Part shown: positions 1 to 64,000 of the stretch, one piece after another
Numbering within the stretch: the stretch's first letter is position 1
How the letters are laid out: each line of letters opens with the position of its first letter
DNA from: a virus
DNA length: 64,000 nucleotides
IMG/VR virus record: IMGVR_UViG_3300042309_002885
Location: 57,926 to 121,925 of that record
Direction: 5' to 3' (one strand)
The notes under the pieces: generated by a model
Told to the model about the DNA's origin: nothing
Database searches by the model: none
What the model saw: only the letters and a program-made list of their open reading frames with translations
Made by a program: the position numbers and the translations under genes

Positions 1-247
1 AGTCCTGCATTATAATGTCCCAAACAACACACGCATTGTTTGTAGCTTCGTTAAATTGTTTACCCCTTTTAGGAGGTCTGTAGTTTAAAACTACCCTTCC
101 ATTTGTAGTGTTAAGAAGATTGAAAGATTTAGTACATAACATACGACGTGTACTAGGTCTTCCTGGTTGAGGTCTTCTTCTTACAAATCTTAAATCAATA
201 ACATTATCTAATAATAACGTTTCAAGAGTCTGTCTGGTTACTTGCAT
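1..247 (-). CDS. SH3/Sm-like small phage protein, partial at left edge
   Basis: The start codon is at 247 and the frame stays open to the window edge (82 codons seen). The visible protein has an Arg/Pro-rich segment (RRRPQPGRP), a KSFNLLN stretch and ends with VVWDIIMQD. This layout resembles the small phage Sm-like/SH3-barrel proteins (WYL_2 type), which end in a VWD(I/L) strand, but the C-terminus is missing, so the family call is tentative. The first 26 bases overlap the 3' end of the GroES-like gene, so the two are probably co-transcribed. Confidence 0.55.
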   Translation of the reverse strand, partial: MQVTRQTLETLLLDNVIDLRFVRRRPQPGRPSTRRMLCTKSFNLLNTTNGRVVLNYRPPKRGKQFNEATNNACVVWDIIMQD

Positions 248-641
248 GTTTATTCTTACTACAAATTCCAAAAATTCGACTCTCGTTTAAAAAGATTCCA
301 CGGTCTACTCTCCCGTAGTCCTTAATATCAATATTCGAAACAGATACTCCGTAGTTGTTTGGAAAAATAACGATATCATCTACTTTGGTATATTTTGCTT
401 GCGGACCTACTAATATGACTTTTGCTTTACGCCAAGCTTTAGTTAGTGTGTTAGTAGGTATATATAGACCATTTCTCATTATACCATCGCTATCTGCTAG
501 GTCTACATATTCTACAAGCAATATATCATCAAAGACAAAATTCAATTGATATTCTTCTAGTCCAAAATCCCCACTAGAATGTGATGATAAATCTATTAAG
601 CTTCTCTGTGGTACAAGCTTGTCAATACTTTCAGTTGCCAT
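222..641 (-). CDS. GroES-like co-chaperonin (T4 gp31 type)
   Basis: A 139-residue protein. Its core reads FDDILLVEYV, then GLYIPTNTLTKAWRKAKVI, VGPQAKYTKVDDIVIFPNN and GIFLNESRIFGI. This follows the GroES/gp31 pattern: a first beta strand, a variable mobile loop (residues about 50-66), then the barrel strands around VDDIVIFP. In T4, gp31 replaces GroES on host GroEL so that the major capsid protein can fold. It lies 19 bases downstream of the gp62-like gene and overlaps the next small gene. The N-terminal 30 residues are an extension beyond bacterial GroES. No Shine-Dalgarno is obvious at the start. Confidence 0.75.
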   Translation of the reverse strand: MATESIDKLVPQRSLIDLSSHSSGDFGLEEYQLNFVFDDILLVEYVDLADSDGIMRNGLYIPTNTLTKAWRKAKVILVGPQAKYTKVDDIVIFPNNYGVSVSNIDIKDYGRVDRGIFLNESRIFGICSKNKHASNQTDS

Positions 642-660
642 TATAATATATATTAAATGT

Positions 661-1029
661 TTATAATAAATCCATATACATTTTTACCTCTCTTGATGAG
701 ATGTTGTGATTTTTTGCTAACATGATTATATTAGCTTCCAAACTATTCTCATCTTTTGACTCTTTTGTTTTTTTAATATATTGAATTTTTTTATATGACA
801 GCTTTGGTATCAACTCATAATACAGCTTATATAGAGAAGATTTGTTTTCATCTATCGAATGAAACCGATTTAGTGTTTCATTCGATAGAATGCATTGACG
901 CTTATCATAAAAGGACAACCATCTCGAAATCATGTATGGTGTAAATTGCTGTATGTCGGCTTCTTCCAGTGAAGCTTCTTTTATAGGTCTCTTATAAAAA
1001 AGATGACTAATAATATCGAAGAAGGTCAT
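661..1029 (-). CDS. 62: Clamp-loader small subunit (T4 gp62-like)
   Basis: A 122-residue protein containing PYMISRWLSFYD near residues 30-42, then SLYKLYYELIPKLSYKKIQYIKKTK. That is the conserved pattern of the T4 gene 62 family, where the first motif sits near the N-terminus. In T4, gp62 joins four gp44 ATPases to load the sliding clamp gp45. No gp44 was found in the window; it may lie to the left. It is shorter than T4 gp62 (about 187 aa), as in many marine relatives. The start overlaps the stop of the upstream DUF366 gene as ATGA, indicating translational coupling. Confidence 0.65.
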   Translation of the reverse strand: MTFFDIISHLFYKRPIKEASLEEADIQQFTPYMISRWLSFYDKRQCILSNETLNRFHSIDENKSSLYKLYYELIPKLSYKKIQYIKKTKESKDENSLEANIIMLAKNHNISSREVKMYMDLL

Positions 1030-1607
1030 ACAATTACCTTTGTAGTAGCAAGATGAATATCTTGAACTACATCGTTAAAGAACTCAACAACATTAGACAT
1101 GAACTCTTGTGCTTGTTCGTCTTGAAGACCTGTACTGTAAGCAAAACCAGGCGCCTTTTTACCAGCTTTAATATTAATACCCGTATGACCTATAGCTACA
1201 CTTTCTTTTGAGTATGTAATAGATACACTTGCTTTACCCGACTCTTGTTCTTTTTTGTCAGAACCAATAAATTTATCATGTACGATAATATCATCACCCC
1301 TCATCTCTAAAGATTTCTCAATATATCGAGACAGAAGATTAGCTATTACGGTGTTAAAGAGTCGTTGAAAAGAAACAGCTCCTAACGGACAGAGGTTAGG
1401 AATTTCCCAGCAAAAGTTTATAGCATCATCGCTATAGATGTAATCTTTAGCCATTGAGTCTTCTAAATCAATTAAATTATCACTCACAAACATCGGTGCG
1501 CGAAAGGCAACTACATTACCGTAGGGTGATGTTTTTTCTTTGAAGAAACGATATGCAAATCGCTTGTGGATAAAGTCTCCGTTATAAATAGGTTGTTCTA
1601 TGATCAT
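1026..1607 (-). CDS. DUF366-like protein
   Basis: A 193-residue protein. It begins MIIEQPIYNGDFIHKRFAY and contains VVAFRAPMFVSDNLIDLED, SDDAINFCWEIPN, EKSLEMRGDDIIVHDKF and ASVSITYSKESVAIGHTGINI. The order of these blocks fits DUF366, a family of unknown function found in archaea and some phages: an N-terminal strand, a (V/I)AFR...DxxDxED block, a long helix and a C-terminal sandwich. It heads a two-gene unit with the gp62-like gene and has its own sigma70-like promoter directly upstream. Function unknown. Confidence 0.55.
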   Translation of the reverse strand: MIIEQPIYNGDFIHKRFAYRFFKEKTSPYGNVVAFRAPMFVSDNLIDLEDSMAKDYIYSDDAINFCWEIPNLCPLGAVSFQRLFNTVIANLLSRYIEKSLEMRGDDIIVHDKFIGSDKKEQESGKASVSITYSKESVAIGHTGINIKAGKKAPGFAYSTGLQDEQAQEFMSNVVEFFNDVVQDIHLATTKVIV

Positions 1608-1642
1608 ATAATAAAGTATAGTAAACCAATCTTATTTTTCAA
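1608..1642 (-). promoter_or_regulatory. Sigma70-like promoter for the DUF366 gene
   Basis: Read on the - strand: TTGAAA (1642-1637), 16-base spacer, TATACT (1620-1615), then 7 bases to the ATG at 1607. The expected start of transcription is at about 1608, so the mRNA would be leaderless or nearly so. The -35 box overlaps the end of the upstream glycan operon. Confidence 0.6.
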
Positions 1643-2315
1643 TAAGAAAATCTTTTATTCTTTCAAAGAAAATATCAAACATTGCATTATCACTACTACC
1701 GTCCCAATTCTCATCCGCCTCTACCCACGAAGTTGTTGTTTGAAAGTGACCGTGTAAAAGATTTGGATGCGGTGTAGATATATTTAGAGATTTAAAATCG
1801 TTAGTATTATTTGTTAATAATACACCTTTGAATTCTTTATTATACCTTGTCTGCAGGCAGGTAATAAGCTCGTGGTATTTTTTTATAATTAACTGTATAT
1901 CTTGCGAGTCGTGCCATCTACTATAGTAAAATAATGTTGTAGGTGTTTCACATTCAAACAGTTGCTTTGTTCTAATTATCTTTCGATCGTAACTATCACG
2001 ATGCGCTTGTGTAGCTTCGTCATGATGAAATAGCGGCGCGTACATTGGCCAGCTATATATTGTATCCTCTTGTAAAGAGTAAAGTGTGTTTATCCATTTA
2101 GGGTATTGAATTCCCTGTTTTGGATAGTAGGTGTAATTTTTAAATTCTAGATAACTTTCATTGAGTATATCGTTAAAATTGTTTTCAATAATTTTTCTTA
2201 CGATATCAATATTCACAAGAACGTTTTCAAACATATTAACAGGTCCGTCAATAATATTAAGGCGTCTTAGTTGTTTAGCGAGTAGGCACGTTTCTCCTAT
2301 GATAAGCTTATTCAT
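1632..2315 (-). CDS. DUF1796-like (putative papain-like cysteine peptidase) protein
   Basis: The start is set at 2315, which overlaps the upstream stop by 8 bases; an earlier in-frame ATG lies well inside the upstream gene. The 227-residue protein begins MNKLIIGETCLLAKQLRRLNI, followed by NMFENV, IIENNFNDILNESYLEF, FHHD, SYDRKIIRTKQLF and TLFYYSRW. This matches the layout of DUF1796: Cys near the N-terminus, an LRR(L) helix, an F(D/E) strand, an F.H.D motif, a Y.RKI.R motif, then a beta strand. That family was proposed to be papain-like and is common in polysaccharide loci. It is the last gene of the glycan operon. Substrate unknown. Confidence 0.55.
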   Translation of the reverse strand: MNKLIIGETCLLAKQLRRLNIIDGPVNMFENVLVNIDIVRKIIENNFNDILNESYLEFKNYTYYPKQGIQYPKWINTLYSLQEDTIYSWPMYAPLFHHDEATQAHRDSYDRKIIRTKQLFECETPTTLFYYSRWHDSQDIQLIIKKYHELITCLQTRYNKEFKGVLLTNNTNDFKSLNISTPHPNLLHGHFQTTTSWVEADENWDGSSDNAMFDIFFERIKDFLIEK

Positions 2316-2994
2316 ATAAGTGTTTGTTGTATAAATGTGGTCTTGTTGAACAGTCTCCACCAATATGGTAACAAGCGGTGTCCAATAAGGTTACTGCAGT
2401 ATAGTTGAATTGTCTTGTATGCTTAGAGCATTGCATTTCGTCTTTAAAATTAGCTATTCCCTGAGGAAACATTTTTTTATAATCTGATTTTCTGCGCAAT
2501 CCGGGATTCCAGGAGTAGCCATTCCACTCACTATTTTGAAATTCTGGATCCATTATTTGATATTGTACATTATCTACGGTATAGATTTCAGGCAAAGCTT
2601 TATGTGGCGTGTCGTATTGGTGTCTTACATGTACTTGATGTACATGAGGGCAATTTTGTAGAATTGTCAGTGATTGAGATATGTAAGGTATACTTTTGTC
2701 AAATAACCAATCTTCTTCAATATGAAAAATGTATTCGTTTTTTACACTATTAAAAAGAGTATCTAATGATCGTGATAACCCTCTATTTTCTGTATTACAT
2801 ATTACTGTTACATCAGGATACTTATGTTGAATATATTTACATATATCTATAGATCCTGAATCGTTTATTATTATAAATTCATCTATAGCATATGTATTTG
2901 TCGAATAAAAACTGCTTATAGTTTCATCAAGTAGATGTAATCTATTATACGATGTTAGTGTGATAGATATAGGTATTATATTATTTCCGTGCAT
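2308..2994 (-). CDS. Family 2-like glycosyltransferase (GT-A fold)
   Basis: A 228-residue protein. The N-terminus (ISITLTSYNRLHLLDETISSF) and DEFIIINDSGS are typical of GT-A nucleotide-sugar binding. HIEEDWLFD stands where the DxD metal-binding motif is expected, giving an EED variant. The C-terminal half (GYSWNPGLRRKSDY) is the acceptor region. It overlaps the upstream glycosyltransferase gene by 19 bases and the downstream gene by 8 bases. Donor and acceptor sugars cannot be told from sequence. Confidence 0.75.
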   Translation of the reverse strand: MHGNNIIPISITLTSYNRLHLLDETISSFYSTNTYAIDEFIIINDSGSIDICKYIQHKYPDVTVICNTENRGLSRSLDTLFNSVKNEYIFHIEEDWLFDKSIPYISQSLTILQNCPHVHQVHVRHQYDTPHKALPEIYTVDNVQYQIMDPEFQNSEWNGYSWNPGLRRKSDYKKMFPQGIANFKDEMQCSKHTRQFNYTAVTLLDTACYHIGGDCSTRPHLYNKHLYE

Positions 2995-3704
2995 TCCTGT
3001 AATAATTTACGAAATTCATTTAATTGATGTTCACGTGTAAAATTAAAATGTGTGCTACTTCCTATTGCAATATTTGAGCTTGACTGTCGGCAGCCAAACA
3101 TAGAGTTTTTTTCAAACCTATAATCAAACGATATATTTTTATAGTGTAGCAACTTTAAGTTTTGATCTCTATATGGTTCAACTATATTATCGTTATAGTC
3201 GTAAAAATTACCACCATGACAACCTAACAATAGTTCACACCGTTTAATTTTTACCGGGCTAAATATGCACGGTTTAGAATAATTTATTTGTGAGACGCCT
3301 GTTTTAATTTCTGAGGTAATAATACCGCTTTTTGGAAAAGATACAGAAACCATATCGTAACCATACGGGAGGTATAGAGGGTATGTTGTTTGTTCGATAA
3401 ATTCTATAAGGTTAGGATGATATAATAACTCATCTACATCTACTGTAATCACATAATCGCTTTGATCACTCTTCCAGCATGTACTTTTTATATTTACAAG
3501 TTCTATATCGTCGAAACTGTTATCTGTATTAAAGGTAATGACCTCTGTTTCACACTTTGTATAATTCTTAACTATATTCACCGTGTTATCTGTTGAACAA
3601 TTATCATACACAACAATTTTTTTCACGAATTGTGAATAATGATCTAGAAAAAATGGCATAATTTTTTCTTCATTATATGCCACTGCGTATACGGTAATTT
3701 GCAT
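2976..3704 (-). CDS. Glycosyltransferase (GT2/GT92-like)
   Basis: A 242-residue protein starting MQITVYAVAYNEEKIMPFFLDHY, then KIVVYDNCSTDNT and YVITVDVDELLYHP. AYNEE, DNCSTDNT and DVDE are the signature of the Glyco_tranf_2_4/GT92-type enzymes, with DVDE as the DxD-like metal site. GCHGGNFYDY and LLHYKNISFDYRFEK near the C-terminus also fit, as these enzymes often end with a His-Tyr block (HYxxxS). It starts 2 bases after the upstream stop and overlaps the next gene. Sugar specificity is unknown. Confidence 0.8.
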   Translation of the reverse strand: MQITVYAVAYNEEKIMPFFLDHYSQFVKKIVVYDNCSTDNTVNIVKNYTKCETEVITFNTDNSFDDIELVNIKSTCWKSDQSDYVITVDVDELLYHPNLIEFIEQTTYPLYLPYGYDMVSVSFPKSGIITSEIKTGVSQINYSKPCIFSPVKIKRCELLLGCHGGNFYDYNDNIVEPYRDQNLKLLHYKNISFDYRFEKNSMFGCRQSSSNIAIGSSTHFNFTREHQLNEFRKLLQECTEII

Positions 3705-3705
3705 A

Positions 3706-4344
3706 TTAATTATGAATATATAATACTTTGTTAATTTTAATAGCGTCTTTTTTTAATTGTTTGAGTAGAGGTATTAGCGAGTTAACAAGATCCCAATCTG
3801 CAGCAAAATTACGTGACTTTAAACCGACCTGTTTTATTAATTCTGTTTCAGCTGCAAAGCATCCAAAGTCTATCCAACTCGATTCGAGTCTTGATTCAAT
3901 ATGCCCGTTATAGTCACCTTCGCCTCGATCATGGTGTGTTATAAAGTCGCAAAAAATAAACCCTACTCTCGAAGAGCCGTTTGCAATAGACTCAAAATAT
4001 TCGATAAATTTAGGTACATAGTAGTTATCATACCCTGTCATAATGGTATATTTGCAATTGGATGTGTATATACCAAACTCCCTCGGTGTATGTCCCCAGT
4101 CGTTATATCTCTCATCAAGCTCATAATATGAAATATTATTACACCCGCCATACTTATTAATTTGATTAGATATATCAGGACACGGTCCATCTGATACTAT
4201 TGTAAGATGAAAATTATCACTCGTCTGCGAGAGGAAAGAATTAATCATAACCTCAAGAGGCGGCCCTCCACCAAACACAGGTATAACTATATTAAATAGT
4301 TTATTGTTGTTTGGAGCACAATTATTTTTTAAGACACCAGTCAT
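3706..4344 (-). CDS. Family 2-like glycosyltransferase
   Basis: The start at 4344 (MTGVLKNN) is preferred because it lies just after the upstream stop (4347-4349); an in-frame ATG at 4374 would lie inside that gene. The 212-residue protein contains FNIVIPVFGGGPPLEVMINSF, HLTIVSDGP, ELDERYNDWGHTPREFG and TIMTGYDNYYVPKFIEYF. This is a GT-A fold in which the usual DxD is replaced by TGYDNYY. The C-terminus has SWIDFGCFAAET and AADWDLVNSL, which may be acceptor-side motifs. Part of the overlapped glycan operon. Confidence 0.7.
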   Translation of the reverse strand: MTGVLKNNCAPNNNKLFNIVIPVFGGGPPLEVMINSFLSQTSDNFHLTIVSDGPCPDISNQINKYGGCNNISYYELDERYNDWGHTPREFGIYTSNCKYTIMTGYDNYYVPKFIEYFESIANGSSRVGFIFCDFITHHDRGEGDYNGHIESRLESSWIDFGCFAAETELIKQVGLKSRNFAADWDLVNSLIPLLKQLKKDAIKINKVLYIHN

Positions 4345-4346
4345 AA

Positions 4347-5654
4347 TTATAAAAATATTACCCCTATACCGCAAGCATATCCATTATTGGGTGATGCTCT
4401 GTAACTAAATTCTTTTACCTGTTTATGATTGTTTTTAATCTCTTGCCATAGTTGAGCTACACCTGTATCGGTATTAGCGATGTCATGCAGAATGATAATA
4501 CCATTAGTGTTTATTATCTTCATAGCATTGTCATAATCCTCTTTAACACCATCATAACTATGATCTGCATCAATAAAGATGCAGTCATATTGATTTTTAT
4601 TTTCATTAAAAAAGTCGTGAGTAGAAGCATTAAAGAATTTAATATCCTTTTCGTTAAACATTGCACTTAGTTTGTCAACTTTCGCCTGTATTTTTGTTTC
4701 AGTTTGTTTTATGTGTGTATTTCTATATGCGATATTATCAACACAATGAAGAGTTCTGGCTGTTTTTTGTAAGAATATTGAGTTAACGAAGAAGCTTCCG
4801 CCATTACCTACACCCAGTTCTAGGTACGATGTAACATTACTCGTTCTTAGTATATCGAGTAGTTCAGAGTATTCTTCTGGTATCTGCTGTAATTGTAAAT
4901 TACCGGGTGTATTACATAAAAAATAATCGGGTTGCTGACTACCGGCTTTATTACGTATCCAATCTTTTAAATCATCTTTACTTAAGTTAAGTAAATCATC
5001 ACGATAGTGTGCCTGTATTAATTTGCGTATTTCCTCAATATGCTGTGGTGTATGTTTTCCGTGAAAAGCAAATGTATCACCTACTTGCAACTGTATATCA
5101 TCACATGGCTGCTCTACAGAAAATGTTGCTGCTATCTCTAATGGTGCAAACTTATACCCCTTTTCAATAAGATGTGGGTATAAGTTAGAGCATATTAGTG
5201 TATCTTCATGACCTCTTAAATTAGGTATAGTTTTTATATACTCCATTATTCGCTTACTACGTATCGATACACCACCGTTACCGACTCTGTTGTTGTTATA
5301 TAAAAAATGTGCATCTCGGCGCCATGGAGCTCCTATGAAATCATATTTAAGATAATCATCCTTCCATAAATCAGGCCGTACTACAAAACCGTCATAGTGT
5401 ATAGAGAAACAGAAATCTGTAGTTATGTACTCTACGAGCTTGTATAACATGAACTCACTATATTCATCTAGACTACCTATTCTATCAATTTGTATAAATT
5501 TAAATTTACTGTTAAAGTTTTTCGGCTTAACATCTGAAAATAATATAATTTCGTAGAAGGTAAGTTGCTCGCTTGTCTTTTCCAGAGCTTTGATGGCGAG
5601 CTCTGGTTGTATACAATCTACTGCAAATAATGTACAATTGTTTATATGATTCAT
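4347..5654 (-). CDS. DUF5672 domain fused to a class I SAM-dependent methyltransferase
   Basis: A 435-residue, two-domain protein. Residues about 1-215 match DUF5672, a glycosyltransferase-like family: YDFIGAPWR, RVGNGGVSIRSKRIM, GHEDTLICSNL and FAPLEIAATFSVEQP. Residues about 250-435 form a Methyltransf_24-type domain: SYLELGVGNGGSFF is the SAM-binding glycine loop, followed by YDCIFIDADHSYDGVKEDY and GIIILHDI. The likely role is to add a sugar and methylate it, or to act on the same glycan in two ways. It is the fourth gene from the end of the operon; the upstream gene ends 8 bases before its start. Confidence 0.75.
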   Translation of the reverse strand: MNHINNCTLFAVDCIQPELAIKALEKTSEQLTFYEIILFSDVKPKNFNSKFKFIQIDRIGSLDEYSEFMLYKLVEYITTDFCFSIHYDGFVVRPDLWKDDYLKYDFIGAPWRRDAHFLYNNNRVGNGGVSIRSKRIMEYIKTIPNLRGHEDTLICSNLYPHLIEKGYKFAPLEIAATFSVEQPCDDIQLQVGDTFAFHGKHTPQHIEEIRKLIQAHYRDDLLNLSKDDLKDWIRNKAGSQQPDYFLCNTPGNLQLQQIPEEYSELLDILRTSNVTSYLELGVGNGGSFFVNSIFLQKTARTLHCVDNIAYRNTHIKQTETKIQAKVDKLSAMFNEKDIKFFNASTHDFFNENKNQYDCIFIDADHSYDGVKEDYDNAMKIINTNGIIILHDIANTDTGVAQLWQEIKNNHKQVKEFSYRASPNNGYACGIGVIFL

Positions 5655-5662
5655 GAAGTGTA

Positions 5663-6469
5663 CTAATTATATAGTATATGTTGATCGATTTCAACATATT
5701 TTATCGCAGGATTTATCATTAGAACGGAATTAGATACATTAGAAATAGTTTTTATTAAAAAATCCGACCGTGACATTAAGTACGTCTCAATAACTACATC
5801 TTCTCCCATTTTGTATGGGTTAGATAGCCCAATAGACTGATGAACACCAATGTTATTTTTTTCCTTAGACCGTATACTATCGTATGTTATTAGTTTTTGT
5901 TTATATCTTTCAGAAAAGATATCTACAGTGTACTCTTCATCAGTGCACAATAAAAGTTTATCATAATTTTCTATATGTTTATCAATATGACTAAAATACA
6001 CATCGATTGGTAACAGAGGCGCATCGTTTATATGATCTGTACCACGCTTGTGAACAGCTAATACACGATCACCTGGCATAATGTTAGCTGCAATAAACGT
6101 ATCAATTTTAACTTGTACATGATTTTTAAGTTTAATGTATTTGCTAATAATTTCACCGCATTTTTTTATTATTTCAGGTGTTAGTCTTGATGGTATATTT
6201 AGATTACCCTCAAACCAAACATTTTTTATTTTTTCGGCTCCCTCTACTTCTTCTTTTGTAAAATTAAACGGTTGCTCGAAGTAATAATCCCATACATTTC
6301 TTCCATGCCGTAAATCTTGATACCTCATGTGTTCGTCGAGTTTTATATAAAGTTTATTGTTTGTGTTAGATAGAACATGTAGATTAGAAACTACCTGTGT
6401 AAAATAGCTCATTAGACCTGCATATCTGGTACCGGGTGTTGTTATATATATTCGTTTGACTAGTTCCAT
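5663..6469 (-). CDS. Fucosyltransferase-like protein (GT11/GT23-type, NodZ superfamily)
   Basis: A 268-residue protein. It starts KRIYITTPGTRYAGLMSYFTQ, a beta strand and loop as in GT-B fucosyltransferases. RVLAVHKRGTDH at about residue 135 corresponds to the HxRxGD donor-binding motif of the GT11/GT23 alpha-fucosyltransferase and O-FucT superfamily. YDKLLLCTDEE and DVVIETYLMSRSDFLIKTISNVSN fit the later motifs of this group. The start overlaps the preceding gene by 10 bases. GDP-fucose is the usual donor for the family; no GDP-fucose synthesis gene was seen in the window. Confidence 0.65.
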   Translation of the reverse strand: MELVKRIYITTPGTRYAGLMSYFTQVVSNLHVLSNTNNKLYIKLDEHMRYQDLRHGRNVWDYYFEQPFNFTKEEVEGAEKIKNVWFEGNLNIPSRLTPEIIKKCGEIISKYIKLKNHVQVKIDTFIAANIMPGDRVLAVHKRGTDHINDAPLLPIDVYFSHIDKHIENYDKLLLCTDEEYTVDIFSERYKQKLITYDSIRSKEKNNIGVHQSIGLSNPYKMGEDVVIETYLMSRSDFLIKTISNVSNSVLMINPAIKYVEIDQHILYN

Positions 6470-7128
6470 TTGTTATTAAAGATAATTTCTTGACCTGTTG
6501 TCTTTTCTGTTAATTTATCTCCTAGTAGATCTTTACTCTGTTCAACGAGATGAAGTACAGTAGTATCACCAACAAGAGCGTGTTTTAAATTATGTTGTTT
6601 TAGTAGGTTGGCATAATCGTCATCTGCATACCAGAAAGAAAAGCGCTCGTCAAATTGACCGCCTATAGCGGCAATAGTTTTTTTTGTAGTACAAAAACAC
6701 CACCCTGTAACGTACTGTCTTGTGATATAACCTTCATATATACCCCTCTCTTTAAAGTATCTCGGCGAATAATGCTTCTCCCACGGACTGACTGAGTCGT
6801 ATTTTTGTAGATACTTTACCAGAGTGCTTAATGTATCATCTTGATATACGACATCATTGTTTGAAAAACAAATATAATCACTTTCTACAAAGTTAAGACC
6901 GTAATTTTGAAATTTATTGTAATTAAATGACTCGTCATCAGGCACATAAAATACATCCACAGGAAGCTTAAGATCTTCTTTCTTGTTTTTAAGTTTTTTA
7001 TTAGATTCAATTAGTATTATACGTGGAATTATATTTTTACTCTCCTTGAGACTTGTAATACATGCCTTTAGTGTGGAATATAATTGTACGTTCGCAGTAT
7101 TGGATAATATTATTATATCAATATTCAT
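6460..7128 (-). CDS. Family 2 glycosyltransferase
   Basis: A 222-residue protein. It has IDIIILSNTANVQLYSTLKACI at the N-terminus, YVPDDESFNYNKFQNYGL, YICFSNNDVVY (NND in the DxD position), then GWCFCTTKKTIAAIGGQFDE, FSFWYADDDYANLL and VLHLVEQS. The GW...FDERF...DDDY...H order is that of rhamnosyl- and galactosyltransferase-like GT2 enzymes, with the final His likely completing the metal site. It overlaps both neighbours by 4-10 bases. Confidence 0.8.
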   Translation of the reverse strand: MNIDIIILSNTANVQLYSTLKACITSLKESKNIIPRIILIESNKKLKNKKEDLKLPVDVFYVPDDESFNYNKFQNYGLNFVESDYICFSNNDVVYQDDTLSTLVKYLQKYDSVSPWEKHYSPRYFKERGIYEGYITRQYVTGWCFCTTKKTIAAIGGQFDERFSFWYADDDYANLLKQHNLKHALVGDTTVLHLVEQSKDLLGDKLTEKTTGQEIIFNNKWN

Positions 7129-7925
7129 GTAAATAAAAAGTTATAGTTATTGAAAATGTAACTCTCCGGTTCCTTATATTTTAGTGCAATATTATAGTTT
7201 TCGTGTATTGCGCTTTTTTTCTCATCGTACAGTTCAGGTGTAATTTGTTTGAGTATTGATCTGAGCTCACTTGCTGTTTCAAAAAAAATAATACCATCAC
7301 TATTAAAGAAGCTGCATATATCTCGCGTTCCCCAATAAAGTGGGATGGTTTTTGTTACAAAGCAATCAAGTATTTTTTCTGTCCAGTAGCTATTTTGTAT
7401 AGAGTTCTCAATAGCTATAGAATAATAATAATTATCTAGAGCTTCATTTTTTGTTTGTATAAATTTGTATTGTGGGTGCTTACCATAAACATCAATATTT
7501 TGTGTTGTGTTAATAATATGATGTCTAAGTTTATGACCCACTGTTTCATTTTTAAACGATGCAATTATGGATACGTGTTTCGTTTTTTTGTAACTTTTTC
7601 TATCTTCCACCCAATATGTCCCATACGGCGCATATAGACCATTATTAATTTTAGATAACAACTTACGATCAAAAGTCAATACATAATTAAATAGCTTATA
7701 GTTAGTTTCAATATATTCGTAAGTAAGAGGCGATATAGCTCTTGGTTCGAGTAACCACGCTACTTTTTTTTGTATTGTATTATTTTCTGCAGCTTTTTGC
7801 AGGCAGCCATCTGTATAAAATGCATACTCGCTTACAACATTTGAACCTGTATACCACTTAAATTCTTTAGGGCTGACAGTGAGATCTCGTCCCTCGAAAT
7901 TTTTATCAAAGAGATTTATTTCCAT
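7125..7925 (-). CDS. Alpha-1,3-fucosyltransferase-like protein (GT10)
   Basis: A 266-residue protein. The C-terminal half contains YYYSIAIENSIQNSYWTEK followed by ILDCFVTKTIPLYWG. This is the defining GT10 fucosyltransferase motif (F.I..EN....Y.TEK......GAVPV..G) near residues 165-205. KVAWLLEPRAI and YVLTFDRKLL in the N-terminal half match the family's acceptor-side strand order. The start overlaps the upstream gene by 10 bases and the stop overlaps the next start as ATGA. It is the second fucosyltransferase-like family in this operon. Confidence 0.8.
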   Translation of the reverse strand: MEINLFDKNFEGRDLTVSPKEFKWYTGSNVVSEYAFYTDGCLQKAAENNTIQKKVAWLLEPRAISPLTYEYIETNYKLFNYVLTFDRKLLSKINNGLYAPYGTYWVEDRKSYKKTKHVSIIASFKNETVGHKLRHHIINTTQNIDVYGKHPQYKFIQTKNEALDNYYYSIAIENSIQNSYWTEKILDCFVTKTIPLYWGTRDICSFFNSDGIIFFETASELRSILKQITPELYDEKKSAIHENYNIALKYKEPESYIFNNYNFLFT

Positions 7926-8725
7926 GAATTAATATAATTTGTGAGTTCACTTTCACTGAAGGACAGTATTTTTAAATACTCTGCTTCATTGCTCTTATAA
8001 AAAGAATGATTTTTGACTTCATTTTTTTCAACGTCAATATGTGGGAGATGAAAGAGATACGGTTTATCTGTATTGGTATAAAAAACTGGAATTCCTAATT
8101 TATGCATACGTACAATAATCTCATTATCTTCATAGCCCCATCCCGTGAAGTTTGGGTTAAAGCCACCAACACTAGTGAAGGTATTATTACGTCCTATAAC
8201 CACACCGCCGACGGCCTTCGTATTGCCTATATGGTAGTTATCGTTAGTAAATTCATTATATATGTTTGACCTATCTACGAGTGTATCGAAATGTTCGTAT
8301 AAGTTTATTAGTTGGGCATTTTTTATCTGCTCTTTTGCGAGATAACTCAAATATATTGATATTCCATTATAACCTATACTTACACAGTCACTCTTTAATA
8401 CTGTTTCAAGAGCCTTATATAGATTCTGCTTGCTTATGATGCAATCTATATCGAGAAAGCAAACAATCTCCGTTGTTGCGTGCGTTAGGCCTATATTATA
8501 CGATTTACATTTATTATAGTTTTGATTATTATTAGTGTGTATATATTGTATATTGTTATGATCTGCAAGGTATTCAAATTCTTTTTTCGTATCATCTTCT
8601 ACGACTATGAATTTAGAGTTAGGGGCTATTGTTTTATAGTACGGTATAACAATATTAGCGTTTTTCTTTCGCTCCTCTGTATCCTTCCGTATGTGTATAA
8701 TAAATGTTAAGTTATCTGTATTCAT
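7916..8725 (-). CDS. Glycosyltransferase, GT2 with GT7-type C-terminal motif
   Basis: A 269-residue protein. The N-terminus (LTFIIHIRKDTEERKKNANIVI) and NKCKSYNIGLTHATTEIVCFLDIDCII give a GT-A fold with a DID metal motif. At about residue 190 it has VGGFNPNFTGWGYEDNEIIVRM. GWGxEDxE is the catalytic block of the beta-1,4-galactosyltransferase/chondroitin-synthase C-terminal domain (Glyco_transf_7C). HLPHID follows as the metal His. A galactosyl- or N-acetylgalactosaminyltransferase role is likely by family. Confidence 0.8.
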   Translation of the reverse strand: MNTDNLTFIIHIRKDTEERKKNANIVIPYYKTIAPNSKFIVVEDDTKKEFEYLADHNNIQYIHTNNNQNYNKCKSYNIGLTHATTEIVCFLDIDCIISKQNLYKALETVLKSDCVSIGYNGISIYLSYLAKEQIKNAQLINLYEHFDTLVDRSNIYNEFTNDNYHIGNTKAVGGVVIGRNNTFTSVGGFNPNFTGWGYEDNEIIVRMHKLGIPVFYTNTDKPYLFHLPHIDVEKNEVKNHSFYKSNEAEYLKILSFSESELTNYINSWK

Positions 8726-9465
8726 ATATACATATTTTTAATATTATAACCTTCATACTTGCTAGCAATGCTTTCAAAAATTGTATATTTGCTATTGAAT
8801 AATTCTACATATTGATAATTGTCGTGAGTACCGCCGAAATCTATACCCGTATCGCCATTAGCATTGCTGTATTTGTTTTTATACCAGCTCATACCTTCAA
8901 GATGATAATAGTAGTTGGTACTTAGATCTATATCGCCAATTTTTAACTTATTGCTTTTAATGTCTTCAAGAAAGGTGGATCCTATGTCATAGATCTTGCT
9001 TGTCTTAAAGCTCTCTCGCATACGACCTTCATCAAAGAAGATAATATTTTTTTCTTTAATATGATCTACGTTGATAAAACAATGCCATGGATTAACACGA
9101 TTGTGTATCAATTTACCGCCTCTATCTCCCTCTACTTTGCCCATTAGAGTGAGGTCCATTTCCTTAAATTTTTGAAAAATACTTGTATGATTTTTTAAAA
9201 AAATTATATCCGTATCTACTAGAAGGGCATATTTTGTAGTACATTTTTCTATTAACTTGTTTACACCGCAACCGTGTGTACCACCAGGGTCGGTAAAATA
9301 AGGTATATTGTGTTCGTTTAATAATTTAGAAGTCTCTTCATTAGTAGAATTATCACATATAATAGCTTTCTGTACATTGCTGTGTGTTGACACCCACGAT
9401 CTAAGCATAGTTAGCGTTATGGTTGGTGTGTTGAATGAGCAGGAGATTAATGTTAGATCGTCCAT
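8722..9465 (-). CDS. Family 2-like glycosyltransferase
   Basis: A 247-residue protein. LTLISCSFNTPTITLTMLRSW, KAIICDNSTNEETSKLL and YALLVDTDIIFL are the three early GT-A motifs (nucleotide loop, DNST, DxD as DTD). GGTHGCGVNKLIEKC lies between them, as in enzymes where the acceptor start is read from a neighbour list. The C-terminal YYYHLEGMSWY carries a candidate metal-binding His. It overlaps its neighbours by 4 and 13 bases in the operon. Confidence 0.75.
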   Translation of the reverse strand: MDDLTLISCSFNTPTITLTMLRSWVSTHSNVQKAIICDNSTNEETSKLLNEHNIPYFTDPGGTHGCGVNKLIEKCTTKYALLVDTDIIFLKNHTSIFQKFKEMDLTLMGKVEGDRGGKLIHNRVNPWHCFINVDHIKEKNIIFFDEGRMRESFKTSKIYDIGSTFLEDIKSNKLKIGDIDLSTNYYYHLEGMSWYKNKYSNANGDTGIDFGGTHDNYQYVELFNSKYTIFESIASKYEGYNIKNMYI

Positions 9466-10289
9466 TTTGATTTTATATACTTTAGTGCCTCGATGACTTC
9501 TACCTTAGTAGATAAAGGACACATATTCGGGTAGAAGCCATGCTTTGTTTTATAAGTCTCGCGGCCTCTATGAATATTAGCGAACCACTCTTCCTTGTTT
9601 TCAGCTGTTACACTTTTATTAATTGAGTCTTCTTGTACAGTTAGAAATTTATAACTATCTGTTATATCTGCAAACCACCAAAATGGTGGATGTGCGCGAT
9701 GGTTAATAATACGTAGTGTATGATCTACATGCTCCCATGCATTATAAAACGCCTCATCATGTAAACCTACTTCATTTAAGATAGTTGATGTGAAAAAACT
9801 TAGTACACCTGCGCAGTGTTCATATAGATCTATAGATACACTATCATTATATTCTACAGTTATTTTCGGCGCTGGTTGCGAAAAAGTATCGAGTTCGTTT
9901 CTGTTGTATAAATCAAAATGTGTATTTTGCTTGCGATTAAAAGGCGTACCTGGCCCGTAATTAAAATGTTGTATACCTGTTACTTTTGATGCTTCAATAT
10001 ATCTATGAAATATATCTGTATCAATTATTTGTAGATCATCCTCTAGTATAAAAATATAATCACTCTTACCCTCAAGGAGATATTGCATAGCCTTGTTCTT
10101 AGATTTTCCTACACCAATATTTTTACCATTGTTAATAACATGTACACCGGTGATGTGTAAGTCTGTCTCAGAATCATTTATAACTACTAAATCACTTATA
10201 TAATTGCAGGAAGTAAGGCTATTTATTAAAGAATTAATAAAATTTAACCTATTACGTGTAACAATACCTATTCCTACCCTCTCTAACAT
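9453..10289 (-). CDS. Family 2-like glycosyltransferase, first gene of the glycan operon
   Basis: A 278-residue protein. It has GIGIVTRNRLNFINSLINSL, DLVVINDSET, GVGKSKNKAMQYLL and YIFILEDDLQII (EDD as the DxD motif). AFYNAWEHVDHTLRIINH is the later E(H/D)xD block, with His residues suited to metal binding. It is the promoter-proximal gene of the eleven-gene operon running to 1632. A late-type octamer lies 10 bases before its start codon. The next gene overlaps it by 13 bases. Confidence 0.75.
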   Translation of the reverse strand: MLERVGIGIVTRNRLNFINSLINSLTSCNYISDLVVINDSETDLHITGVHVINNGKNIGVGKSKNKAMQYLLEGKSDYIFILEDDLQIIDTDIFHRYIEASKVTGIQHFNYGPGTPFNRKQNTHFDLYNRNELDTFSQPAPKITVEYNDSVSIDLYEHCAGVLSFFTSTILNEVGLHDEAFYNAWEHVDHTLRIINHRAHPPFWWFADITDSYKFLTVQEDSINKSVTAENKEEWFANIHRGRETYKTKHGFYPNMCPLSTKVEVIEALKYIKSKWTI

Positions 10290-10299
10290 ACCATAAATT

Positions 10300-10307
10300 T
10301 ATTTACA
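10300..10307 (-). promoter_or_regulatory. Putative T4-like late promoter (TGTAAATA) of the glycan operon
   Basis: The - strand octamer TGTAAATA ends 10 bases before the ATG at 10289. It differs from the T4 late consensus TATAAATA at one position. A TTGATT also lies upstream (10326-10321), but at a spacing that gives no good -10 box, so a late promoter is favoured. Confidence 0.45.
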
Positions 10308-10326
10308 ATACTATAAAAAAAATCAA

Positions 10327-11058
10327 CTATATCAGTCCGAATTTTTTGTATAACTCCTTTTCATGCTCCTCTTGTTCGAGAGCAGCTTTTTGTTGTTTAA
10401 CGAGAGCTTCAAGCTCGTCGAGTTTTTCTGGATTAAATAAAGAATGCTCATCACCATACAGTTCGCCATCTTCATTAATGTACTCGGATATTATATCTAT
10501 ACGTCTTTGTGGATTACCGGGTAGTTTTATTACACCTGGCGAATCATCTTTAGGGAAGAAGACATCAGCATCGTAATTTTGCTCGTATTGTGCAAAGAGA
10601 GCTTTAAATATATTATCTATTTCCTTTATATACTCTACATTAGTGTCTCTTAAAGTATCTTCTTGTATCTTTATTGAACTATCATATTCAAGTAAGAATA
10701 TGATATCTAAATGTCTCATTGATTCTTTGGTTAAAGTGATACATTTATCAACATATTTCTTATCGAATCCATCGATACCTTTTTCATGCGCCCATAATGT
10801 ATATACTAGATTGTCAAGTGGGCATCTATCAAAAACTACTTTAGATTTTTTATCATATGATTGAAGTTGATCAATCATAAAATTAAGTATATCCCACTGT
10901 GTACTAGTTGTAGTTGAAGAAGAGTGTGGTAAACTTTTTTCTATAATAATATCTCGGTAGGTCTTTTCAGGTGTGGTGTATTTTGACCATACCGTTAAAA
11001 AGTTTTTTATAAGTGTCGTCTTACCGGTGTTTGCTGTACCTGAAAAAGCTATGCGCAT
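10327..11058 (-). CDS. NadR-like P-loop ATPase/kinase (AAA_28 type)
   Basis: A 243-residue protein starting MRIAFSGTANTGKTTLIKNF, a Walker A motif (GTANTGKT, residues 7-14). KVVFDRCPLDNLVYTLW at about residue 75 is the second nucleotide-kinase motif of the NadR C-terminal/AAA_28 family. DIIFLLEYD is the following strand. The last 40 residues are a charged, predicted helical tail (EEHEKELYKKFGLI). In NadR this domain phosphorylates nicotinamide riboside; for phage copies the substrate is unproven. It has its own sigma70-like promoter. Confidence 0.7.
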   Translation of the reverse strand: MRIAFSGTANTGKTTLIKNFLTVWSKYTTPEKTYRDIIIEKSLPHSSSTTTSTQWDILNFMIDQLQSYDKKSKVVFDRCPLDNLVYTLWAHEKGIDGFDKKYVDKCITLTKESMRHLDIIFLLEYDSSIKIQEDTLRDTNVEYIKEIDNIFKALFAQYEQNYDADVFFPKDDSPGVIKLPGNPQRRIDIISEYINEDGELYGDEHSLFNPEKLDELEALVKQQKAALEQEEHEKELYKKFGLI

Positions 11059-11091
11059 AATATTATATATTATGGGTTAGCAATTTTTCAA
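11059..11091 (-). promoter_or_regulatory. Sigma70-like promoter for the NadR-like gene
   Basis: On the - strand: TTGAAA (11091-11086), 16-base spacer, TATATA (11069-11064), then 5 bases to the ATG at 11058. The predicted transcription start coincides with the start codon within a base or two. Confidence 0.6.
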
Positions 11092-11679
11092 GAAAGAAGA
11101 CCACTCATCTTTGTATATATCAAAAGTAAGTCCGTTATTTGGCTTATACGGTCTATATCTTAATTTAAGACCTACTTCGCTTAAATATTTGTTACTTTTC
11201 TTTGAATTTAAAAGTCTGTCACATGTGACTAAATTTTCCCAGGTATCTTTACCCCCCTTACTTTTCGGTACAACATGATCAACACTAAGTTGCTCTTTGG
11301 TTAATTTTTTACCTGTATACACGCATGTGTAATTATCTCTCTTATATATATTATGCTTAGTAGGAAATTGTACACGATTAAAAATAACTCTATCGAAGTT
11401 AGTGCAGATTACTACCTGAGGGATTCTTACAGGTCCTCTAGCAGTATGTAAGTAATCATCATAAGGTCTTATTGGTAAAGATAGCCAATCCTTAACCCTA
11501 GGAACTGTAGTAAAGTATTCTACATTCTCTAAGTTTACACTAGCATCATCTCCCTCTTCGTAAGTTATATCTAAAGGTATTACTGCACCGGAAAATATAT
11601 TTCCGAATGTCTTCTGCACTCCCTCAACAGCAACAGGAAAATAATACTTATTAAGTACTAAGGTCTTGTATGTTTTCAT
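11077..11679 (-). CDS. HNH endonuclease
   Basis: A 200-residue protein. The HNH fold is at residues about 120-165: NIYKRDNYTCVYTGKKL, then LSVDHVVPKSKGGKDTWENLV and CDRLLNSKKSNKYL. DHV..K..GG...W.N is the beta-beta-alpha metal site (catalytic His in VDH, Asn in ENL). The family's first Cys pair is only partly present (C...TGK). The N-terminal 110 residues may bind DNA. Its start shares one base with the queE stop (TGATG). It could be a homing or a host-defence nuclease. Confidence 0.8.
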   Translation of the reverse strand: MKTYKTLVLNKYYFPVAVEGVQKTFGNIFSGAVIPLDITYEEGDDASVNLENVEYFTTVPRVKDWLSLPIRPYDDYLHTARGPVRIPQVVICTNFDRVIFNRVQFPTKHNIYKRDNYTCVYTGKKLTKEQLSVDHVVPKSKGGKDTWENLVTCDRLLNSKKSNKYLSEVGLKLRYRPYKPNNGLTFDIYKDEWSSFLKNC

Positions 11680-12440
11680 CAGACTTTAAGTGCCATATTC
11701 CAGAGAAGAAGATGAAGTCTCGGACTGAAGTTAACATGCATTGCTTTAGCGTATTCTGCAACAGCTGGAGCTTTCTCAATATGCTCTTCGCGTGACCCGC
11801 AACATGGCATAAACCATACACGACTAAGCGGTACGTTAATATTTTCCTTATCGTTTACATATTTACGCCAGATTTCTTCAATGTCTTCTGATCTGCTAAT
11901 TACAAATTTGAATCCAGAGTTATGATCTTTATGCCATTTCAGTACTTCTGGCTTATAGGTCTTTTCCTCTGGATCGCCGTTAGTGGTAAGTTTAGGTGAG
12001 GTAGTAAAAGTAGCATTAAATTCTGTAACCCATCGCTCATCGGGCATTAATGTAGCATTGGTTTCGAAGTCAATACGAGGTATAAAATTATATCGATCTC
12101 TAAACGCCTCAACAAATTTAAGCAATTGTTTCTGCTGAATCATAGGCTCACCACCAGTTAGCTTCCAAATAGCACCCTCACGCAAGTGAGTGACGTGATT
12201 ACCGGTCGCCATGAGTTCGAAGATTTCATTAAATGACTTCTTATTCTTTACTGACCAAGAAATAAACGAATCACAACCATTAGGAGAATCTTTTGACGCA
12301 AACCCGGAGCAACTCAAATTACACATGGACATCCTCATAAAAACAGATGGTTGACCAATATATTCTCCTTCACCTTCTAGTGTGTAAAAGATAAGATCAT
12401 CACTCAAAAAGATAGTCTCTGTATCACAATCTACGCTCAT
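11679..12440 (-). CDS. queE: 7-carboxy-7-deazaguanine synthase QueE (radical SAM)
   Basis: A 253-residue protein. YTLEGEGEYIGQPSVFMRMSMC is the QueE N-terminus. The radical-SAM cysteines read CNLSCSGFASKDSPNGC (C-x3-C-x11-C), with a short insertion before the third Cys compared with CX3CX2C. WKLTGGEPMIQ is the GGEP SAM motif, and FETNAT and KFVISR follow. It converts 6-carboxytetrahydropterin to CDG in the preQ0 pathway. folE, queD and queC are also in this window. It has its own sigma70-like promoter. Confidence 0.9.
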   Translation of the reverse strand: MSVDCDTETIFLSDDLIFYTLEGEGEYIGQPSVFMRMSMCNLSCSGFASKDSPNGCDSFISWSVKNKKSFNEIFELMATGNHVTHLREGAIWKLTGGEPMIQQKQLLKFVEAFRDRYNFIPRIDFETNATLMPDERWVTEFNATFTTSPKLTTNGDPEEKTYKPEVLKWHKDHNSGFKFVISRSEDIEEIWRKYVNDKENINVPLSRVWFMPCCGSREEHIEKAPAVAEYAKAMHVNFSPRLHLLLWNMALKV

Positions 12441-12477
12441 ATATAATATATTATGATATAGTTCCCGACAGAATCAA
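12441..12477 (-). promoter_or_regulatory. Sigma70-like promoter for queE
   Basis: On the - strand: TTGATT (12477-12472), 18-base spacer, TAATAT (12453-12448), then 7 bases to the ATG at 12440. The predicted start lies one base before the start codon. Confidence 0.55.
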
Positions 12478-12486
12478 GTGTTTTTG

Positions 12487-12494
12487 AATAAATA
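12487..12494 (+). promoter_or_regulatory. Late-type octamer AATAAATA upstream of phoH
   Basis: The + strand octamer AATAAATA ends 7 bases before the phoH ATG at 12502. It fits the late NNTAAATA pattern seen at many genes in the window. No sigma70-like pair was found here. Confidence 0.4.
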
Positions 12495-12501
12495 CTAATG
12501 C

Positions 12502-13251
12502 ATGACTCACAAGTCCCCTACGCGTAAGCGTAAAAATGCAGGTTTGGATGAATTAGTAGATATCGAAGATTCTATCCAAAAAAACTGGCTTTTTAATTTT
12601 AAAATTAAAAAGCCCTTCTACTTCAACACCAACCACAAAGCGTTTTATGAGTGTATAAAGCGTGAAGAGACTAATATGGTCTTTGTTGATGGTCCAGCGG
12701 GTAGTGCAAAGTCATATATTGCCGTACTTGCCGGGTTAGAGCTTATAAAAGATCAAAAGACACGAGGTATTACCTACATTAGATCTGTTATTGAGTCTGC
12801 GTCAAGATCTATTGGTGCACTTCCAGGTGAGGTAGATGATAAATTCTTACCTTACGCAATGCCTTTAATTGAAAAGGTTAGAGAGGTTACCGATGATAGT
12901 ACATGCGGGTTACTACAGTCTAGTAACATTATACATGCAGTGCCTGTTAACTTTGTTAGAGGACTTACATTCAACGATAGTGTTGTAATAGTTGACGAAG
13001 CGCAAAATCTAACCAAGGGTGAGCTTGTAACAATATTAACGCGTTTTGGTAAGAATACAAAATATATTGTTTGTGGAGATTTAAAACAATCTGATATTGG
13101 TAAAGCTTCAGGATATGAGGAAATATTTAAACGTTTTAATAATGAAAAATGCGTAGATAATGAAATCTACGCATTTAAATTTGGTGAAGCAGAAATCGTA
13201 AGAAGTAAAATTCTACGATTTATTGTTGATGTTTTAGAAGCTAAACATTAA
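12502..13251 (+). CDS. phoH: PhoH-like P-loop ATPase
   Basis: A 249-residue protein. It has MVFVDGPAGSAKSYIAVLAGLE, a Walker A loop (GPAGSAKS, residues about 60-67), ITYIRSVIE, GALPGEVDDKFLPYAMPL, SVVIVDEAQNLTKGEL (Walker B) and YIVCGDLKQSD. These are the PhoH/helicase-like motifs in their usual order. PhoH is widespread in marine phages; its role is unresolved (RNA or phosphate-stress linked). It converges on queD with a 4-base overlap, and two hairpins lie in its last 110 coding bases. Confidence 0.9.
   Translation: MTHKSPTRKRKNAGLDELVDIEDSIQKNWLFNFKIKKPFYFNTNHKAFYECIKREETNMVFVDGPAGSAKSYIAVLAGLELIKDQKTRGITYIRSVIESASRSIGALPGEVDDKFLPYAMPLIEKVREVTDDSTCGLLQSSNIIHAVPVNFVRGLTFNDSVVIVDEAQNLTKGELVTILTRFGKNTKYIVCGDLKQSDIGKASGYEEIFKRFNNEKCVDNEIYAFKFGEAEIVRSKILRFIVDVLEAKH
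13147..13176. terminator. Intragenic hairpin at the 3' end of phoH
   Basis: A perfect 12-bp stem (AAATGCGTAGAT / ATCTACGCATTT) around a 6-base loop, with flanking A and T runs. It lies inside phoH, 75 bases before the stop, at a convergent junction with no intergenic space. It is probably a bidirectional terminator; the T tract is interrupted, so efficiency is uncertain. Confidence 0.5.
13193..13221. terminator. Second hairpin near the phoH/queD junction
   Basis: AAATCGTAAGAA pairs with TTCTACGATTT with a single-base bulge. It lies 30 bases before the phoH stop and 17 bases after the first hairpin. It may act with that hairpin as a tandem terminator. Confidence 0.35.
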
Positions 13252-13877
13252 CCCCAGCTAGTACCAGAAAACCAGTTACCTTTACCGGATGTAACGTTTG
13301 AGCCTACGTGTGCAGCGTTAGCGGATACATGCCCAATATCTATCGATGGACTTACATTATTTGTAGTAATGTTAACCTCTTCATGTACTTTGCTATTAAG
13401 TGGTTGTGTGCTTGGTTTTGTTAAGCAGCATTTTTTTTCTGTGTAAGTAGCGGAATTTTCTTCGTGTTCAAACACTTCAACCTTTTCCACCCAGCATCTA
13501 TCGTTGGTGTGATTTTTAATAAAATTATTTGCAACACTAAAAACCGTTTCGGCAACTCGCTCAATACCTACACCCTTTTCTAAGACTCTTAATTGAATAA
13601 TTCCTCGCTTATCGAGATCTTCAAAAACAGGTAATTCAGGATCATCTGCTGCAACAGTTGTAGTATGATCAAAAATATGCTTAAGTTTATCTTTAAGATC
13701 TTTTAGTCCTCCAAAATCTACACACCAGTTTTTATCATCAAGAGATGAAGCTCCAAACCAGAGCTTAGCTTTAAGTTGATAACCGTGAAGGAATTTACAA
13801 TGTGAATGCGAAGCCCTCCATTGGCGAAACGCACATGATCCTAATTCAATAATTTTTGTTGATTCATACTTACTCAT
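13248..13877 (-). CDS. queD: 6-carboxytetrahydropterin synthase QueD-like
   Basis: A 209-residue protein. FRQWRASHSHCKFLHGYQLKAKL carries the catalytic Cys and the metal-binding His cluster. WCVDFGGLKDLKDKLKHIFDHTT is the substrate and metal block, and LRVLEKGVGIERVAETVF matches the ...PTaE.vA motif in a divergent form. The canonical HGH reads HGY here, a change seen in some QueD-like families. The last 50 residues (after about 160) extend beyond QueD and are low-complexity (Ser/Val/Asn/Gly). It makes CPH4 from dihydroneopterin triphosphate, the step between FolE and QueE. Confidence 0.85.
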   Translation of the reverse strand: MSKYESTKIIELGSCAFRQWRASHSHCKFLHGYQLKAKLWFGASSLDDKNWCVDFGGLKDLKDKLKHIFDHTTTVAADDPELPVFEDLDKRGIIQLRVLEKGVGIERVAETVFSVANNFIKNHTNDRCWVEKVEVFEHEENSATYTEKKCCLTKPSTQPLNSKVHEEVNITTNNVSPSIDIGHVSANAAHVGSNVTSGKGNWFSGTSWG

Positions 13878-13915
13878 AATTTATATAGTATAGGCACCAT
13901 ATAAATATTTTTCAA
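13878..13915 (-). promoter_or_regulatory. Sigma70-like promoter for queD
   Basis: On the - strand: TTGAAA (13915-13910), 17-base spacer, TATACT (13892-13887), then 9 bases to the ATG at 13877, predicting a leader of about 4 bases. A late-like TATAAATT also lies just before the ATG, so the gene may be read at both stages. Confidence 0.6.
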
Positions 13916-14859
13916 CTGCGAGAAAGTAATAAAGTTTCTTCTAATAGTTGTTTCTGTGTTTTGCCTGTTATAGGTACGTTAGATTCTACATACAGTGGAA
14001 CTAGGACGCTTTTTAGTTTATCTATTTGATTATCAGGTATTACCGTGTTTATATCAACTATATTTACACCCGTTGCTTTGCTTATTAAATCCTGTAAGTT
14101 TTTAGCATTAGGTAGTACATTTCTTGCAGACCTGTCATTTAATCGAATCTCTCTTGTTAAAAAAGCGATAATATTTTTAACGGGATAGCCATTTGCTTTA
14201 TTATCTCTATACCTACGTACAAGCTCATTAAATACAGGCAATCGTCCCGTTTTACTTGCACTTGAATGATATACATACCCCGTCTTTGTATCATATATCT
14301 CACCTATCTGTAGCCCCTTGGCTGTTCTAAAAACTTCTGCTGTTAGGGTCGCAAGCGGCGTTGTTTCTTCGGTTTTAGAAGGTGTATCTTCAGCGTCGCC
14401 CTGCTTTTTAACTTTACGTATTTTACGTTTAACTATTTCACGTCCAATGGGTATAAATGGCTTTACTAACGATCCCGCTGCTTCTCCGTATTGTTTGTAT
14501 CTACGGTCTCCACCACGCTCATATACATATGCTGTAAAGGTTATAAGTGTTACGTTTTTAGGACCGACTAACTCTCTAAACCAGGATTTTTTAGGGTTAG
14601 CGGGTTTTTGTTTTTGGTCAATAATTTTAACTAGTTCTATATCAGTATTATACCCAAGATATTGCTCTAAAACACTAGCAGGTTGTTGACTTTTATACGC
14701 GCTATAGGTTTTGATAAACGGACTTGCGACTGCTGCTAAAGGTTCTGTTATTTCGGGAGCAAAGGCTGTAATAGCTGCTTTTGCTGCAGCAGCACCACCT
14801 CTAATTCGATCTAAAAACCCAGTCTCTAATAAAAGATCCTTTTGTGTTATGTGACCCAT
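13912..14859 (-). CDS. Putative head-targeted virion protein (LLE leader site)
   Basis: The start at 14859 (MGHITQ...) is chosen because the late octamer TATAAATA ends 5 bases before it; in-frame ATGs at 14865 and 14928 overlap or precede the promoter. The 315-residue protein begins MGHITQKDLLLETG, which fits a short leader ending in an LxE cleavage site. It continues with an Ala-rich segment (GGAAAAKAAITAF), a basic stretch (REIVKRKIRKVKKQG) and a mixed C-terminus. No enzyme motif was recognised. It is probably a structural or internal head protein, judged by promoter class and leader. Confidence 0.6.
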   Translation of the reverse strand: MGHITQKDLLLETGFLDRIRGGAAAAKAAITAFAPEITEPLAAVASPFIKTYSAYKSQQPASVLEQYLGYNTDIELVKIIDQKQKPANPKKSWFRELVGPKNVTLITFTAYVYERGGDRRYKQYGEAAGSLVKPFIPIGREIVKRKIRKVKKQGDAEDTPSKTEETTPLATLTAEVFRTAKGLQIGEIYDTKTGYVYHSSASKTGRLPVFNELVRRYRDNKANGYPVKNIIAFLTREIRLNDRSARNVLPNAKNLQDLISKATGVNIVDINTVIPDNQIDKLKSVLVPLYVESNVPITGKTQKQLLEETLLLSRS

Positions 14860-14864
14860 GTACA

Positions 14865-14872
14865 TATTTATA
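14865..14872 (-). promoter_or_regulatory. T4-like late promoter (TATAAATA)
   Basis: A perfect late octamer on the - strand, 5 bases before the ATG at 14859. By T4 spacing the transcript would begin at the start codon. It is 36 bases from the divergent folE start. Confidence 0.65.
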
Positions 14873-14907
14873 GTAGAAAATGAAATATTTAGTATTATAT
14901 TTAGCTT

Positions 14908-15576
14908 ATGGATGATTTTGAAGAACAAGACCTACAAGGTGAAGCGGTAAAGCTACCTAACGCTAATGGCAATGCACCTAGAACAGATAAAGAAAAACAA
15001 AATATAATTAAACGCGCTGCAAAAGCTTATGAAAAGTATCTAGACGCATTAGGCTTTGATTGGAGAAACGATCCAAACTCCTCTAATACACCGATGCGAG
15101 TAGCGAAAGCTTTTGTTAATGATATCGCATCGGGGTGCTATAATAACCCACCGACGGTGACAGCGTTTCCTACTGATGGTTATGACGGGGTTATAGCACA
15201 ATGTAATATACCTGTCAAATCCCTCTGCTCACACCATCACCTTGCTTTTACAGGTGTAGCTCATGTAGCATATATTCCTTCTCTCGATGGTAAGGTTATC
15301 GGACTTAGTAAGCTTAATCGTATAGTTGAATTCTATGCACGTAGACCTCAAATTCAGGAAGGTCTTACCAAACAAATTGCAGAAGCTATTGATCAGGTAT
15401 GTGAAAAAAATCGCGGAGTAGCCGTAGTTGTTAAAGCTCAACATACATGTGCATGTCACCGCGGTGTAAAGCATGAAGGCTGTTATATGATTACATCAAA
15501 GCTAACAGGTGATTTTATGGAAGATGAAAAGACACGGACGGAGTTCTATAAGTTTATTGATATGGCCTCTAAATAG
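14908..15576 (+). CDS. folE: GTP cyclohydrolase I (FolE)
   Basis: A 222-residue protein. [20 protein letters not shown] carries the zinc Cys and His residues (CSHHH), [22 protein letters not shown] is the GTP-binding block, and [14 protein letters not shown] has the second zinc Cys. These define GTP cyclohydrolase I. It makes dihydroneopterin triphosphate, which feeds queD. The N-terminal 40 residues ([18 protein letters not shown]) are an acidic extension. It is followed after 20 bases by another + strand gene. Confidence 0.92.
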
Positions 15577-15596
15577 GAACTTAGTCATACTTCTGT

Positions 15597-16133
15597 ATGA
15601 ATATTTTTATTACTAATGAAGATCCCGTGTTAGCCGCACGGGATCTTTGTGATAAGCATGTACGGTCTAAAATGCAAATTGAAGGAGCTATTATGTTAGC
15701 TCATGCGTTTCCTCAAGAGGTTTTAGATCACCCCTCTACTCCAAAAACCAAAACTGGTAAGTCTCGTAAATCTGGTAAAGGGTATTCAAAGCATCAATGT
15801 TCTATATGGGCGCGAGAGTCAAAAGAAAATTTTATGTGGTTAGTAAATCACACTCTTGAGCAGTTTGAAGAAAGAATGTATAGGTGGCCTAATTCGACTG
15901 AGCATTTCACAAAAGAATTTATCGGATGGTGTAGTAAAAATTTACATAATACTTTTATTGAAAAAACTTCATTAACTCCTTTTGCTGTAGCTATAAAAAG
16001 TGATTGCATTTGTCGTAAAATTATTACTAATTTTGACAGCTTACCGGTAGTAGAGCAATATAGAGCTTATATAATACACGATAAAAGTTTTGCTGCCTGG
16101 ACAAAAAGAGAAATACCTAGTTGGTATAGTTAA
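15597..16133 (+). CDS. Conserved phage protein of unknown function
   Basis: A 178-residue protein. It begins MNIFITNEDPVLAARDLCDKHVRSK, followed by HQCSIWARESKENFMWLVNH, SLTPFAVAI, EQYRAYIIHDKSFAAWTKREIPSW. This pattern (DP..AA...CDKHV, C..WAR.S..N..WL, TPFA.A, AYR.Y...K..FA.WTKR..P.W) recurs in many T4-like and other phages, but no function is established. His, Cys and Asp residues in the two early blocks could bind metal. Its 3' end overlaps the convergent gene at 16117 by 17 bases. Confidence 0.7.
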   Translation: MNIFITNEDPVLAARDLCDKHVRSKMQIEGAIMLAHAFPQEVLDHPSTPKTKTGKSRKSGKGYSKHQCSIWARESKENFMWLVNHTLEQFEERMYRWPNSTEHFTKEFIGWCSKNLHNTFIEKTSLTPFAVAIKSDCICRKIITNFDSLPVVEQYRAYIIHDKSFAAWTKREIPSWYS

Positions 16134-16557
16134 TCTCGATCTGATCATCAGCAATATGATTTGAAGATACATCAATTAGCGCGTCAAGCTGCTTAATAAA
16201 ATCTTTACCTATAAGTACTTTATACTCATTCTGCGATCTATTACCAATACTAAAAGGTATATTATCGAACTCTGTTCCAGCAAATTTCATTCTAAATGAA
16301 ACAACAGGTCTTTCCTCTACGTGACCTGCACCTACATTAATGTTAATAGTATCATGAACGTCTTTAATGATTCGCTTACCGCCGACCGTTGTAAAGGTAA
16401 CCTTATTGCCTTGCTTTGCAATATCATCGCCGTGTAACACGTTGTAAGCTCCATTACCAGAGTCAATTTTTGCCTCGAGAGATCCGACTCCAGCGAGCTC
16501 TATTTTTTCAATAAGGCCTATAACTGTCGCTTCAAAGAATTTCTTAAAACTTTTCAT
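16117..16557 (-). CDS. Retropepsin-like/RimK-type zinc protease-like protein with capsid-targeting-like leader
   Basis: The start at 16557 (MKSFKKFFEA) is chosen because it overlaps the upstream stop as TAATG; an earlier ATG lies inside the upstream gene. The 146-residue protein contains GVGSLEAKIDSGNGAYNVL, a DSG motif in the position of the aspartic-protease DTG, and KVLIGKDFIKQL near the C-terminus. This order fits the retropepsin-like family PF05618 (ATP-dependent zinc protease). The leader MKSFKKFFEA resembles T4 internal-protein capsid-targeting sequences, so it may be packaged. Confidence 0.6.
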   Translation of the reverse strand: MKSFKKFFEATVIGLIEKIELAGVGSLEAKIDSGNGAYNVLHGDDIAKQGNKVTFTTVGGKRIIKDVHDTININVGAGHVEERPVVSFRMKFAGTEFDNIPFSIGNRSQNEYKVLIGKDFIKQLDALIDVSSNHIADDQIEINYTN

Positions 16558-17048
16558 TAATGACAATCTGGGCAACCTCCGCAAGTACAGCCTTGTTTTG
16601 CATAAGAACAACCTACATCTTCATGACCCGCATTATACATATCCTCCTCCTCATGATGGCAACAATCTGTACCTTCACCTTCGTGTTGTTTGAACTCCAT
16701 CCAGTGATAAACAGAAGAAATATAATCGGACGCCTTTGTAATTTTTGAAGATACCCACCCCTCTAATCCAGACATCTGCTGTACCATTTCCTTTAATTTA
16801 GGAGCATATTCAGCGAGCTTATGAAGTTCAGCTGATGCCATTTCTATTTCACTGGGGTCGTTTTCACCTGCATGCTCTGCATGTTCTTCTTCATGTGATT
16901 CATGACCTTCGTGATCGATCTCTGCACCAGGTAAATCCATCGTTATCATTACTGGTTTACCGCCTAACATACTAGTAGGTGATAGTGGCGTACCACCTAC
17001 ATTACCATATGCTTCTGCTAGCATCTTTAAATCTTCTCTCTTTGACAT
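16557..17048 (-). CDS. His/Cys-rich putative virion protein
   Basis: A 163-residue protein. The leader MSKREDLKMLAEAYG ends in an LAE site followed by A, like a prohead-protease site. A His/Glu-rich segment (HEGHESHEEEHAEHAG) is at about residues 47-62. It then has LEGWVSSKITKASDYISSV, a motif shared by several phage virion proteins, and a His/Cys-rich C-terminus (DCCHHEEE, CTCGGCPDCH). The two metal-binding ends suggest zinc or copper binding. It has its own late octamer. Confidence 0.65.
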   Translation of the reverse strand: MSKREDLKMLAEAYGNVGGTPLSPTSMLGGKPVMITMDLPGAEIDHEGHESHEEEHAEHAGENDPSEIEMASAELHKLAEYAPKLKEMVQQMSGLEGWVSSKITKASDYISSVYHWMEFKQHEGEGTDCCHHEEEDMYNAGHEDVGCSYAKQGCTCGGCPDCH

Positions 17049-17053
17049 GTTAA

Positions 17054-17061
17054 TATTTATG
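17054..17061 (-). promoter_or_regulatory. T4-like late promoter (CATAAATA)
   Basis: The octamer CATAAATA on the - strand ends 5 bases before the ATG at 17048. It overlaps the last codons of the upstream nucleotidyltransferase gene. Confidence 0.6.
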
Positions 17062-17590
17062 TTATACCTAGTATCTTCTTAATTCTTTCTTTATCAGTTT
17101 GATTAATAATTTCCGGTACAAAGAAATCTATTGAAGTGGGGTCTTTAGATATTATTTTTTCTCTTGTTGTAGTTCCACGTACACCCTCTCCACTTAGAGG
17201 TATATCCACTATATATACATTGGGGTATTTTTCAGGGTTTTTACGGAAAGAATTATATCTTGCACTATCTTCCGGGCCAGCACCAACAATAATATTTAAG
17301 TTAGGATTATCTAGAGCATAATCATAAGTAGAATTTAACGGTGTAACCGGACTCTTATACACTTCTACAGGTCTTGATAGATAAGGTACATATATACTCC
17401 ATATCAAATATGACGTTTCCTGATCTATACCATCACGAGGGCTTTTACCTATAAATACAACACCCTTATCTGCTTTTTTTAATAATTCGTTTAGTGCTTC
17501 AAAATGTCCCTTGGTGGGTGGTTTGAAGCCTCCAGGGAAGACAGCCACTGTTTCTTTTTTCTGCTCAAAGAATATTTTAAAACTTTTCAT
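17057..17590 (-). CDS. Nucleotidyltransferase (cytidylyltransferase/NMNAT-like) with capsid-targeting-like leader
   Basis: A 177-residue protein. VAVFPGGFKPPTKGHFEAL (residues about 16-34) is the HIGH-type phosphate loop of the NMN adenylyl/cytidylyltransferase superfamily (G.F.P.T.GH). VFIGKSPRDG and IIVGAGPEDSARYNSFRK follow, and GVRGTTTREKI stands where the family's ISxTxxR motif is expected. The leader MKSFKIFFEQ is nearly identical to that of the gene at 16117. Substrate unproven (NMN, FMN or other). It overlaps the upstream gene by 4 bases. Confidence 0.75.
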   Translation of the reverse strand: MKSFKIFFEQKKETVAVFPGGFKPPTKGHFEALNELLKKADKGVVFIGKSPRDGIDQETSYLIWSIYVPYLSRPVEVYKSPVTPLNSTYDYALDNPNLNIIVGAGPEDSARYNSFRKNPEKYPNVYIVDIPLSGEGVRGTTTREKIISKDPTSIDFFVPEIINQTDKERIKKILGIT

Positions 17591-19281
17591 ATACGACCTT
17601 TATTTTTATGGAAAGTTGGGGATATAACCTTAAAGATAAATGTATCTGTTGGTTGTGAAATCTTTATAACTAAGCCTTCATAATCACCTAGCTTCCCTGC
17701 TAGTTTTCCTAACTTACGAAGTATTTTTGTGTGCATCCTGCGCTGATACGGTAATAGTACCCTTATTAAATGAGACCTCATGTCTTTTTTAGCTGCTTGA
17801 TCGTCACGCTTTCTCGAGGCGTTGTAAAGAACTTCTTCGTAATTTGGGTTTTGAGCCACGAAGGTTTTAATCTCCTGAGCTGCATTTTCTGTTTCGTATT
17901 TTAAATTTATTGGATCAAACACATCAATGCCGAGAGGTATAAATTTAACATTACTATCCGATAGATCGGTTAAACTTCTCGTTATACCTTCCACCAATTC
18001 TGAAGAAAGCTCCTGGCCATTATAATCTGTTACAGAAATAATAGGAAAAGTCGACCATACACCTAGCTTGTCTCTCTCATAATTTGTTGCAACAAAGTAT
18101 ACAATACCCGGAAGCTCTTCACGTGTTAGTGCAAACGGTGAGTAAAGCCATTCTGCCTGTACTCTAATACCATCAATTTTTAAGTCCTTTTTATATCTCA
18201 ACAGTGTTTTATATACAAGTTTTTTAATCTTAGAGAAGTTTTCTTCGAAAGCCTTTCTGGTGGGTTCATGCATTATTTTATCCTTAAAAACACCATCAAC
18301 AACAGGCCCTGAATAGCTACCCTGTAAAAAGAATTTATTTTGCGGAGTAATGCCGAACTTAACTGACATCCCATCAGCTTTTTCTGATATACTTGAATTA
18401 CCTGGTTGTATTACGCCATTTGTTTGCTCTAATGCATCAATAAGTTTGGTGAAGTTTTCAAAATCCATTGAATACTGATTCGGTTTATATTCTGAATATA
18501 AGTGTTGCACTCCTATTCTTTTACCTGTCGAATCAGCGCTTTCTTTCACAATCTCATTACCACTAAAAATATCTATACCGTCCTTGCTAATAGTCTGTCT
18601 TGCTTCATTAAGGAGTGACATTATTATGTTAATATCCTTATATTTTTTGAGTAGAAATGCTATTATAGATTTTATATTGATGAGGTTTCTAGCACGTGCG
18701 CTAGAATCACCCAGCAAAATTTGTGACACTCTATCTGGATTTGTATTTTCAATAGTACTACCTGTTTGACGATCTGTAATACCTTTTAAGCCACTCCACC
18801 TTAAATTTAAATTTTTAGCCAAGTTAGCCATAACTACACTTCTATACGCTCCCTTAAGCGGGAAGGGTTCGTCGTTAGCTAGTGCAAATTTTGCAAAATT
18901 AATATCGGGTACAAACATGAAATCTGTTTGTACATATTCACCGTCTTTGTTGTATATGGGTGTTTTGAAATGAACACTTATACCTGATTTTGCAATATAA
19001 TCTTTTGGATTTAAGTTACGTTCCATACACCAATTGGCAAGAATATCGTATAACCGTACCTTAGACATTTTAAGCTCGTTAATAGCTATATCTAAATCTC
19101 CTGATGTCTCTCTTTTGCCTGTACTACCTAATAGGTTATTGTTTAAATTTACCCCTACTATTTTGGATAGAAAATCTACAGTTGGCTTTATGTCTACTAA
19201 GCTTATACGCTGCGTAGGATGTTGTTTAAAAACATTACCACCTTCTTGGAGAATGTTAAAGTATTTGTAAAAGTTAATCAT
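17587..19281 (-). CDS. Nucleotidyltransferase-nucleic acid ligase fusion with capsid-targeting-like leader
   Basis: A 564-residue, two-part protein. Residues about 45-150 hold NLLGSTGKRETSGDLDIAI, the GS...(G/S)DLD motif of pol-beta-type nucleotidyltransferases. Residues about 290-560 hold SISEKADGMSVKFGI (KADG, the ligase nucleotidyl-lysine motif I), GIRVQAEWLYSP (motif III region), EGLVIKI (motif IV) and FIFKVISP (motif V), so it is an ATP-type DNA/RNA ligase fold. The leader MINFYKYFNILQEGGN has an LQE/G prohead-type site. It overlaps the small gene upstream by 8 bases. Confidence 0.75.
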   Translation of the reverse strand: MINFYKYFNILQEGGNVFKQHPTQRISLVDIKPTVDFLSKIVGVNLNNNLLGSTGKRETSGDLDIAINELKMSKVRLYDILANWCMERNLNPKDYIAKSGISVHFKTPIYNKDGEYVQTDFMFVPDINFAKFALANDEPFPLKGAYRSVVMANLAKNLNLRWSGLKGITDRQTGSTIENTNPDRVSQILLGDSSARARNLINIKSIIAFLLKKYKDINIIMSLLNEARQTISKDGIDIFSGNEIVKESADSTGKRIGVQHLYSEYKPNQYSMDFENFTKLIDALEQTNGVIQPGNSSISEKADGMSVKFGITPQNKFFLQGSYSGPVVDGVFKDKIMHEPTRKAFEENFSKIKKLVYKTLLRYKKDLKIDGIRVQAEWLYSPFALTREELPGIVYFVATNYERDKLGVWSTFPIISVTDYNGQELSSELVEGITRSLTDLSDSNVKFIPLGIDVFDPINLKYETENAAQEIKTFVAQNPNYEEVLYNASRKRDDQAAKKDMRSHLIRVLLPYQRRMHTKILRKLGKLAGKLGDYEGLVIKISQPTDTFIFKVISPTFHKNKGRI

Positions 19282-19419
19282 ACTGAGATAGAATGTTTTT
19301 TATTTCCGGGGTACTAGTATTAATTTTTGTTATATTAGCCTTACTCTGTGTAATATCTGCTTTACTACCACCTCTCACTAAATTTTTCCGTATAAATTTT
19401 TTGTAGCTCTCTTAGACAT
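19274..19419 (-). pseudogene. Small gene interrupted by a -1 frameshift (5-A run)
   Basis: The ATG at 19419 overlaps the upstream stop by 8 bases. Frame 0 gives MSKRATKNLYGKI and then stops. After the K of YGK, a -1 shift at GGA-AAA-ATT continues as NLVRGGSKADITQ... and ends in ILSQYD at a stop at 19274, which overlaps the next start by 8 bases. With the shift the product is 48 residues. The overlap geometry on both sides matches neighbouring genes, so the coding unit is real. It could be programmed -1 frameshifting, a true mutation or a homopolymer error (5 versus 6 A). Confidence 0.6.
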
Positions 19420-20137
19420 TACTTAAATTATCTTCTACTTCTTTGTCTTCAAGTGATTGTGCTAAAATGCTCTGAATAGCTTCTACTATTTTTTCTGGAT
19501 CAATATCTGCATATTCATTTACAATAGGTTTAATTATCATTAACTCTTCATCAGTAGGTGAGTGTTTAAGAGCTTTCATAATTAACTCTTTATAGAGCGA
19601 ATTAAAAACCTCTGATAGGTCGAGGTCATTTTCTGAATTACTACCCGGTGGTGTCTCGAGCTTAGTATCTGCACTAGGTGCTATTTTACTTGTATCAGAT
19701 TGTGGTTCTGTTGCATCAGCAGACTGTTCAATAAATATCATATATTTATTGAGTAAATTGAGAGTTTTCGACTCTACTCTCAGACTTCTATCTAATGATA
19801 TAATTTGCTTTATATTTTTAATTACTTTTGAAACAGGTACATTTACCATGTTTTTAATTGTATCTATTTTATTATAGATATATTTTTCTCTCTGTGAGCC
19901 AAACATCTTTGGGTTGAAGATAAAAGCATTTGTAAGAATTTTTATTACATATTTCTCGTTGCTAGTTAGTTGTTTAGGCACTCCGGTAGGTGCTTCTTGT
20001 GCTGTATTAGGTATGGGTGTAATACCTGCAGGATTCATTCCAGCTACAGTGCTACCAGGCTGTTCTGGCGTCTGTTCTTCAAGAACACCGTATTTAACTA
20101 GATAATTATTAAAAAGTTGTATTGTTTTATTTTTCAT
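19412..20137 (-). CDS. Putative head-targeted protein of unknown function
   Basis: A 241-residue protein. It begins MKNKTIQLFNNYLVKYGVLEEQ, with an LEE/Q site after a basic, amphipathic leader. A Pro/Thr-rich linker follows (about 25-57), then a helical, Lys-rich region (NEKYVIKILTNAFIFNP, KVIKNIKQII), a second Ser/Pro-rich linker (about 135-165) and an acidic helical C-terminus. A further FIEQ site occurs at about residue 133. It overlaps the upstream gene by 4 bases. No fold recognised; grouped with the virion cohort. Confidence 0.6.
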   Translation of the reverse strand: MKNKTIQLFNNYLVKYGVLEEQTPEQPGSTVAGMNPAGITPIPNTAQEAPTGVPKQLTSNEKYVIKILTNAFIFNPKMFGSQREKYIYNKIDTIKNMVNVPVSKVIKNIKQIISLDRSLRVESKTLNLLNKYMIFIEQSADATEPQSDTSKIAPSADTKLETPPGSNSENDLDLSEVFNSLYKELIMKALKHSPTDEELMIIKPIVNEYADIDPEKIVEAIQSILAQSLEDKEVEDNLSNV

Positions 20138-20610
20138 ATAACGTTTACACTATTTGAGGTTAGGCCCTTCTTTGATGCTTTAATAGCTTCGCGTATATTA
20201 TTTGTAACACGCTTATATACACCAATACCCTCTTTTGCGACATTTTCACGCTCACCCACTGCTGTTTTAGCTTGCTGGTATGCAGATCCTAACTTACCTG
20301 CTGCCCACCCAAGAGGTCCATTTTTTGCTTTTGCTGCGAGTTCTTCAACTCCATGGTCTAAGCTATACGTAATACTCTCATTATCTTCTTCAGGTGTATT
20401 ACTATTGTTTGACTCACTAACACTTGTAACATGCAATGTAATAGTACTTCCTTTTACTTGTATTAGAAGTTCTTCTGGTTTATTCGTAGATATTACATTT
20501 ATTTCAGGTATTTTATTTAAAAGATCTGCTAACAAATCTACCATTTCTCCCTTTGCAGTACTATCTGCAGAAGGCATAGTACCCTCTACAATATCTAAAA
20601 ACTTACTCAT
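20134..20610 (-). CDS. Putative head-targeted protein of unknown function (IVE leader site)
   Basis: A 158-residue protein. It begins MSKFLDIVEGTMPS, an IVE/G site that fits (I/L)xE cleavage. The middle has a small beta region (EELLIQVKGSTITLHVTSV). The C-terminal half is helical and Ala/Lys-rich: GPLGWAAGKLGSAYQQAKTAVGERE. This GWA..KLG.A..QAK.AVG.RE pattern is shared by several uncharacterised marine T4-like phage proteins. It is the first gene of the 20610-17057 late operon. Confidence 0.6.
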   Translation of the reverse strand: MSKFLDIVEGTMPSADSTAKGEMVDLLADLLNKIPEINVISTNKPEELLIQVKGSTITLHVTSVSESNNSNTPEEDNESITYSLDHGVEELAAKAKNGPLGWAAGKLGSAYQQAKTAVGERENVAKEGIGVYKRVTNNIREAIKASKKGLTSNSVNVI

Positions 20611-20615
20611 GTTTA

Positions 20616-20623
20616 TATTTATC
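20616..20623 (-). promoter_or_regulatory. T4-like late promoter (GATAAATA)
   Basis: The octamer GATAAATA on the - strand ends 5 bases before the ATG at 20610. It is inside the end of the gene at 20619. Confidence 0.6.
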
Positions 20624-21149
20624 GTAAAAGCATAATTTTATTACCTGGCTGCTTTAGATAAGTATCAACAACATAGAGCAGTTGCCATTTTTTTAAAAAA
20701 CGCTTAAATTTCTGAAAAGCCTTTACACTATCCTTTTTTAGCATAATGCATCTTTCTAATTCCTCTACACACATACAATCTCTATTATCTAATTTAGATA
20801 CGAATTGCTGTAGATATAAATCACTAAAAATTACCTGACATGGTAATTTTTCTAAGAATTCAACAATAAAACGAGTGTTGTTATCATTTTTATTTTTTTT
20901 AAAAAAAATAATTATTTCTTTATTTTTGGATTCTTTTTTTAAAAAATCGCATAATGCTAATAAAACACTATGATAAAGAAGTTTAATACTATCGTTCGAT
21001 TTGAGATCTGTTATTGAATATGAATCTAAAAGAGGATATAATTTTAGATATGCGTCATTTAAAATATAATCGAAATTAATTAAGAGTAAATTATGTTTTT
21101 TTAACTCTTGATATTCCAGGTCTTGATACTCGTAAGTTAATAATTCCAT
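20619..21149 (-). CDS. Unknown AT-rich protein following the GIY-YIG endonuclease
   Basis: The start at 21149 (MELLTYEYQ) gives a 176-residue protein that overlaps the endonuclease gene by 59 bases; an ATG at 21248 would overlap more. The protein is Lys/Leu/Ile-rich (LLINFDYILNDAYLKLYPLL; IIIFFKKNKNDNN) and more AT-rich than its neighbours. RDCMCVEELERCIMLKK holds a Cys cluster. No family recognised. It may have arrived with the endonuclease as an insertion between two head-cohort genes. Confidence 0.45.
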   Translation of the reverse strand: MELLTYEYQDLEYQELKKHNLLLINFDYILNDAYLKLYPLLDSYSITDLKSNDSIKLLYHSVLLALCDFLKKESKNKEIIIFFKKNKNDNNTRFIVEFLEKLPCQVIFSDLYLQQFVSKLDNRDCMCVEELERCIMLKKDSVKAFQKFKRFLKKWQLLYVVDTYLKQPGNKIMLLR

Positions 21150-21519
21150 TATAATAATCCTCGCGTAATAAAACCTCTTTGTCAAATTGAAGTTTAGCTT
21201 CTGCATATGCAAGTGCAAATTTTGACTCACAAAATTGTAATATTTCAAACTTGAAATTATTTTTACCGTGTATTTTAATATCTTCGTTTAATTCTCTTGA
21301 GGATGATGTGTATACTCTCCAGTCAGTTTCAACAGCTTGATGCCTTTTTTTTGTCTTACCTTTTAAAGGTTGCTTTTTTTTAATAGTTATGCACTGTTTT
21401 TTACCTATATATTTTTTATTTGTTATTATACATGTAATGCAATATATAAAGCCGAAGGGCGTAGTAGCTGTATTATAAACTACATTTTCCGCTAAATGCC
21501 AGTGACCAGTATCAATCAT
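21091..21519 (-). CDS. GIY-YIG endonuclease (Seg-like)
   Basis: A 142-residue protein. FGFIYCITCIITNKKYIGKKQ is the GIY-YIG motif (FIY...YIG), followed by DWRVYTSSSRELNEDIKIHGKNNF and EILQFCESKFALAYAEAKLQF. The Y.SSS..L..DI...GK..F...IL pattern is that of Seg-type phage homing endonucleases and of GIY-YIG proteins in many phages. The start overlaps the stop of the gene at 21516 as ATGA. It is probably selfish DNA, and could mark an insertion in the late operon. Confidence 0.8.
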   Translation of the reverse strand: MIDTGHWHLAENVVYNTATTPFGFIYCITCIITNKKYIGKKQCITIKKKQPLKGKTKKRHQAVETDWRVYTSSSRELNEDIKIHGKNNFKFEILQFCESKFALAYAEAKLQFDKEVLLREDYYNGIINLRVSRPGISRVKKT

Positions 21520-21725
21520 TTTTTTATTTTCTTGCGGCGCTTATTTTTATACTTACCTTTTCTTGTAAATACAGCGCCGCCTTTTGGTATTTGTAACTTG
21601 CCCGGAGCATAAAAATCACCACTAAAAGGTGTATCTGGTGTAAATCCTCCTACACTACCTCCAAGTGCAGAACCTGCTGTGAGGTTTTCATAAAAAAACT
21701 GCTTAAAAGTTCCAGTTGATTTCAT
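21516..21725 (-). CDS. Small head-cohort protein with FFYEN leader
   Basis: A 69-residue protein. It begins MKSTGTFKQFFYENLTAG, close to the MKSFK.FFE leaders. A Gly-rich middle (GSALGGSVGGFTPDTP) leads to GDFYAPGKLQIPKGG and a very basic C-terminus (RKGKYKNKRRKKIKK), which could bind packaged DNA. Short proteins of this layout (leader, Gly-rich linker, DFYAPGD-type motif, basic tail) occur in marine T4-like phages. It is driven by a perfect late octamer that overlaps the uvsY promoter on the other strand. Confidence 0.6.
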   Translation of the reverse strand: MKSTGTFKQFFYENLTAGSALGGSVGGFTPDTPFSGDFYAPGKLQIPKGGAVFTRKGKYKNKRRKKIKK

Positions 21726-21744
21726 TATATAAAGTATTTATAAT
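21716..21744 (+). promoter_or_regulatory. Sigma70-like promoter of uvsY, leaderless at GTG
   Basis: TTGATT (21716-21721), 17-base spacer, TATAAT (21739-21744). The expected transcription start is 21751, the G of the uvsY GTG start codon. There is no room for a Shine-Dalgarno. Confidence 0.7.
21735..21742 (-). promoter_or_regulatory. T4-like late promoter (TATAAATA) opposite the uvsY -10 box
   Basis: A perfect late octamer on the - strand, 9 bases before the ATG at 21725. It shares bases 21739-21742 with the -10 box of the + strand uvsY promoter, so the two cannot easily be occupied together. Confidence 0.65.
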
Positions 21745-21750
21745 AATTCT

Positions 21751-22146
21751 GTGGAATTGCTAAATAAATATAAACAGGAAATCGAACAAGATCTCATAAT
21801 AAACGATTTCAATATTAAAGAAGTTCAACTTAAACTCGCAAGTCGTAAACATTTTTGGGCTGCGCGATTAATCGATGAAAAAATTAAGTTAAACAGTTTA
21901 CTAAAAAGAAAAAAACAACTCAAAAAGGCATTAACTGTAAAAATTATAAACGAGGCTCCTGTCAGACTTACACAACAAACTGCAGAACAAGCAGCTGAAA
22001 ACACCGATGAAATTATCAGTATTGCTGATAAAATTAAAGAGAGTGAATTTATAATAGAATATCTTGAAAAGGTAGAAAAAATTATGGTAAATTTACACTG
22101 GGATATCAAAAATATTATTGATATACAAAAAATGGAGCAATTATGA
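21751..22146 (+). CDS. uvsY: Recombination mediator UvsY-like
   Basis: A 131-residue protein starting at GTG. The N-terminus is LLNKYKQEIEQDLIINDFNIKEVQLKLASRKHFWAARLIDEKIKL, and the C-terminus is helical (ESEFIIEYLEKVEKIMVNLHWDIKNIIDI). Its length, all-helical layout and the WAARLIDEK...LKRKK segment match T4 UvsY (137 aa), and it lies directly before uvsW as in T4 relatives. UvsY loads UvsX onto gp32-coated ssDNA. The stop overlaps the uvsW start as ATGA (4 bases). Confidence 0.75.
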   Translation: MELLNKYKQEIEQDLIINDFNIKEVQLKLASRKHFWAARLIDEKIKLNSLLKRKKQLKKALTVKIINEAPVRLTQQTAEQAAENTDEIISIADKIKESEFIIEYLEKVEKIMVNLHWDIKNIIDIQKMEQL

Positions 22147-23594
22147 TAGTTCTAGATTATTTGCCATCAAAAAACAAGCTCATAATAAAATGTGAGAATG
22201 AAAAAACATTTTCGCTTTTACGGGAGCACTTTAGCGTGGTAGATAAAAATTCTTCTTTTAAACAAAATCGTTTCAAGAGATATGGTGTAAAGATACCATC
22301 ACGAAAATACTGCATCACACCAACAGGTCAGTGCGATATAGGATTATACGAAGAACTTAATAACTATTTTATTGAAAAACAAATAGTAGAAAAAATCTCT
22401 ATAACACCATTATTGCAATCAGCTTTGAATATTGGTAAACAGTGGTTATTAAATAATAATTTAAATATACAACTACGCGACTATCAGAAAGAAGTAGTTC
22501 AAAAAGCTATAACCGCTGGCTGTGGTACGTGTGTTCTTGGAACTGGCGCTGGTAAGACTTTTGTAACAGCTGCTCTGATTGAATCATTTCATTTAAATGC
22601 ATCACGTAAATCAACTTTTAAATGCTTAATGGTAGTACCGGATATAGGCCTTGTAGAACAAACCTATAACGAATTTCAAAAATCCGGTATTACTGCACAT
22701 ATTACAAAGTGGTCCGGTGCAAACACACTTGATATAAACGCAAATATAATTATATGTAATATACAAATATTGCAGTCACAGCTTGCAGAAAATAATTGGA
22801 TAAAACACGTTGATCTGCTCGTTATAGATGAGTGTCATAAAATAAGACCTGACAACAAAATTAGTAAGATAATTACCACTATTAAAACGAGACACAAATA
22901 TGGTTTTACTGGAACCTTACCAGAGGATGCATACGATCGTTGGTTTATTATCGGTAAAATAGGTCCGGTTTTATACAAAAAAAGTAGCTACGAGCTCAGG
23001 ACTGAAAACTTTCTTTCAAATGTCGAGATAAAAATATTAAGGCTTAACTATAGTAATAATTTTATTCCTAAGACAGATAAGTCTGAATATAGAAGTGAGT
23101 TAAACTTCATACACAATTGTGATAAGCGCAACACCATTATACAAAGGCTTTGCCATAAACTTACAAGTAATACTCTCATTCTCGTGAATCATATTATTCA
23201 TGGTGAAATTTTATTTAATAAACTCTCTCCTCTAACAGATAAACAGGTATTTTTTATACAGGGTGAAATAAATGTTGAAGAGAGAGAGCGTATTAAACAA
23301 ATAATGGAAAAAGACAGTAACGTTATATGTATTGCTATTAGTGCTATTTTTTCTACAGGTGTAAATGTTACTAATATTCATAATATCATTTTTGCAGCTG
23401 GCGGCAAATCCTTCATACGTACAGTTCAATCCATTGGCCGGGGATTGCGCTTACATAATCAAAAAAAGCGATTACTAATTATAGATATTTATGAAAATTT
23501 AAAATATAGTATAAGACATCAACTTAACAGGCAGAATATCTATATAACAGAAAAAATACAATATACAGAAAAAGTTATTGATATTACTCAATAA
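22143..23594 (+). CDS. uvsW: UvsW-like recombination helicase
   Basis: A 483-residue protein. LRDYQKEVVQKAI (Q-like motif), VLGTGAGKTFVTAALI (Walker A at about residue 133), LLVIDECHKIRP (DECH, about 229), YGFTGTLPED (motif III) and FIRTVQSIGRGLRLH (motif VI) place it in superfamily 2. LYKKSSYEL and the N-terminal SRKYC region match UvsW. It unwinds branched intermediates and ends origin-dependent replication late in T4 infection. The gp55 promoter overlaps its last codons. Confidence 0.9.
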   Translation: MIVLDYLPSKNKLIIKCENEKTFSLLREHFSVVDKNSSFKQNRFKRYGVKIPSRKYCITPTGQCDIGLYEELNNYFIEKQIVEKISITPLLQSALNIGKQWLLNNNLNIQLRDYQKEVVQKAITAGCGTCVLGTGAGKTFVTAALIESFHLNASRKSTFKCLMVVPDIGLVEQTYNEFQKSGITAHITKWSGANTLDINANIIICNIQILQSQLAENNWIKHVDLLVIDECHKIRPDNKISKIITTIKTRHKYGFTGTLPEDAYDRWFIIGKIGPVLYKKSSYELRTENFLSNVEIKILRLNYSNNFIPKTDKSEYRSELNFIHNCDKRNTIIQRLCHKLTSNTLILVNHIIHGEILFNKLSPLTDKQVFFIQGEINVEERERIKQIMEKDSNVICIAISAIFSTGVNVTNIHNIIFAAGGKSFIRTVQSIGRGLRLHNQKKRLLIIDIYENLKYSIRHQLNRQNIYITEKIQYTEKVIDITQ

Positions 23595-23605
23595 CATAAT
23601 ACTAT
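23578..23605 (+). promoter_or_regulatory. Sigma70-like promoter for gene 55
   Basis: TTGATA (23578-23583), 16-base spacer, TACTAT (23600-23605), then 5 bases to the ATG at 23611. The predicted transcription start is within a base of the start codon. It lies in the uvsW 3' coding end. Confidence 0.6.
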
Positions 23606-23610
23606 ACAGT

Positions 23611-24048
23611 ATGTCTAAAGAAAATTATTATGTTGATCCTCATGAATTTAAAGAATCGCTTCGTAAATATTATGAAACAGACAACCTTACAGACGATCTG
23701 GCAGAGAATATTAAAAAAATAGCCTATGGTTTGAGTTATAATAGTTCCTTTATCAATTACACATATAAAGATGATATGATAGGTGATTCATTAATAAAAA
23801 TGTATTCAGCTCTTAAAGGTAAAAAATATAGCTTCAAAGAAGAAACGAACCCCTTTTCATATTTTACAACAATCGCATTTAATGCTTTTGTTAATAGAAT
23901 AAAAAAAGAAAAAAGACATCACGAGGCAGAAAAAAATTACAGAGAAAAGGTATATGAGGATATAATGACTGATCCTAGGACATGTAATAATCTTGTTTAT
24001 ATTAAGCCGTCTAGTAATGAAGATGGTAGTTTTTACGATGAAAATTAA
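23611..24048 (+). CDS. 55: Late-transcription sigma factor gp55
   Basis: The start at 23611 (MSKENYY) follows the -10 box; an upstream ATG at 23578 overlaps the promoter. The 145-residue protein has AENIKKIAYGLSYNSSFINY, DDMIGDSLIKMYSAL and NPFSYFTTIAFNAFVNRIKKEKR. This is the gp55 core: a sigma region 2-like fold that reads the late promoter TATAAATA. It is shorter than T4 gp55 (185 aa). Its C-terminal tail (NEDGSFYDEN) is acidic with aromatic residues, the place where T4 gp55 contacts the sliding clamp. Gene 47 follows with an 11-base overlap. Confidence 0.85.
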   Translation: MSKENYYVDPHEFKESLRKYYETDNLTDDLAENIKKIAYGLSYNSSFINYTYKDDMIGDSLIKMYSALKGKKYSFKEETNPFSYFTTIAFNAFVNRIKKEKRHHEAEKNYREKVYEDIMTDPRTCNNLVYIKPSSNEDGSFYDEN

Positions 24049-25084
24049 TAACGATAGAGTAGGTGTTATTTCCGACCTTCATTTAGGTGTACATTCAAAC
24101 AGCCCCAATTGGCATGATATTGCTTTAAAGTGGGCGAAGTGGCAGTGTAGAGAGTTCAATAAACACAATATAGCAGATGTTATATTTTGTGGCGACTGGC
24201 ACCACAATAGAAATGAAATATCTGTTAGTACCTTACAAATATCGGCTGATATTTTAGACATTTTTAGTGAATTCAATATTTTTATTGTAGTGGGTAATCA
24301 TGATATTTTTTATAAACATCGCGTTGATGTAAATTCTCTATCTATTTTTAAAAACAGGCAAAATGTACATATAATTGATACTGTACAAACACTAACCTAT
24401 AATAACAAAAATATTACCTTATGTCCATGGAATACCCAGATTGATGATATACCTCAAAGCGATGTAATATTCGGGCACTTTGAAATCGAGACATTTAAAA
24501 TGAACGCATTCAGGGTATGCGATCACGGTCTAAAAGTTAGTTCGCTTCTACGCAAAAGTCCGCTAATTGTTTCAGGCCACTTTCATACAAGACATGAAAA
24601 AACATATCAAGCAGGTACTATTCTATATGTAGGTAATCCATTTGAAATGGATTTCGGTGACATGGACAATGAGAAAGGATACTATATATTAGATCTTTCA
24701 ACACTAGAATATGAATTTTTTATTAATGCTATCTCTCCTAAACACAAAAAAACAACACTAGACAATCTTGTAAAGCATGGTAATATTACTCAAGAAGTTA
24801 AAGACCTCTTCAAAAACAATATTGTAAAACTTAGTATCGATCGAAATATTTCACCCGAAGATCTTAATTACCTAACAGCAAAACTCAATGCACTCGGACC
24901 TGAAGCACTACAATTAGACTACGACATAACACAACGTAAAGAAGTATCACACAACGTAGATAAAGATCTATCCGGTATCGATATGTTACAAGCAATAGAG
25001 GAATTTATTAATCTAATTGATGTTAGCAATAAAGCTAGAGTTTTAAACTACACTATTGACTTGTATAGGCGATGCTCCATATGA
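24038..25084 (+). CDS. 47: Recombination nuclease subunit gp47 (SbcD/Mre11-like)
   Basis: The start at 24038 (MKINNDRVGV) is preferred over 23993. The 348-residue protein holds VGVISDLHLGVH (D.H), VIFCGDWHHNRN (GDWHH), FIVVGNHDIFY (GNHD) and IVSGHFHTRHE (GHFH), the calcineurin-like metallophosphoesterase motifs that bind two metals. GTILYVGNPFEMDFGD closes the domain. With gp46 it forms the Mre11-Rad50-type end-processing complex. The stop overlaps the gp46 start as ATGA. Confidence 0.92.
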   Translation: MKINNDRVGVISDLHLGVHSNSPNWHDIALKWAKWQCREFNKHNIADVIFCGDWHHNRNEISVSTLQISADILDIFSEFNIFIVVGNHDIFYKHRVDVNSLSIFKNRQNVHIIDTVQTLTYNNKNITLCPWNTQIDDIPQSDVIFGHFEIETFKMNAFRVCDHGLKVSSLLRKSPLIVSGHFHTRHEKTYQAGTILYVGNPFEMDFGDMDNEKGYYILDLSTLEYEFFINAISPKHKKTTLDNLVKHGNITQEVKDLFKNNIVKLSIDRNISPEDLNYLTAKLNALGPEALQLDYDITQRKEVSHNVDKDLSGIDMLQAIEEFINLIDVSNKARVLNYTIDLYRRCSI

Positions 25085-26886
25085 AAAAAGTAACATTTAC
25101 AAAAATTACTATTCAAAACTTTCTCTCTATTGGCGAAGACCCAGTAATTGTTAACTTTAGAGAAGGTCTACATATTATAACAGGCCGCAATCTTGATAAG
25201 CCAGATCGGCAAAACGCTGTTGGTAAGTCTACAGTCGCTGATGCTATATATTTTGCAATATTCGGTGAGACCTTGAGAGAACTCAAAAAAGAACTTATAC
25301 TGAACAATATAACAGGAGGTAAAACAAATGTAACGCTTGAGTTTGAAGTAGACTCACCCAAAGGTAGAAATAAGTTCATTATTCAACGTACTCTAAACCC
25401 AACCAAAGCCTCTATCTTTAAGGACGGTGTAGATAAAACAAGAGACAGCATCGCAAACACTACAAAATATATATGTGAAGTACTAAGTGCGACGCCAGCA
25501 ATGTTTCAAAATTGCGTTATTATGACTGTAAACAGCGCAACACCATTTATGGCAAAAAGTAAAGTGGATAAACGAAAGTTTATCGAAGATATATTTGGTA
25601 TGGAGGTTTTTGGTAAGATGCTCTCCGCACTAAGACAGGAATATAATGATGTCAAACGAAACCACGAAATTCAAATAACAAAACTTGAAGAAGTAGACCG
25701 TAATATTCTTAATCTCAAAGATCAGAAAGATAAGGCTTTAGCGCGCCGTGAAGAAAAAAAGAAGCTCTATCAAGAGAGGTATGAATCAAATAGCTGCGAA
25801 GTGCAAGAATTAACTATTAAACTTGATAATATGAGTGAGTTAGAGAGCATAGAAAGTGTTAGAGCAGAAATTGCTAAATATGAGACTCATATTGTTGATT
25901 GTGATGATAAAATTAACACACTAATTGAATCAAGCGGTAATACAAAAACGGAACTTTTATTTAAAAAGGAACAATACAAAAAAATAGGTACGGGTGAGGA
26001 TAAGTGTCCTGTTTGCTTGCGCAAAATTCACGAACATGACCGTGAGGTTTTTGATGCAGAAAAAAATAAACTTAAAGAGACAATCCACAACTTAGCAGAT
26101 AGTGTTCAAGACTTAGCCAATAAAACACTTAAAATAAAAAGTGTTAAAGAAAAAGTAAAGCAAGCCATTAGTATAAAGACAAGTCAGTTAAATGATTTAA
26201 ATATTAAACAACGTGACAAAAAAAATATTAATGAAAGAATTATTCAATTAAATAAATGGCAAGATGAGCTCGTTATAGATCTTGACTCTATTAATTTTGA
26301 AACAACGGAGTATGATGAACTAATTAACGAAACAACACAACGATATAATAACCTACAAAAGGAAACAGAAAATATATCGGAAGAACTTGACAAAATGAAT
26401 GTAGTAAAATACATCGTAAGTGAAGAAGGTATTAAATCATTTATTGTCAATAAACTTCTTGAACTTTTAAACAATAGACTGTATTACTATTTACGAAAGC
26501 TAGACTCTAATTCTATATGCACATTTGATGAATATTTCGAAGAGCAAATTGTTAACGAAAAAAACAAAATATGCTCCTATTTTAACTTTTCGGGTGCTGA
26601 GCGTAAATCAATTGATTTAGCGTGTCTGTTTACCTTTTCGGATTTGAGAAGAATGCAGGGTGGTGTAAGTTATAACATAGCTATATATGATGAGCTTTTC
26701 GATTCATCGTTTGACGAAAAGGGCATAGAGCTAATTACAGAAATCCTACACGAGCGTGTTACAACACTTAACGAATGCTCGATAGTCATAACTCATAGAA
26801 AAGAATCGCATAAGGCTATAACTGGAGATGTTATTTTCCTCGAAAAGGAAAACGGCATAACACGCCAGGTTGATTATATTGAATAA
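25081..26886 (+). CDS. 46: Recombination nuclease subunit gp46 (SbcC/Rad50-like)
   Basis: The start is at 25081 (MKKVTFTKI). The 601-residue protein has an N-terminal ABC-ATPase half with IITGRNLDKP...QNAVGKSTVADAI (Walker A at about 39-50), two long charged coiled-coil arms (about 200-480) and DKCPVCLRKIHEHD, the CPxC zinc hook (Cys309, Cys312), between them. The C-terminal half has FSGAERKSIDLAC (signature motif), IAIYDELFDSSFD (Walker B) and VITHRKES. Together with gp47 it resects DNA ends for recombination. Confidence 0.92.
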   Translation: MKKVTFTKITIQNFLSIGEDPVIVNFREGLHIITGRNLDKPDRQNAVGKSTVADAIYFAIFGETLRELKKELILNNITGGKTNVTLEFEVDSPKGRNKFIIQRTLNPTKASIFKDGVDKTRDSIANTTKYICEVLSATPAMFQNCVIMTVNSATPFMAKSKVDKRKFIEDIFGMEVFGKMLSALRQEYNDVKRNHEIQITKLEEVDRNILNLKDQKDKALARREEKKKLYQERYESNSCEVQELTIKLDNMSELESIESVRAEIAKYETHIVDCDDKINTLIESSGNTKTELLFKKEQYKKIGTGEDKCPVCLRKIHEHDREVFDAEKNKLKETIHNLADSVQDLANKTLKIKSVKEKVKQAISIKTSQLNDLNIKQRDKKNINERIIQLNKWQDELVIDLDSINFETTEYDELINETTQRYNNLQKETENISEELDKMNVVKYIVSEEGIKSFIVNKLLELLNNRLYYYLRKLDSNSICTFDEYFEEQIVNEKNKICSYFNFSGAERKSIDLACLFTFSDLRRMQGGVSYNIAIYDELFDSSFDEKGIELITEILHERVTTLNECSIVITHRKESHKAITGDVIFLEKENGITRQVDYIE

Positions 26887-26897
26887 TTAGATATATA
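26870..26897 (+). promoter_or_regulatory. Sigma70-like promoter for the GT-B glycosyltransferase gene
   Basis: TTGATT (26870-26875), 16-base spacer, TATATA (26892-26897), then 12 bases to the ATG at 26910. It predicts a leader of about 6 bases. The -10 region is very AT-rich, so the exact box is uncertain. Confidence 0.45.
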
Positions 26898-26909
26898 TAA
26901 AATAATCTT

Positions 26910-28121
26910 ATGATTGTCTCTCCTTTCGCAAATCCATTTCCTGCACCTATTCCTGAATTTTTACCTACACCAACCATAAATCAGGTACACACACCAGAGC
27001 AACCTAGAGAGTTATCACTTCCAAGATATATAAACTATTTAGCTGATTATTCTGGATGCGGATTTTGGAGAATAATATGGCCTGAAATGCATATAAATTC
27101 TTCGGGACTGGGTTGCTCGACATCATTAACAGCAATGGTATTTGATCCGAGATGGTATACTGGAGTTAAGTGCGTTAAAGTTCAGCGACAGGCTTCCTCT
27201 GATCAGAGGGAGTTTATTAAACATCTTAAAAATATTCAACGCGATCATAATTTTAAATTAATCTACGAAGTAGATGATGTTGTATTTAGAGAAGAAATAC
27301 CCGATTATAATAAATTCAAGTTTGCATTTGATAACGATGAGATTCGAAATAATTGTATAGAAATTATGAACATGTGTGACGAAATAACCGTTACATGTGA
27401 CTATATGCGCAAACTATATCAGGAAAAGACAGGTAAAAGAGAGGTTACTGTTATACCTAACTTTGTTCCATATAGCTGGATGGGTCATCTATACAACAAG
27501 AATCAAATTTACTCGAACTATGATAAACACAAGCGCAAACCGCGTATTTTATATACAGGGTCAGGTGCTCACTATGATGTAGATAATAAAAATAACGGTA
27601 TAGATGATTTCTCTCACGTACTTGAAGCAGTTATACAAACAATTGATGTATATCAGTGGGTATTCGTCGGTTCGTTTCCTCCTAGATTGGCGGAGTATGT
27701 TAAAAATAAGAAGATAGAATTTCACCCCTGGCAGACGATATCAGATTACCCCAAATTTATTACCGGTCTAAATGCCCAGGCAATGGTTGCGCCTCTCTTT
27801 AATAACAATTTTAATAAATCAAAATCAGATATTAAATATATTGAAGCTTGTGTACTAGGGCTCCCGTGTCTTGTACAGGATATGGAGACGTACCAAGACG
27901 CACCTTCATTCTTAAAATTCACAACAGGTGAGGATCTCAAAAACAAGCTCGGGGAGATATGTAAAAACAAATCACAATACTATCGTAATGTGGAAAAATA
28001 TAGAGAAATTGGCTCTCGTAGATTTTTAGAATTGCCTGAAAATATAGGGTGTCATATAGAAGCTCTCAATACACCATATGGTTCTCCTAATAGGAAGTAT
28101 CTTAAAAGATGGAACCCTTGA
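26910..28121 (+). CDS. GT-B glycosyltransferase (group 1/GT4-like)
   Basis: A 403-residue protein. It has FKLIYEVDDVVFREEIPDY (a DDV motif as in group 1 enzymes), DEITVTCDYMRKLYQ, VTVIPNFVPYSWMG, RILYTGSGAHYD and KSKSDIKYIEACVLGLPCLVQD. The last corresponds to the E-x7-E donor-binding region. The N-terminal 45 residues are Pro-rich (FANPFPAPIPEFLPTP). It lies alone between gp46 and gp43 with its own promoter, far from the glycan operon, which suggests earlier expression. Its acceptor might be DNA, a sugar or a protein. Confidence 0.75.
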   Translation: MIVSPFANPFPAPIPEFLPTPTINQVHTPEQPRELSLPRYINYLADYSGCGFWRIIWPEMHINSSGLGCSTSLTAMVFDPRWYTGVKCVKVQRQASSDQREFIKHLKNIQRDHNFKLIYEVDDVVFREEIPDYNKFKFAFDNDEIRNNCIEIMNMCDEITVTCDYMRKLYQEKTGKREVTVIPNFVPYSWMGHLYNKNQIYSNYDKHKRKPRILYTGSGAHYDVDNKNNGIDDFSHVLEAVIQTIDVYQWVFVGSFPPRLAEYVKNKKIEFHPWQTISDYPKFITGLNAQAMVAPLFNNNFNKSKSDIKYIEACVLGLPCLVQDMETYQDAPSFLKFTTGEDLKNKLGEICKNKSQYYRNVEKYREIGSRRFLELPENIGCHIEALNTPYGSPNRKYLKRWNP

Positions 28122-28146
28122 TATAGCTTAGTAGCTATATTATAAT
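28118..28146 (+). promoter_or_regulatory. Near-consensus sigma70 promoter with hairpin, upstream of gene 43
   Basis: TTGATA (28118-28123), 17-base spacer and TATAAT (28141-28146) predict a start at 28153, the A of the second ATG of gene 43. The spacer holds a perfect 8-bp inverted repeat, ATATAGCT-TAGT-AGCTATAT (28121-28140). Transcripts from upstream would carry this hairpin next to the ribosome site, where T4 gp43 binds its own mRNA. Confidence 0.65.
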
Positions 28147-30720
28147 ATGTATATGTCATATCGTAATTGCGTATACAATAGCCGTACACAATCTGTATGT
28201 TTGTTTACTTGGGATAATGATGGCAAGAGAGTTAAATATGATGTTAGTGTACTCCCATATCTTTATACTGAGGATAATAGCGGCGATAAAAAGACTATAT
28301 ATGGCACGAAAGCAAAAAAAAGGGTGTTTAATAACACCTACGAGCGAAATAAATTTATACAAACCTCCGGCACAAGGCGACTTTACGAAAATATACCAGC
28401 TGTGCAGCAATATTTACTCGATACTTTTTGGAGAGAGAACGAAGATGTTAAATTTATTAAAAATGAGCTCAAGGTAACCTTTTTAGATATTGAGACCTAT
28501 TCTGTTGATTCGTTTCCAGATATTAATAACCCCGAGCATACCGTAAACGTAATAACATGCTATGATAATTTCTCTAAAAAGTTTCATACATTTGGGTTAA
28601 AGGATTATACTACTAGTAAGGAAAATGTTATATATTATCGCTGCAAGAACGAACGCGATTTATTCATCAAATTTATTGATTATATTGAAAAGGATTACCC
28701 TGATGTTCTTTCTGGCTGGAACTCAGAGTTTTTTGATATACCGTATATTATAAACAGATGTGAACGCTTACTCGGTGATGAGTATGTCAAGCGTCTATCG
28801 CCTCTCGGTAATGTTTACTATCGCGAGGTAATTGGTAAATTCGGCAAGCAGCAAAAACGATATTACATTGATGGTATAGCGTGTATTGACTACTTGGACA
28901 TTTATAGACGATTTTGCTTAAAGTTACGTGAATCGTATAAACTCGACGCTATAGGCGAGATTGAGCTTGGTGAAAGAAAGATAGATTATGGAGATATGAA
29001 TCTATCGTCTCTAGCAGATACTGATTGGAGCCTATTTGTTGATTACAACATACAAGACGTAAACCTTATTGTAAAATTAGAAGAGAAGTTGCAATATGTT
29101 GCGCTATTGCGAATGCTTTCATATGTAGGTCTAACTACTCTCGAGGGCGCAATGGGAACCATCTCCGTAATTAACGGTGCGCTAGTTATACGAGCAAGAA
29201 AACGTAATGAGCTTATGTCTACGTTTGTTCGAACAGCGACTGATGGCAAAAACCCTGGAGCGTATGTCGCGGAACCGAAATCAGGCTTTAAGACAAATAT
29301 TGTCTCGTTTGATGCAAACTCCCTCTATCCGAATGTAATGATCTCGCTTAACCTATCCCCTGAAACAAAGATAGGGCGCGTGGAGCGTACACACACTGGT
29401 AATGTTAACATTTACCATACAAGCGGTAAATGTATAGAGCTTACACCAGAAAAATTTAATAATTTTATTACAAGTGAAGAATGCTCTGTTACTAAAGCAG
29501 GGTTTTTATTCTCACAAAAAAAGAAAGGTATAATACCCGAGTTTCTTGATTACTACTACAACGAGCGAGTTAAGGTTCGTGAGACCCTTTTTAATCTTAA
29601 AAAAGCAATCCTAGCTATATCAAAGGATAGCGCAGAATATACAGAACTAAAGTATGAAATAGAACGGTTAAATACTAAGCAGATGGTAATCAAGATTCTT
29701 ATCAATTCTGCTTATGGTTATATGGGCAACAAACAAGCACCCATTGGTGATGATGATATTGCCTCATCTGTCACCCTTACAGGTCAGGCTATTATTAAGC
29801 AAGCAGGTAGCTTGTTGCAGAAATATTTAAGTGAAAACTTCAATATTACTGATACCGTCACACTTGATGATAGCTGGGTGTACTCTGATACCGATAGTTG
29901 CTACTTTTCGCTAGGCTGTATATCCGATGTACTACCTATTAAGACAGGTGACAACATTTCAGATAAGTTTTATAATGAGGTGGAGCAGATTGAGAAATTT
30001 CTCAACACCGAGATTGCTATTTGGGCAAAAAAACAACTTAGGACAAAAGATAGTAGATTTGTATTTAAGCGAGAGTGTATAGCAGATGTAGGGCTGTTTT
30101 TACAAAAAAAACGATACGTAATGCGAGTGTTAGACGATGAAGGCATAAAAACATCCAAATTTAAATACACAGGCGTAGAGGTTGTACGTACCTCCATGCC
30201 AAACGCTGTTAAGCCATATGCTAAAAAAATTATTGAAACAATGTTGCTTACACAGTCGCTTAGCGAGACAAATAACGTTCTCAAAGAGACTTATGAAATA
30301 TTTAAAACTCTATCAATCGAAGACATTGCGTTCGTAATGGGATTGAAGGGTTATGATAAATACGCGAGTAAGTGTAATGAGTTTAATATTGCAAAAGGTA
30401 CACCTATTCACGTTAAAGCTGCCTATATTCATAACACTATTAATAAAAAAATAGGCATTAATAAACAGCACGAAGATCTAACTACAGGTGATAAAATTAG
30501 ATTCGTATATGTACAACAACCTAACAAATATAGAGTTGAAGTTGTTGGGTTTAAGTACAACATGCCAAACGAGTATAATGATTTATTTAAAGTTGATTAT
30601 GAAAAAATGTTTGAAAAGATATTGTTCAATTCTATTGAGCGGTTTTATGAAAAGGTGAACTGGCAAATACGTAAACCCACCGAAAGTGTGCAAACGGAAC
30701 TCTTTGATCTATTTAGTTGA
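28147..30720 (+). CDS. 43: DNA polymerase gp43 (family B)
   Basis: An 857-residue protein. The exonuclease motifs are FLDIETYS (114-117 DIET), LSGWNSEFFDIPYI and YNIQDVNLI. The polymerase motifs are FDANSLYPNVM (about 389), KILINSAYGYMGN and YSDTDSCYF (about 579), followed by KKRYVMRV. The end, TELFDLFS, resembles the clamp-binding tail of T4 gp43. It is slightly shorter than T4 gp43 (898 aa). There are two candidate starts, 28147 and 28153; the promoter position favours 28153. Confidence 0.95.
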   Translation: MYMSYRNCVYNSRTQSVCLFTWDNDGKRVKYDVSVLPYLYTEDNSGDKKTIYGTKAKKRVFNNTYERNKFIQTSGTRRLYENIPAVQQYLLDTFWRENEDVKFIKNELKVTFLDIETYSVDSFPDINNPEHTVNVITCYDNFSKKFHTFGLKDYTTSKENVIYYRCKNERDLFIKFIDYIEKDYPDVLSGWNSEFFDIPYIINRCERLLGDEYVKRLSPLGNVYYREVIGKFGKQQKRYYIDGIACIDYLDIYRRFCLKLRESYKLDAIGEIELGERKIDYGDMNLSSLADTDWSLFVDYNIQDVNLIVKLEEKLQYVALLRMLSYVGLTTLEGAMGTISVINGALVIRARKRNELMSTFVRTATDGKNPGAYVAEPKSGFKTNIVSFDANSLYPNVMISLNLSPETKIGRVERTHTGNVNIYHTSGKCIELTPEKFNNFITSEECSVTKAGFLFSQKKKGIIPEFLDYYYNERVKVRETLFNLKKAILAISKDSAEYTELKYEIERLNTKQMVIKILINSAYGYMGNKQAPIGDDDIASSVTLTGQAIIKQAGSLLQKYLSENFNITDTVTLDDSWVYSDTDSCYFSLGCISDVLPIKTGDNISDKFYNEVEQIEKFLNTEIAIWAKKQLRTKDSRFVFKRECIADVGLFLQKKRYVMRVLDDEGIKTSKFKYTGVEVVRTSMPNAVKPYAKKIIETMLLTQSLSETNNVLKETYEIFKTLSIEDIAFVMGLKGYDKYASKCNEFNIAKGTPIHVKAAYIHNTINKKIGINKQHEDLTTGDKIRFVYVQQPNKYRVEVVGFKYNMPNEYNDLFKVDYEKMFEKILFNSIERFYEKVNWQIRKPTESVQTELFDLFS

Positions 30721-30745
30721 TTTTTACAAACCATTAGCATATATA
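30717..30745 (+). promoter_or_regulatory. Sigma70-like promoter for the small gene at 30750
   Basis: TTGATT (30717-30722), 17-base spacer, TATATA (30740-30745), then 4 bases to the ATG at 30750 (10 bases to an in-frame ATG at 30756). The predicted start is near 30752. Confidence 0.6.
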
Positions 30746-30749
30746 CTAC

Positions 30750-30983
30750 ATGCAAATGGAATACTTAGATAAGCCAGCCCTTGATAACACGCCTAAAGCA
30801 CATCCCGCGTATTGGCGTGGTAAGGCTGCAGGTATTTCCGAGACACTAAAAATCGTATCAGATATAATGATGGGAAAAGATAACGGATCAGGATACAATA
30901 ATAATAAAGATATTGAACTCATGAGACAGTCTCTTTTAGTTTGGCGTGACGAGTTAGATAAAATTACCCAATCTAAAAAATAA
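30750..30983 (+). CDS. Small protein of unknown function after gene 43
   Basis: A 77-residue protein, MQMEYLDKPALDNTPKAHP..., with AYWRGKAAGISETLKIVSDIMMGK and a helical C-terminus (IELMRQSLLVWRDELDKI). It is strongly helical and soluble. An in-frame ATG at 30756 is a slightly better start by promoter position. It lies between two promoters, so it is probably transcribed alone or from gene 43 read-through. No family recognised. Confidence 0.55.
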   Translation: MQMEYLDKPALDNTPKAHPAYWRGKAAGISETLKIVSDIMMGKDNGSGYNNNKDIELMRQSLLVWRDELDKITQSKK

Positions 30984-30986
30984 TAA

Positions 30987-31014
30987 TTGACATTTTAAAT
31001 ATCTTTTATATATA
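30987..31014 (+). promoter_or_regulatory. Sigma70-like promoter (TTGACA) for the gene at 31020
   Basis: A consensus -35 box TTGACA (30987-30992), 16-base spacer and TATATA (31009-31014). The ATG is at 31020, so the mRNA would again be leaderless. Confidence 0.65.
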
Positions 31015-31019
31015 TTTAT

Positions 31020-31367
31020 ATGCAAGAAAAAATAGTAACAATTATTGATCATATCGGTCGTACCGTCGTAGGAGCAGAAATCGCTAATAGCGATACACAT
31101 CTGACTCTTAACAACCCTGTAATAATACACGTACAGCCTAACCAGCAAACAGGTCAAATTCAGGTGCAATCCTTTCCTTATATCTTTATGGAATTTTTAA
31201 ATAAAGAATCGCGAGCATCTAACCACTGGACGTTCAATAAACAAAATATAGTAGTGTCAACTGTAACCTTGGATGAAAAAATTATCGCGCAATACAATGC
31301 AATTAACACTCCTCCAGCTCAGCCAGCGGTAGAAACGGATCCAGAAGTAATAAGACTCTTTGATTGA
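31020..31367 (+). CDS. Conserved phage protein of unknown function (beta-rich, Sm-like N-terminus)
   Basis: A 115-residue protein. KIVTIIDHIGRTVVGAEIANSD is followed by HLTLNNPVIIHVQPNQQTGQIQVQSFPYIFMEFL and WTFNKQNIVVSTVTLDEKIIAQYNAI. This pattern (D..GR.V.G, L.L..P..I.VQP...G..QVQ..P..F.EF, F.K..IV.S.V.LD..I..QY) recurs in marine T4-like phages. It resembles an SH3/Sm-type barrel. Role unknown. It is followed by an intrinsic terminator and has its own promoter. Confidence 0.6.
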   Translation: MQEKIVTIIDHIGRTVVGAEIANSDTHLTLNNPVIIHVQPNQQTGQIQVQSFPYIFMEFLNKESRASNHWTFNKQNIVVSTVTLDEKIIAQYNAINTPPAQPAVETDPEVIRLFD

Positions 31368-31380
31368 TAGTTGCAAACTT

Positions 31381-31418
31381 AAAAAAGCCTATACCGTGCC
31401 GCGGTATAGGCTTTTTTT
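31381..31418 (+). terminator. Intrinsic terminator downstream of the gene at 31020
   Basis: A perfect 10-bp stem, GCCTATACCG (31387-31396) with CGGTATAGGC (31402-31411), a 5-base loop, a preceding A6 run and a following T7 run. The A and T runs make it work on either strand. It separates the small gene from uvsX. Confidence 0.9.
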
Positions 31419-31431
31419 ATATGCATTTACC

Positions 31432-31459
31432 TTGATTAATTACTAATATATTTCATAAT
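31432..31459 (+). promoter_or_regulatory. Sigma70-like promoter for uvsX
   Basis: TTGATT (31432-31437), 16-base spacer, CATAAT (31454-31459), then 6 bases to the ATG at 31466. The predicted transcription start is the A of the uvsX start codon. It lies directly after the intrinsic terminator. Confidence 0.6.
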
Positions 31460-31465
31460 CAACCT

Positions 31466-32560
31466 ATGGATAAAGATGTTCTAAGTGCTTTAAATGAAAT
31501 TGATGATGTAAATCCTTTCGCTACTTATTTGAGTGATAGTACGCTTAGCCGCGTTGGAGGATGGGTAGATACAGGTAGCTATGTTCTCAATGCTATTATC
31601 TCAGGTTCTATTCACGGTGGTATTCCAAAGGGTCGAGTTACTATGCTTGCCGGTGAATCCATGACAGGTAAATCATTATTTGTACAAAAGATTCTCGCTA
31701 AGGCTCAACAAGAAGGTCTTATACCAGTAATTTTTGATACTGAAAACGCTATTGATCCTGAAGGAGCTCAACGACTAGGTCTTGATATTAGTAAGGTAAA
31801 GTATGTGCCGTGTATCAGTATCGAACAAACGCGTAACGCTCTCTTTAAATTTCTTACATCTGTTAAAGAAAAGAAACTTGAGGGTAAGTTCATTGTTGCA
31901 ATCGACTCTTTAGGCAACCTTCAATCAGAGCTCGAGCTAGCTCGCATGGGAAAGGATAGTACCTCTGCAGATATGGGTACTAAAGCACGTGCAATGAAGT
32001 CACTAATGCAGACTTGTACCAATCTAGGTGCTGTAACTCAGACTACTATTCTTTGCACTAACCATGTTTATGACGATCCCTCTGCTATGTTTCCATCAAT
32101 TGAAAAACATATGCCAGGTGGTAAGGCATGTGTATATCTTCCATCAGTAACAGTTCAACTTGCACGTAAGCCGATGAAATCTGATGATGGTAAAACAACA
32201 GACGGTGAATTAGCTGTCGGTCAAAAATCTTATGCAGGTATTATTATTAGAGCTCTTACGCGTAAAAATAGATTTATTAAACAGTATCTCGAAGGCGAGA
32301 TGTACCTATCCTTTGCTAACGGACTGGATAGGTATTATGGCTTGCTCGATCTTGCGGTCGGTCTTGGTGTAGTTATTCAGAACGGATCGACATACGCTCT
32401 TGAAGATGGAACTAAGCTAGGGTATTATCGCAACTTTAGAAAGGACACCAAATTATGGGAAGAAATCATACTTCCCAAACTAGATGCGCGTATCAAAAAA
32501 GAGTGGTCCTACAGCAATCTCGAAGAAGAGACACCAGAAGAAATAAACGATGAAGCGTAA
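31466..32560 (+). CDS. uvsX: RecA-like recombinase UvsX
   Basis: A 364-residue protein. GRVTMLAGESMTGKSLFVQKI holds Walker A (GESMTGKS, residues 63-70). PVIFDTENAIDPEGAQRLGLD is the MAW-type region, FIVAIDSLGNLQSELEL is Walker B, and TNHVYDDPSAMFPSIEKHMPGGKA is loop L2. These are the UvsX hallmarks. It catalyses strand exchange in T4-type recombination-dependent replication, with UvsY, gp32 and UvsW, all present here. Its end overlaps queC by 11 bases. Confidence 0.93.
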   Translation: MDKDVLSALNEIDDVNPFATYLSDSTLSRVGGWVDTGSYVLNAIISGSIHGGIPKGRVTMLAGESMTGKSLFVQKILAKAQQEGLIPVIFDTENAIDPEGAQRLGLDISKVKYVPCISIEQTRNALFKFLTSVKEKKLEGKFIVAIDSLGNLQSELELARMGKDSTSADMGTKARAMKSLMQTCTNLGAVTQTTILCTNHVYDDPSAMFPSIEKHMPGGKACVYLPSVTVQLARKPMKSDDGKTTDGELAVGQKSYAGIIIRALTRKNRFIKQYLEGEMYLSFANGLDRYYGLLDLAVGLGVVIQNGSTYALEDGTKLGYYRNFRKDTKLWEEIILPKLDARIKKEWSYSNLEEETPEEINDEA

Positions 32561-33299
32561 AAAATTAGTATTAGCATTTTCTGGCGGTTGCGATTCATCT
32601 GTACTTCTCTTTATGGCGGCAGGTAGAGGATATGAAGAAATTCATACCGTAACCTTCGATTATGGTCAAAGACATCGTCGTGAAATGCAATGTGTACCGC
32701 TTCAAAAATGGAGTCTTGAAGAGAAATACCCTAATGTTAAATTTACAAATAAAGTATTAGATGTAAGCTATCTAAAGGATATCTCTCCTACGTCCTCGTT
32801 AACAAATCTAGAAATTGATAATCCAGATATAAGTAAAATCGCCGGTGATGCACAGCCTGTTTCATATGTTCCGTTTCGTAATCAAATGTTTATTACGATT
32901 TGCTGTGCTTACGCGGAAAGTCTCGGTGCAGACGCGGTTTGGTACGGTGCAGCGCAAGTAGACTCGTTAGCTGGCTACTGGGATGGCTCGCAAGAATTCG
33001 TTGATAGTATAAATCAGTTAGCAGCTCTTAACAGACAACATAGGATCCTCATTGAAGCTCCATTGCTCTCCTTGTCAAAAGCAGACATCATACGAGAAGG
33101 TGTAAAACTAGGCGTTCAGTTCGAGAACACATGGACATGTTATAGTAACCGCGAGGATGGTCTTGCTGATGCTACTACACCGTCGAGTAGTTTGCGAGTT
33201 CAGGGCTTTATTAGCGCTGGATATAAGGATCCCATCAAGTACCTTCAACAGGATAAGCTTGATGGGATATATAAAGAAAAGAATTGTAAAGAATTATAA
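32550..33299 (+). CDS. queC: 7-cyano-7-deazaguanine synthase QueC, zinc site lost
   Basis: A 249-residue protein. LVLAFSGGCDSSVLLFMA is the PP-loop ATP site. HTVTFDYGQRHRREM, YVPFRNQMFITICCAYAESLGAD and IEAPLLSLSKADIIREGVKLGV are QueC blocks. The family's zinc motif is normally TCY..(6-8)..CG.C..C.LR; here it reads TWTCYSNREDGLADATTP, then SSSLRVQGF. Only the first of four Cys is kept. It would convert CDG to preQ0 (or a variant product). It is linked to uvsX by an 11-base overlap. Confidence 0.88.
   Translation: MKRKKLVLAFSGGCDSSVLLFMAAGRGYEEIHTVTFDYGQRHRREMQCVPLQKWSLEEKYPNVKFTNKVLDVSYLKDISPTSSLTNLEIDNPDISKIAGDAQPVSYVPFRNQMFITICCAYAESLGADAVWYGAAQVDSLAGYWDGSQEFVDSINQLAALNRQHRILIEAPLLSLSKADIIREGVKLGVQFENTWTCYSNREDGLADATTPSSSLRVQGFISAGYKDPIKYLQQDKLDGIYKEKNCKEL
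33229..33268. terminator. Intragenic hairpin at the 3' end of queC
   Basis: An 11-bp perfect stem (ATCCCATCAAG / CTTGATGGGAT) around an 18-base partly paired loop, 31 bases before the queC stop. queC converges on the gene at 33294 with a 6-base overlap, so it may act as a terminator. No strong T run follows. Confidence 0.45.
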
Positions 33300-34781
33300 T
33301 CCGTATCTTCTAAGCTCTTCTAATTGAAAAGAAGTTTTAGGTTTATATTTGTCTTTGAAAGATAGATTTTGCTGAGGTTGTGATCTTCTAGCGCTATCAC
33401 TCTTTGTCTGCTCTGTAAGATATATAGCAGTGGTTATATTAACATTTTCTTGTATCTGTATAGTATCGGGTATTTTGTAGGTTTGACGCATTTCTTGTTC
33501 TGTTTTTCTAAATTCATCTCTCATACGCGTAACCCGGTCAGATTTACCTGATAATCTAGCTGCTGTTCCTTCATCTCTAAGAGCTTGTAACTCATTTTGT
33601 ACTCTTTCTCTATCCTCATCGTTTTTAATTCTAGCTAAAAACTCATCTGTACCACCTCTTGATGCAATATCTCCTGCAATCTCTTTACCGGCTTGATATG
33701 CTTTAGGAGCTAAATGACTGCCTCCTACTGCTGTACCGACTAGCGCTGCGGCTCCCGCTAAACCTCTACCCACACGTTTTGCTGACTCCATGTCAAATTT
33801 TTCTGTAGTTAAGGATTCATTACCTCTAACTATCTTTACAGGTCTAGGCTCATCTTGATATTTCTTAACAAAGCCAATAAGTCTTTGTAAATAAGGATCA
33901 TTCGTTGTTGATTCATCTTCTGCTTCTTCTGTAGGATACTCTTCATCTTCTATAGATGTTGATTTGAGATTACCAATCATATCTTTCTGATTCATGTCTG
34001 GTTCATGTATAACAACCCCCGCACCACCAAAAGACTTAAGATCGTCCGCTATTTGTCTTTCAATTTTCTCTACTCCTAATCTAGATATTATCTTACCTAG
34101 CTTGCTAGATACACCAAACACAACATCAATACTTCTACCTTCTACCTCAATGTCACCTTCATCTACAAATTTCGAGAGATATCTAACAATTTGTGTTATA
34201 TCGCTCAAATCACTATCTCTATCAGCAATTATTTCGAGCATGTATTCATTACTATAGGATGATTCTAAAGAACCGATAAGATCATCATACATATTTACAG
34301 TCTGACTCATAGACGACATTGCACTTGCTGTCTCTTTTTTACGCTCTAGTCTCGCTACCTTCTTAGCTGCTTTAAGTTCAGCATTAAGTTTATTAACCTC
34401 ATAGCGTTGTTGCGCTGCATCTGTTCTATTACCTGTAGTAAAGCTGACTTTATTCTCAAGTTGATCCTTAATATGAGCTTGAATTTCGTCGCGCTTGGAT
34501 TTTATCTTAGAAGCTATACCATTTGATTCAAAATATTCAACCATTCTACTAACGGAAGGGTCATTTTTAAACATTCTAACTACAGAATCATCTATAATAT
34601 CCAAATCAAACAATATACCAAGCATCGCTAAGCGACCTTCACGTGTGCCGGAAGAAGCACCTCTTGATTTAGCTAATGAACGAGCTTGATTTTGAAATCC
34701 AGGCATTATCCTGTCCATTGGCGAATCTTTAGCTTCATGTAAAGAGGATAGCCTTGATAGTAGCTTTGTAAAGGAACTCAT
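33294..34781 (-). CDS. Large putative head-targeted protein (LHE leader site)
   Basis: A 495-residue protein. The leader MSSFTKLLSRLSSLHEAKDS ends in an LHE/A site. It then has a long helical, charged body (KLNAELKAAKKVARLERKKE), an acidic patch (EDEEYPTEEAEDESTTND), a Gly/Ala helix with possible membrane character (GRGLAGAAALVGTAVGG, about residues 344-360) and a basic C-terminus. Extra IQE/N and LTE/Q sites occur late in the sequence. It looks like an internal virion or scaffold-associated protein. It sits alone on the - strand, opposite the replication genes, with a perfect late octamer. Confidence 0.6.
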   Translation of the reverse strand: MSSFTKLLSRLSSLHEAKDSPMDRIMPGFQNQARSLAKSRGASSGTREGRLAMLGILFDLDIIDDSVVRMFKNDPSVSRMVEYFESNGIASKIKSKRDEIQAHIKDQLENKVSFTTGNRTDAAQQRYEVNKLNAELKAAKKVARLERKKETASAMSSMSQTVNMYDDLIGSLESSYSNEYMLEIIADRDSDLSDITQIVRYLSKFVDEGDIEVEGRSIDVVFGVSSKLGKIISRLGVEKIERQIADDLKSFGGAGVVIHEPDMNQKDMIGNLKSTSIEDEEYPTEEAEDESTTNDPYLQRLIGFVKKYQDEPRPVKIVRGNESLTTEKFDMESAKRVGRGLAGAAALVGTAVGGSHLAPKAYQAGKEIAGDIASRGGTDEFLARIKNDEDRERVQNELQALRDEGTAARLSGKSDRVTRMRDEFRKTEQEMRQTYKIPDTIQIQENVNITTAIYLTEQTKSDSARRSQPQQNLSFKDKYKPKTSFQLEELRRYGL

Positions 34782-34787
34782 ATATTA

Positions 34788-34795
34788 TATTTATA
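34788..34795 (-). promoter_or_regulatory. T4-like late promoter (TATAAATA)
   Basis: A perfect octamer on the - strand, 6 bases before the ATG at 34781. It lies 5 bases from the start of the divergent helix-hairpin-helix gene. Confidence 0.65.
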
Positions 34796-34799
34796 CATT

Positions 34800-35123
34800 A
34801 TGCAATTAAATTGGAAAGATTTTAATGAAATGTCGTTTAATAATATTTGTAAATTGCCAGGAATCGGTAAAAAGGCTGCGGAACGTGTAATTGCTAACAG
34901 ACCCTTTAGATCAAACAATGATCTTTTTAAGATTAAAGGGTTAGGTACCAGAACTTTAAGGAATTTAGGTATAGAAAAGACAAAAAAAGAGCGAAAGTCG
35001 TGGTATCTCATGGAAGATGGTATAGAATACCCGTCTTACGCACTTGCAAAGAATATTTTGACTGGAAAAATTGATTTTTTCTGGAGAATTTCAAAAGATA
35101 AGCGAGAATATCTTGTAAGATAA
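34800..35123 (+). CDS. Helix-hairpin-helix DNA-binding protein (ComEA-like)
   Basis: A 107-residue protein. ICKLPGIGKKAAERVIANRPF and DLFKIKGLGTRTLRNLG are two consecutive helix-hairpin-helix motifs (LPGIG, IKGLG) that bind the DNA backbone. The C-terminal half (SWYLMEDGIEYPSYALAKN) is a separate small region. It probably binds DNA non-specifically, and is divergent from the late gene at 33294. The promoter is not obvious. No catalytic residues were seen. Confidence 0.75.
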   Translation: MQLNWKDFNEMSFNNICKLPGIGKKAAERVIANRPFRSNNDLFKIKGLGTRTLRNLGIEKTKKERKSWYLMEDGIEYPSYALAKNILTGKIDFFWRISKDKREYLVR

Positions 35124-35127
35124 CGTA

Positions 35128-35793
35128 ATGTGTGCAATTATTGGCTCTAAAAACACTTCAAAACTTGAAGTTATGTATACTGCTAACCTACCACGTGGTA
35201 CTTTTGCTACTGGAATTGTTAGTTTGTATGATCATAACAATCAACAAACTATTAAAAAGCAAGGTACAATCGATTTTGACCAGATTCAGCTAGATGAATC
35301 GTGTGATTATTACGTCGGACACGTACAAGCACCTACATCTGCTAAGAGAATATGGTCATATGACACGTCTCATCCGTTCGAATCACTATCTTGGTCGGTT
35401 TTACATAACGGAGTGCTTACAAATCACGAGGAAATACGCTCAAAACACGTAAATTGGGACGTTAATCCCGTTGATACTGCGGTAATTCCGAATTTATTAC
35501 AGCATTTCACAGAAAAATGCATAGAAGAGTGTCCTAGCCATGAAATTATTAAGAAAACACTTAGTTTATTGGAAGGTACATTTGCTTTATGTATTATCGA
35601 TACTGATTGTAATGATATTTACCTCGCAAGACAGGGATCCATTCTCCACTACAACGATAGTGGAGATTTTTCCACACTCGGCGGCGAGGGATTTAAAATA
35701 GTACCAGAAGGTGTCATATTAATGCTTAAAGATTATACAAACTGGGAAGTAGTAAATCATTTTGAAGTTAAGTCTCCATTTTTATTCTTATGA
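35128..35793 (+). CDS. Class II glutamine amidotransferase-like protein (Ntn hydrolase)
   Basis: A 221-residue protein starting MCAIIGS, which puts the Cys nucleophile at position 2 (position 1 after Met removal). GHVQAPTSA stands for the family's GH.R.AT.G with the Arg changed. VLHNGVLTNHEEI holds the oxyanion Asn-Gly. NPVDTAVIPNLL and LEGTFALCIID match later motifs. It may release ammonia from glutamine for a partner synthetase. It is about 1.8 kb downstream of queC; a combined Gat-QueC exists in other phages and archaea. It overlaps the next gene by 4 bases. Confidence 0.75.
   Translation: MCAIIGSKNTSKLEVMYTANLPRGTFATGIVSLYDHNNQQTIKKQGTIDFDQIQLDESCDYYVGHVQAPTSAKRIWSYDTSHPFESLSWSVLHNGVLTNHEEIRSKHVNWDVNPVDTAVIPNLLQHFTEKCIEECPSHEIIKKTLSLLEGTFALCIIDTDCNDIYLARQGSILHYNDSGDFSTLGGEGFKIVPEGVILMLKDYTNWEVVNHFEVKSPFLFL
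35643..35671 (+). terminator. Terminator-like hairpin inside the amidotransferase gene
   Basis: A 9-bp perfect stem (TCTCCACTA / TAGTGGAGA), a 6-base loop and a T5 run follow each other inside the coding region, about 120 bases before the stop. It could reduce read-through into the downstream glycosyltransferase-helicase genes. It could also be chance. Confidence 0.35.
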
Positions 35794-36446
35794 AAACATT
35801 TTATTTTTCTGCTACGAAGGGAAGTCGAAAAAATACCATACTAGCTAGCAATTATTCGACGCATAATGAGTTTATTTTCAAAGAGAATAACGCAGAGCCC
35901 CTACCCGTCGTTTATAACAAAGCAATAGACTTTGCGATTCAAGAAGATATGGATTTTTTAGTCTTATGCCATGACGATGTAATTATAGAGTCAGACTTAT
36001 CGCATAAAATTCCACCACTAATGCAGGAATTTGACATTATTGGTGTTGCAGGTGCAACAGAATGTAAGCTAAGTGAACCCGCTCTTTGGCATATAATGGG
36101 TGGAGGCTTTAATTCGGGTAAGCTACACGGCGCTGTAGCACACGGCGATAATAAAGCGAAGCATATGACTTGTTTTGGAAGTTACCCTGAACGTGTTTTG
36201 CTTCTTGACGGTGTATTCTTGTGCATGAGTAGAAATGTTTTTACGCAGGTGAGATTCGATGAATCTAATCCTGCAGGCTTTCACTTTTACGATCTTGATT
36301 ATAGTTTATCTTGCTATAAAGCAGGCTTTAAGCTAGGTGTTTCAGATATCTTAATTACACATGCATCTCCAGGTCTGCGAGAATTTACCCCAGAATTTTT
36401 AGAAGGTCAACAATGGTTTCTTGAAAAGTGGAAGGGAGCGCTATAA
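35790..36446 (+). CDS. Glycosyltransferase-like protein (GT2, Glyco_tranf_2_5 type)
   Basis: A 218-residue protein. AEPLPVVYNKAIDFAIQEDMDFLVLCHDDVII is the GT-A block with CHDDV as the DxD-like site. DIIGVAGATE, ALWHIMGGGF, LLLDGVFLCMS and RFDESNPAGFHFYDLDYSLSC fit the later motifs (DG.F......F.D.....FHFYD.D.). The start overlaps the amidotransferase stop by 4 bases, and gp41 follows. It is separate from the main glycan operon. Confidence 0.7.
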   Translation: MKTFYFSATKGSRKNTILASNYSTHNEFIFKENNAEPLPVVYNKAIDFAIQEDMDFLVLCHDDVIIESDLSHKIPPLMQEFDIIGVAGATECKLSEPALWHIMGGGFNSGKLHGAVAHGDNKAKHMTCFGSYPERVLLLDGVFLCMSRNVFTQVRFDESNPAGFHFYDLDYSLSCYKAGFKLGVSDILITHASPGLREFTPEFLEGQQWFLEKWKGAL

Positions 36447-36453
36447 TAAAAAG

Positions 36454-37770
36454 GTGAGTAAGCTAGATCTCGATTATTTTGAAAAGGTGCTATGTTATAG
36501 AGCTTTATTCGATACCACATATCTTTCAAGTATTGTTGATTATATAAAGCCATCGTATTTTAAAGATAAAGGTATCGCAGCGATCTTTGATATTATAACT
36601 AATTTTTACGAGCGTAGAAATAAACTACCTACGATAACAGAAGTAAAAACCTATCTTAATACAGAGGAATCCAAAAACTCTTTTATACAGCTTGTTAACT
36701 CGTTTAAAGATATAGATAAAAACATCGATAAAGATGAACTGTATGATAATACAGAAAGATTTTTAAAAGAAAAAGCCGTCTATATGACGATGCTTGATGT
36801 AGCAAGTGATATTGCAAGTGGTAATATTGACACATCCACGATTCTAGATAAAATAGAAAAAACATGTAATATAAATCTTGTAACTGATACAGGATTTGAC
36901 TTGTATAATGATATTGATTTATTAATTGATGATCTATGTAACGTTCAAAAATCTATTCCAAGTACGTGGCCGTGGCTAGATGAAGCTCTTAATGGTGGGT
37001 TTCATGAATCTGGACGCTCCTTATATGTTTTTGCAGGAGAGACGAATATAGGTAAGTCAATTTTTCTTGGAAATATTGCTTCTAACATAGCCAAACAGGG
37101 TAAAAATGTATTACTCGTAACGCTAGAAATGTCTGAACTTCTATACGCACGTCGTATTTGTACAAACGTTACCAAGATACCTTTAAATGATCTATCCATA
37201 CACTCTAAATCACTCAAGCAAGCAATTATTGAGCAGCAAAATAGTAACGCTGGTAGGATCTTTATTAAAGAATTTCCTCCCTCAACAATAACTCCCAATC
37301 AACTTAAAGCATTTGTTAAGAAGCTAACAGATACTGGTATTACTATACACGCTATCGTACTAGATTATCTAAATTTACTACATACAACAATCGGGTCAAA
37401 CTCATACGAGCGTATTAAGAACGTAACAGAGCAAGTACGAGCTATGTCCTATACATTTAATTGCCCTATCATATCTGCAACACAGTTAAACAGATCAGGA
37501 TTTAATACAGAAAATCCTGATCTTGCAACAATATCTGAGTCTGTTGGTCTTGCAGCTACCGCCGATGTAATTGTTTCGATATTTCAAAATGAAGAGGATC
37601 GAGATCTTGGGATTATACGATTAGGTATGATGAAAAATAGGTATGGTCCGAGAGGTCATACACAAGCAATGCGCATAGATTATACAACTCTTTCTATCTC
37701 GCAAGCAGAAAGCGAAGATCAAACTGCTGAAGATAGTGTATTTAGTACACTTCAAATGCTTGCAGGTTGA
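36454..37770 (+). CDS. 41: Replicative DNA helicase gp41 (DnaB-like)
   Basis: A GTG start at 36454 (VSKLDLDYF) is preferred; the in-frame TTG at 36421 is inside the upstream gene. The protein of about 438 residues has SLYVFAGETNIGKSIFLGNI (Walker A, about residue 195), VLLVTLEMSELLYARR, HAIVLDYLNLLH (Walker B) and CPIISATQLNRSG. These are the DnaB/gp41 hexameric helicase motifs. It unwinds the replication fork with primase gp61 and the loader. A 30-base gap with a promoter follows. Confidence 0.9.
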   Translation: MSKLDLDYFEKVLCYRALFDTTYLSSIVDYIKPSYFKDKGIAAIFDIITNFYERRNKLPTITEVKTYLNTEESKNSFIQLVNSFKDIDKNIDKDELYDNTERFLKEKAVYMTMLDVASDIASGNIDTSTILDKIEKTCNINLVTDTGFDLYNDIDLLIDDLCNVQKSIPSTWPWLDEALNGGFHESGRSLYVFAGETNIGKSIFLGNIASNIAKQGKNVLLVTLEMSELLYARRICTNVTKIPLNDLSIHSKSLKQAIIEQQNSNAGRIFIKEFPPSTITPNQLKAFVKKLTDTGITIHAIVLDYLNLLHTTIGSNSYERIKNVTEQVRAMSYTFNCPIISATQLNRSGFNTENPDLATISESVGLAATADVIVSIFQNEEDRDLGIIRLGMMKNRYGPRGHTQAMRIDYTTLSISQAESEDQTAEDSVFSTLQMLAG

Positions 37771-37794
37771 TTAAACTGTCACGTTATATAAATA
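37767..37794 (+). promoter_or_regulatory. Composite promoter region before the gene at 37801
   Basis: TATAAATA (37787-37794) is a perfect late octamer, 6 bases before the GTG at 37801. TTGATT (37767-37772) lies 16 bases upstream of a TAAATA box, so a sigma70-like promoter is also possible. Confidence 0.45.
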
Positions 37795-37800
37795 TGTAGC

Positions 37801-38241
37801 GTGAATCGTACTCTACCCGGCAACCTAACTATACACGAAAAAATTAAAATTTTTCAGACAAATAGTGCTAATCTTACACACGAAGACCTAAATGAGATAA
37901 AATTATATTTACTCGAATATAAAGATAACCTTCAACAGATTCAATTTTTTGAGGGGGAAATAAAAAATAATAAGATTGTAAGCTGCTTTAGTGAGTCATA
38001 CCACGAAGAGTTAATTGAGCACATGAAAAAAAAATTAAATGCTGCAATCGTGATAATAGTAGTGTTATCAAAACAAGAAATACTTCTCAACAAGAATAAT
38101 AAATTATGTACTATCGACTTCATAAAATTATCTAAATTTCTCCTTAATACTGAGCATATTGACACAGAGCGAGAAACAATTAAGGGCGCCATATCAAGTA
38201 ACTTTCTCAAACTCACAAAACAGCTATCACCATGTTTGTAA
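37801..38241 (+). CDS. Unknown protein between gp41 and gp32
   Basis: A 146-residue protein with a GTG start. It is mostly helical and charged (HEDLNEIKLYLLEYKDNLQQIQFFEGE), with a hydrophobic stretch, LNAAIVIIVVLS, at about residues 80-91. The end overlaps the next gene by 10 bases. No family recognised. Its place in the replication module (between helicase and ssDNA-binding protein) suggests a role there. Confidence 0.5.
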   Translation: MNRTLPGNLTIHEKIKIFQTNSANLTHEDLNEIKLYLLEYKDNLQQIQFFEGEIKNNKIVSCFSESYHEELIEHMKKKLNAAIVIIVVLSKQEILLNKNNKLCTIDFIKLSKFLLNTEHIDTERETIKGAISSNFLKLTKQLSPCL

Positions 38242-38528
38242 CAACATCAATAGTAAACCCGTCACAAAATATTATAGACCGCGAAAGCGAGCATATACTA
38301 TTATCATTTTGCACAACAAGCACACTACTATATGGTAAAAAACTATCATTACAAAACGTCTTTATATTAATACTTGAGAATCCTGTATTGTGTACTACGC
38401 TTAAACAGCTCCTTGGAGTAGACTCAACATTTGAGGTTGTAAAAATATTTCTAGATTACGATCCCACCATTACAAAGAGTAAATACATAACTAAATACAT
38501 CAACAGTAAAAAAAATGGTATTAACTAA
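38232..38528 (+). CDS. Unknown small protein between gp41 and gp32
   Basis: A 98-residue protein. It contains SIVNPSQNIIDRESEHILLSFC, KKLSLQNVFILILENPVLCTTLKQLLG and a Lys-rich end (KSKYITKYINSKKNG). It overlaps both neighbours (10 and 14 bases), which fits a coupled set. In T4, small gene 33 lies just before 59-32, but no sequence match to gp33 is visible. Function unknown. Confidence 0.45.
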   Translation: MFVTTSIVNPSQNIIDRESEHILLSFCTTSTLLYGKKLSLQNVFILILENPVLCTTLKQLLGVDSTFEVVKIFLDYDPTITKSKYITKYINSKKNGIN

Positions 38529-39180
38529 TTATGAGAAGCAAATATACAACGACTTTCTAGTTGCATCGCGTACCACTAAACATAAACCATTTAAAATACG
38601 GCAAGATTTTAGCAAGCTGCAGCCTAGCGTGTACTGCAATTTAAAAAAAATTAGTTCTTTTTTTCAAAGAAACGCGCAAATTAAACCAAAAGATTTTTTT
38701 TCTGCTCCTTACAAATACTACGGTGCAGAGGATTATTTTAGTCTCGAGTTTTTTAACACACCAAAAGCTATTCGGTGCTACTCTCTTTATTTAGAGCAGC
38801 GAGAGAGAGATGATCCCGACAATCAAGATAATATAGCAAGAAGTAAAGAGTGTTGTAAGTTTATATACAATTTTTGCATACAACATAACCTAACACTCAC
38901 GCAATATAAAACATATAACAACGGTACTACACCTGTAATATTGCAGCACTTGAGAGATCATAGCATAAACTTTTATACTATTCACGGCCTTGATTGTGAG
39001 CGGGTACTGCGTACCGTGGAAAGCAATCTTTTAGATTTTTTTATCAAGGACTTTTATAAAATACTTGACGAAACACGGTTAAATTTCCAGAAATCAACGC
39101 AACTAAAAGTTATAATTAGAAAAGCACTTAACATTGTTGAGGTTGAGCTCTTGAAAAAACAAACACATCTTATACAATAA
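38515..39180 (+). CDS. Possible helicase loader (gp59-like position), unknown
   Basis: A 221-residue, helical, basic protein located directly before gp32, as gene 59 is in T4. It contains KKISSFFQRNAQIKPKDFFSAP, YKTYNNGTTPVILQHLRDHSINFYTIHGLD and a long C-terminal helix (QLKVIIRKALNIVEVELLKK). The size matches T4 gp59 (217 aa), and a NP.I...L....ISF.T...LD-like stretch is loosely shared. This is suggestive only. It overlaps the upstream gene by 14 bases. Confidence 0.4.
   Translation: MVLTNYEKQIYNDFLVASRTTKHKPFKIRQDFSKLQPSVYCNLKKISSFFQRNAQIKPKDFFSAPYKYYGAEDYFSLEFFNTPKAIRCYSLYLEQRERDDPDNQDNIARSKECCKFIYNFCIQHNLTLTQYKTYNNGTTPVILQHLRDHSINFYTIHGLDCERVLRTVESNLLDFFIKDFYKILDETRLNFQKSTQLKVIIRKALNIVEVELLKKQTHLIQ
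39151..39178 (+). promoter_or_regulatory. Sigma70-like promoter for gene 32
   Basis: TTGAAA (39151-39156), 16-base spacer, TACAAT (39173-39178) inside the end of the upstream gene. The predicted start is near 39185, leaving a leader of about 17 AT-rich bases before the gp32 ATG. Unlike most early genes here, this one keeps a short leader. Confidence 0.5.
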
Positions 39181-39201
39181 TAATATAACAAAAATAAAAT
39201 T

Positions 39202-40041
39202 ATGAGTACATTCAACAATACAATGTTTCAATCGATTAAAGACGCACTCTCAAAGGGCGATAATGAAAATAGCAACACTACATATACAGAGATACTTAAA
39301 ACAACCCCGGGTAATACTTATACGGTAAGACTTCTCCCATATTCTAAGGACCCTAAAAATACCTTCTTCCATTATTATAATCACGGGTGGGTTTCATTTG
39401 CTTCAGGTCAATACGTACAAGCTCTCTCCCCCATTACGTTTGGTGAAAGAGATCCAATTGCCGAAGAGAGGTTTCGTATTCTCAGGACCGGTACAGAGGA
39501 TGAAAAGGAAAAGGTTGCTGCTATTAAAAGACTTGAAAAGTATCTTGTAAATGTCTATGTAATCGATGATCCTTCAAATCCTGACAACAACGGTAAAGTA
39601 AAAATGTTACGTTACGGTAAACAGCTTCATAAAATTATTATGGAAGCCATTGAGGGAGAAGACGCTGAAGAATTTGGTCCGCGTATTTTTGATCTCGGTC
39701 AAAATGGCGTTAGCTTTAAAATTAAGTGTGAAAATCAGGGCGATTATCCTACCTATGTTTCTTCTAGATTTACCACTTCAGGTAGGATCAACATTAGTGA
39801 GGCTGAACAGCAAAAGATTTATGATAGTGCTTTCGACCTAACAAAGGTATTTACACTAAAATCATACGATGATTTGAAGCAGATGCTCGATGAACACTTT
39901 TATGTTAAAACTGAAACAACATCAGCACCTGTTAAATATAGTGATGATGCTCCAATTCCAACTTTTACAAAAAAAGAGGAGCCAAAGTATGTAGAAAGTA
40001 CGATTGATAGTGATATTGACGAACTTCTCAAGGACCTATAA
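39202..40041 (+). CDS. 32: Single-stranded DNA-binding protein gp32
   Basis: A 279-residue protein. TYTEILKTTPGNTYTVRLLPYSKDPKNTFFHYYNHGWVSF is the gp32 core OB-fold block. KRLEKYLVNVYVIDDPSNPDNNGKVKMLRYGKQLHKII follows. The C-terminus is acidic (DSDIDELLKDL), as needed for contact with replication partners. The Cys residues of the T4 zinc site are not evident. It coats ssDNA and binds UvsX, the polymerase and the loader. Its stop is 2 bases before the next gene. Confidence 0.92.
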   Translation: MSTFNNTMFQSIKDALSKGDNENSNTTYTEILKTTPGNTYTVRLLPYSKDPKNTFFHYYNHGWVSFASGQYVQALSPITFGERDPIAEERFRILRTGTEDEKEKVAAIKRLEKYLVNVYVIDDPSNPDNNGKVKMLRYGKQLHKIIMEAIEGEDAEEFGPRIFDLGQNGVSFKIKCENQGDYPTYVSSRFTTSGRINISEAEQQKIYDSAFDLTKVFTLKSYDDLKQMLDEHFYVKTETTSAPVKYSDDAPIPTFTKKEEPKYVESTIDSDIDELLKDL

Positions 40042-40043
40042 GT

Positions 40044-40445
40044 ATGACAGAAGAAGAAAAAAAAGCGATGATACAGTTTTTTGGTACTGTGCACGCACAA
40101 GCAAAGCAAACAGATCAAATGGTGGTTGGTTATACCAACCACCTAAGACCTATAAGCAAAGATATTCAAGGGCAACTCGAACAAGTCCTACACGCACCAG
40201 TGGACAATAGAGTGCAGTATGTTGAACCTACCTTTAATCAAGTAGTAACACCACCCCCGGTTAATGTTGATATTAACCATAGCGTATCTACTATAGACAA
40301 TATACAGCAAATTTCTTCAAGCAGCGCAAGCGAGACGATAAGCGATATACTTAAAGATATAAATAACAACTTGAGCAAAATTGCCTCAACACTTAATACT
40401 TATTGTAATGCACCTAAAAAAAGTAAAAATACTAAACAGGCCTAA
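40044..40445 (+). CDS. Unknown protein downstream of gp32
   Basis: A 133-residue protein. The N-terminus is helical (EEEKKAMIQFFGTVHAQAKQTDQM). The middle is a Pro/Val/Asn-rich linker (VVTPPPVNVDINHSVSTID). The C-terminal helix (SDILKDINNNLSKIASTL) is followed by a basic tail (PKKSKNTKQA). It is 2 bases after gp32 and likely co-transcribed. A strong hairpin occurs about 80 bases after its start. Its 3' end overlaps the gp45 start by 38 bases. Function unknown. Confidence 0.5.
   Translation: MTEEEKKAMIQFFGTVHAQAKQTDQMVVGYTNHLRPISKDIQGQLEQVLHAPVDNRVQYVEPTFNQVVTPPPVNVDINHSVSTIDNIQQISSSSASETISDILKDINNNLSKIASTLNTYCNAPKKSKNTKQA
40121..40143 (+). other. Strong GC-rich hairpin downstream of gp32
   Basis: A perfect 10-bp stem, GGTGGTTGGT / ACCAACCACC, with a TAT loop, lies 80 bases after the gp32 stop, inside the next gene. 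There is no T run, so it is not a standard terminator. It may block 3' exonucleases or slow translation of the next gene. Confidence 0.4.
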
Positions 40446-41142
40446 TTTTATAAAAGCTCTTGAAGCTATTTCGAAAATAAACGATTCCGCCATTCTCTCG
40501 TTTAAAGAAGCAGAAAACAAACAGATAACCTCTATTGCATCATCTGTAGATAATACAATGATTATCTACTGCGAGATGGGCGGTATTGAATCAGATTTTC
40601 GCGGTAATTTAAATATACCTGACATAAAAAAACTTGTACGTGTTTTAGATGCAATACAAGCAGACGAAGTGATTCTAACCATTAATAATAATAGTATAGA
40701 ATATACCGGTAAGACATCGAGATTTAAATATCATATGTATGAAGATGGATTTCTTGTACCGCCTACTATTAACATTAGTAAGGTGCAAGGATTTGCTTAT
40801 GATATAAATTTTACTCTCAAAAAAGATACAATACAATCAATAATAAGAGGAAGTGCCTTTGCAACCGATACAAATAAACTTTATCTATATACGTTAGATA
40901 ACAGGCTTAAGGGAGAGTTAACAGATAGATCACGACACAATACAGATGTTTTTGAACTTGATTTAGGTGAAGTTGCTTTCGATCTATCTCCTATCCCCTT
41001 TAATCTTGATAACATAAAATTAGTGTCTCTTGTTACAAATGATATTAGCTTTGGTATTAATACAAAATATGGCGTTTCTATTATTGATATACAAGATAGT
41101 GATATTAAATTAAAATATATACTAACATCACTAACACAATGA
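40408..41142 (+). CDS. 45: Sliding clamp gp45
   Basis: The start at 40408 (MHLKKVKILNRPNF) gives 244 residues, close to T4 gp45 (228); an ATG at 40381 is also in frame. Key segments: NFIKALEAISKINDSAILSF, TMIIYCEMGG, FRGNLNIPDIKKLVRVLDAI and KYHMYEDGFLVPPTINISKV. The repeated beta-alpha-beta layout and the N(I/L)...L..VL..I helix match phage clamps. It tethers gp43 and also activates late transcription with gp55. Position and neighbours support the call. Confidence 0.8.
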   Translation: MHLKKVKILNRPNFIKALEAISKINDSAILSFKEAENKQITSIASSVDNTMIIYCEMGGIESDFRGNLNIPDIKKLVRVLDAIQADEVILTINNNSIEYTGKTSRFKYHMYEDGFLVPPTINISKVQGFAYDINFTLKKDTIQSIIRGSAFATDTNKLYLYTLDNRLKGELTDRSRHNTDVFELDLGEVAFDLSPIPFNLDNIKLVSLVTNDISFGINTKYGVSIIDIQDSDIKLKYILTSLTQ

Positions 41143-41471
41143 CAAATACAAAGCGCAATAAAATAACAACATTATCGTATTTCATTAAAAGGTTAAAAGA
41201 TAGTGGCTTTCTAGTGTGGAAAATTTGCAATATTTACCCGGAACATGACCCACGCAGATGGACAGTAATGGTAGATCCCGGCAATACTTCCGTCTTTATT
41301 ACATGCTTTGAAAATAAAAACTTCAAAAGCGAAAAGATGTTTGAGTTTAATGATGGAGGAATCCGCTTTCCGCGTAACTTTTCGTTAATAACAAACTCCA
41401 TGGAAGTAATTGTTACGACGTTGCTAGATAAGGGTGTTACGCAATTAAATAATACAACAAATGAAGCGTGA
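41139..41471 (+). CDS. Conserved phage protein of unknown function
   Basis: A 110-residue protein. LSYFIKRLKDSGFLVWKI and DPRRWTVMVDPGNTSVFITCFEN are followed by FEFNDGGIRFPRNFSLITNSMEVIV. The SYFIKRL.DSG, DPR.WTVM.DPG..SVFITC and DGG pattern recurs in T4-like marine phages beside the clamp gene. Its start overlaps the gp45 stop by 4 bases, so it is likely coupled to the clamp. Function unknown. Confidence 0.6.
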   Translation: MTNTKRNKITTLSYFIKRLKDSGFLVWKICNIYPEHDPRRWTVMVDPGNTSVFITCFENKNFKSEKMFEFNDGGIRFPRNFSLITNSMEVIVTTLLDKGVTQLNNTTNEA

Positions 41472-41745
41472 TGATAGAGATTCGTTTTCAGAAGATGAAA
41501 TAAAAAACCTTATACGTGAAGCGCTTAAGGTTAATATTGAAGATAAAAAAGCAGCTGTAAGTAAATTAAAAATAGATACAGCTCTTATATCAACTGTAAA
41601 AGAGTTTCTTAATACGTTTGCTATTATAGGTTACGATCTTAGCGGCGAACCGGTTGTTTTAAAATACGCAAAATCTCAAATGGAGAAGGATGCTCTAAAT
41701 ACTATTATTATGAAATACTTAACGTATGTCATGTATGAAGGTTAA
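41461..41745 (+). CDS. Small helical protein of unknown function
   Basis: A 94-residue protein: SFSEDEIKNLIREALKVNIEDKKAAVSKLK, then FLNTFAIIGYDLSGEPVVLKYAKSQMEKDALNTII. It is overlapped by 11 bases at both ends and sits between gp45 and the RNase H. GYDLSGEPV is a possible loop motif. No family recognised. It is part of the coupled gp45-gp61 gene chain. Confidence 0.5.
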   Translation: MKRDDRDSFSEDEIKNLIREALKVNIEDKKAAVSKLKIDTALISTVKEFLNTFAIIGYDLSGEPVVLKYAKSQMEKDALNTIIMKYLTYVMYEG

Positions 41746-42055
41746 GAGTTTAATAAGACCTGGTGATATATATGCAGTACATACCGGAGCATACGCCGGT
41801 GAAATGCTGCTATGTATAAAAGTTAACAAGGCAGCGTATTGTTTCTTATCTATACCAAATTTAATTAACAGGGATATAGATATACCAGTTGTTAATAATG
41901 CAATTGAGACTAAAATTATACAGTATATAGAAAATGTCCCAAAATTTGTGCTCAAAACAAGTACGGAGCAATATAAACATAATGAAAAAGCTAATAATAG
42001 ACGGAAACAACCTAATACACAGAACGTATTGGGTGGCAAAGACTCAATCAGCTAA
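41735..42055 (+). CDS. Small protein of unknown function upstream of RNase H
   Basis: The start at 41735 (MKVKSLIRPG) gives 106 residues; ATGs at 41726 and 41731 exist, with only 41726 in frame. SLIRPGDIYAVHTGAYAGEMLLCIKV resembles a short SH3-like barrel, which is common in small phage proteins. The C-terminal tail is basic (ANNRRKQPN). Its end overlaps the next start by 74 bases, a long overlap. Function unknown. Confidence 0.45.
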   Translation: MKVKSLIRPGDIYAVHTGAYAGEMLLCIKVNKAAYCFLSIPNLINRDIDIPVVNNAIETKIIQYIENVPKFVLKTSTEQYKHNEKANNRRKQPNTQNVLGGKDSIS

Positions 42056-42860
42056 AGCTGGATTCAGTTGCATAGAAAAAATTAACAATTTACATATATA
42101 TTTTACACTAAATGCAATATTTTCGTATGTATCACAATTTGCACCATCTGACATATTTGTTGTTTGGGATGAAAAGCCAGATTATCGTGAAAATCTACGT
42201 AAAAAAGAATTTTTAGATTATAAGAATAATAGAAGTAGTGATATTTCACCACATCAAAACAATCAAATTATAAAGGATATACTAAAACACATAGGTGTTG
42301 TGTCAATTTTTCCGAGAGATCTTGAGGCTGATGATGTTGTATCTTTTATATGTAGAAAGTTTCTTGTAGACTATAAAAATACAATAATATCTGCCGATAA
42401 AGATTTTCTACAACTTGTAAATAAGGATACATCTCTATACGACCCTATACGAAAGTTTGAATATAATGATAAGACATTTAAGGAGAAGACAGGGTTCGAA
42501 AACACTGTTGATTGGCTTAATGTAAAATGTCTTCTAGGAGATAAATCGGATAACGTCCCCGGTATACCCAAGTTTACTAAGCGTAAGGTTGATCTTTTTC
42601 TTAAAAAGAATATAATTTTAACAGAGGGGGAACGGCATATTTTTAACAGAAACTACGATCTATTTAACCTATCACGAATCGATACATTATACGAAGAGCA
42701 AGAATATTATTTTAGTCAATTACAACAAAAAAGAGAAGATAATTGGAAGGCCTTTGTTGACGAATGTACAACGCGGCAATTTAATAATATATTAAAGAAA
42801 CGCGAAGCGTGGTATAGCCTCTTTTTTCTTAAAAATAAACTTAAAGAACTCTTTGTATGA
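41982..42860 (+). CDS. rnh: RNase H/5'-3' exonuclease (flap endonuclease family, T4 Rnh-like)
   Basis: The start at 41982 (MKKLIIDGNNLIHRTYW) gives 292 residues, near T4 RNase H (305). KLIIDGNN, IFVVWDEKPDYRENL, PRDLEADDVVSFICRKF, TIISADKDFLQLV and CLLGDKSDNVPGIPKFT supply the acidic metal residues and the helix-hairpin-helix turn of the FEN superfamily. It removes RNA primers on the lagging strand. The end overlaps the primase start by 4 bases. Confidence 0.85.
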   Translation: MKKLIIDGNNLIHRTYWVAKTQSAKAGFSCIEKINNLHIYFTLNAIFSYVSQFAPSDIFVVWDEKPDYRENLRKKEFLDYKNNRSSDISPHQNNQIIKDILKHIGVVSIFPRDLEADDVVSFICRKFLVDYKNTIISADKDFLQLVNKDTSLYDPIRKFEYNDKTFKEKTGFENTVDWLNVKCLLGDKSDNVPGIPKFTKRKVDLFLKKNIILTEGERHIFNRNYDLFNLSRIDTLYEEQEYYFSQLQQKREDNWKAFVDECTTRQFNNILKKREAWYSLFFLKNKLKELFV

Positions 42861-43903
42861 TTGCAATACCTAGTGAATATATTGTAGAAAAATTCTTCGA
42901 ATATGTTTATCAACCCAGGTATAACAAATATAACAACACATATCAAGGGGGGTGCTGTATTTGTAAAGAGGGAGGCTCGCTCGGTAAAAAAAGACGGTGT
43001 TATTATATACCAAAAAATGATAATATATTTTGTCATAATTGCGGCTGGTCTAGTAAGCCTTTTAAATGGGTAAAGGAGGTTACAGGTAAAACTGATATAG
43101 ATATTATTAACGATATAAAAGAATATGACACTACAACAGCAGCACCTATTCACATACCAACTGAAATAAGCCCTAAGCAACAGAGTAAGACTTTACCTGA
43201 TGATTGTATAAATTTGTTCGACCCTACACAGTTAAATTTTTACAAAGAAAACCTGATAGTTCAAAGCTGTATTAAAATTATTCAACATCGCCGACTTGAT
43301 ACCGCAATTAATAGGCCAGAAAAACTATTTATATCGTTAACAGATACCGTACATAAAAACAGACTCATTATACCGTTTATAAACGAATCTAATGAAATTG
43401 AATTCTATCAATCTCGATCTATCACCACACAAGATATTAAAACGAGACCGAAATATATATCACGTATAAATGCTGAAAAAACACTCTTTAATATAAACAA
43501 AATTAGCGGAGAATACAATTATGTATTTATTTTTGAAGGACCTTTAAACGCTTTCTTTACACGAAATAGCGTTGCTGTTGCAGGTATAACAGAAAGGGGG
43601 CAGACATCCTTTACAAAACGACAGCAAGAGCAAATCGACAGTGTTCTTGCATGGTATAAAAAAGTGTGGGTTTTAGATAGTCAATGGCTAGATAACGCAT
43701 CACTCTCAAAGACAGAAATTCTCCTAAAAAATAATGAGGCAGTTTTTATATGGCCAGAGCAAATAGGCACGAAATACAAAGACTTTAATGATTTGTGTAT
43801 AGCAGGTAAAAGAGATGAAATTACGCATGGCTTTATACTAAAAAACACCTTCAGCGGACTTGAAGGTGTTTTTAGACTTGCAAATATTAAAAATAAACGT
43901 TAA
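42857..43903 (+). CDS. 61: DNA primase gp61
   Basis: A 348-residue protein, close to T4 gp61 (342). The N-terminal zinc site is GGCCICKEGG ... FCHNCGW (Cys33-36 and Cys59/62). RLIIPFINESNEIEFYQSR and YVFIFEGPLNAFFTRNSVAVAG are the Toprim-like catalytic block. VWVLDSQWLDNA is the next metal strand. It makes RNA primers for gp43 and works with helicase gp41. The 3' end contains a bidirectional terminator hairpin and overlaps the convergent gene at 43900 by 4 bases. Confidence 0.85.
   Translation: MIAIPSEYIVEKFFEYVYQPRYNKYNNTYQGGCCICKEGGSLGKKRRCYYIPKNDNIFCHNCGWSSKPFKWVKEVTGKTDIDIINDIKEYDTTTAAPIHIPTEISPKQQSKTLPDDCINLFDPTQLNFYKENLIVQSCIKIIQHRRLDTAINRPEKLFISLTDTVHKNRLIIPFINESNEIEFYQSRSITTQDIKTRPKYISRINAEKTLFNINKISGEYNYVFIFEGPLNAFFTRNSVAVAGITERGQTSFTKRQQEQIDSVLAWYKKVWVLDSQWLDNASLSKTEILLKNNEAVFIWPEQIGTKYKDFNDLCIAGKRDEITHGFILKNTFSGLEGVFRLANIKNKR
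43841..43873. terminator. Bidirectional intrinsic terminator inside the gene 61 3' end
   Basis: A perfect 13-bp stem, AAAAACACCTTCA / TGAAGGTGTTTTT, with a 7-base loop. The A5 start and T5 end make it a terminator in both directions. It lies in the last 63 coding bases of gene 61, at the convergent junction with the gene at 43900. Confidence 0.75.
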
Positions 43904-44325
43904 ACGTATTTTAACGATGTGTTGTTAGATTGCGCTAAAAACCCTTTAAATGATTCTGCGAGCGCTGCTAGTTCAGTTGCAACACGTGCTATTTTACGTT
44001 GCTCAGATTGCTTCATTTTGTCGAAAAGTGTATCAGGTTCTGCGTTAGAAAGTGCAGTTTGTATTGATGACTCTGTACCATTTAACTCTTGAAGAAACTC
44101 TTCCATCGAGCTAATCCATTCTCTTAATTGAGATACCATAACTGCTTCACGTTCTGATAAAGCACGTGAGACAGCTGCATTTGGATCATCAGAACTAGGT
44201 GTAGTATCAAGATCAGTATCAAAAGCATCCTCTGGTGTACCTTTATCAAGCGTGGATACCATTGCCGCTCTATCTTCGTCTTGTTCTTTTAATACTTTAA
44301 AAAATCTATTTTCGAATTTAGTCAT
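43900..44325 (-). CDS. Putative head-targeted protein (LKE leader site)
   Basis: A 141-residue protein starting MTKFENRFFKVLKEQDEDR, with an LKE/Q site after a basic leader. A flexible acidic middle (FDTDLDTTPSSDDPN) leads to helices (REAVMVSQLREWISSMEEFLQELNG, RKIARVATELAALAESFKGFLAQSN). The ATELA.LAESF.G.LAQSN end resembles a conserved tail of marine phage virion proteins. It is driven by a late octamer with exact 5-base spacing. Probably an internal head protein. Confidence 0.6.
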   Translation of the reverse strand: MTKFENRFFKVLKEQDEDRAAMVSTLDKGTPEDAFDTDLDTTPSSDDPNAAVSRALSEREAVMVSQLREWISSMEEFLQELNGTESSIQTALSNAEPDTLFDKMKQSEQRKIARVATELAALAESFKGFLAQSNNTSLKYV

Positions 44326-44330
44326 ACCTT

Positions 44331-44338
44331 TATTTATT
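44331..44338 (-). promoter_or_regulatory. T4-like late promoter (AATAAATA)
   Basis: The octamer on the - strand ends 5 bases before the ATG at 44325. It is 6 bases from a second late octamer facing the other way (44345-44352). Confidence 0.6.
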
Positions 44339-44344
44339 CGTTTG

Positions 44345-44352
44345 CATAAATA
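44345..44352 (+). promoter_or_regulatory. T4-like late promoter (CATAAATA) for the gene at 44359
   Basis: The octamer CATAAATA on the + strand ends 6 bases before the ATG at 44359. It makes a divergent late-promoter pair with the one at 44331-44338. Confidence 0.55.
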
Positions 44353-44358
44353 TTTACA

Positions 44359-44691
44359 ATGTATAATACAAATTCTTCCCCAAATACATCCATGCTACAG
44401 GCTACACCTGCGCTAGATATGGAGATAGGCGATCAGCTTAAACGACACAAGAAAGAAGAACAAGAAACACACGGTGCTCCTGATGTTATACCCTTCACGC
44501 TAGATTCTGCTAAAGAACATATATTTCAAGTATATGTACCACTATCTAAATTAAGAGATCAACTCGTTGCAACAAAAGATGAGCCAAAACGAGATAAAGC
44601 TGCATTAGATAGTGCAATTAGTATTATAGATAAAATACATGATATGTTAGTTTTCAGTATACCTCGTGAGCTTGATAAATTAAAATTATAA
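44359..44691 (+). CDS. Unknown small protein, late-type promoter
   Basis: A 110-residue protein. The N-terminus is flexible (YNTNSSPNTSMLQATPALD), followed by IGDQLKRHKKEEQETHGAPDVIPFTLDSAKEHI and helices (DKAALDSAISIIDKIHDMLVF). It is predicted to be soluble and helical. It is one of the few late-type genes on the + strand. No family recognised. Confidence 0.5.
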   Translation: MYNTNSSPNTSMLQATPALDMEIGDQLKRHKKEEQETHGAPDVIPFTLDSAKEHIFQVYVPLSKLRDQLVATKDEPKRDKAALDSAISIIDKIHDMLVFSIPRELDKLKL

Positions 44692-44705
44692 GTTATTATT
44701 AGTAA

Positions 44706-45110
44706 ATGAACTATCGTTTTATCATACCGCTATTAATAACAATTCTTGTTAGTTTAGGTATAGGCTACATGCTTTCTGACTTTATTAGCTTATGGAAGGG
44801 TGTTGTAGGGGGTATCATAGTACAATTTATTTTACGCTATATTGTCGATGCAATAAAAATTAAAACACAGCCTGTAGATAATACAGATGCTATCCAGGAC
44901 ATAATTGATACACAAACAGTACCCATTACGTGTCCGTGTGGTAAAAACACTTTCTTCGCACCCGTTTTTCATAATAAAGAAAATAACTTTCAGTGTGAGA
45001 AATGCGGTAGTAGGTTTAGAGCCGAAATTAATATAGATACTATTTTACTAACAGAACCTGTTAATTTACAAAACGCTTTCGATCATCTAAAACGAAAGGA
45101 ACTTTCATAA
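44706..45110 (+). CDS. Membrane-anchored zinc-ribbon protein
   Basis: A 134-residue protein. Two hydrophobic segments, FIIPLLITILVSLGIGYML (residues about 5-23) and GVVGGIIVQFILRYIV (about 33-48), are predicted membrane helices with a short turn. After a linker there is a zinc ribbon, TCPCGKNTFFAP ... FQCEKCGSRF (two CxxC/CxC pairs), at about residues 77-105. It probably sits in the inner membrane with the ribbon in the cytoplasm. It is 14 bases after the upstream gene. Function unknown. Confidence 0.6.
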   Translation: MNYRFIIPLLITILVSLGIGYMLSDFISLWKGVVGGIIVQFILRYIVDAIKIKTQPVDNTDAIQDIIDTQTVPITCPCGKNTFFAPVFHNKENNFQCEKCGSRFRAEINIDTILLTEPVNLQNAFDHLKRKELS

Positions 45111-45120
45111 AATAATATAT

Positions 45121-45363
45121 ATGAAAGAATATAAATTTGATCTTAAGAACGGTAAAACAGTAACGATGGATATCGATGAACTCACCCGGTGGGCGTGTCT
45201 AATCGAGGGTATTGAGCAAGTATCACGAAAGTGTGAGCAGTTAGGTGTAAGTACAGAAGGCGACGAGTGGATAAAGCCGCTCGCTTTTCAAAAATATGTT
45301 GAAGAAAGATTTCATTCAATGAAGCACGATCTCACTGTAGAGACAATAATGGGTCGCCTGTAA
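45121..45363 (+). CDS. Unknown small protein
   Basis: An 80-residue protein: MKEYKFDLKNGKTVTMDIDELTRWACLIEGIEQVSRKCEQLG. The first 20 residues form a beta hairpin and the rest is helical (FQKYVEERFHSMKHDLTVETIM). It starts 10 bases after the zinc-ribbon gene. A weak 7-bp hairpin follows its stop (45362-45389), before the convergent glycosyltransferase. No family recognised. Confidence 0.5.
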   Translation: MKEYKFDLKNGKTVTMDIDELTRWACLIEGIEQVSRKCEQLGVSTEGDEWIKPLAFQKYVEERFHSMKHDLTVETIMGRL

Positions 45364-45389
45364 TGGTATATGTAAAGATACTTACCATT

Positions 45390-46295
45390 CTATATTTGCG
45401 TTACCTCAATAGGGCCGCTGTTTTCAATTACACCCTTACAATTGCATCCTTTTGTTGGTTTAGAAAAGATCTCTATAACTTCACGGCGAATGGCTTCTTT
45501 TGTATCCTCTGTGAGCGATGTTTCAAACGCAATTTCTACATCGTCGATATCTAAGCCGAGCTCTACACGCCCTAGGAGATAGTTGCGATATCTATCCTCT
45601 AGAGTATTAGGGTACGGTACTGTTACTCTACTAAATCTATGCAACCAACCTAAAAACGGAAGACACATAACCTTTTTACCGTTAAGTCTGAATTTATCGT
45701 GTATATACATTTCTTCACCACCAAATCCCCGAAATTCAGGGTTAAACCCTAACCAGTGATCTTTTCTACAGGAAAATAAACCTAAGCCTTGACCTTCAAT
45801 TTCGAAAGGATCAGAAGAGCTATCTTTATAGCTAAACGTATCTGTGTCCCACTGACCATACATATGTGCACCCCAGTTGCGATTAAAATGAGTGCTTACA
45901 TTATTAAATGTATCATATATAAGGGGACCATGGAGCAGATTACCTTCGTCATGCCCAGCTTCGTAGAAGTCGATAAGTTTTTTGATAGAGCCTGGCTCTA
46001 AAAGTATATGGCAGTCAATAACAAGTACATAGGGTGTATCAGTAACCTCAAATATTTTATTACGTAAAGAGGTACCTGAGTACTTATCAAAATCTAAATA
46101 CTTAAATGGCTCAGTAACAGAGCTAAACATAAACTCCCTTACAAGCTCTCCTGCTGCTGACTTTGGGTTATTGTTAATAACGACAAACTCTATATCATCT
46201 AGCACCTCTTTGTGAAACATTCTTATAGCTTGGATGGTGAAGTACACACCATCAAAATCATCATATACACACATACCGATTGTAAGCTTGCTCAT
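45390..46295 (-). CDS. Late-expressed family 2 glycosyltransferase
   Basis: A 301-residue protein. LTIGMCVYDDFDGVYFTIQAI, IEFVVINNNPKSAAGELVREF, PYVLVIDCHILLEPGSIKKLIDFY (DCH as the DxD-like site) and FRGFGGEEMYIHDKFRLNGK (GGEE, the catalytic block) give a GT-A enzyme like polypeptide GalNAc- or galactosyltransferases. WLHRFSRVTVPYPNT holds the later metal His. A late octamer precedes it at exactly 5 bases. It lies next to Thr-rich fibre genes, so O-linked sugars on those are a plausible target. Confidence 0.75.
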   Translation of the reverse strand: MSKLTIGMCVYDDFDGVYFTIQAIRMFHKEVLDDIEFVVINNNPKSAAGELVREFMFSSVTEPFKYLDFDKYSGTSLRNKIFEVTDTPYVLVIDCHILLEPGSIKKLIDFYEAGHDEGNLLHGPLIYDTFNNVSTHFNRNWGAHMYGQWDTDTFSYKDSSSDPFEIEGQGLGLFSCRKDHWLGFNPEFRGFGGEEMYIHDKFRLNGKKVMCLPFLGWLHRFSRVTVPYPNTLEDRYRNYLLGRVELGLDIDDVEIAFETSLTEDTKEAIRREVIEIFSKPTKGCNCKGVIENSGPIEVTQI

Positions 46296-46300
46296 ACCTT

Positions 46301-46308
46301 TATTTACA
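46301..46308 (-). promoter_or_regulatory. T4-like late promoter (TGTAAATA)
   Basis: The octamer on the - strand ends 5 bases before the ATG at 46295. One base differs from TATAAATA. Confidence 0.55.
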
Positions 46309-46325
46309 AGCAGTGTATATAAAAA

Positions 46326-47066
46326 TCAAGATATAAAATCCGAAGTAAGAACTTCAACTTCTGTGTTATTATAGACCCCTTCGTGATGCATATTGTAAAG
46401 CTGTAAGGTGCATGGGTCTTTAAACCCTGATATAGGCGTGCAAAAGGAAATACCTGGGTAAACTAAATCTAAATTACTATCATTTATAATTATATAATCA
46501 AGATCTGCAGTGCCTAGGCTAGTAAATTCTAAATTATTTTCATTTCTATAATCAACCTGTATAGATTTATTTGAATTAGAATAAATACACCGAATTATTT
46601 GATTTGTGTCTATAGGATCTGAATAATTAATACTAGATAATGGCTGATAAAAAATTACTTTATTAGCGATATCTCGAATTACGAGTGATCTTGAAGATAT
46701 AGAATTAAAACCAACACCGGTTCTGTAGTTTGAAGATAATGCGCATAACCCTGTTGTATCTATCGTAACGCCCACGAGGTAGTATGGGTAATACGTAGAG
46801 ACAAAATCACCTGATAATATAGTTACGGGTGGTGTATATATCGCTGAATTTGATGCAGTACAGCACATGTATTGACCCGGGACGGTGTCGCTTTCGAATC
46901 CTGTAACGCAAGTTAAAAACGTACAAATACCGTATTCTGGCTCTATGCCTGATATATTATATTTGAAAGACCATATTATATCATAATTAGAATTGTATGG
47001 TATATTGCTGCTATAACTAATATACTTAGCAGTAGGGGGTAGAAAAATATCATCGGGTAGGGTCAT
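46326..47066 (-). CDS. Putative virion surface protein, unknown
   Basis: A 246-residue protein, rich in Ser, Thr, Tyr and Asn with seven or more Cys (YGICTFLTCVTG, YMCCTASN, ISFCTPISGFKDPCTL). It looks beta-rich and extracellular in character, like adhesin or lectin-type domains (SIQVDYRNENNLEFTSLGTADLDYIII). The start overlaps the upstream stop by 4 bases. It lies in the late fibre region. No family recognised. Confidence 0.5.
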   Translation of the reverse strand: MTLPDDIFLPPTAKYISYSSNIPYNSNYDIIWSFKYNISGIEPEYGICTFLTCVTGFESDTVPGQYMCCTASNSAIYTPPVTILSGDFVSTYYPYYLVGVTIDTTGLCALSSNYRTGVGFNSISSRSLVIRDIANKVIFYQPLSSINYSDPIDTNQIIRCIYSNSNKSIQVDYRNENNLEFTSLGTADLDYIIINDSNLDLVYPGISFCTPISGFKDPCTLQLYNMHHEGVYNNTEVEVLTSDFIS

Positions 47067-47293
47067 ATTTTATTGTTTTTTTTAGGAATTAATTCAAAGG
47101 CACAGGTAATGCTATTTATATCTTTAAACGGTTTTGTAAACACAAGTCGGTACCCTATTTTTTGCATTTCTTTTTTAATTGTTTTAAAGAATTCGAGATC
47201 GACATTAATAATTATACTCATTCTCGTCTTATCTAGTAAAACAAAATCTGTAAATTCCTGGCATACATGAACACCTCTTTCGTATACCTCCAT
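47063..47293 (-). CDS. Small protein of unknown function (late)
   Basis: A 76-residue protein with alternating strands and helices: EFTDFVLLDKTRMSIIINVD, LEFFKTIKKEMQKIGYRLVF, SITCAFELIPKKNNKI. A beta-alpha-beta layout is likely. It overlaps the next gene by 4 bases, and a late octamer lies exactly 5 bases upstream. Function unknown; in T4-like phages small genes in this area may be fibre chaperones. Confidence 0.5.
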   Translation of the reverse strand: MEVYERGVHVCQEFTDFVLLDKTRMSIIINVDLEFFKTIKKEMQKIGYRLVFTKPFKDINSITCAFELIPKKNNKI

Positions 47294-47298
47294 ACTAT

Positions 47299-47306
47299 TA
47301 TTTATT
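47299..47306 (-). promoter_or_regulatory. T4-like late promoter (AATAAATA)
   Basis: The octamer on the - strand ends 5 bases before the ATG at 47293. It overlaps the stop codon of the small upstream gene. Confidence 0.6.
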
Positions 47307-47466
47307 GCGATTTAATCATATGTACTATGTTCTGTATTTTTAGATATAGCTTATTGTATTGCTTTAGCTTTTCGTAATCTGTAATGTTAATAGTTAGTGT
47401 TTGAAGTATTTCAAGAATTAAATCGAAATCCTCTTCTGTAACATCTTCAACAGTTATTTCTTGCAT
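47302..47466 (-). CDS. Very small protein, MQEITVED type
   Basis: A 54-residue protein: MQEITVEDVTEEDFDLILEI, then LQTLTINITDYEKLKQYNKL and a helical end, YLKIQNIVHMIKSQ. The N-terminus is acidic and the C-terminus basic and helical. It fills the gap between the genes at 47063 and 47534, and a late-like octamer (ACTAAATA) lies 9 bases upstream. The codon pattern and packing are like its neighbours. Function unknown. Confidence 0.5.
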   Translation of the reverse strand: MQEITVEDVTEEDFDLILEILQTLTINITDYEKLKQYNKLYLKIQNIVHMIKSQ

Positions 47467-47475
47467 ATATATGCC

Positions 47476-47483
47476 TATTTAGT
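47476..47483 (-). promoter_or_regulatory. Possible late promoter (ACTAAATA)
   Basis: An octamer with two differences from TATAAATA, on the - strand, 9 bases before the ATG at 47466. Weak on its own; supported by position. Confidence 0.35.
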
Positions 47484-47533
47484 AATAAAAGCGTTTAAGT
47501 CCATACTAAATTACTTTTGTCATATGGTGTTTG

Positions 47534-48625
47534 TTATTGTATAGTTACTGTATTACTTCTTGCATTCCCGGAGCCAAAGCCTATATATATTGATCTAGGT
47601 AGTGATTGTGCAAAGCTAGTATTAGTAACAGGTACTATAAAATTAAACGGACGACTGAGCGCTTCGTTTGGCATTAAATATGAACTTCCACCTGGTATTG
47701 AGTTTGGGAGGATTAGATCAGCTATAGGTAAGTTAGTTTGTGCATCATAAAATGCACACTTTGGCTTAGGTATTAACCAAGGTAGATCGCTATCAGCTTT
47801 ATAACCTAGATTGACCCATATATGCTGACCTCTCGTTGGACTAGGTACAAAAATAGTCACAAACGCAGTTCGTTTAGGGACTGATCTCGGTGGTGTGTAC
47901 CATGCTTCTATAGTAAAATCAGCAACAGTCGGTGGATTTGTTGTAGGTCGAGCGGTGGTCGTTGTTGTTGTTGGTGCTAGTGTTGTTGTCGTTGCACCAT
48001 TCATGCTCGCGTTATTGCTCCAGTAAGTACCTGGAGGTTTGTATGCTATATCAGTATGTGTAATATTTGCTGTTGCTACGAGACGTAATCTAACAAGACC
48101 AACAAACCCAACATTGAATTGAATATTAAAATTGTCTAAAAATGTATAAAGGGAGGAATTAAGAAGGTTGTTGTTTAAATACACTTCACATGTTAGCGTG
48201 TTTGATGGTTTTACTGGTATGTTGGAGCGTAGTGTGTTGTTTGAAATATCTGAAACAGTAAATCCCGGAGTAGGCGCTTGAGTAGTAGTTGTAGTGGTCG
48301 TTGTAGGTCTTGGCGTTGTTGTGGTTGTTGTAGGTGCTAGCGTTGTAGTAGTTTGATTGATAATCTGTATTAAATTACTTCTGAGTGTAATAGTAGAGAC
48401 CTCCTTCCGAGGTAGATGCGGTAATATCACGCTTTCCGAAAGCGTTACTGTGTTCTTTTCGATTATTTGTCTCTTAAGCGTTATACTTGTAACAAATGCT
48501 TGAAGGCGTGGTTTTATGACAATTGTATATGGTGTTAGACCATACCAATCTCTATTTTCAACAACCTCTCCATAACCAGGTGCGGTAAATTCCAAAGTAC
48601 GTACATCAGTAGGTAGGGTAATCAT
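47534..48625 (-). CDS. Thr-rich (mucin-like) fibre/adhesin protein
   Basis: A 363-residue protein. It has a beta-rich N-terminal part (about 1-90), a Thr-rich linker (NQTTTTLAPTTTTTTPRP and similar, about 90-120), a second beta-rich domain, a second Thr linker (ATTTTLAPTTTTTTARPTT) and a C-terminal beta domain ending in GFGSGNARSNTVTIQ. Linkers of TTTTTT(L/A)(A/R)P are repeated in the neighbouring gene. This is a modular virion surface protein. The Thr linkers are candidate O-glycosylation sites. A late octamer precedes it. Confidence 0.6.
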   Translation of the reverse strand: MITLPTDVRTLEFTAPGYGEVVENRDWYGLTPYTIVIKPRLQAFVTSITLKRQIIEKNTVTLSESVILPHLPRKEVSTITLRSNLIQIINQTTTTLAPTTTTTTPRPTTTTTTTTQAPTPGFTVSDISNNTLRSNIPVKPSNTLTCEVYLNNNLLNSSLYTFLDNFNIQFNVGFVGLVRLRLVATANITHTDIAYKPPGTYWSNNASMNGATTTTLAPTTTTTTARPTTNPPTVADFTIEAWYTPPRSVPKRTAFVTIFVPSPTRGQHIWVNLGYKADSDLPWLIPKPKCAFYDAQTNLPIADLILPNSIPGGSSYLMPNEALSRPFNFIVPVTNTSFAQSLPRSIYIGFGSGNARSNTVTIQ

Positions 48626-48634
48626 TATATATAC

Positions 48635-48642
48635 TATTTATT
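48635..48642 (-). promoter_or_regulatory. T4-like late promoter (AATAAATA)
   Basis: The octamer on the - strand, 9 bases before the ATG at 48625. It sits in the 104-base gap between two Thr-rich fibre genes, which holds no other visible feature. Confidence 0.55.
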
Positions 48643-48729
48643 ACAATTAATCGATGTTGTTATATTGAATTATCATCCTACCACAGTAAAAATCAGATTA
48701 TACTATCCAGCAGCCGCAGGAAGAATTCC

Positions 48730-51051
48730 TCACCATCCTGCTACAGGAGCAACTACTGGCCCCAGAAACGGCGCAACTGGTTGTCGCGTTGTAGTTGTAG
48801 TTGTAGTTGTAGTTGTAGTTATATCTGTTCTAGCGGCTGTAGCGGTATATGATATAAGAGGTGGTATACAGTTTGTGCAATTTCTTTCTTCCCGGCCTGG
48901 GTCTGTAATAACAGTCCACCCGTATCCGTTTGTCACTTTAATAATTCCGCTATTATTAATAACAAAAGGGCCACGATGAGGTGTTCCGCCATTTATATCT
49001 GTCTGTACACTATAACGAACATTGCCGTTATAGCCCCTATATGTATATGCTACTTCTCTTACCTCAACAACAATCGAAGTTGATGAGTATATTCTTGCAG
49101 ATGCCGTAAATGATTCATTTGGGGGGATGGTTGTCGGTCGCGCGCCACCAACAATAATATTGTTGCTAAAGACTTTTCCGGCGGTAATATAAATTGACGT
49201 TTCTGATATATCGCCCGGTATAGTAATCAAATTATTATTAAACGTCCATGTAAATGAAACAGGTGTATTGGTACCTGCTATAAACATTCGAACTTCACCG
49301 GGTACTAGTGTGATGGGTGAGGTAATGGTATATTTGGAATTACTACTTGAATAATTAAGGTTAATTCTAGGTGCAAGTGTTGTTGTAGTTGTAGTTGTAG
49401 TTGTAGTTGTAGTTGTTATATTAGAGGCTGTAGCGGTGTATGTTACTATCGGTGGTATGCAGTTAGAACACGACTTATAAATCCCCGCAGGGTCGCCAAC
49501 AACTGTCCATGCATAGCCACCACTTACCATGTTTGTGCTACCGTGAGTCTCGATCGTAAAGTCTCCCTGACTAGGTGTACCGCCCTGAATGCGGGTATAT
49601 ATTGTAAAACTAACGTTTCCAGTATATGTCTTTGTTGCATCTCTTATTTCTACAACAACCGTATTAGATGAATACATTCTTACAGTTGCGGTAAAAGTTA
49701 CTGGGGGGGAGGTTGTCGTTGTAGGTCTTAATGTCGTTGTAGTGGTCGTTGTTGTTGTAGTAGTAGGTCTTGCTGTAGTCGTTGTTGTGGTAGGTGCTAG
49801 CGTTGTGGTGGTCGTTGTTGTGGTAGTAGTAGTAGGTCCAGCTGTAGTTGTATTTATGGAGGGTCTGGCTGTAGTCGTTGTTGTAGTAGGTGCTAGCGTT
49901 GTAGTCGTTGTTGTAGTTGTTGTAGTAGTGGGTCGCGTTGTTGTGGTAGTAGTAGGTGCTAGTGTTGTTGTGGTAGTAGTAGGTCCAGCTGTAGTTGTAT
50001 TTATGGAGGGTCTGGCTGTAGTCGTTGTTGTAGTAGGTGCTAGCGTTGTAGTCGTTGTTGTAGTAGGTCTAGCTGTAGTCGTTGTTGTAGTAGGTGCTAG
50101 CGTTGTTGTGGTCGTTGTAGTAGTAGGTCTTGCTGTAGTCGTTGTTGTGGTAGGTGCTAGCGTTGTGGTGGTCGTTGTTGTGGTAGTAGGAATAGGGTAA
50201 GAACCCGGTGCTATAATTTCAGTAGAGGTTATAATTTGAGGATAATTAAAATGGGCATAAGTAATTTTAGCATAAACAGAAGATCGCTTCAGCTTACTTT
50301 TATCAGTTAATATTATGAAATGTGTATCAATTATATATAAACCTGGGTCGACTTCTTCATCATTATCATAGTACAACCTACAATTAACCTCACCTTCAAA
50401 ATTAAGCGGTTTATGCGCCGGTAGTAGACCAGTATTAACACGAATAATATCCGCACCGTTAGTGGATATATTAATAGAATCAGGTATTTGGGGTCTGTTG
50501 TCTACAGGCGCTAGTGTTGTTGTGGTCGTCGTTGGGTTAGGTCCCAGTGTTGTTGTGGTGGTCGTTGTGGTAGGTGCTAGTGTTGTTGTAGTCGTTGTTG
50601 GGTTAGGTCCTACTGTTGTTGTAGTCGTTGTAGTAGGTGCTAGCGTTGTTGTCGTTGTTGTAGGTCTTAATGTCGTTGTAGTAGTAGGTCTAGCTGTAGT
50701 CGTTGTTGTGGTAGGCGCTAGTGTTGTTGTAGTCGTTGTTGTTTTAACTTGTATGGTATTGCTTCGACGTAATTGTTGATTTTTATTAATGAAAACCACA
50801 CAAATAGCAGCATCAAATTCATTATGTAGATTTATTGTTGTAGAATTAAAGGCTATGCTATAAAAAATTGTAGGTACTGCAGTACCTACAAGTGATCCAG
50901 ACTTGTAATATAATTCTGTAAAATAGCCATTTGTAAGTAATGGTATATTTGAACTAATAGTATTGTTATTAGTTTGACCTATACGTAGTCTAGTAGATTT
51001 TATTTTACCAGCGTCTTCGTTATTACCAATACTTGACCTGTAGAATTTCAT
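48730..51051 (-). CDS. Large Thr-rich (mucin-like) fibre/adhesin protein with duplicated domain
   Basis: A 773-residue protein. It alternates beta-rich domains with long Thr-rich tracts at about residues 105-185, 285-450, 555-570 and 748-760, made of TTTTTTLAP and TTTTTTARP units, some with SINTTTAGP or LGPNP variants. Two homologous domains occur late (about 455-550 and 660-745): both run FTA.(V/A)R(M/I)YSS...VVE(I/V)R, GGTP..G.F, C(S/T)NCIPP and TYTATA/SYTATA. It is probably a fibre shaft or adhesin, and the Thr tracts may carry sugars. No late octamer was found directly upstream; it may share a transcript with the gene at 51061. Confidence 0.65.
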   Translation of the reverse strand: MKFYRSSIGNNEDAGKIKSTRLRIGQTNNNTISSNIPLLTNGYFTELYYKSGSLVGTAVPTIFYSIAFNSTTINLHNEFDAAICVVFINKNQQLRRSNTIQVKTTTTTTTLAPTTTTTTARPTTTTTLRPTTTTTTLAPTTTTTTTVGPNPTTTTTTLAPTTTTTTTTLGPNPTTTTTTLAPVDNRPQIPDSINISTNGADIIRVNTGLLPAHKPLNFEGEVNCRLYYDNDEEVDPGLYIIDTHFIILTDKSKLKRSSVYAKITYAHFNYPQIITSTEIIAPGSYPIPTTTTTTTTTLAPTTTTTTARPTTTTTTTTLAPTTTTTTARPTTTTTTTLAPTTTTTTARPSINTTTAGPTTTTTTLAPTTTTTTRPTTTTTTTTTTTLAPTTTTTTARPSINTTTAGPTTTTTTTTTTTLAPTTTTTTARPTTTTTTTTTTTLRPTTTTSPPVTFTATVRMYSSNTVVVEIRDATKTYTGNVSFTIYTRIQGGTPSQGDFTIETHGSTNMVSGGYAWTVVGDPAGIYKSCSNCIPPIVTYTATASNITTTTTTTTTTTTTLAPRINLNYSSSNSKYTITSPITLVPGEVRMFIAGTNTPVSFTWTFNNNLITIPGDISETSIYITAGKVFSNNIIVGGARPTTIPPNESFTASARIYSSTSIVVEVREVAYTYRGYNGNVRYSVQTDINGGTPHRGPFVINNSGIIKVTNGYGWTVITDPGREERNCTNCIPPLISYTATAARTDITTTTTTTTTTTRQPVAPFLGPVVAPVAGW
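49709..50191. repeat. Tandem repeat DNA encoding the long Thr-rich tract
   Basis: About 480 bases made of degenerate units of about 27-60 bases (GTTGTAGTAGGTGCTAGCGT and variants). They are in frame in the fibre gene and encode TTTTTTLAPTTTTTTARP. Such DNA is prone to slippage and recombination, so copy number may vary between isolates. Confidence 0.85.
50503..50741. repeat. Second Thr-tract repeat DNA
   Basis: About 240 bases of the same repeat family, encoding the N-terminal Thr tract with LGPNP and VGPNP variants. It is separated from the first block by about 310 bases of unique sequence. Confidence 0.8.
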
Positions 51052-51060
51052 ACAATTTTT

Positions 51061-52962
51061 TTAAATGAAATCCCAGGTTTGTGACCCAATATATTTTAAT
51101 GTAAACACACCACCGGCAGGTATTCCAGAAACTGCATACCCTTCATTAATTGTTACACCAGGGTCAGGGTACAAATAAATATCATCTATAGAAGGTGTTT
51201 TACGGAAAGAAATATTAACACCGATATCCCAATTATCATCAGGTATATATATGTTTACATCGCCTGCCTGTATGAGTCTAATATATTGATAGGAGTCAGT
51301 AAGCTCTAAAACTATGCTAGCTGCTGCATTATTTATAATAGAGGTAGTCGACCAAGAAGCACTTAAAGCGGATACAGTAGCGTGAACACTATTTATTCTA
51401 CCGCTTAATGAGGAAAGTGTATTGTGTGTACTATTCCAGCGCGGACTTACACCATATAAAAACGTCTCAGCGTTATTCCAATTTGCACTTAAACTCGAAA
51501 CGGTATGGTGTGTAGTATTCCATCTTGCGCTTAATGAAGATAGAGTAGTGTGCGCTGTAACAAGCCTTGCTGAAAGATTACTAGTAGTTTGGTGTGCGCT
51601 ATTCCAATTACTACTTAAAGCGTTTGTAGTAATATAGTTCTCTGTCCAGCTATTACTCGATGTAGATACAATATTATATGCTGTAGTCCATCTAGAACTT
51701 AATGATCTAACGGTATTGTAAGCAGTGCTCGATCTTGCTGTTATGGCGAGTGACGTGGTTATGTTATTATTCCACTCCGCACTCAGCGCGCTAAGGGAGA
51801 GTGACGTTGAATACCAATCACCGCTTAGTACCTGTAATGTATTATATGCAGCGCTCCAGTCACCACTTAAGCTAGATACAGTTTTATATGTAGACTGCCA
51901 AGATGAGCTTAGTGATGATAGTGTGGTTTGCGTTGTATTCCATCTACCACTTAATGAACTTACTGCTATATATGTCTGGTCCCATGTAGGTGCAGGATAC
52001 ATGCCCCAGGTAGAGCTTAGTGACGAAACAGTAGAAAATGTAGAGTCCCAGCTAGTTTGTCCTGCTTGACCCCAGCCTGGACTTAAAGTAAACACAGTTG
52101 TGTATGTAGAATCCCATGTTGCAGCCGGTACACCGCCCCACGTAGAACTTAGTAAATTTACCGTGGAATGAGTAGCGTTCCATGAATTAGTTGATAGAGG
52201 AGATGAAGCTGCATTCCATACACCGCTCAATGTACGCATTGCAGTCGTTGTATCATTCCATTGATCACCAAGCATAAAAATTGTCGTAAACGCATCAGTC
52301 CAGCTTGAACTTAATAAGTTGACTGTTGTTGTGCTTGAGTCCCACGTTGCGCTTTTAGCTTGGGCTAGTGAAAAGGTGTTATCCCAATTTACACCACTAT
52401 TATAAACCCGAAAAGAATTATCATTCCAGAAGCCACTATTAGCATTAACAAAAGTAAATGCTTCACCCCAATAAGAGCTTAATGCTGATACTACTACATA
52501 AGTATCATTCCACATAATAGAGTTACCGCTATCTGCAGAGATAATGCCGAAAGCGGTAATATTGCCATTAGCAGAAATATTTCCCACTACCGTACCACCA
52601 CTAAGGGGTAAAAAATCTAGTATAACGGTAGCAGTACTACCAATAGCCTCCCAATTAGCAATATCTGTTGTAATACCGCCTCTGAATCTATAAAGCATTT
52701 TATGATCCGTACTAAACGCTATATCACCCGGTGATGGTGTACCAGCATCAACAGTTACAAGGGGACGTGAACCATTAAATAAATTTCCTGTTATGTTACC
52801 ACCAGGTGTAAATCCATCACCAATATATAAGCGCTTACCATCTACAGTATACGCTGGTTCACCAACGTCTAATATTACACCTCCCCTTTCGTTGTTTGTG
52901 CCGTTGCGAATGATAAGCTTTAAGAGCGTATCCTTTAATATTTCTAATGAGTTAGCTGCCAT
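51061..52962 (-). CDS. Tail fibre protein with 14-residue repeat stalk
   Basis: A 633-residue protein. The N-terminus (LKLIIRNGTNNERGGVILDV, EPAYTVDGKRLYIGDG) matches the MTD_N-type tail-fibre N-terminal domain also found in the gene at 52983. From about residue 155 to 550 there are more than 20 copies of a 14-residue unit, (W)N(S/T)(T)x(x)TVSSLS(A/S)x. Two hydrophobic positions per 7 residues fit a trimeric coiled coil or beta-helical stalk. The last 70 residues (SYQYIRLIQAGDVNIYIPDD) form a globular tip. Likely a host-binding fibre. Confidence 0.7.
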   Translation of the reverse strand: MAANSLEILKDTLLKLIIRNGTNNERGGVILDVGEPAYTVDGKRLYIGDGFTPGGNITGNLFNGSRPLVTVDAGTPSPGDIAFSTDHKMLYRFRGGITTDIANWEAIGSTATVILDFLPLSGGTVVGNISANGNITAFGIISADSGNSIMWNDTYVVVSALSSYWGEAFTFVNANSGFWNDNSFRVYNSGVNWDNTFSLAQAKSATWDSSTTTVNLLSSSWTDAFTTIFMLGDQWNDTTTAMRTLSGVWNAASSPLSTNSWNATHSTVNLLSSTWGGVPAATWDSTYTTVFTLSPGWGQAGQTSWDSTFSTVSSLSSTWGMYPAPTWDQTYIAVSSLSGRWNTTQTTLSSLSSSWQSTYKTVSSLSGDWSAAYNTLQVLSGDWYSTSLSLSALSAEWNNNITTSLAITARSSTAYNTVRSLSSRWTTAYNIVSTSSNSWTENYITTNALSSNWNSAHQTTSNLSARLVTAHTTLSSLSARWNTTHHTVSSLSANWNNAETFLYGVSPRWNSTHNTLSSLSGRINSVHATVSALSASWSTTSIINNAAASIVLELTDSYQYIRLIQAGDVNIYIPDDNWDIGVNISFRKTPSIDDIYLYPDPGVTINEGYAVSGIPAGGVFTLKYIGSQTWDFI

Positions 52963-52982
52963 ATGTTATATAAAGAAAGAAG

Positions 52983-54008
52983 TTACCAAGAAAAAATAGG
53001 AATAGCGTAACGTGCAGGTATATGATTACTATTGTTACTAGCTGGCTTGTTTCCTGTAAAGGTAATAAATCCTGCAGAGGTAAGCATAATATATACAGAC
53101 TCTCCGTTTCTAGAAGATAATGCTTGTATTTGTGTTACGCTAACAGCTTCCGTCATAATGTTGCTATTACTTAGCGGGTCACCATTAAAAGATGAAATGT
53201 GGTCATCATATCCCGTTAATGTATCAAATATGGTTTGAAGGTTAGATGTAATTTCACCAGAAGTAGTAAAATAAAATAAAGAATCGTCAATGTTAAGTGA
53301 TAGTGGTAGCCCGGCGCCGCCTTGCAAGCCAGTACCTACAATATTAGAGTTTATGTGTTGTGGCTTGACTCCTTGATAAGAAATTGTAAACCCATTTACA
53401 TCATTACCGGATATTACACCATCAGAAAAAGTACTCGGATGAATATTAGCAGCCGAAACACCATTTGTAGCTAGTGTAATTTGATCTGCACCTCCGCCAG
53501 TTATACCACCGCTAAAAGCAGCAGGCTTAATGTATTGATGGTCAAGACTCTGAGGTATAACCGCTAAACGATTACTATCATCAGGGTCAAAATATACAGT
53601 ACTACTTGAAAGTGTGTTGTAATTTAAATACGTGGTTGTAATTGAGTTATTTTTAATAGATATTGCATTGTCCTGTACTCTATAATTAAGAGTATCGGTG
53701 TTTAAAGCCGGACTAATAATTTGCCAATTACCTAAAACCTTCGGATTACTACCAACAAGTTGATACATTATATTATTTGCATTAACAATATCACCAATCT
53801 CTGCATTTAGACCTGTTAAACTATTTATAAATATGAGTGGAGGGTGTATACGTGAACTCACAGGCACGCCACCTGAAACATACCCCGTTCCGACATATAA
53901 TCTTTGTGTATCAATTGTATAGCCTAACTCACCCTCATCGAAAACAACTTGCTTTCGTTGATCGTTCGTACCGCGACGTATTTTTAGTTTTATGACTTTA
54001 ATATCCAT
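52983..54008 (-). CDS. Tail fibre/adhesin protein with MTD_N-type N-terminus
   Basis: A 341-residue protein. IKLKIRRGTNDQRKQVVFDE and GELGYTIDTQRLYVGTGY form the MTD_N domain (R.GT...R...F.EGE..Y..DT.RLYVG.G...GG), which anchors fibres in many phages. The rest is beta-rich with repeated short segments (GGITGGGADQITLATNGVSAANIHP; VISGNDVNGFTISYQGVKPQHI). It is similar in N-terminus to the 633-residue fibre but has a different stalk. Receptor binding is the likely role. It ends 20 bases before the 51061 gene begins. Confidence 0.7.
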   Translation of the reverse strand: MDIKVIKLKIRRGTNDQRKQVVFDEGELGYTIDTQRLYVGTGYVSGGVPVSSRIHPPLIFINSLTGLNAEIGDIVNANNIMYQLVGSNPKVLGNWQIISPALNTDTLNYRVQDNAISIKNNSITTTYLNYNTLSSSTVYFDPDDSNRLAVIPQSLDHQYIKPAAFSGGITGGGADQITLATNGVSAANIHPSTFSDGVISGNDVNGFTISYQGVKPQHINSNIVGTGLQGGAGLPLSLNIDDSLFYFTTSGEITSNLQTIFDTLTGYDDHISSFNGDPLSNSNIMTEAVSVTQIQALSSRNGESVYIMLTSAGFITFTGNKPASNNSNHIPARYAIPIFSW

Positions 54009-54014
54009 ACTTTC

Positions 54015-54545
54015 TTAAACAGTTACTATATAGCTCCACTCACCATTTCTATATCTATATATATCGTATATTACCTCACGCAAAATCCCCTGATAATAAA
54101 ATTTTTGTACCGTTAGACACTCATCATCATTATTTGGCATATCCATATCTAAAAATATCGGCGACGCTTGATCAATAAGTGTTGTCTTAAAATTAAAAAT
54201 ATTTGCATCAAATGCAGGTAGCTCAACGCTTGATAATATAAAGGTCTTCTGACGCTTAGGTACTAGTGTATTTAAACTGCGTATCTCTACTGCAGATGTT
54301 GCATTATTAAATGAAAGAACAGTGCTAGATGAAAGCGCGGATTTTACAGAAGTGAGCTTTGGTAAGCTAAAGTCGACGTTATTGACAATGACCCTACCAG
54401 CTAATTTACATGTATCCGTCGATATCGTTATAATAGATGGGTGACCTCTGCCGTCATAAACTACAGAACCAGTATTATTAATACTTCCAGATAGATGTAG
54501 GAATGTATGGTAGATCTCTTGTACAGGCTGGCCGTATAAATCCAT
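54015..54545 (-). CDS. Late structural protein, unknown
   Basis: A 176-residue, beta-rich protein: HTFLHLSGSINNTGSVVYDG, CKLAGRVIVNNVDFSLPKL, TFILSSVELPAFDANIFNF. It ends with VIYDIYRYRNGEWSYIVTV. A perfect late octamer with exact 5-base spacing precedes it, and the next gene starts 6 bases after its end. No family recognised. Probably a small fibre or baseplate protein. Confidence 0.5.
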   Translation of the reverse strand: MDLYGQPVQEIYHTFLHLSGSINNTGSVVYDGRGHPSIITISTDTCKLAGRVIVNNVDFSLPKLTSVKSALSSSTVLSFNNATSAVEIRSLNTLVPKRQKTFILSSVELPAFDANIFNFKTTLIDQASPIFLDMDMPNNDDECLTVQKFYYQGILREVIYDIYRYRNGEWSYIVTV

Positions 54546-54550
54546 ATGTT

Positions 54551-54558
54551 TATTTATA
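54551..54558 (-). promoter_or_regulatory. T4-like late promoter (TATAAATA)
   Basis: A perfect octamer on the - strand that ends 5 bases before the ATG at 54545. It lies at the very end of the upstream gene. Confidence 0.7.
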
Positions 54559-56332
54559 CAGGTTGTATGATAGCTCGAGCAATATTTTGTTGTATTTGTT
54601 GTAACGTTACAAAGATACGATCGAGAACACCAACATTGAAAGATTCATTTTCGTAAATATATAAATTTAAATCTGAAAGGCTTGGTAGATATACGGGTGA
54701 AAGACCGATATAAGAACCTGTATAAGGATCATAGGTAAATCTACTTCTACACGCTTTATAAAGTGTTAAGGTATCATATATAAGATATCTAAGTGCATTA
54801 TTAAACACAAGACCAATGCTACTACCGCTGCTTATAGTATTGGTTTGGTATTTTTTAGGTAAATTTATAGGTAAACAGCTCTTGTATACATCGGATACAT
54901 GAAATATTTCTACACTATGTTGATATAGAACTAGACATCTAATCGTATCTGCCACATCAAATTGCATATCGAATATTGGGAAGGGGTCCCCTTCACCTAA
55001 ATTATTGAGAGGTGATGTAATTCTGTCTAATTGTGTTGCAAGACTATCAAGAGAAGGGCTATATACACCTAAATTACCCGTTCTAGCATAACCATTAAAC
55101 GTAGCAATTGGATATCGTGGGTTTGATATTGATCTAAACTGCACTTCTGCGAGTTTTTTATGTCTATACAGTCTGCATATAATGATATCTGAATCGAATG
55201 GTGCAAATTCTATAATATGATTTAGCCCTATACCGCCTTCAACTGGTGCATCGTATATTATACTCCGCTTTGAAGCGTTAACTACTTTTGACCGTGGCAT
55301 TGTAGCGGTGCTACTATTAATGAGACGTTGTAAATCATACACTCTTAATTTAACAACACCATTTTGTATATATAATATAGCATATGCATCATCTTCAAAA
55401 CGCTGACTAGTTGATATGACAGTTGTAATATCTAAATCTTCAACATTAGCGGAAAAAAGCTGGTAAGAGTCACGCACGCCACTAACTTCCAAGATTGGCT
55501 CGCCATTATTTTCTGTAATTGCGCATCTATAATTTTTTCCAAACGTTACATTAGTCAAATCCAGCACTCTATTAGAAAGAGATATATCTATTCTATCAAT
55601 AAATCCAAGCTCACCGCACTCCGCGCTATAATCATAATAGTACATACTAAATTTTGAACCTAGTACATAATATAATAAATTTTCCGCTTTATTAAAGTAT
55701 GTCACCCCATTACCGTGGAGAATATCAACATCTGAGGATAGAGTTGTACCTTGGGTGTCAATAGATCCAGTAAATTTAACACCGTTTGCATAATAACTAA
55801 ATTCATCTTTTGTCGAAAGTGTAACGAAAAAAGTATTACTAGGAGTAGCGGTGTGAGCTTTATAGAGTGGATGCTGTGCAGGTAGAGGTACTCTTACACC
55901 AGGTAATTTTTTTGACGTTAATATATCATCTTGACCTGTAAGGCAGTACACAGTAGAAAGCTTGTCGAACGTTTTGGAATAAACATTAGAAATATCATCA
56001 TTATAAGAGATCATCTTCGAATACAAAAACAAATTATTTTTGTTAAGCTCGTTTAATATGCCATTAAGCTGCTCATAAGTAAGAATAGAGCGTGAGTACG
56101 CTCTGCTAGTATTTCTTAGTACAGTAAGAGGTGTATAATACGTAAAGTTGAAATTATACCGTTTAGTGTGTATTTCCGAAATATAATTTTTATTGCTCGA
56201 CAGCCTTTTTGAATTTGTGGTTAATACATTGCCGGTATATACTATATCATTAACACTATTAAGCATTCCTCTATATACACTACCATCAAGTGTGAATGCA
56301 AGACCATCTGTATATTTAAAATAACTAATCAT
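54554..56332 (-). CDS. Large structural protein, unknown
   Basis: A 592-residue, beta-rich protein with many Tyr and Ser. Repeated strand pairs such as EFSYYANGVKFTGSI, YYVLGSKFSMYYYD and AILYIQNGVVKLRVYDL suggest a propeller-like or multi-sheet fold. It overlaps the upstream gene by 4 bases. The late context and size suggest a fibre- or baseplate-associated protein. No motif gives a function. Confidence 0.5.
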   Translation of the reverse strand: MISYFKYTDGLAFTLDGSVYRGMLNSVNDIVYTGNVLTTNSKRLSSNKNYISEIHTKRYNFNFTYYTPLTVLRNTSRAYSRSILTYEQLNGILNELNKNNLFLYSKMISYNDDISNVYSKTFDKLSTVYCLTGQDDILTSKKLPGVRVPLPAQHPLYKAHTATPSNTFFVTLSTKDEFSYYANGVKFTGSIDTQGTTLSSDVDILHGNGVTYFNKAENLLYYVLGSKFSMYYYDYSAECGELGFIDRIDISLSNRVLDLTNVTFGKNYRCAITENNGEPILEVSGVRDSYQLFSANVEDLDITTVISTSQRFEDDAYAILYIQNGVVKLRVYDLQRLINSSTATMPRSKVVNASKRSIIYDAPVEGGIGLNHIIEFAPFDSDIIICRLYRHKKLAEVQFRSISNPRYPIATFNGYARTGNLGVYSPSLDSLATQLDRITSPLNNLGEGDPFPIFDMQFDVADTIRCLVLYQHSVEIFHVSDVYKSCLPINLPKKYQTNTISSGSSIGLVFNNALRYLIYDTLTLYKACRSRFTYDPYTGSYIGLSPVYLPSLSDLNLYIYENESFNVGVLDRIFVTLQQIQQNIARAIIQPV

Positions 56333-58560
56333 GATACGAAGTTTATTTGGTTAATTGTTTTATTTACAGGTAGTTTATTTGAAATATCAGTATTTATTAT
56401 ATCATAAATATTGCGCAAATGTTGCTCATCTTCAATATTTAAATTATTAATGTTAATATTAAAGGCATTCGACTTACTTTGCGTACTTCCTTGAAGTGAA
56501 TTAATAAAATTAATACTATCGGTATTATTTTTCACACCGCAAGGTAGCGATATATAAAACGGCTCAGTATCTGTACGTGTTTGCTTAACAATATAGGCTT
56601 GAAGCTGAATATCATTGAGCGGCCTTGTCGAAAGAAAGATATTATCAATATAGTTATACTTATATGTTGATGTGTTGTATGGTAGGTTTAGTGTTAATAA
56701 GTTAGCCCCTGTATGATTAATAATAGAGCCATATATAATGTTATCGTAAAAAGCTGGTGTAAACGTATCATAAATAACTCGATTCGTTTGTATATAAACT
56801 TCTAGTGTACCCTTTAAAGAATTAACACTCACTGTAATACGCGGCTGTTTAGCCTTAGGCATTCTTACATAATGCTCTATTATAAGTGGTGGTCCTGTAT
56901 TAATAGAATAAAGCTTTAACGATACATAAAGTGTATCTCTATTAAAGCGTAAATGTATACCACCGTAAACATCATTTACCTGTGAAAAAATACTATAAAA
57001 CTCAGAAGATAGGTAATTTACAACATTAAAGGATAACACAAAACCTTTATTTATGTTTATATTCTTGTAATATGTAGTTCTATTTACTCTATAATAATCA
57101 TCTGTACGATCAAAGGAGAACTTTGAATAATCTACTCTATCATAAGCATAATATGTATTAGGTTCAAATACCATGTTAGATACAGCATCGAAATAGTTAT
57201 TTGTAGCAATAGTACTGCTTAGCAAATAATTTTTATTTATTGTGTTAAGTACATCCGTATTAAGTGTGTTAGGCGGTTGTGCGAGGTTACTGTTTCTAAA
57301 TCTATCCGGGTAATAGTACCTGTCAACCCACACGCTATTTGCTTGATTTATACCACCTGATAGCCAAGTACATAATAAAGCTATAGGTCCTCTCGAAGTA
57401 TAATTTAAAGGGTATATTTTATCAGCTAAAATAGGTGCTGAACCAGCAAAACAACCCTGTTTTGCAAGTGTTGTATCATTTATATTAATTCGATAAAAAG
57501 GTTCAAACGTCTTAGGGGTGATAAAATAATTTATTCCTGGTCTAATAGATATAGATTCATTATATGTTATATAATTAAGATCCAGTCCTGTATCAACATC
57601 CGTTTCAATAGTTGTATATATTGATGTATATGATCTCATTTTAACTTGATCCTCGATCTTGTTTGAAGTTAAGCTAAGATTATTGCCAAATGTATACTGG
57701 TTTCTATCTGTTTGTAAATTTTTAAGTGATATAATATTATTTAGAGCTTCAATACGGCTAAGATTTTTATAAATAAGGTAATTTTGCGGAACACCAAAGG
57801 TTGAAGACTTTCTATCTATATTAAGATCTCTATCACTATATTGAATGTAGTCTGTATTATAGTCTTCTTCGTATTCTATTGCTACATTTATTACTTTGAA
57901 GCTATATTCGGATATAGTTCGTGCATACTTTATGTCAACAGCAGATAAATCCTGTGTATCGCTATTAAAAACTAACTGCTGAGTTATACCCGTGTTTATA
58001 TTATCTTTAAACAATGACAACGAGGTACCATTTAGAGAATATTTAAAAAACTGCGCGCCGCTAGGTGAAAAGACACTACTAAATAAAACGCTTCTACTCA
58101 TAACACCTACAGAGTTATCAAGAGCGAGATAAAAATCACCGAGTTCATCACTATAGGTAATATAGCAATACTTCTTATTAATAAACCGTATTCTAAAGTA
58201 CTCCCATACCGTAGGTTTTTGGGAGAAAAATAACCTATAGGTGTTAAATATATTACGACTCGATGTAATTGCGTAAGAAAAAGTTAAAAATCGCGAACCA
58301 AACATTATCGGAGTAAGTAACTCTTCTGTAAATGGAATTACAAGCTTATCGCTGTTAGTCGCATTTAATATATGGTCGCGGGTTAGGTAAAATAAGCTAG
58401 AGCCCTTTGTAGCGACATCTAAACAGCCCTCAAGAGCGGTGTTAAAGTTAAAATACCCACCACCGTTAAATACTATTTTATCCTGCTGTGTATCAATACC
58501 TCGCAAGCTATAAGAGGTTCTAACAGAACTCAATGTATTAAAATCAACCCTTGTTGCCAT
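56329..58560 (-). CDS. Large structural protein with lectin-like (concanavalin/LamG) region
   Basis: A 743-residue protein. Residues about 480-660 hold FSFDRTDDYYRVNRT, GFVLSFNVVNYLSSEFYSIF, GGIHLRFNRDTLYVSLKLYS, PRITVSVNSLKGTLEVYIQ and IDNIFLSTRPLNDIQLQAY. This is the jelly-roll order of LamG/concanavalin-type lectin domains, which bind sugars. The N-terminal two-thirds is beta-rich and unassigned. A late-like octamer (ATTAAATA) lies at 5 bases. It could bind host surface glycans. Confidence 0.6.
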   Translation of the reverse strand: MATRVDFNTLSSVRTSYSLRGIDTQQDKIVFNGGGYFNFNTALEGCLDVATKGSSLFYLTRDHILNATNSDKLVIPFTEELLTPIMFGSRFLTFSYAITSSRNIFNTYRLFFSQKPTVWEYFRIRFINKKYCYITYSDELGDFYLALDNSVGVMSRSVLFSSVFSPSGAQFFKYSLNGTSLSLFKDNINTGITQQLVFNSDTQDLSAVDIKYARTISEYSFKVINVAIEYEEDYNTDYIQYSDRDLNIDRKSSTFGVPQNYLIYKNLSRIEALNNIISLKNLQTDRNQYTFGNNLSLTSNKIEDQVKMRSYTSIYTTIETDVDTGLDLNYITYNESISIRPGINYFITPKTFEPFYRININDTTLAKQGCFAGSAPILADKIYPLNYTSRGPIALLCTWLSGGINQANSVWVDRYYYPDRFRNSNLAQPPNTLNTDVLNTINKNYLLSSTIATNNYFDAVSNMVFEPNTYYAYDRVDYSKFSFDRTDDYYRVNRTTYYKNININKGFVLSFNVVNYLSSEFYSIFSQVNDVYGGIHLRFNRDTLYVSLKLYSINTGPPLIIEHYVRMPKAKQPRITVSVNSLKGTLEVYIQTNRVIYDTFTPAFYDNIIYGSIINHTGANLLTLNLPYNTSTYKYNYIDNIFLSTRPLNDIQLQAYIVKQTRTDTEPFYISLPCGVKNNTDSINFINSLQGSTQSKSNAFNININNLNIEDEQHLRNIYDIINTDISNKLPVNKTINQINFVS

Positions 58561-58565
58561 ATAAT

Positions 58566-58573
58566 TATTTAAT
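58566..58573 (-). promoter_or_regulatory. Possible late promoter (ATTAAATA)
   Basis: An octamer with two differences from TATAAATA, on the - strand, ending exactly 5 bases before the ATG at 58560. The spacing supports it more than the sequence does. Confidence 0.4.
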
Positions 58574-59108
58574 TTAGAGTAGACATATCAAGTGCCGTTT
58601 CAATAACATAGCTACCTATTTCAGTACCGAGAGTGAACATAACCGTCTCTCTTGGTATAATATTAGTTTGTAATAAGATCACATCACCGACTTTTTTATA
58701 ATAGGAAGGAGATATAATTTTTATTGGAATAATAAACTTTGTTGTTGAGTCAGTAATTAAATGATCAATCGATATATAACATGATAGTATTTTAGTAAGG
58801 CAATTTTGTGAGGTGGCATACGTATGACTGTATTTATTTAATAAAATGTCGTATTGCTGTATGTTCTGTGCTTGAGTTATAGCATTAATTGCGTTATTCT
58901 TAAGAAGAGAAGCAGAAAAATTACAACCTTCAACAAGAGGGTCGCTTTCATCACCCCACTGTATATTTAAAAACAACGGCGGATCATCTCGACACTCAAC
59001 ATTATATAAATCAATAATTAATTGAGTTATATCAGTTAGGATGAGCTCATTTAATTGATATACACCGCCTGCAGAACTTGATGATAAATTAACGGTTACA
59101 GTTTTCAT
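58569..59108 (-). CDS. Late structural protein, unknown
   Basis: A 179-residue protein: GGVYQLNELILTDITQLIIDLYNVEC, PPLFLNIQWGDESDPLVEGCNF, TKFIIPIKIISPSYYKKVGDVILLQTNI. NIQWGDES resembles the turn of PKD-type domains (WDFGDG-like), suggesting a beta-sandwich. It overlaps the upstream gene by 4 bases and starts MKTVTVNLSSS. Function unknown. Confidence 0.5.
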   Translation of the reverse strand: MKTVTVNLSSSSAGGVYQLNELILTDITQLIIDLYNVECRDDPPLFLNIQWGDESDPLVEGCNFSASLLKNNAINAITQAQNIQQYDILLNKYSHTYATSQNCLTKILSCYISIDHLITDSTTKFIIPIKIISPSYYKKVGDVILLQTNIIPRETVMFTLGTEIGSYVIETALDMSTLN

Positions 59109-62100
59109 AAAATTAAACAGGTATCTGTAAAGAGAGGTGTGTTAGAGGATAATAGAGTGGTAAATGACCTTGTTGGCGGTGGAGTTGTAGGTGCGCTATA
59201 GTGTTCAGACTCAACAAACATAACTGTACTGCTACTCTTAGTAATTTTAGTAGTTACTGCTTCACTAAAAGATATAAAATTGCTGTGACTAAACATAATA
59301 CTTACGATAGATGGAGATTTATTTTGATCCTTTAACAAATAAGACAAATTAATTTTGTTTGTTCTCCTAGAAAAGCAAATACGCGGTGAAGCTACCTCTG
59401 TAAAGACCACGTCCTCATCTGTCACGTTGAGCCTTTCGTCTATTTCAGGTACATCAGGCCTTGGGTATAGTAGGTGCAGTTTGTTTGTATTAATATTGTA
59501 TCTATATACATAAGGCATAATGTACATTTCTCGTATTTCAGGGGTAACTAATCTTTTTGTTATAGTAAAATATACATAGTTATCAATTTTAAACCTATTA
59601 CTAATTTTGTTAAAGGCATCATTATTATATTTGAGTACATTTTTAGTAGTGGTTGATTTTACAAATCTACCAGACTTATAATTGATTTTATCAATAATAA
59701 GATAGTTATTTGTTTGTATAAAATACTTATCATATAATACATCAAAATTGTGTATGCCGGAGAGTTCGTCAAAAACCGTTATACCGTATCGCTGCTTATT
59801 AAATTTTAAATCCATCAATCTACCTGTACGGCCATAGTTATTAGTAATTAATAGATACCCTGTTGTTTTCTTTCTCTTAATAATTGATGCTGGTGTAGCT
59901 GATATAGCTGTAAATTCTGTTGTTGAGGTTGTAGACGATATATTAAAAATATTTGTATCTGTTGCGTGTATGATTTTATCGTTATTAATATTATAGTTGG
60001 TATAAAACATACCACAATCTACATCTAATACATCTCCACTATTACTTAGAAACAAGCTTTCAGTAAAAATAGCTGTCGTAGCTTGGGTTACTGCGTCAGT
60101 ATTATCGAGAAGAGGGCGTTGATAGGGTGATGAGCTATGGGTACCAGCTTCAAATAGCTCTGCATAATAATAATAACCGTCTATAGGAAACGCAGAGAGG
60201 TCTGAACTCATATAGTCATCTACCGAACCTGTATAGAGGTTACTAAATACACCGCAACTAATTTCTTCTGCGCTAATTGGCATAAAATATTGAGTTGTTA
60301 TGCTTATAGGTTGTTTTGTGGGTATAAAAGAATATTCTTCCTGTAATTTACCAAAATTTAAGGTAGTGTAGCGTTTATTATTAGCTGTTAGTGTCGCTGT
60401 CTGCGTTGTAATGCCAGTCTGTAATATATTTCCAATGTAACCTGTTAAATTGTAGTTATAAGAACTACCACTATTAAAAATTATGTCATATAAAACGTAA
60501 CCATTAACATTAACATACTCTCGTATATCTGACGGTAGAGTTGTTATGTTTTGTTTGTAGTGGTCGCTAGGCTTGACGAGTGTATACGTATTACCAAAAA
60601 CATCCTCTTTGCTATCAGCAACATACCCACCACTTAACAGTGAAATAAATCTCGATCCGACGTTTTGTTTGTTGAGAGATGTATATCCATTAAAAAGAAT
60701 ACTAGTATCAGTAGTGTTGGGTAGATTTTTTAAATAACCAAAATCTATTCCTTTCTTGAACGATGTATTATCAACATCAAACAGTAAGGCGGTTGTTTCG
60801 CTACCGTATTTGTATGGATCAGGAAAATAATATGGCTTGCTCGTTTCAACTGCCGGTACATTTAAATAGAACGTATATTGACCTGGATCAACAATAGTTA
60901 GAGATACCTTAGATGGCTTAAAGAATCCTACTGATTCTTTTGTACTAAATTGTTGTGTTTCGTTTGTTGCAATAGTTGGGTAGTTGCGATTTAAAAAATT
61001 AGCCGCTGGAGCCTCAGCGGTAATTGCTTTATCAAACATTAACTGCGTACCTGCATATCGTGCTTCAGGTGATAATTCTTGTAAATACTCTTCCTCTTCT
61101 ATTTCTCTCGTAAGTCGTTCAGGTAGCTCCCTCAATACATCTTCAGATTCTACCAACCTTATTGAAGGATCTAACTCTTGCTGTTGACTTATTAATTTAA
61201 GTCTAATATTTTGCTCATCACTAGCTTCTTTTGTTAGAATATTAAAGACGCCATTATCGTAGAATGCATAAAATTCATCTAAAAGAGGACCAGCTAGACT
61301 CTTACGGTATAGCGATGCTGTAATTTTATATTTTGAGTACGGTACATTGACAGGTAGGTATATGTAACCAAATTGTTGCGCGACGTTTTTATCTTGTACT
61401 ATACCTGTACCATTAACATTCCATATTATTTTATCGAACGACAAAATATGTTTTGAATTTGTACCAATCGACAGTCTTGCTGTGACTGTTGCTTTATTTG
61501 CGCTAGGCCCGTATGTTACTGTGGTTGAAATACCATTAAGCTTTCTAAAATTAGTAGAGCTTGTTATCGGTATTAATCTATGATTACCGTTTTGCTCAAA
61601 TACACCTACACTATAACGTAATCTTGATCTTAATGTTCGTCTTTGAGCGTAAAAAGTACCATCTTCACGCTCAAACAGATAAATGAATACGGGGTAAAAA
61701 TCTGTATTGTTGACAGCGCTGTATCTATGACCTGTATAACTATATTGAGTTCTAACGTTCTCTTGAAGCGGGTTAACAGCTACAGGTACAACATCATATC
61801 TACCATCATCGAAGTCGCATAAAATAAGCTTTAAATCGGGTAGATGTTTAAAATAAAACCGCGTCGTTACAGGCAATGTACTCGACGCCGCAGGTATAGC
61901 GCATATATCATAAAGAGAATCACTCTCAATTTCATTGAGAGTGATTATATCGGTACCTGCAATTCCCTCACCCTCTTCAAGAAGCGCATCAATACCTACC
62001 TTATCTGTAATATTTTTACTTACGCTTATATTGCCGATGTTCTGTATGCTTCTACCACTGTTTAATCTAAAAGCAAGACGGTCTTGCTCGTTGCGATACG

Positions 62101-62815
62101 CTATTGTTACTGAAGCACGTATTTGTTCACTTTCTGGTAGTAGTGGATAAATAGTAGAAACCGTTGGTACGTTTGTTACAGAATTGTAGGCAACAGTATA
62201 TTCGGTATTATTGTTAAACTTCCAATGTATATATTCAATATCTGTTCTACCAGTTAGGTTCTGTATACTAAATGCGGCAGTAAACGGAAGGTCAGCGGAA
62301 ACAGATGTGGTGTAATTAGTTGTTATGATAGGAAAGGTTTTGCCGCTGTTAATCGTAGGAGTGTAGTATTCTGATAATGTATCCCAGTAATTAACATATG
62401 GCGCTCTACGCGAAGGTATTGTAATTTTAGTGGGTGCTCCTTCATAGACGGTGCCGTTTTCATCAACCAAAACACACATTATACGGTATGTACCAGGATT
62501 TTTATATGAATAAGTACCAGTAAATTTAGGAACTGTAACACCAGCATTGCTCGTTGTATCGTCGCCCCAGTTGGGTAAAAAACTTGTATATCCTGAAACA
62601 GCACTAACCATAGAGTCATACTTATCTTGAGCAGTTGGTTCAAGATAGTACGGTGTTTTCGTTTCACCGAAGTAAAAAATACACAGTTTTATACTACCAT
62701 TCCTTGGAAAGAGCATGCCTGCATACACTGTTATTGTTTGTGTATTAGGATTTAATACTACTCTATGTAGCGGGTATGGTAATATAAGACCGTTAGAGGT
62801 TGTAGATTCTGCCAT
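59105..62815 (-). CDS. Very large structural/adhesin protein with PKD-like segments
   Basis: A 1236-residue protein. Segments such as PKFTGTYSYKNPGTYRIMCVLVDENGTVYE and ILCDFDDGRYDVVPVAVNP ... YSYTGHRYSAVNNTDFYPVFIYLFE have the (D)xDG ... Y.Y...G.Y...V.V pattern of PKD domains. A Glu-rich linker (LTREIEEEEYLQELSPEARY) is near residue 570. It is probably a baseplate- or fibre-associated protein with many beta domains. A late octamer (AATAAATA) lies 7 bases upstream. Confidence 0.55.
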   Translation of the reverse strand: MAESTTSNGLILPYPLHRVVLNPNTQTITVYAGMLFPRNGSIKLCIFYFGETKTPYYLEPTAQDKYDSMVSAVSGYTSFLPNWGDDTTSNAGVTVPKFTGTYSYKNPGTYRIMCVLVDENGTVYEGAPTKITIPSRRAPYVNYWDTLSEYYTPTINSGKTFPIITTNYTTSVSADLPFTAAFSIQNLTGRTDIEYIHWKFNNNTEYTVAYNSVTNVPTVSTIYPLLPESEQIRASVTIAYRNEQDRLAFRLNSGRSIQNIGNISVSKNITDKVGIDALLEEGEGIAGTDIITLNEIESDSLYDICAIPAASSTLPVTTRFYFKHLPDLKLILCDFDDGRYDVVPVAVNPLQENVRTQYSYTGHRYSAVNNTDFYPVFIYLFEREDGTFYAQRRTLRSRLRYSVGVFEQNGNHRLIPITSSTNFRKLNGISTTVTYGPSANKATVTARLSIGTNSKHILSFDKIIWNVNGTGIVQDKNVAQQFGYIYLPVNVPYSKYKITASLYRKSLAGPLLDEFYAFYDNGVFNILTKEASDEQNIRLKLISQQQELDPSIRLVESEDVLRELPERLTREIEEEEYLQELSPEARYAGTQLMFDKAITAEAPAANFLNRNYPTIATNETQQFSTKESVGFFKPSKVSLTIVDPGQYTFYLNVPAVETSKPYYFPDPYKYGSETTALLFDVDNTSFKKGIDFGYLKNLPNTTDTSILFNGYTSLNKQNVGSRFISLLSGGYVADSKEDVFGNTYTLVKPSDHYKQNITTLPSDIREYVNVNGYVLYDIIFNSGSSYNYNLTGYIGNILQTGITTQTATLTANNKRYTTLNFGKLQEEYSFIPTKQPISITTQYFMPISAEEISCGVFSNLYTGSVDDYMSSDLSAFPIDGYYYYAELFEAGTHSSSPYQRPLLDNTDAVTQATTAIFTESLFLSNSGDVLDVDCGMFYTNYNINNDKIIHATDTNIFNISSTTSTTEFTAISATPASIIKRKKTTGYLLITNNYGRTGRLMDLKFNKQRYGITVFDELSGIHNFDVLYDKYFIQTNNYLIIDKINYKSGRFVKSTTTKNVLKYNNDAFNKISNRFKIDNYVYFTITKRLVTPEIREMYIMPYVYRYNINTNKLHLLYPRPDVPEIDERLNVTDEDVVFTEVASPRICFSRRTNKINLSYLLKDQNKSPSIVSIMFSHSNFISFSEAVTTKITKSSSTVMFVESEHYSAPTTPPPTRSFTTLLSSNTPLFTDTCLIL
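61918..61946. other. Perfect 13-bp hairpin inside the 1236-residue gene
   Basis: AATCACTCTCAAT pairs fully with ATTGAGAGTGATT around a TTC loop, in the middle of coding sequence. It has no T run. A role as an mRNA processing or stability element is possible; it may also be constrained by nothing but chance. Confidence 0.4.
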
Positions 62816-62822
62816 CTACTTA

Positions 62823-62830
62823 TATTTATT
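62823..62830 (-). promoter_or_regulatory. T4-like late promoter (AATAAATA)
   Basis: The octamer on the - strand, 7 bases before the ATG at 62815, in the 51-base gap after the Cys-rich gene. Confidence 0.6.
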
Positions 62831-62866
62831 CGAGTATTGTTGTTTGTGTTAGATAGGTAGATAGCT

Positions 62867-64000
62867 TTACGGTCCACCGTTTTCAAGATGTTTCTTAATT
62901 TGTGCATCTGTCCATCTATAGCCTTTATCTTGCTGCCTTCTAGGTGGTACAGCAATATGTATGGATGTACCTTGTATCGTGCAATTTCCTTTTTTACCCC
63001 CCTGCATTTTTTCTTCCGGTTTATACATATTTTCGTATTCAAGCGATACGCTAAATTGTATTGGTATGCTAGTTTCACGTGTACCGATACAATTGCTTCG
63101 CTCCACGCCACCTACTCGAGCAAGATATGCTGTTTGTATGATGTTTTGTGCTCCGGTACCAAAAGATCCGTCAAAAGGTTTAGGAGCTCTTCCTGTAATC
63201 GTAAGCTTTGCATTCTTATATGTATATGAGCATTTTGCTTTTGACTCAACGGTTTGATCGTGTGGATTTGTTCTTAAATTTAAATTAAATTCGTAACCGA
63301 TAGTACCAGGATTAACATCAACACGAATACCGTTATGCGCTAAATACATCTGACACGGATTACATGTTGTTTCAGGTGTCGGGTCTGCATTTACTTTATC
63401 TCTAACACCCGCATCAAAGCATTCAGTTGCGCAAAAACCCATTGTTTTAAAAGAACCACCACTACCGTTGGCTCGTGTACAAGCTGAATCACCGTCACAA
63501 TTCCAAGATCTAGTACATAATGCCTGACAGGAGCCAATATCAGGGTAATTTTCGTTTTGACATTGCTGTTGATTCCAGTCAACGACACAAACCATACCTG
63601 TACATCTATAAAATGGTATACAGTTTTGCTTACAAAGCTCTTCACTTCCGTATCTACCGAGGAAAAAATCATCTGTACCCGGGCCTCTAATTAATGAATC
63701 AAGAACTTTTATTTCCTTACATGTACCCTTAAAACACGTCCATTCAGTCGCAGGGTTAGCACCAATTTTACCACCAGAAGCACCGCCTAAGCCACCGTTA
63801 CCTACGTCGCTAATATCAGGCGGCGCTGGTACATCTATTAAAGGTGCAGCAGGGTCTTCTGGTGCTACAGGGTCTTCTGGGTCAACAGGTGGTTCGTCTG
63901 GGTCAACAGGTGGTTCGTCTGGGTCAACAGGTGGTTCGTCTGGGTCAACAGGTGGTTCGTCTGGGTCAACAGGTGGTTCGTCTGGGTCAACAGGTGGTTC
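62867..64000 (-). CDS. Cys-rich surface protein with PPVDPDE repeats, partial at right edge
   Basis: The frame is open from the right edge to the stop at 62867 (378 codons seen; start outside). At the N-terminal side is a PPVDPDE heptapeptide array (6 units). Then come three Cys modules of the type W/Y-x-C-x(4-5)-C...(Y/F)...C-x3-C: EWTCFKGTC...ELCKQNC, FYRCTGMVC...SCQALC, SWNCDGDSAC...FCATEC. A globular domain follows (about 180 residues; NCTIQGTSIHIAVPP). The modules look disulfide-bonded and extracellular. Likely an adhesin on the virion. Confidence 0.65.
   Translation of the reverse strand, partial: EPPVDPDEPPVDPDEPPVDPDEPPVDPDEPPVDPDEPPVDPEDPVAPEDPAAPLIDVPAPPDISDVGNGGLGGASGGKIGANPATEWTCFKGTCKEIKVLDSLIRGPGTDDFFLGRYGSEELCKQNCIPFYRCTGMVCVVDWNQQQCQNENYPDIGSCQALCTRSWNCDGDSACTRANGSGGSFKTMGFCATECFDAGVRDKVNADPTPETTCNPCQMYLAHNGIRVDVNPGTIGYEFNLNLRTNPHDQTVESKAKCSYTYKNAKLTITGRAPKPFDGSFGTGAQNIIQTAYLARVGGVERSNCIGTRETSIPIQFSVSLEYENMYKPEEKMQGGKKGNCTIQGTSIHIAVPPRRQQDKGYRWTDAQIKKHLENGGP
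63876..64000. repeat. 21-bp direct repeat array (PPVDPDE codons)
   Basis: Six near-identical 21-bp units (TCTGGGTCAACAGGTGGTTCG) in tandem, the last cut off by one base at the window edge. They are in frame and encode a Pro/Asp/Glu heptapeptide. Repeat number is likely to vary. Confidence 0.9.

Follow-up and report, generated by a model that had tools for sequence, protein, structure and literature searches.

Does a group of late genes on one strand of this viral genome encode proteins that are addressed to the head and carried with the DNA to the next host? In the window, a stretch of 64,000 nucleotides, the first-pass annotation had pointed to ten minus-strand genes whose products begin with a segment ending in (L/I/F)xE, and had read these segments as T4-like capsid-targeting sequences (CTSs). 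All ten were located in the sequence as described, with leaders of 9-21 residues. The segments themselves stood, while two of the ten gene starts were amended: 16117 now starts at the ATG at 16557 (leader MKSFKKFFE) and 13912 at the ATG at 14859 (leader MGHITQKDLLLE), 13 nt past a late-promoter box. Genes are named by their lower coordinate, and all cohort genes and promoters located below are on the minus strand.

We defined the bare motif as [LIF]xE with the E at residues 8-22, and counted it in a cohort of 12 proteins, namely the ten and two further members found in the genome outside the window. It is present in 12/12 cohort proteins, 23/91 plus-strand genes (25%) and 11/52 other minus-strand genes (21%). 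Because about a quarter of the other genes in the genome carry it by chance, the bare motif alone is little proof, and its count was discarded as such. A stricter rule combined F or Y at position 4, a hydrophobic residue at 7 or 8 and [LIFMVY]xE by residue 17. On the late strand, 6 of 75 ORFs obey this rule where shuffles predict 1.02, and none of 500 shuffles reached 6; on the plus strand it is obeyed by 2 of 111 ORFs, with 1.29 expected and 187 of 500 shuffles reaching this number. The key residues at positions 4 and 7, together with hydrophobic-x-E, are found in 16117, 17057, 17587, 43900, 33294 and 31773, and are weaker in the rest. Leave-one-family-out scoring gave individual support to 16117, 17057, 17587, 43900 and the new 31773. 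The single-gene scores of 13912, 19412, 20134 and 33294 were not significant, as were to a lesser degree those of 16557 and 21516, so that the case for these six is made by conservation and promoters. When trained on this phage, a position matrix did not rank T4's own internal proteins (IPs) at the top and was dropped as a universal CTS finder; a T4-register pattern was used in its place. The exact T4 register, with E at residue 10, does not occur: in the clade, E lies at residue 9, 12, 13, 14, 16 or 21. A megablast search against phages gave no match. The minus-strand genes 20619, 21091 and 13248 of the cluster have no leader. A possible leader was also seen in 29561, yet this gene is on the plus strand.

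Cleavage of such leaders calls for a prohead protease, and the search for its gene was successful. A gp21-type S77 protease (G000:50628-51071; Peptidase_S77, PF03420, E=1.3e-31, over cut-off) is encoded in the same genome next to gp20, gp22 and gp23, in a complete T4-type head module located outside the window. The profiles of gp20 and gp23 gave strong matches (PF07230, 2e-105; PF07068, 2e-90), and that of gp22 a match below cut-off (PF25623, 1.4e-4). The predicted gp23 cut, which reads WC(L/I/F/M)xE/(A/S/G) in the majority of 80 relatives, has the same consensus as the leaders. It was assessed within the clade only, and its comparison with the T4 cut dropped, since the alignment to T4 gp23 is gapped at this site. 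The cohort units start at T4-type late promoters, NATAAATA, at -13/-14 (or -17), as do gp21 and a gp68-like gene. These boxes are TATAAATA at 14865..14872, 13 nt before the ATG of 13912; CATAAATA at 17054..17061, 13 nt before that of 16557; GATAAATA at 20616..20623, 13 nt before that of 20134; TATAAATA at 21735..21742, 17 nt before that of 21516; TATAAATA at 34788..34795, upstream of 33294 at -13 or -14; and AATAAATA at 44331..44338, 13 nt before the ATG of 43900. This organization indicates that the cohort would be expressed late, together with the head.

Three members resemble enzymes. The product of 17057 (17057..17590; leader MKSFKIFFE/Q, 17564-17590) was assigned by leader score, conservation and structural model. 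Its leave-one-out leader score lies above those of all 91 plus-strand and 52 other minus-strand genes, and its orthologues retain M1, F4, aromatics at 7-8, E9 and Q10. The AlphaFold model has a pLDDT of 83, with residues 1-8 below 50, indicative of a disordered leader, and it matches PPAT, NadD and NadM with a Foldseek probability of 1.00. The motif GGFKPPTKGH is present, and TIGR00125 matches at E=8e-6, just under cut-off. The modelled fold is that of the HIGH superfamily, with NMNAT/PPAT adenylyltransferase as the predicted activity. The second enzyme, 17587 (17587..19281; leader MINFYKYFNILQE/GG, 19243-19281), combines the nucleotidyltransferase motif GS..SGDLDI with the RNA ligase motif KADG. 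Across seven orthologues, the only invariant leader residues are M1, F4, Y7 and E13. Its ligase part matches PF09414 at E=6e-4, with 20.4 bits against a cut-off of 27, and a sequence search of the PDB gave no useful match. The AlphaFold model, built from 7 sequences, is poor (pLDDT 51.5); its top Foldseek match is T4 RNA ligase 2, and this low-confidence model hints that the C-terminal part may be an RNA ligase. The third, 16117 (16117..16557; leader MKSFKKFFE/A, 16531-16557), is retropepsin-like, with a leader score above all controls. It matches PF05618 over cut-off (E=5.5e-8), and the RimB profile NF052261 at E=2e-6 with 27.6 bits against a curated cut-off of 200, for which reason we call it RimB-like only. 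Leaderless homologues exist for all three enzymes: those of 17587 in Phosso and Atu_ph07 begin MGG(N/R)AF, that of 16117 in LR756502 begins MNKIGRVEKI, and 17057 has them too. They start at the predicted cut or just past it. The leader is thus an add-on to the mature domain in 17587, 16117 and 17057.

Of the other seven members, two are lone late genes amid early genes, each with a late box. The first, 43900 (43900..44325; 141 aa; leader MTKFENRFFKVLKE/Q, 44284-44325), has a leave-one-out leader score exceeded by 2 of 91 plus-strand and 0 of 52 other minus-strand genes, and an orthologue with the leader MSKFENRFFKVLNE/Q. The second, 33294 (33294..34781; 495 aa; leader MSSFTKLLSRLSSLHE/A, 34734-34781), has an orthologue leader MSSFTKLLSRLTSLNE/A and a conserved C-terminal YLTE/Q; no homologues were found in phage records. 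The 241-aa product of 19412 (19412..20137; leader ending LEE/Q, 20075-20137) contains another conserved site, [LF]xE/Q, at residue 137: its seven orthologues (42-61% identity) retain LxE-Q at 21 and [LF]xE-Q at 137, with variable surrounding stretches. Profile searches assigned neither 19412 nor 33294 to an enzyme family. The small, basic, IP-like 21516 (21516..21725; 69 aa; leader MKSTGTFKQFFYE/N, 21687-21725) fits the T4-derived pattern, and its relatives retain TFKQ(F/Y)FYE or TFKQFYE. For the remaining three, relatives and a late box provide the evidence. The acidic, His/Cys-rich 16557 (16557..17048; 163 aa; leader MSKREDLKMLAE/A, 17013-17048) has close relatives with MLAE, MLSE or MLEE, but the 60% relatives have no E at that position. 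The site of 20134 (20134..20610; 158 aa; leader MSKFLDIVE/G, 20584-20610), weak singly, reads MSKFLDIVE, MKEFLKIVE or MSKFLKIVGE in relatives. That of the basic 13912 (13912..14859; about 315 aa; leader MGHITQKDLLLE/T, 14824-14859), also weak singly, reads MTQKDLLSE/G and MSKITQKELLQE/G.

Similar leaders are found outside this phage. The NMNAT homologues of marine T4-like phages carry MKSF(F/L)QFLxE/A, a perfect T4-register CTS, in 79/79 contigs, and ATP-grasp+RimB proteins carry F(K/R)x(Y/F)(L/I)xE in 78 contigs. Published mass spectrometry detected the NMNATs of S-SCSM1 (leader MKSFLQFLKE/A), S-SM1 (MKKFSAFLNE/A) and S-CREM2 (MKNFSSFLTE/A) in virions. In S-CREM2, five of the six annotated T4-register CTS proteins are among the 52 detected in virions, and the virion proteins SAM hydrolase, kinase and Cas9 also have leaders. 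The published passages on these virion-detected NMNATs leave undecided whether they are carried cargo or, possibly in part, contamination, and make no mention of a targeting leader.

In T4, residues 4 and 7 of the CTS are needed for targeting, and residues 8 and 10 for processing (PMC9026906). In orthologues of the cohort, most of the leader drifts, but F4, an aromatic residue at position 7 and the E of the cut are fixed, and these residues correspond to the mapped T4 positions. The CTS reading is thus upheld by the presence of the protease and head genes, by leaders that evolve like CTSs, by the leaderless homologues of the three enzymes and by homologues in virions. We consider it probable that the leaders are T4-type CTSs and that the gp21-like protease cuts these proteins in the prohead, from where they accompany the DNA and most likely leave with it. 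Their cleavage, their packaging by this phage, their later ejection and their role in the host are steps that we infer. The cohort would be made late, alongside the head core; the N-terminal helix, with F4 and a hydrophobic residue at 7, would dock each protein into the prohead core; the S77 protease would cut after (L/I/F/M)xE and so release the mature protein within the head before DNA is packaged; and the freed proteins, including the three enzymes, would travel with the DNA, most likely to be ejected into the next host. Their putative roles there could lie in NAD/CoA-type metabolism straight after entry or in counter-defence, in RNA repair and in trimming of the ribosomal S6 tail. Packaging of the NMNAT-like protein, the nucleotidyltransferase/RNA ligase and the RimB-like protease in the virion is likely. 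Membership of all ten in the CTS set is less certain than this, and so is the predicted injection into the host.

It is possible, with a probability that we place below even, that just some of the ten are genuine CTS proteins and that the weaker 13912, 16557, 20134 and 33294 carry a chance (L/I/F)xE. Their leave-one-out scores are ordinary, the bare motif has the background given above, and the E of 16557 is gone in distant relatives; against this, orthologues of 20134, 33294 and 13912 retain the site, and their units start at a late box at -13/-14, as does gp21. Some of the ten may also belong to the prohead core instead of being enzymes for delivery. That these are gp67/gp68-like core or scaffold parts, cut and mostly lost, seems to us rather unlikely, although the conserved mid-protein site of 19412 and the one near the C-terminus of 33294 resemble fragmented T4 core proteins, and both lack an enzyme match. 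The three enzymes misfit this explanation, as their folded domains start after the leader and homologues persist in virions; moreover, T4 Alt is cut at both ends and still ejected (PMC9026906).

Another role for the leaders, for example in membrane binding or as a translation-start signal that late genes have in common, with the CTS likeness a coincidence, is very improbable. They are indeed short amphipathic N-termini on late genes, among which promoter-to-ATG spacing is fixed, but further late genes have the same spacing and no leader, the residues that stay conserved coincide exactly with the positions used for targeting and processing in T4, and in S-CREM2 the leader correlates with virion detection.

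Beyond this phage, we lean slightly towards a view of CTS/gp21 as a route by which the T4 superfamily at large delivers proteins, and in which a removable ten-residue tag has been moved onto unrelated enzymes. The tagged enzymes under this general-route reading are NMNAT, RNA ligase/nucleotidyltransferase, RimB, RimK-RimB, SAM hydrolase, kinase and Cas9. If it is correct, they would be active in the host at the onset of infection, ahead of phage gene reading, and would point to functions that phages possibly want before their own protein synthesis: NAD metabolism, RNA repair and ribosome-tail trimming. The leader is a readable tag whose residues are mapped in T4; it offers a mechanism and a test for the virion NMNAT, Cas9, kinase and SAM hydrolase, and could allow the injected proteins of the abundant marine T4-like phages to be predicted from their sequence only.

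Among known systems, T4 IPI, IPII and IPIII, with the CTS MKTYQEFIAE/A, share with the cohort an N-terminal leader of about 10 residues with aromatics at 4 and 7, S77 cleavage behind hydrophobic-x-E, a place among the late genes and unrelated mature parts (PMC9026906, PMC12373910). The T4 IPs are small type IV restriction inhibitors, whereas several cargoes of this phage are enzymes. The T4 CTS has its E at residue 10; here, as in the clade, residue 9 or 13 often takes this place, so that the register is unlike that of T4, and E-at-10 is a T4 detail that may be dispensable. T4 Alt, too, is an enzyme that is injected and that gp21 processes at its N-terminus (and C-terminus), but it is an ADP-ribosyltransferase, a family that none of the ten matched. 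Alt is an established example of an enzyme payload, and the detection of NMNAT in virions of cyanophages is not new either, so that the proposal of an unusual enzyme payload should be toned down. The cyanophage NMNAT/cytidylyltransferases of S-SM1, S-SCSM1 and S-CREM2, which were detected in virions, resemble 17057 in having a HIGH-type adenylyltransferase superfamily domain and a leader; unlike 17057, the S-SM1, S-SCSM1 and Bellamy versions have an extra module of about 35 residues after the leader. In the giant phages SPN3US and phiKZ, a gp21 homologue likewise cuts many head proteins behind xE, and many are ejected, but their propeptides are mostly >100 residues and are cut after A/S/G-x-E, not (L/I/F)xE (PMC5694885).

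The window spans bases 57926-121925 of a virus record 121,925 bases long. All ten minus-strand N-terminal segments that the first-pass annotation had read as capsid-targeting leaders are present in the sequence, with the starts of 16117 (RimB-like) and 13912 corrected to the ATGs at 16557 and 14859. The bare [LIF]xE motif is not rare: with E at residues 8-22 it occurs in 23 of 91 plus-strand genes and 11 of 52 other minus-strand genes, so that a handful of late proteins would be expected to show such N-termini anyway. A stricter rule (F/Y at position 4, a hydrophobic residue at 7 or 8 and [LIFMVY]xE by residue 17) retained 6 of 75 late-strand ORFs versus 1.02 in shuffles (count reached in 0 of 500) and 2 of 111 plus-strand ORFs versus 1.29; having been devised once the leaders were known, it is descriptive and not a blind test. 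Leave-one-family-out scoring individually supported 16117, 17057 (NMNAT/PPAT-like), 17587 (nucleotidyltransferase/RNA ligase), 43900 and a further leader gene at genome 31773-32087 (minus strand; MNSFRELQSLYE/D, the slash marking the predicted cut). For the remaining cohort genes this score is insufficient and support must come from conservation. A twelfth candidate, genome 13675-14073 (minus strand), has the leader MRLPKKDQNLIAE/A. The plus-strand gene at genome 29561-30049 (L003 9561-10049) has a CTS-like start, MITFKQYTLLKE/S, without a late box; its counterpart in the relative G001 starts MITFKEYLVE/Y and has one. A SegE-type GIY-YIG endonuclease (21091-21519, minus strand) lies within the leader-gene cluster and has no leader.

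Orthologue leaders were taken from IMG/VR relatives at 60-88% identity. The 17587 leader reads MINFYKYFNILQE, MINFRQYFNILLE, MLNFKKYFNLLLE or MLTFKNYYVLATE, followed each time by GGNVF, and only M1, F4, Y7 and E13 are invariant. The 17057 leaders are MKSFKIFFE, MINFKLYFE, MISFKLFFE and MINFKLYYE, with Q next in every case. In 19412 (42-61% identity) LxE-Q is kept amid variable surroundings, as is another site, [LF]xE-Q, at residue 137. In the T4 capsid-targeting sequence (CTS), residues 4 and 7 mainly govern targeting while 8 and 10 govern processing (PMC9026906). Judged from these alignments, the cohort leaders evolve in the manner of a CTS; 16557, however, is a counter-example, the E at its leader site being absent from those relatives that are most distant.

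The leader is an add-on to the mature domain, as indicated by leaderless homologues and a structural model. In Sinorhizobium phage Phosso and Agrobacterium phage Atu_ph07 the 17587 nucleotidyltransferase starts MGG(N/R)AF, coinciding exactly with the predicted 17587 cut, which leaves GGNVF. The RimB-like protein of the uncultured phage LR756502 starts MNKIGRVEKI, aligned with MKSFKKFFE/ATVIGLIEKI in 16117, and the leaderless adenylyltransferase of Prochlorococcus phage P-HM2 starts MKKVYVTFGRLNPPT. AlphaFold gives the 17057 leader very low confidence and places the start of the fold at residue 14.

The T4 late promoter core NATAAATA lies 13-14 nt upstream of the ATG of 13912, 16557, 20134, 33294, 43900 and 13675, and 17 nt upstream of that of 21516; window boxes with the 13-14 nt spacing are at 14865-14872, 17054-17061, 20616-20623, 34788-34795 and 44331-44338 (all minus strand). 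Cohort genes without their own box lie within operons, except 31773, which has a variant box only. Genes 33294, 43900, 13675 and 31773 are lone minus-strand genes amid plus-strand genes. At 10 of the 47 late-strand ATAAATA sites an ORF (60 or more) begins with its ATG at offset 12; no other offset accounts for more than 2, and G001 shows the same peak. Given T4 spacing, the fixed 13-14 nt gap would place the transcript start on the ATG, and leaderless late mRNAs are thus predicted genome-wide by analogy with T4.

Profile matches place a head module in T4 gene order on the minus strand left of the window: gp20 portal (PF07230, 2e-105), S77 prohead protease (PF03420, above cut-off), a gp68-like small protein (assigned by position alone), a gp22-like scaffold (PF25623, 1.4e-4, below cut-off) and gp23 (PF07068, 2e-90). 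The gp21 and gp68-like genes carry NATAAATA spaced as in the cohort, and the protease's own N-terminus reads MALKLNLLVE/K. The probable gp23 cut across 80 relatives is WC(L/I/F/M/V)xE/(A/S/G); the E is present in 63 of 81 rows. At P3 the clade consensus thus admits both F and M, which the cohort leaders require. The machinery for the processing assumed in the first-pass annotation is present.

Similar leaders precede marine phage enzymes. The adenylyltransferase of Synechococcus phage Bellamy starts MKSLFQFLNE/A, and all 79 readable marine viral contigs keep the T4 register in this enzyme (F/L4, F7, L/F/I8, free 9, E10, A/S11). In Pelagibacter phage Mosig the leader of the ATP-grasp+RimB protein is MQVQPFKNYLEE/A; directly ahead of the domain, 78 marine contigs carry F(K/R)x(Y/F)(L/I)xE. 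NMNAT/cytidylyltransferase has been detected by published mass spectrometry in the virions of S-SM1 (PMC3037559), S-SCSM1 (PMC9602691), S-CREM2 (PMC10665884) and others, and the later of these papers leave cargo versus contamination undecided. In the three named phages the N-termini are MKKFSAFLNE/A, MKSFLQFLKE/A and MKNFSSFLTE/A, respectively, the S-SM1 T4-GC190 'citidylyltransferase' being tied to the leader-bearing gene by family (sole phrog_395 match in the record). Other S-CREM2 virion proteins are also tagged: a SAM hydrolase (MKDFDSFLEE), a kinase (MKRFDAFLTE), ORF13 (MKDLHSFLTE), ORF136 (MQTFSMFFSE) and Cas9 (LRFASFMAE/A at residues 17-25). Five of the six annotated T4-register proteins of S-CREM2 belong to the 52 virion-detected ones (chance about 0.004, hand calculation, about 219 genes); the text of PMC10665884 mentions neither a targeting sequence nor cleavage. 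The ATP-grasp+RimB homologue of Yersinia phage YerA41, whose virions were analysed by LC-MS/MS (PMC7354516), is annotated as a structural protein.

A module of about 35 residues (AKxxGLxxxGxGxWxDxxGxFVAxTxDGKL-like) directly follows the leader in the S-CREM2 kinase and cyanophage NMNATs and is located in L338 10579-12846 (minus strand), L349 61-1206 and L054; it may be a further element for packaging or docking. Several proteins of Flavobacterium phage immuto (L090, L095, L096) share N-termini like MENFDLKKFLVE/NKLTxNS, and others MKKQILSEQFRRMQKLAGIITE, possibly targeting leaders of a different type.

As to the cargo itself, 17057 has a PPAT/NMNAT fold, 17587 a nucleotidyltransferase fused to an RNA-ligase-like domain (PF09414, weak), and 16117 is RimB-like (PF05618 above cut-off, RimB model below). 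For 19412 and 33294 a role in the prohead core is possible. Genes of the 7-deazaguanine pathway, QueD-like (13248-13877, minus), GTP cyclohydrolase I (14908-15576, plus) and QueC (32550-33299, plus), possibly serve DNA modification.

The head module, leader conservation and tagged virion homologues together make it likely that these three enzymes, at the least, are packaged through a T4-type CTS. Whether all ten are cargo is close to an even bet. By analogy with T4, the cargo would likely be injected into the host. The CTS tag would offer an explanation for marine phage virion enzymes that previously had none. Tagged internal cargo is already a known kind, represented by the T4 internal proteins (IPs) and Alt (Repoila 1994, cited in PMC12373910), and 21516 resembles the T4 IPs in being small and basic. 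The use of the CTS on a set of enzymes of metabolism and RNA, in marine phages as well as in a distant T4-like phage, appears to be new in the literature searched, which lay outside subscription journals.
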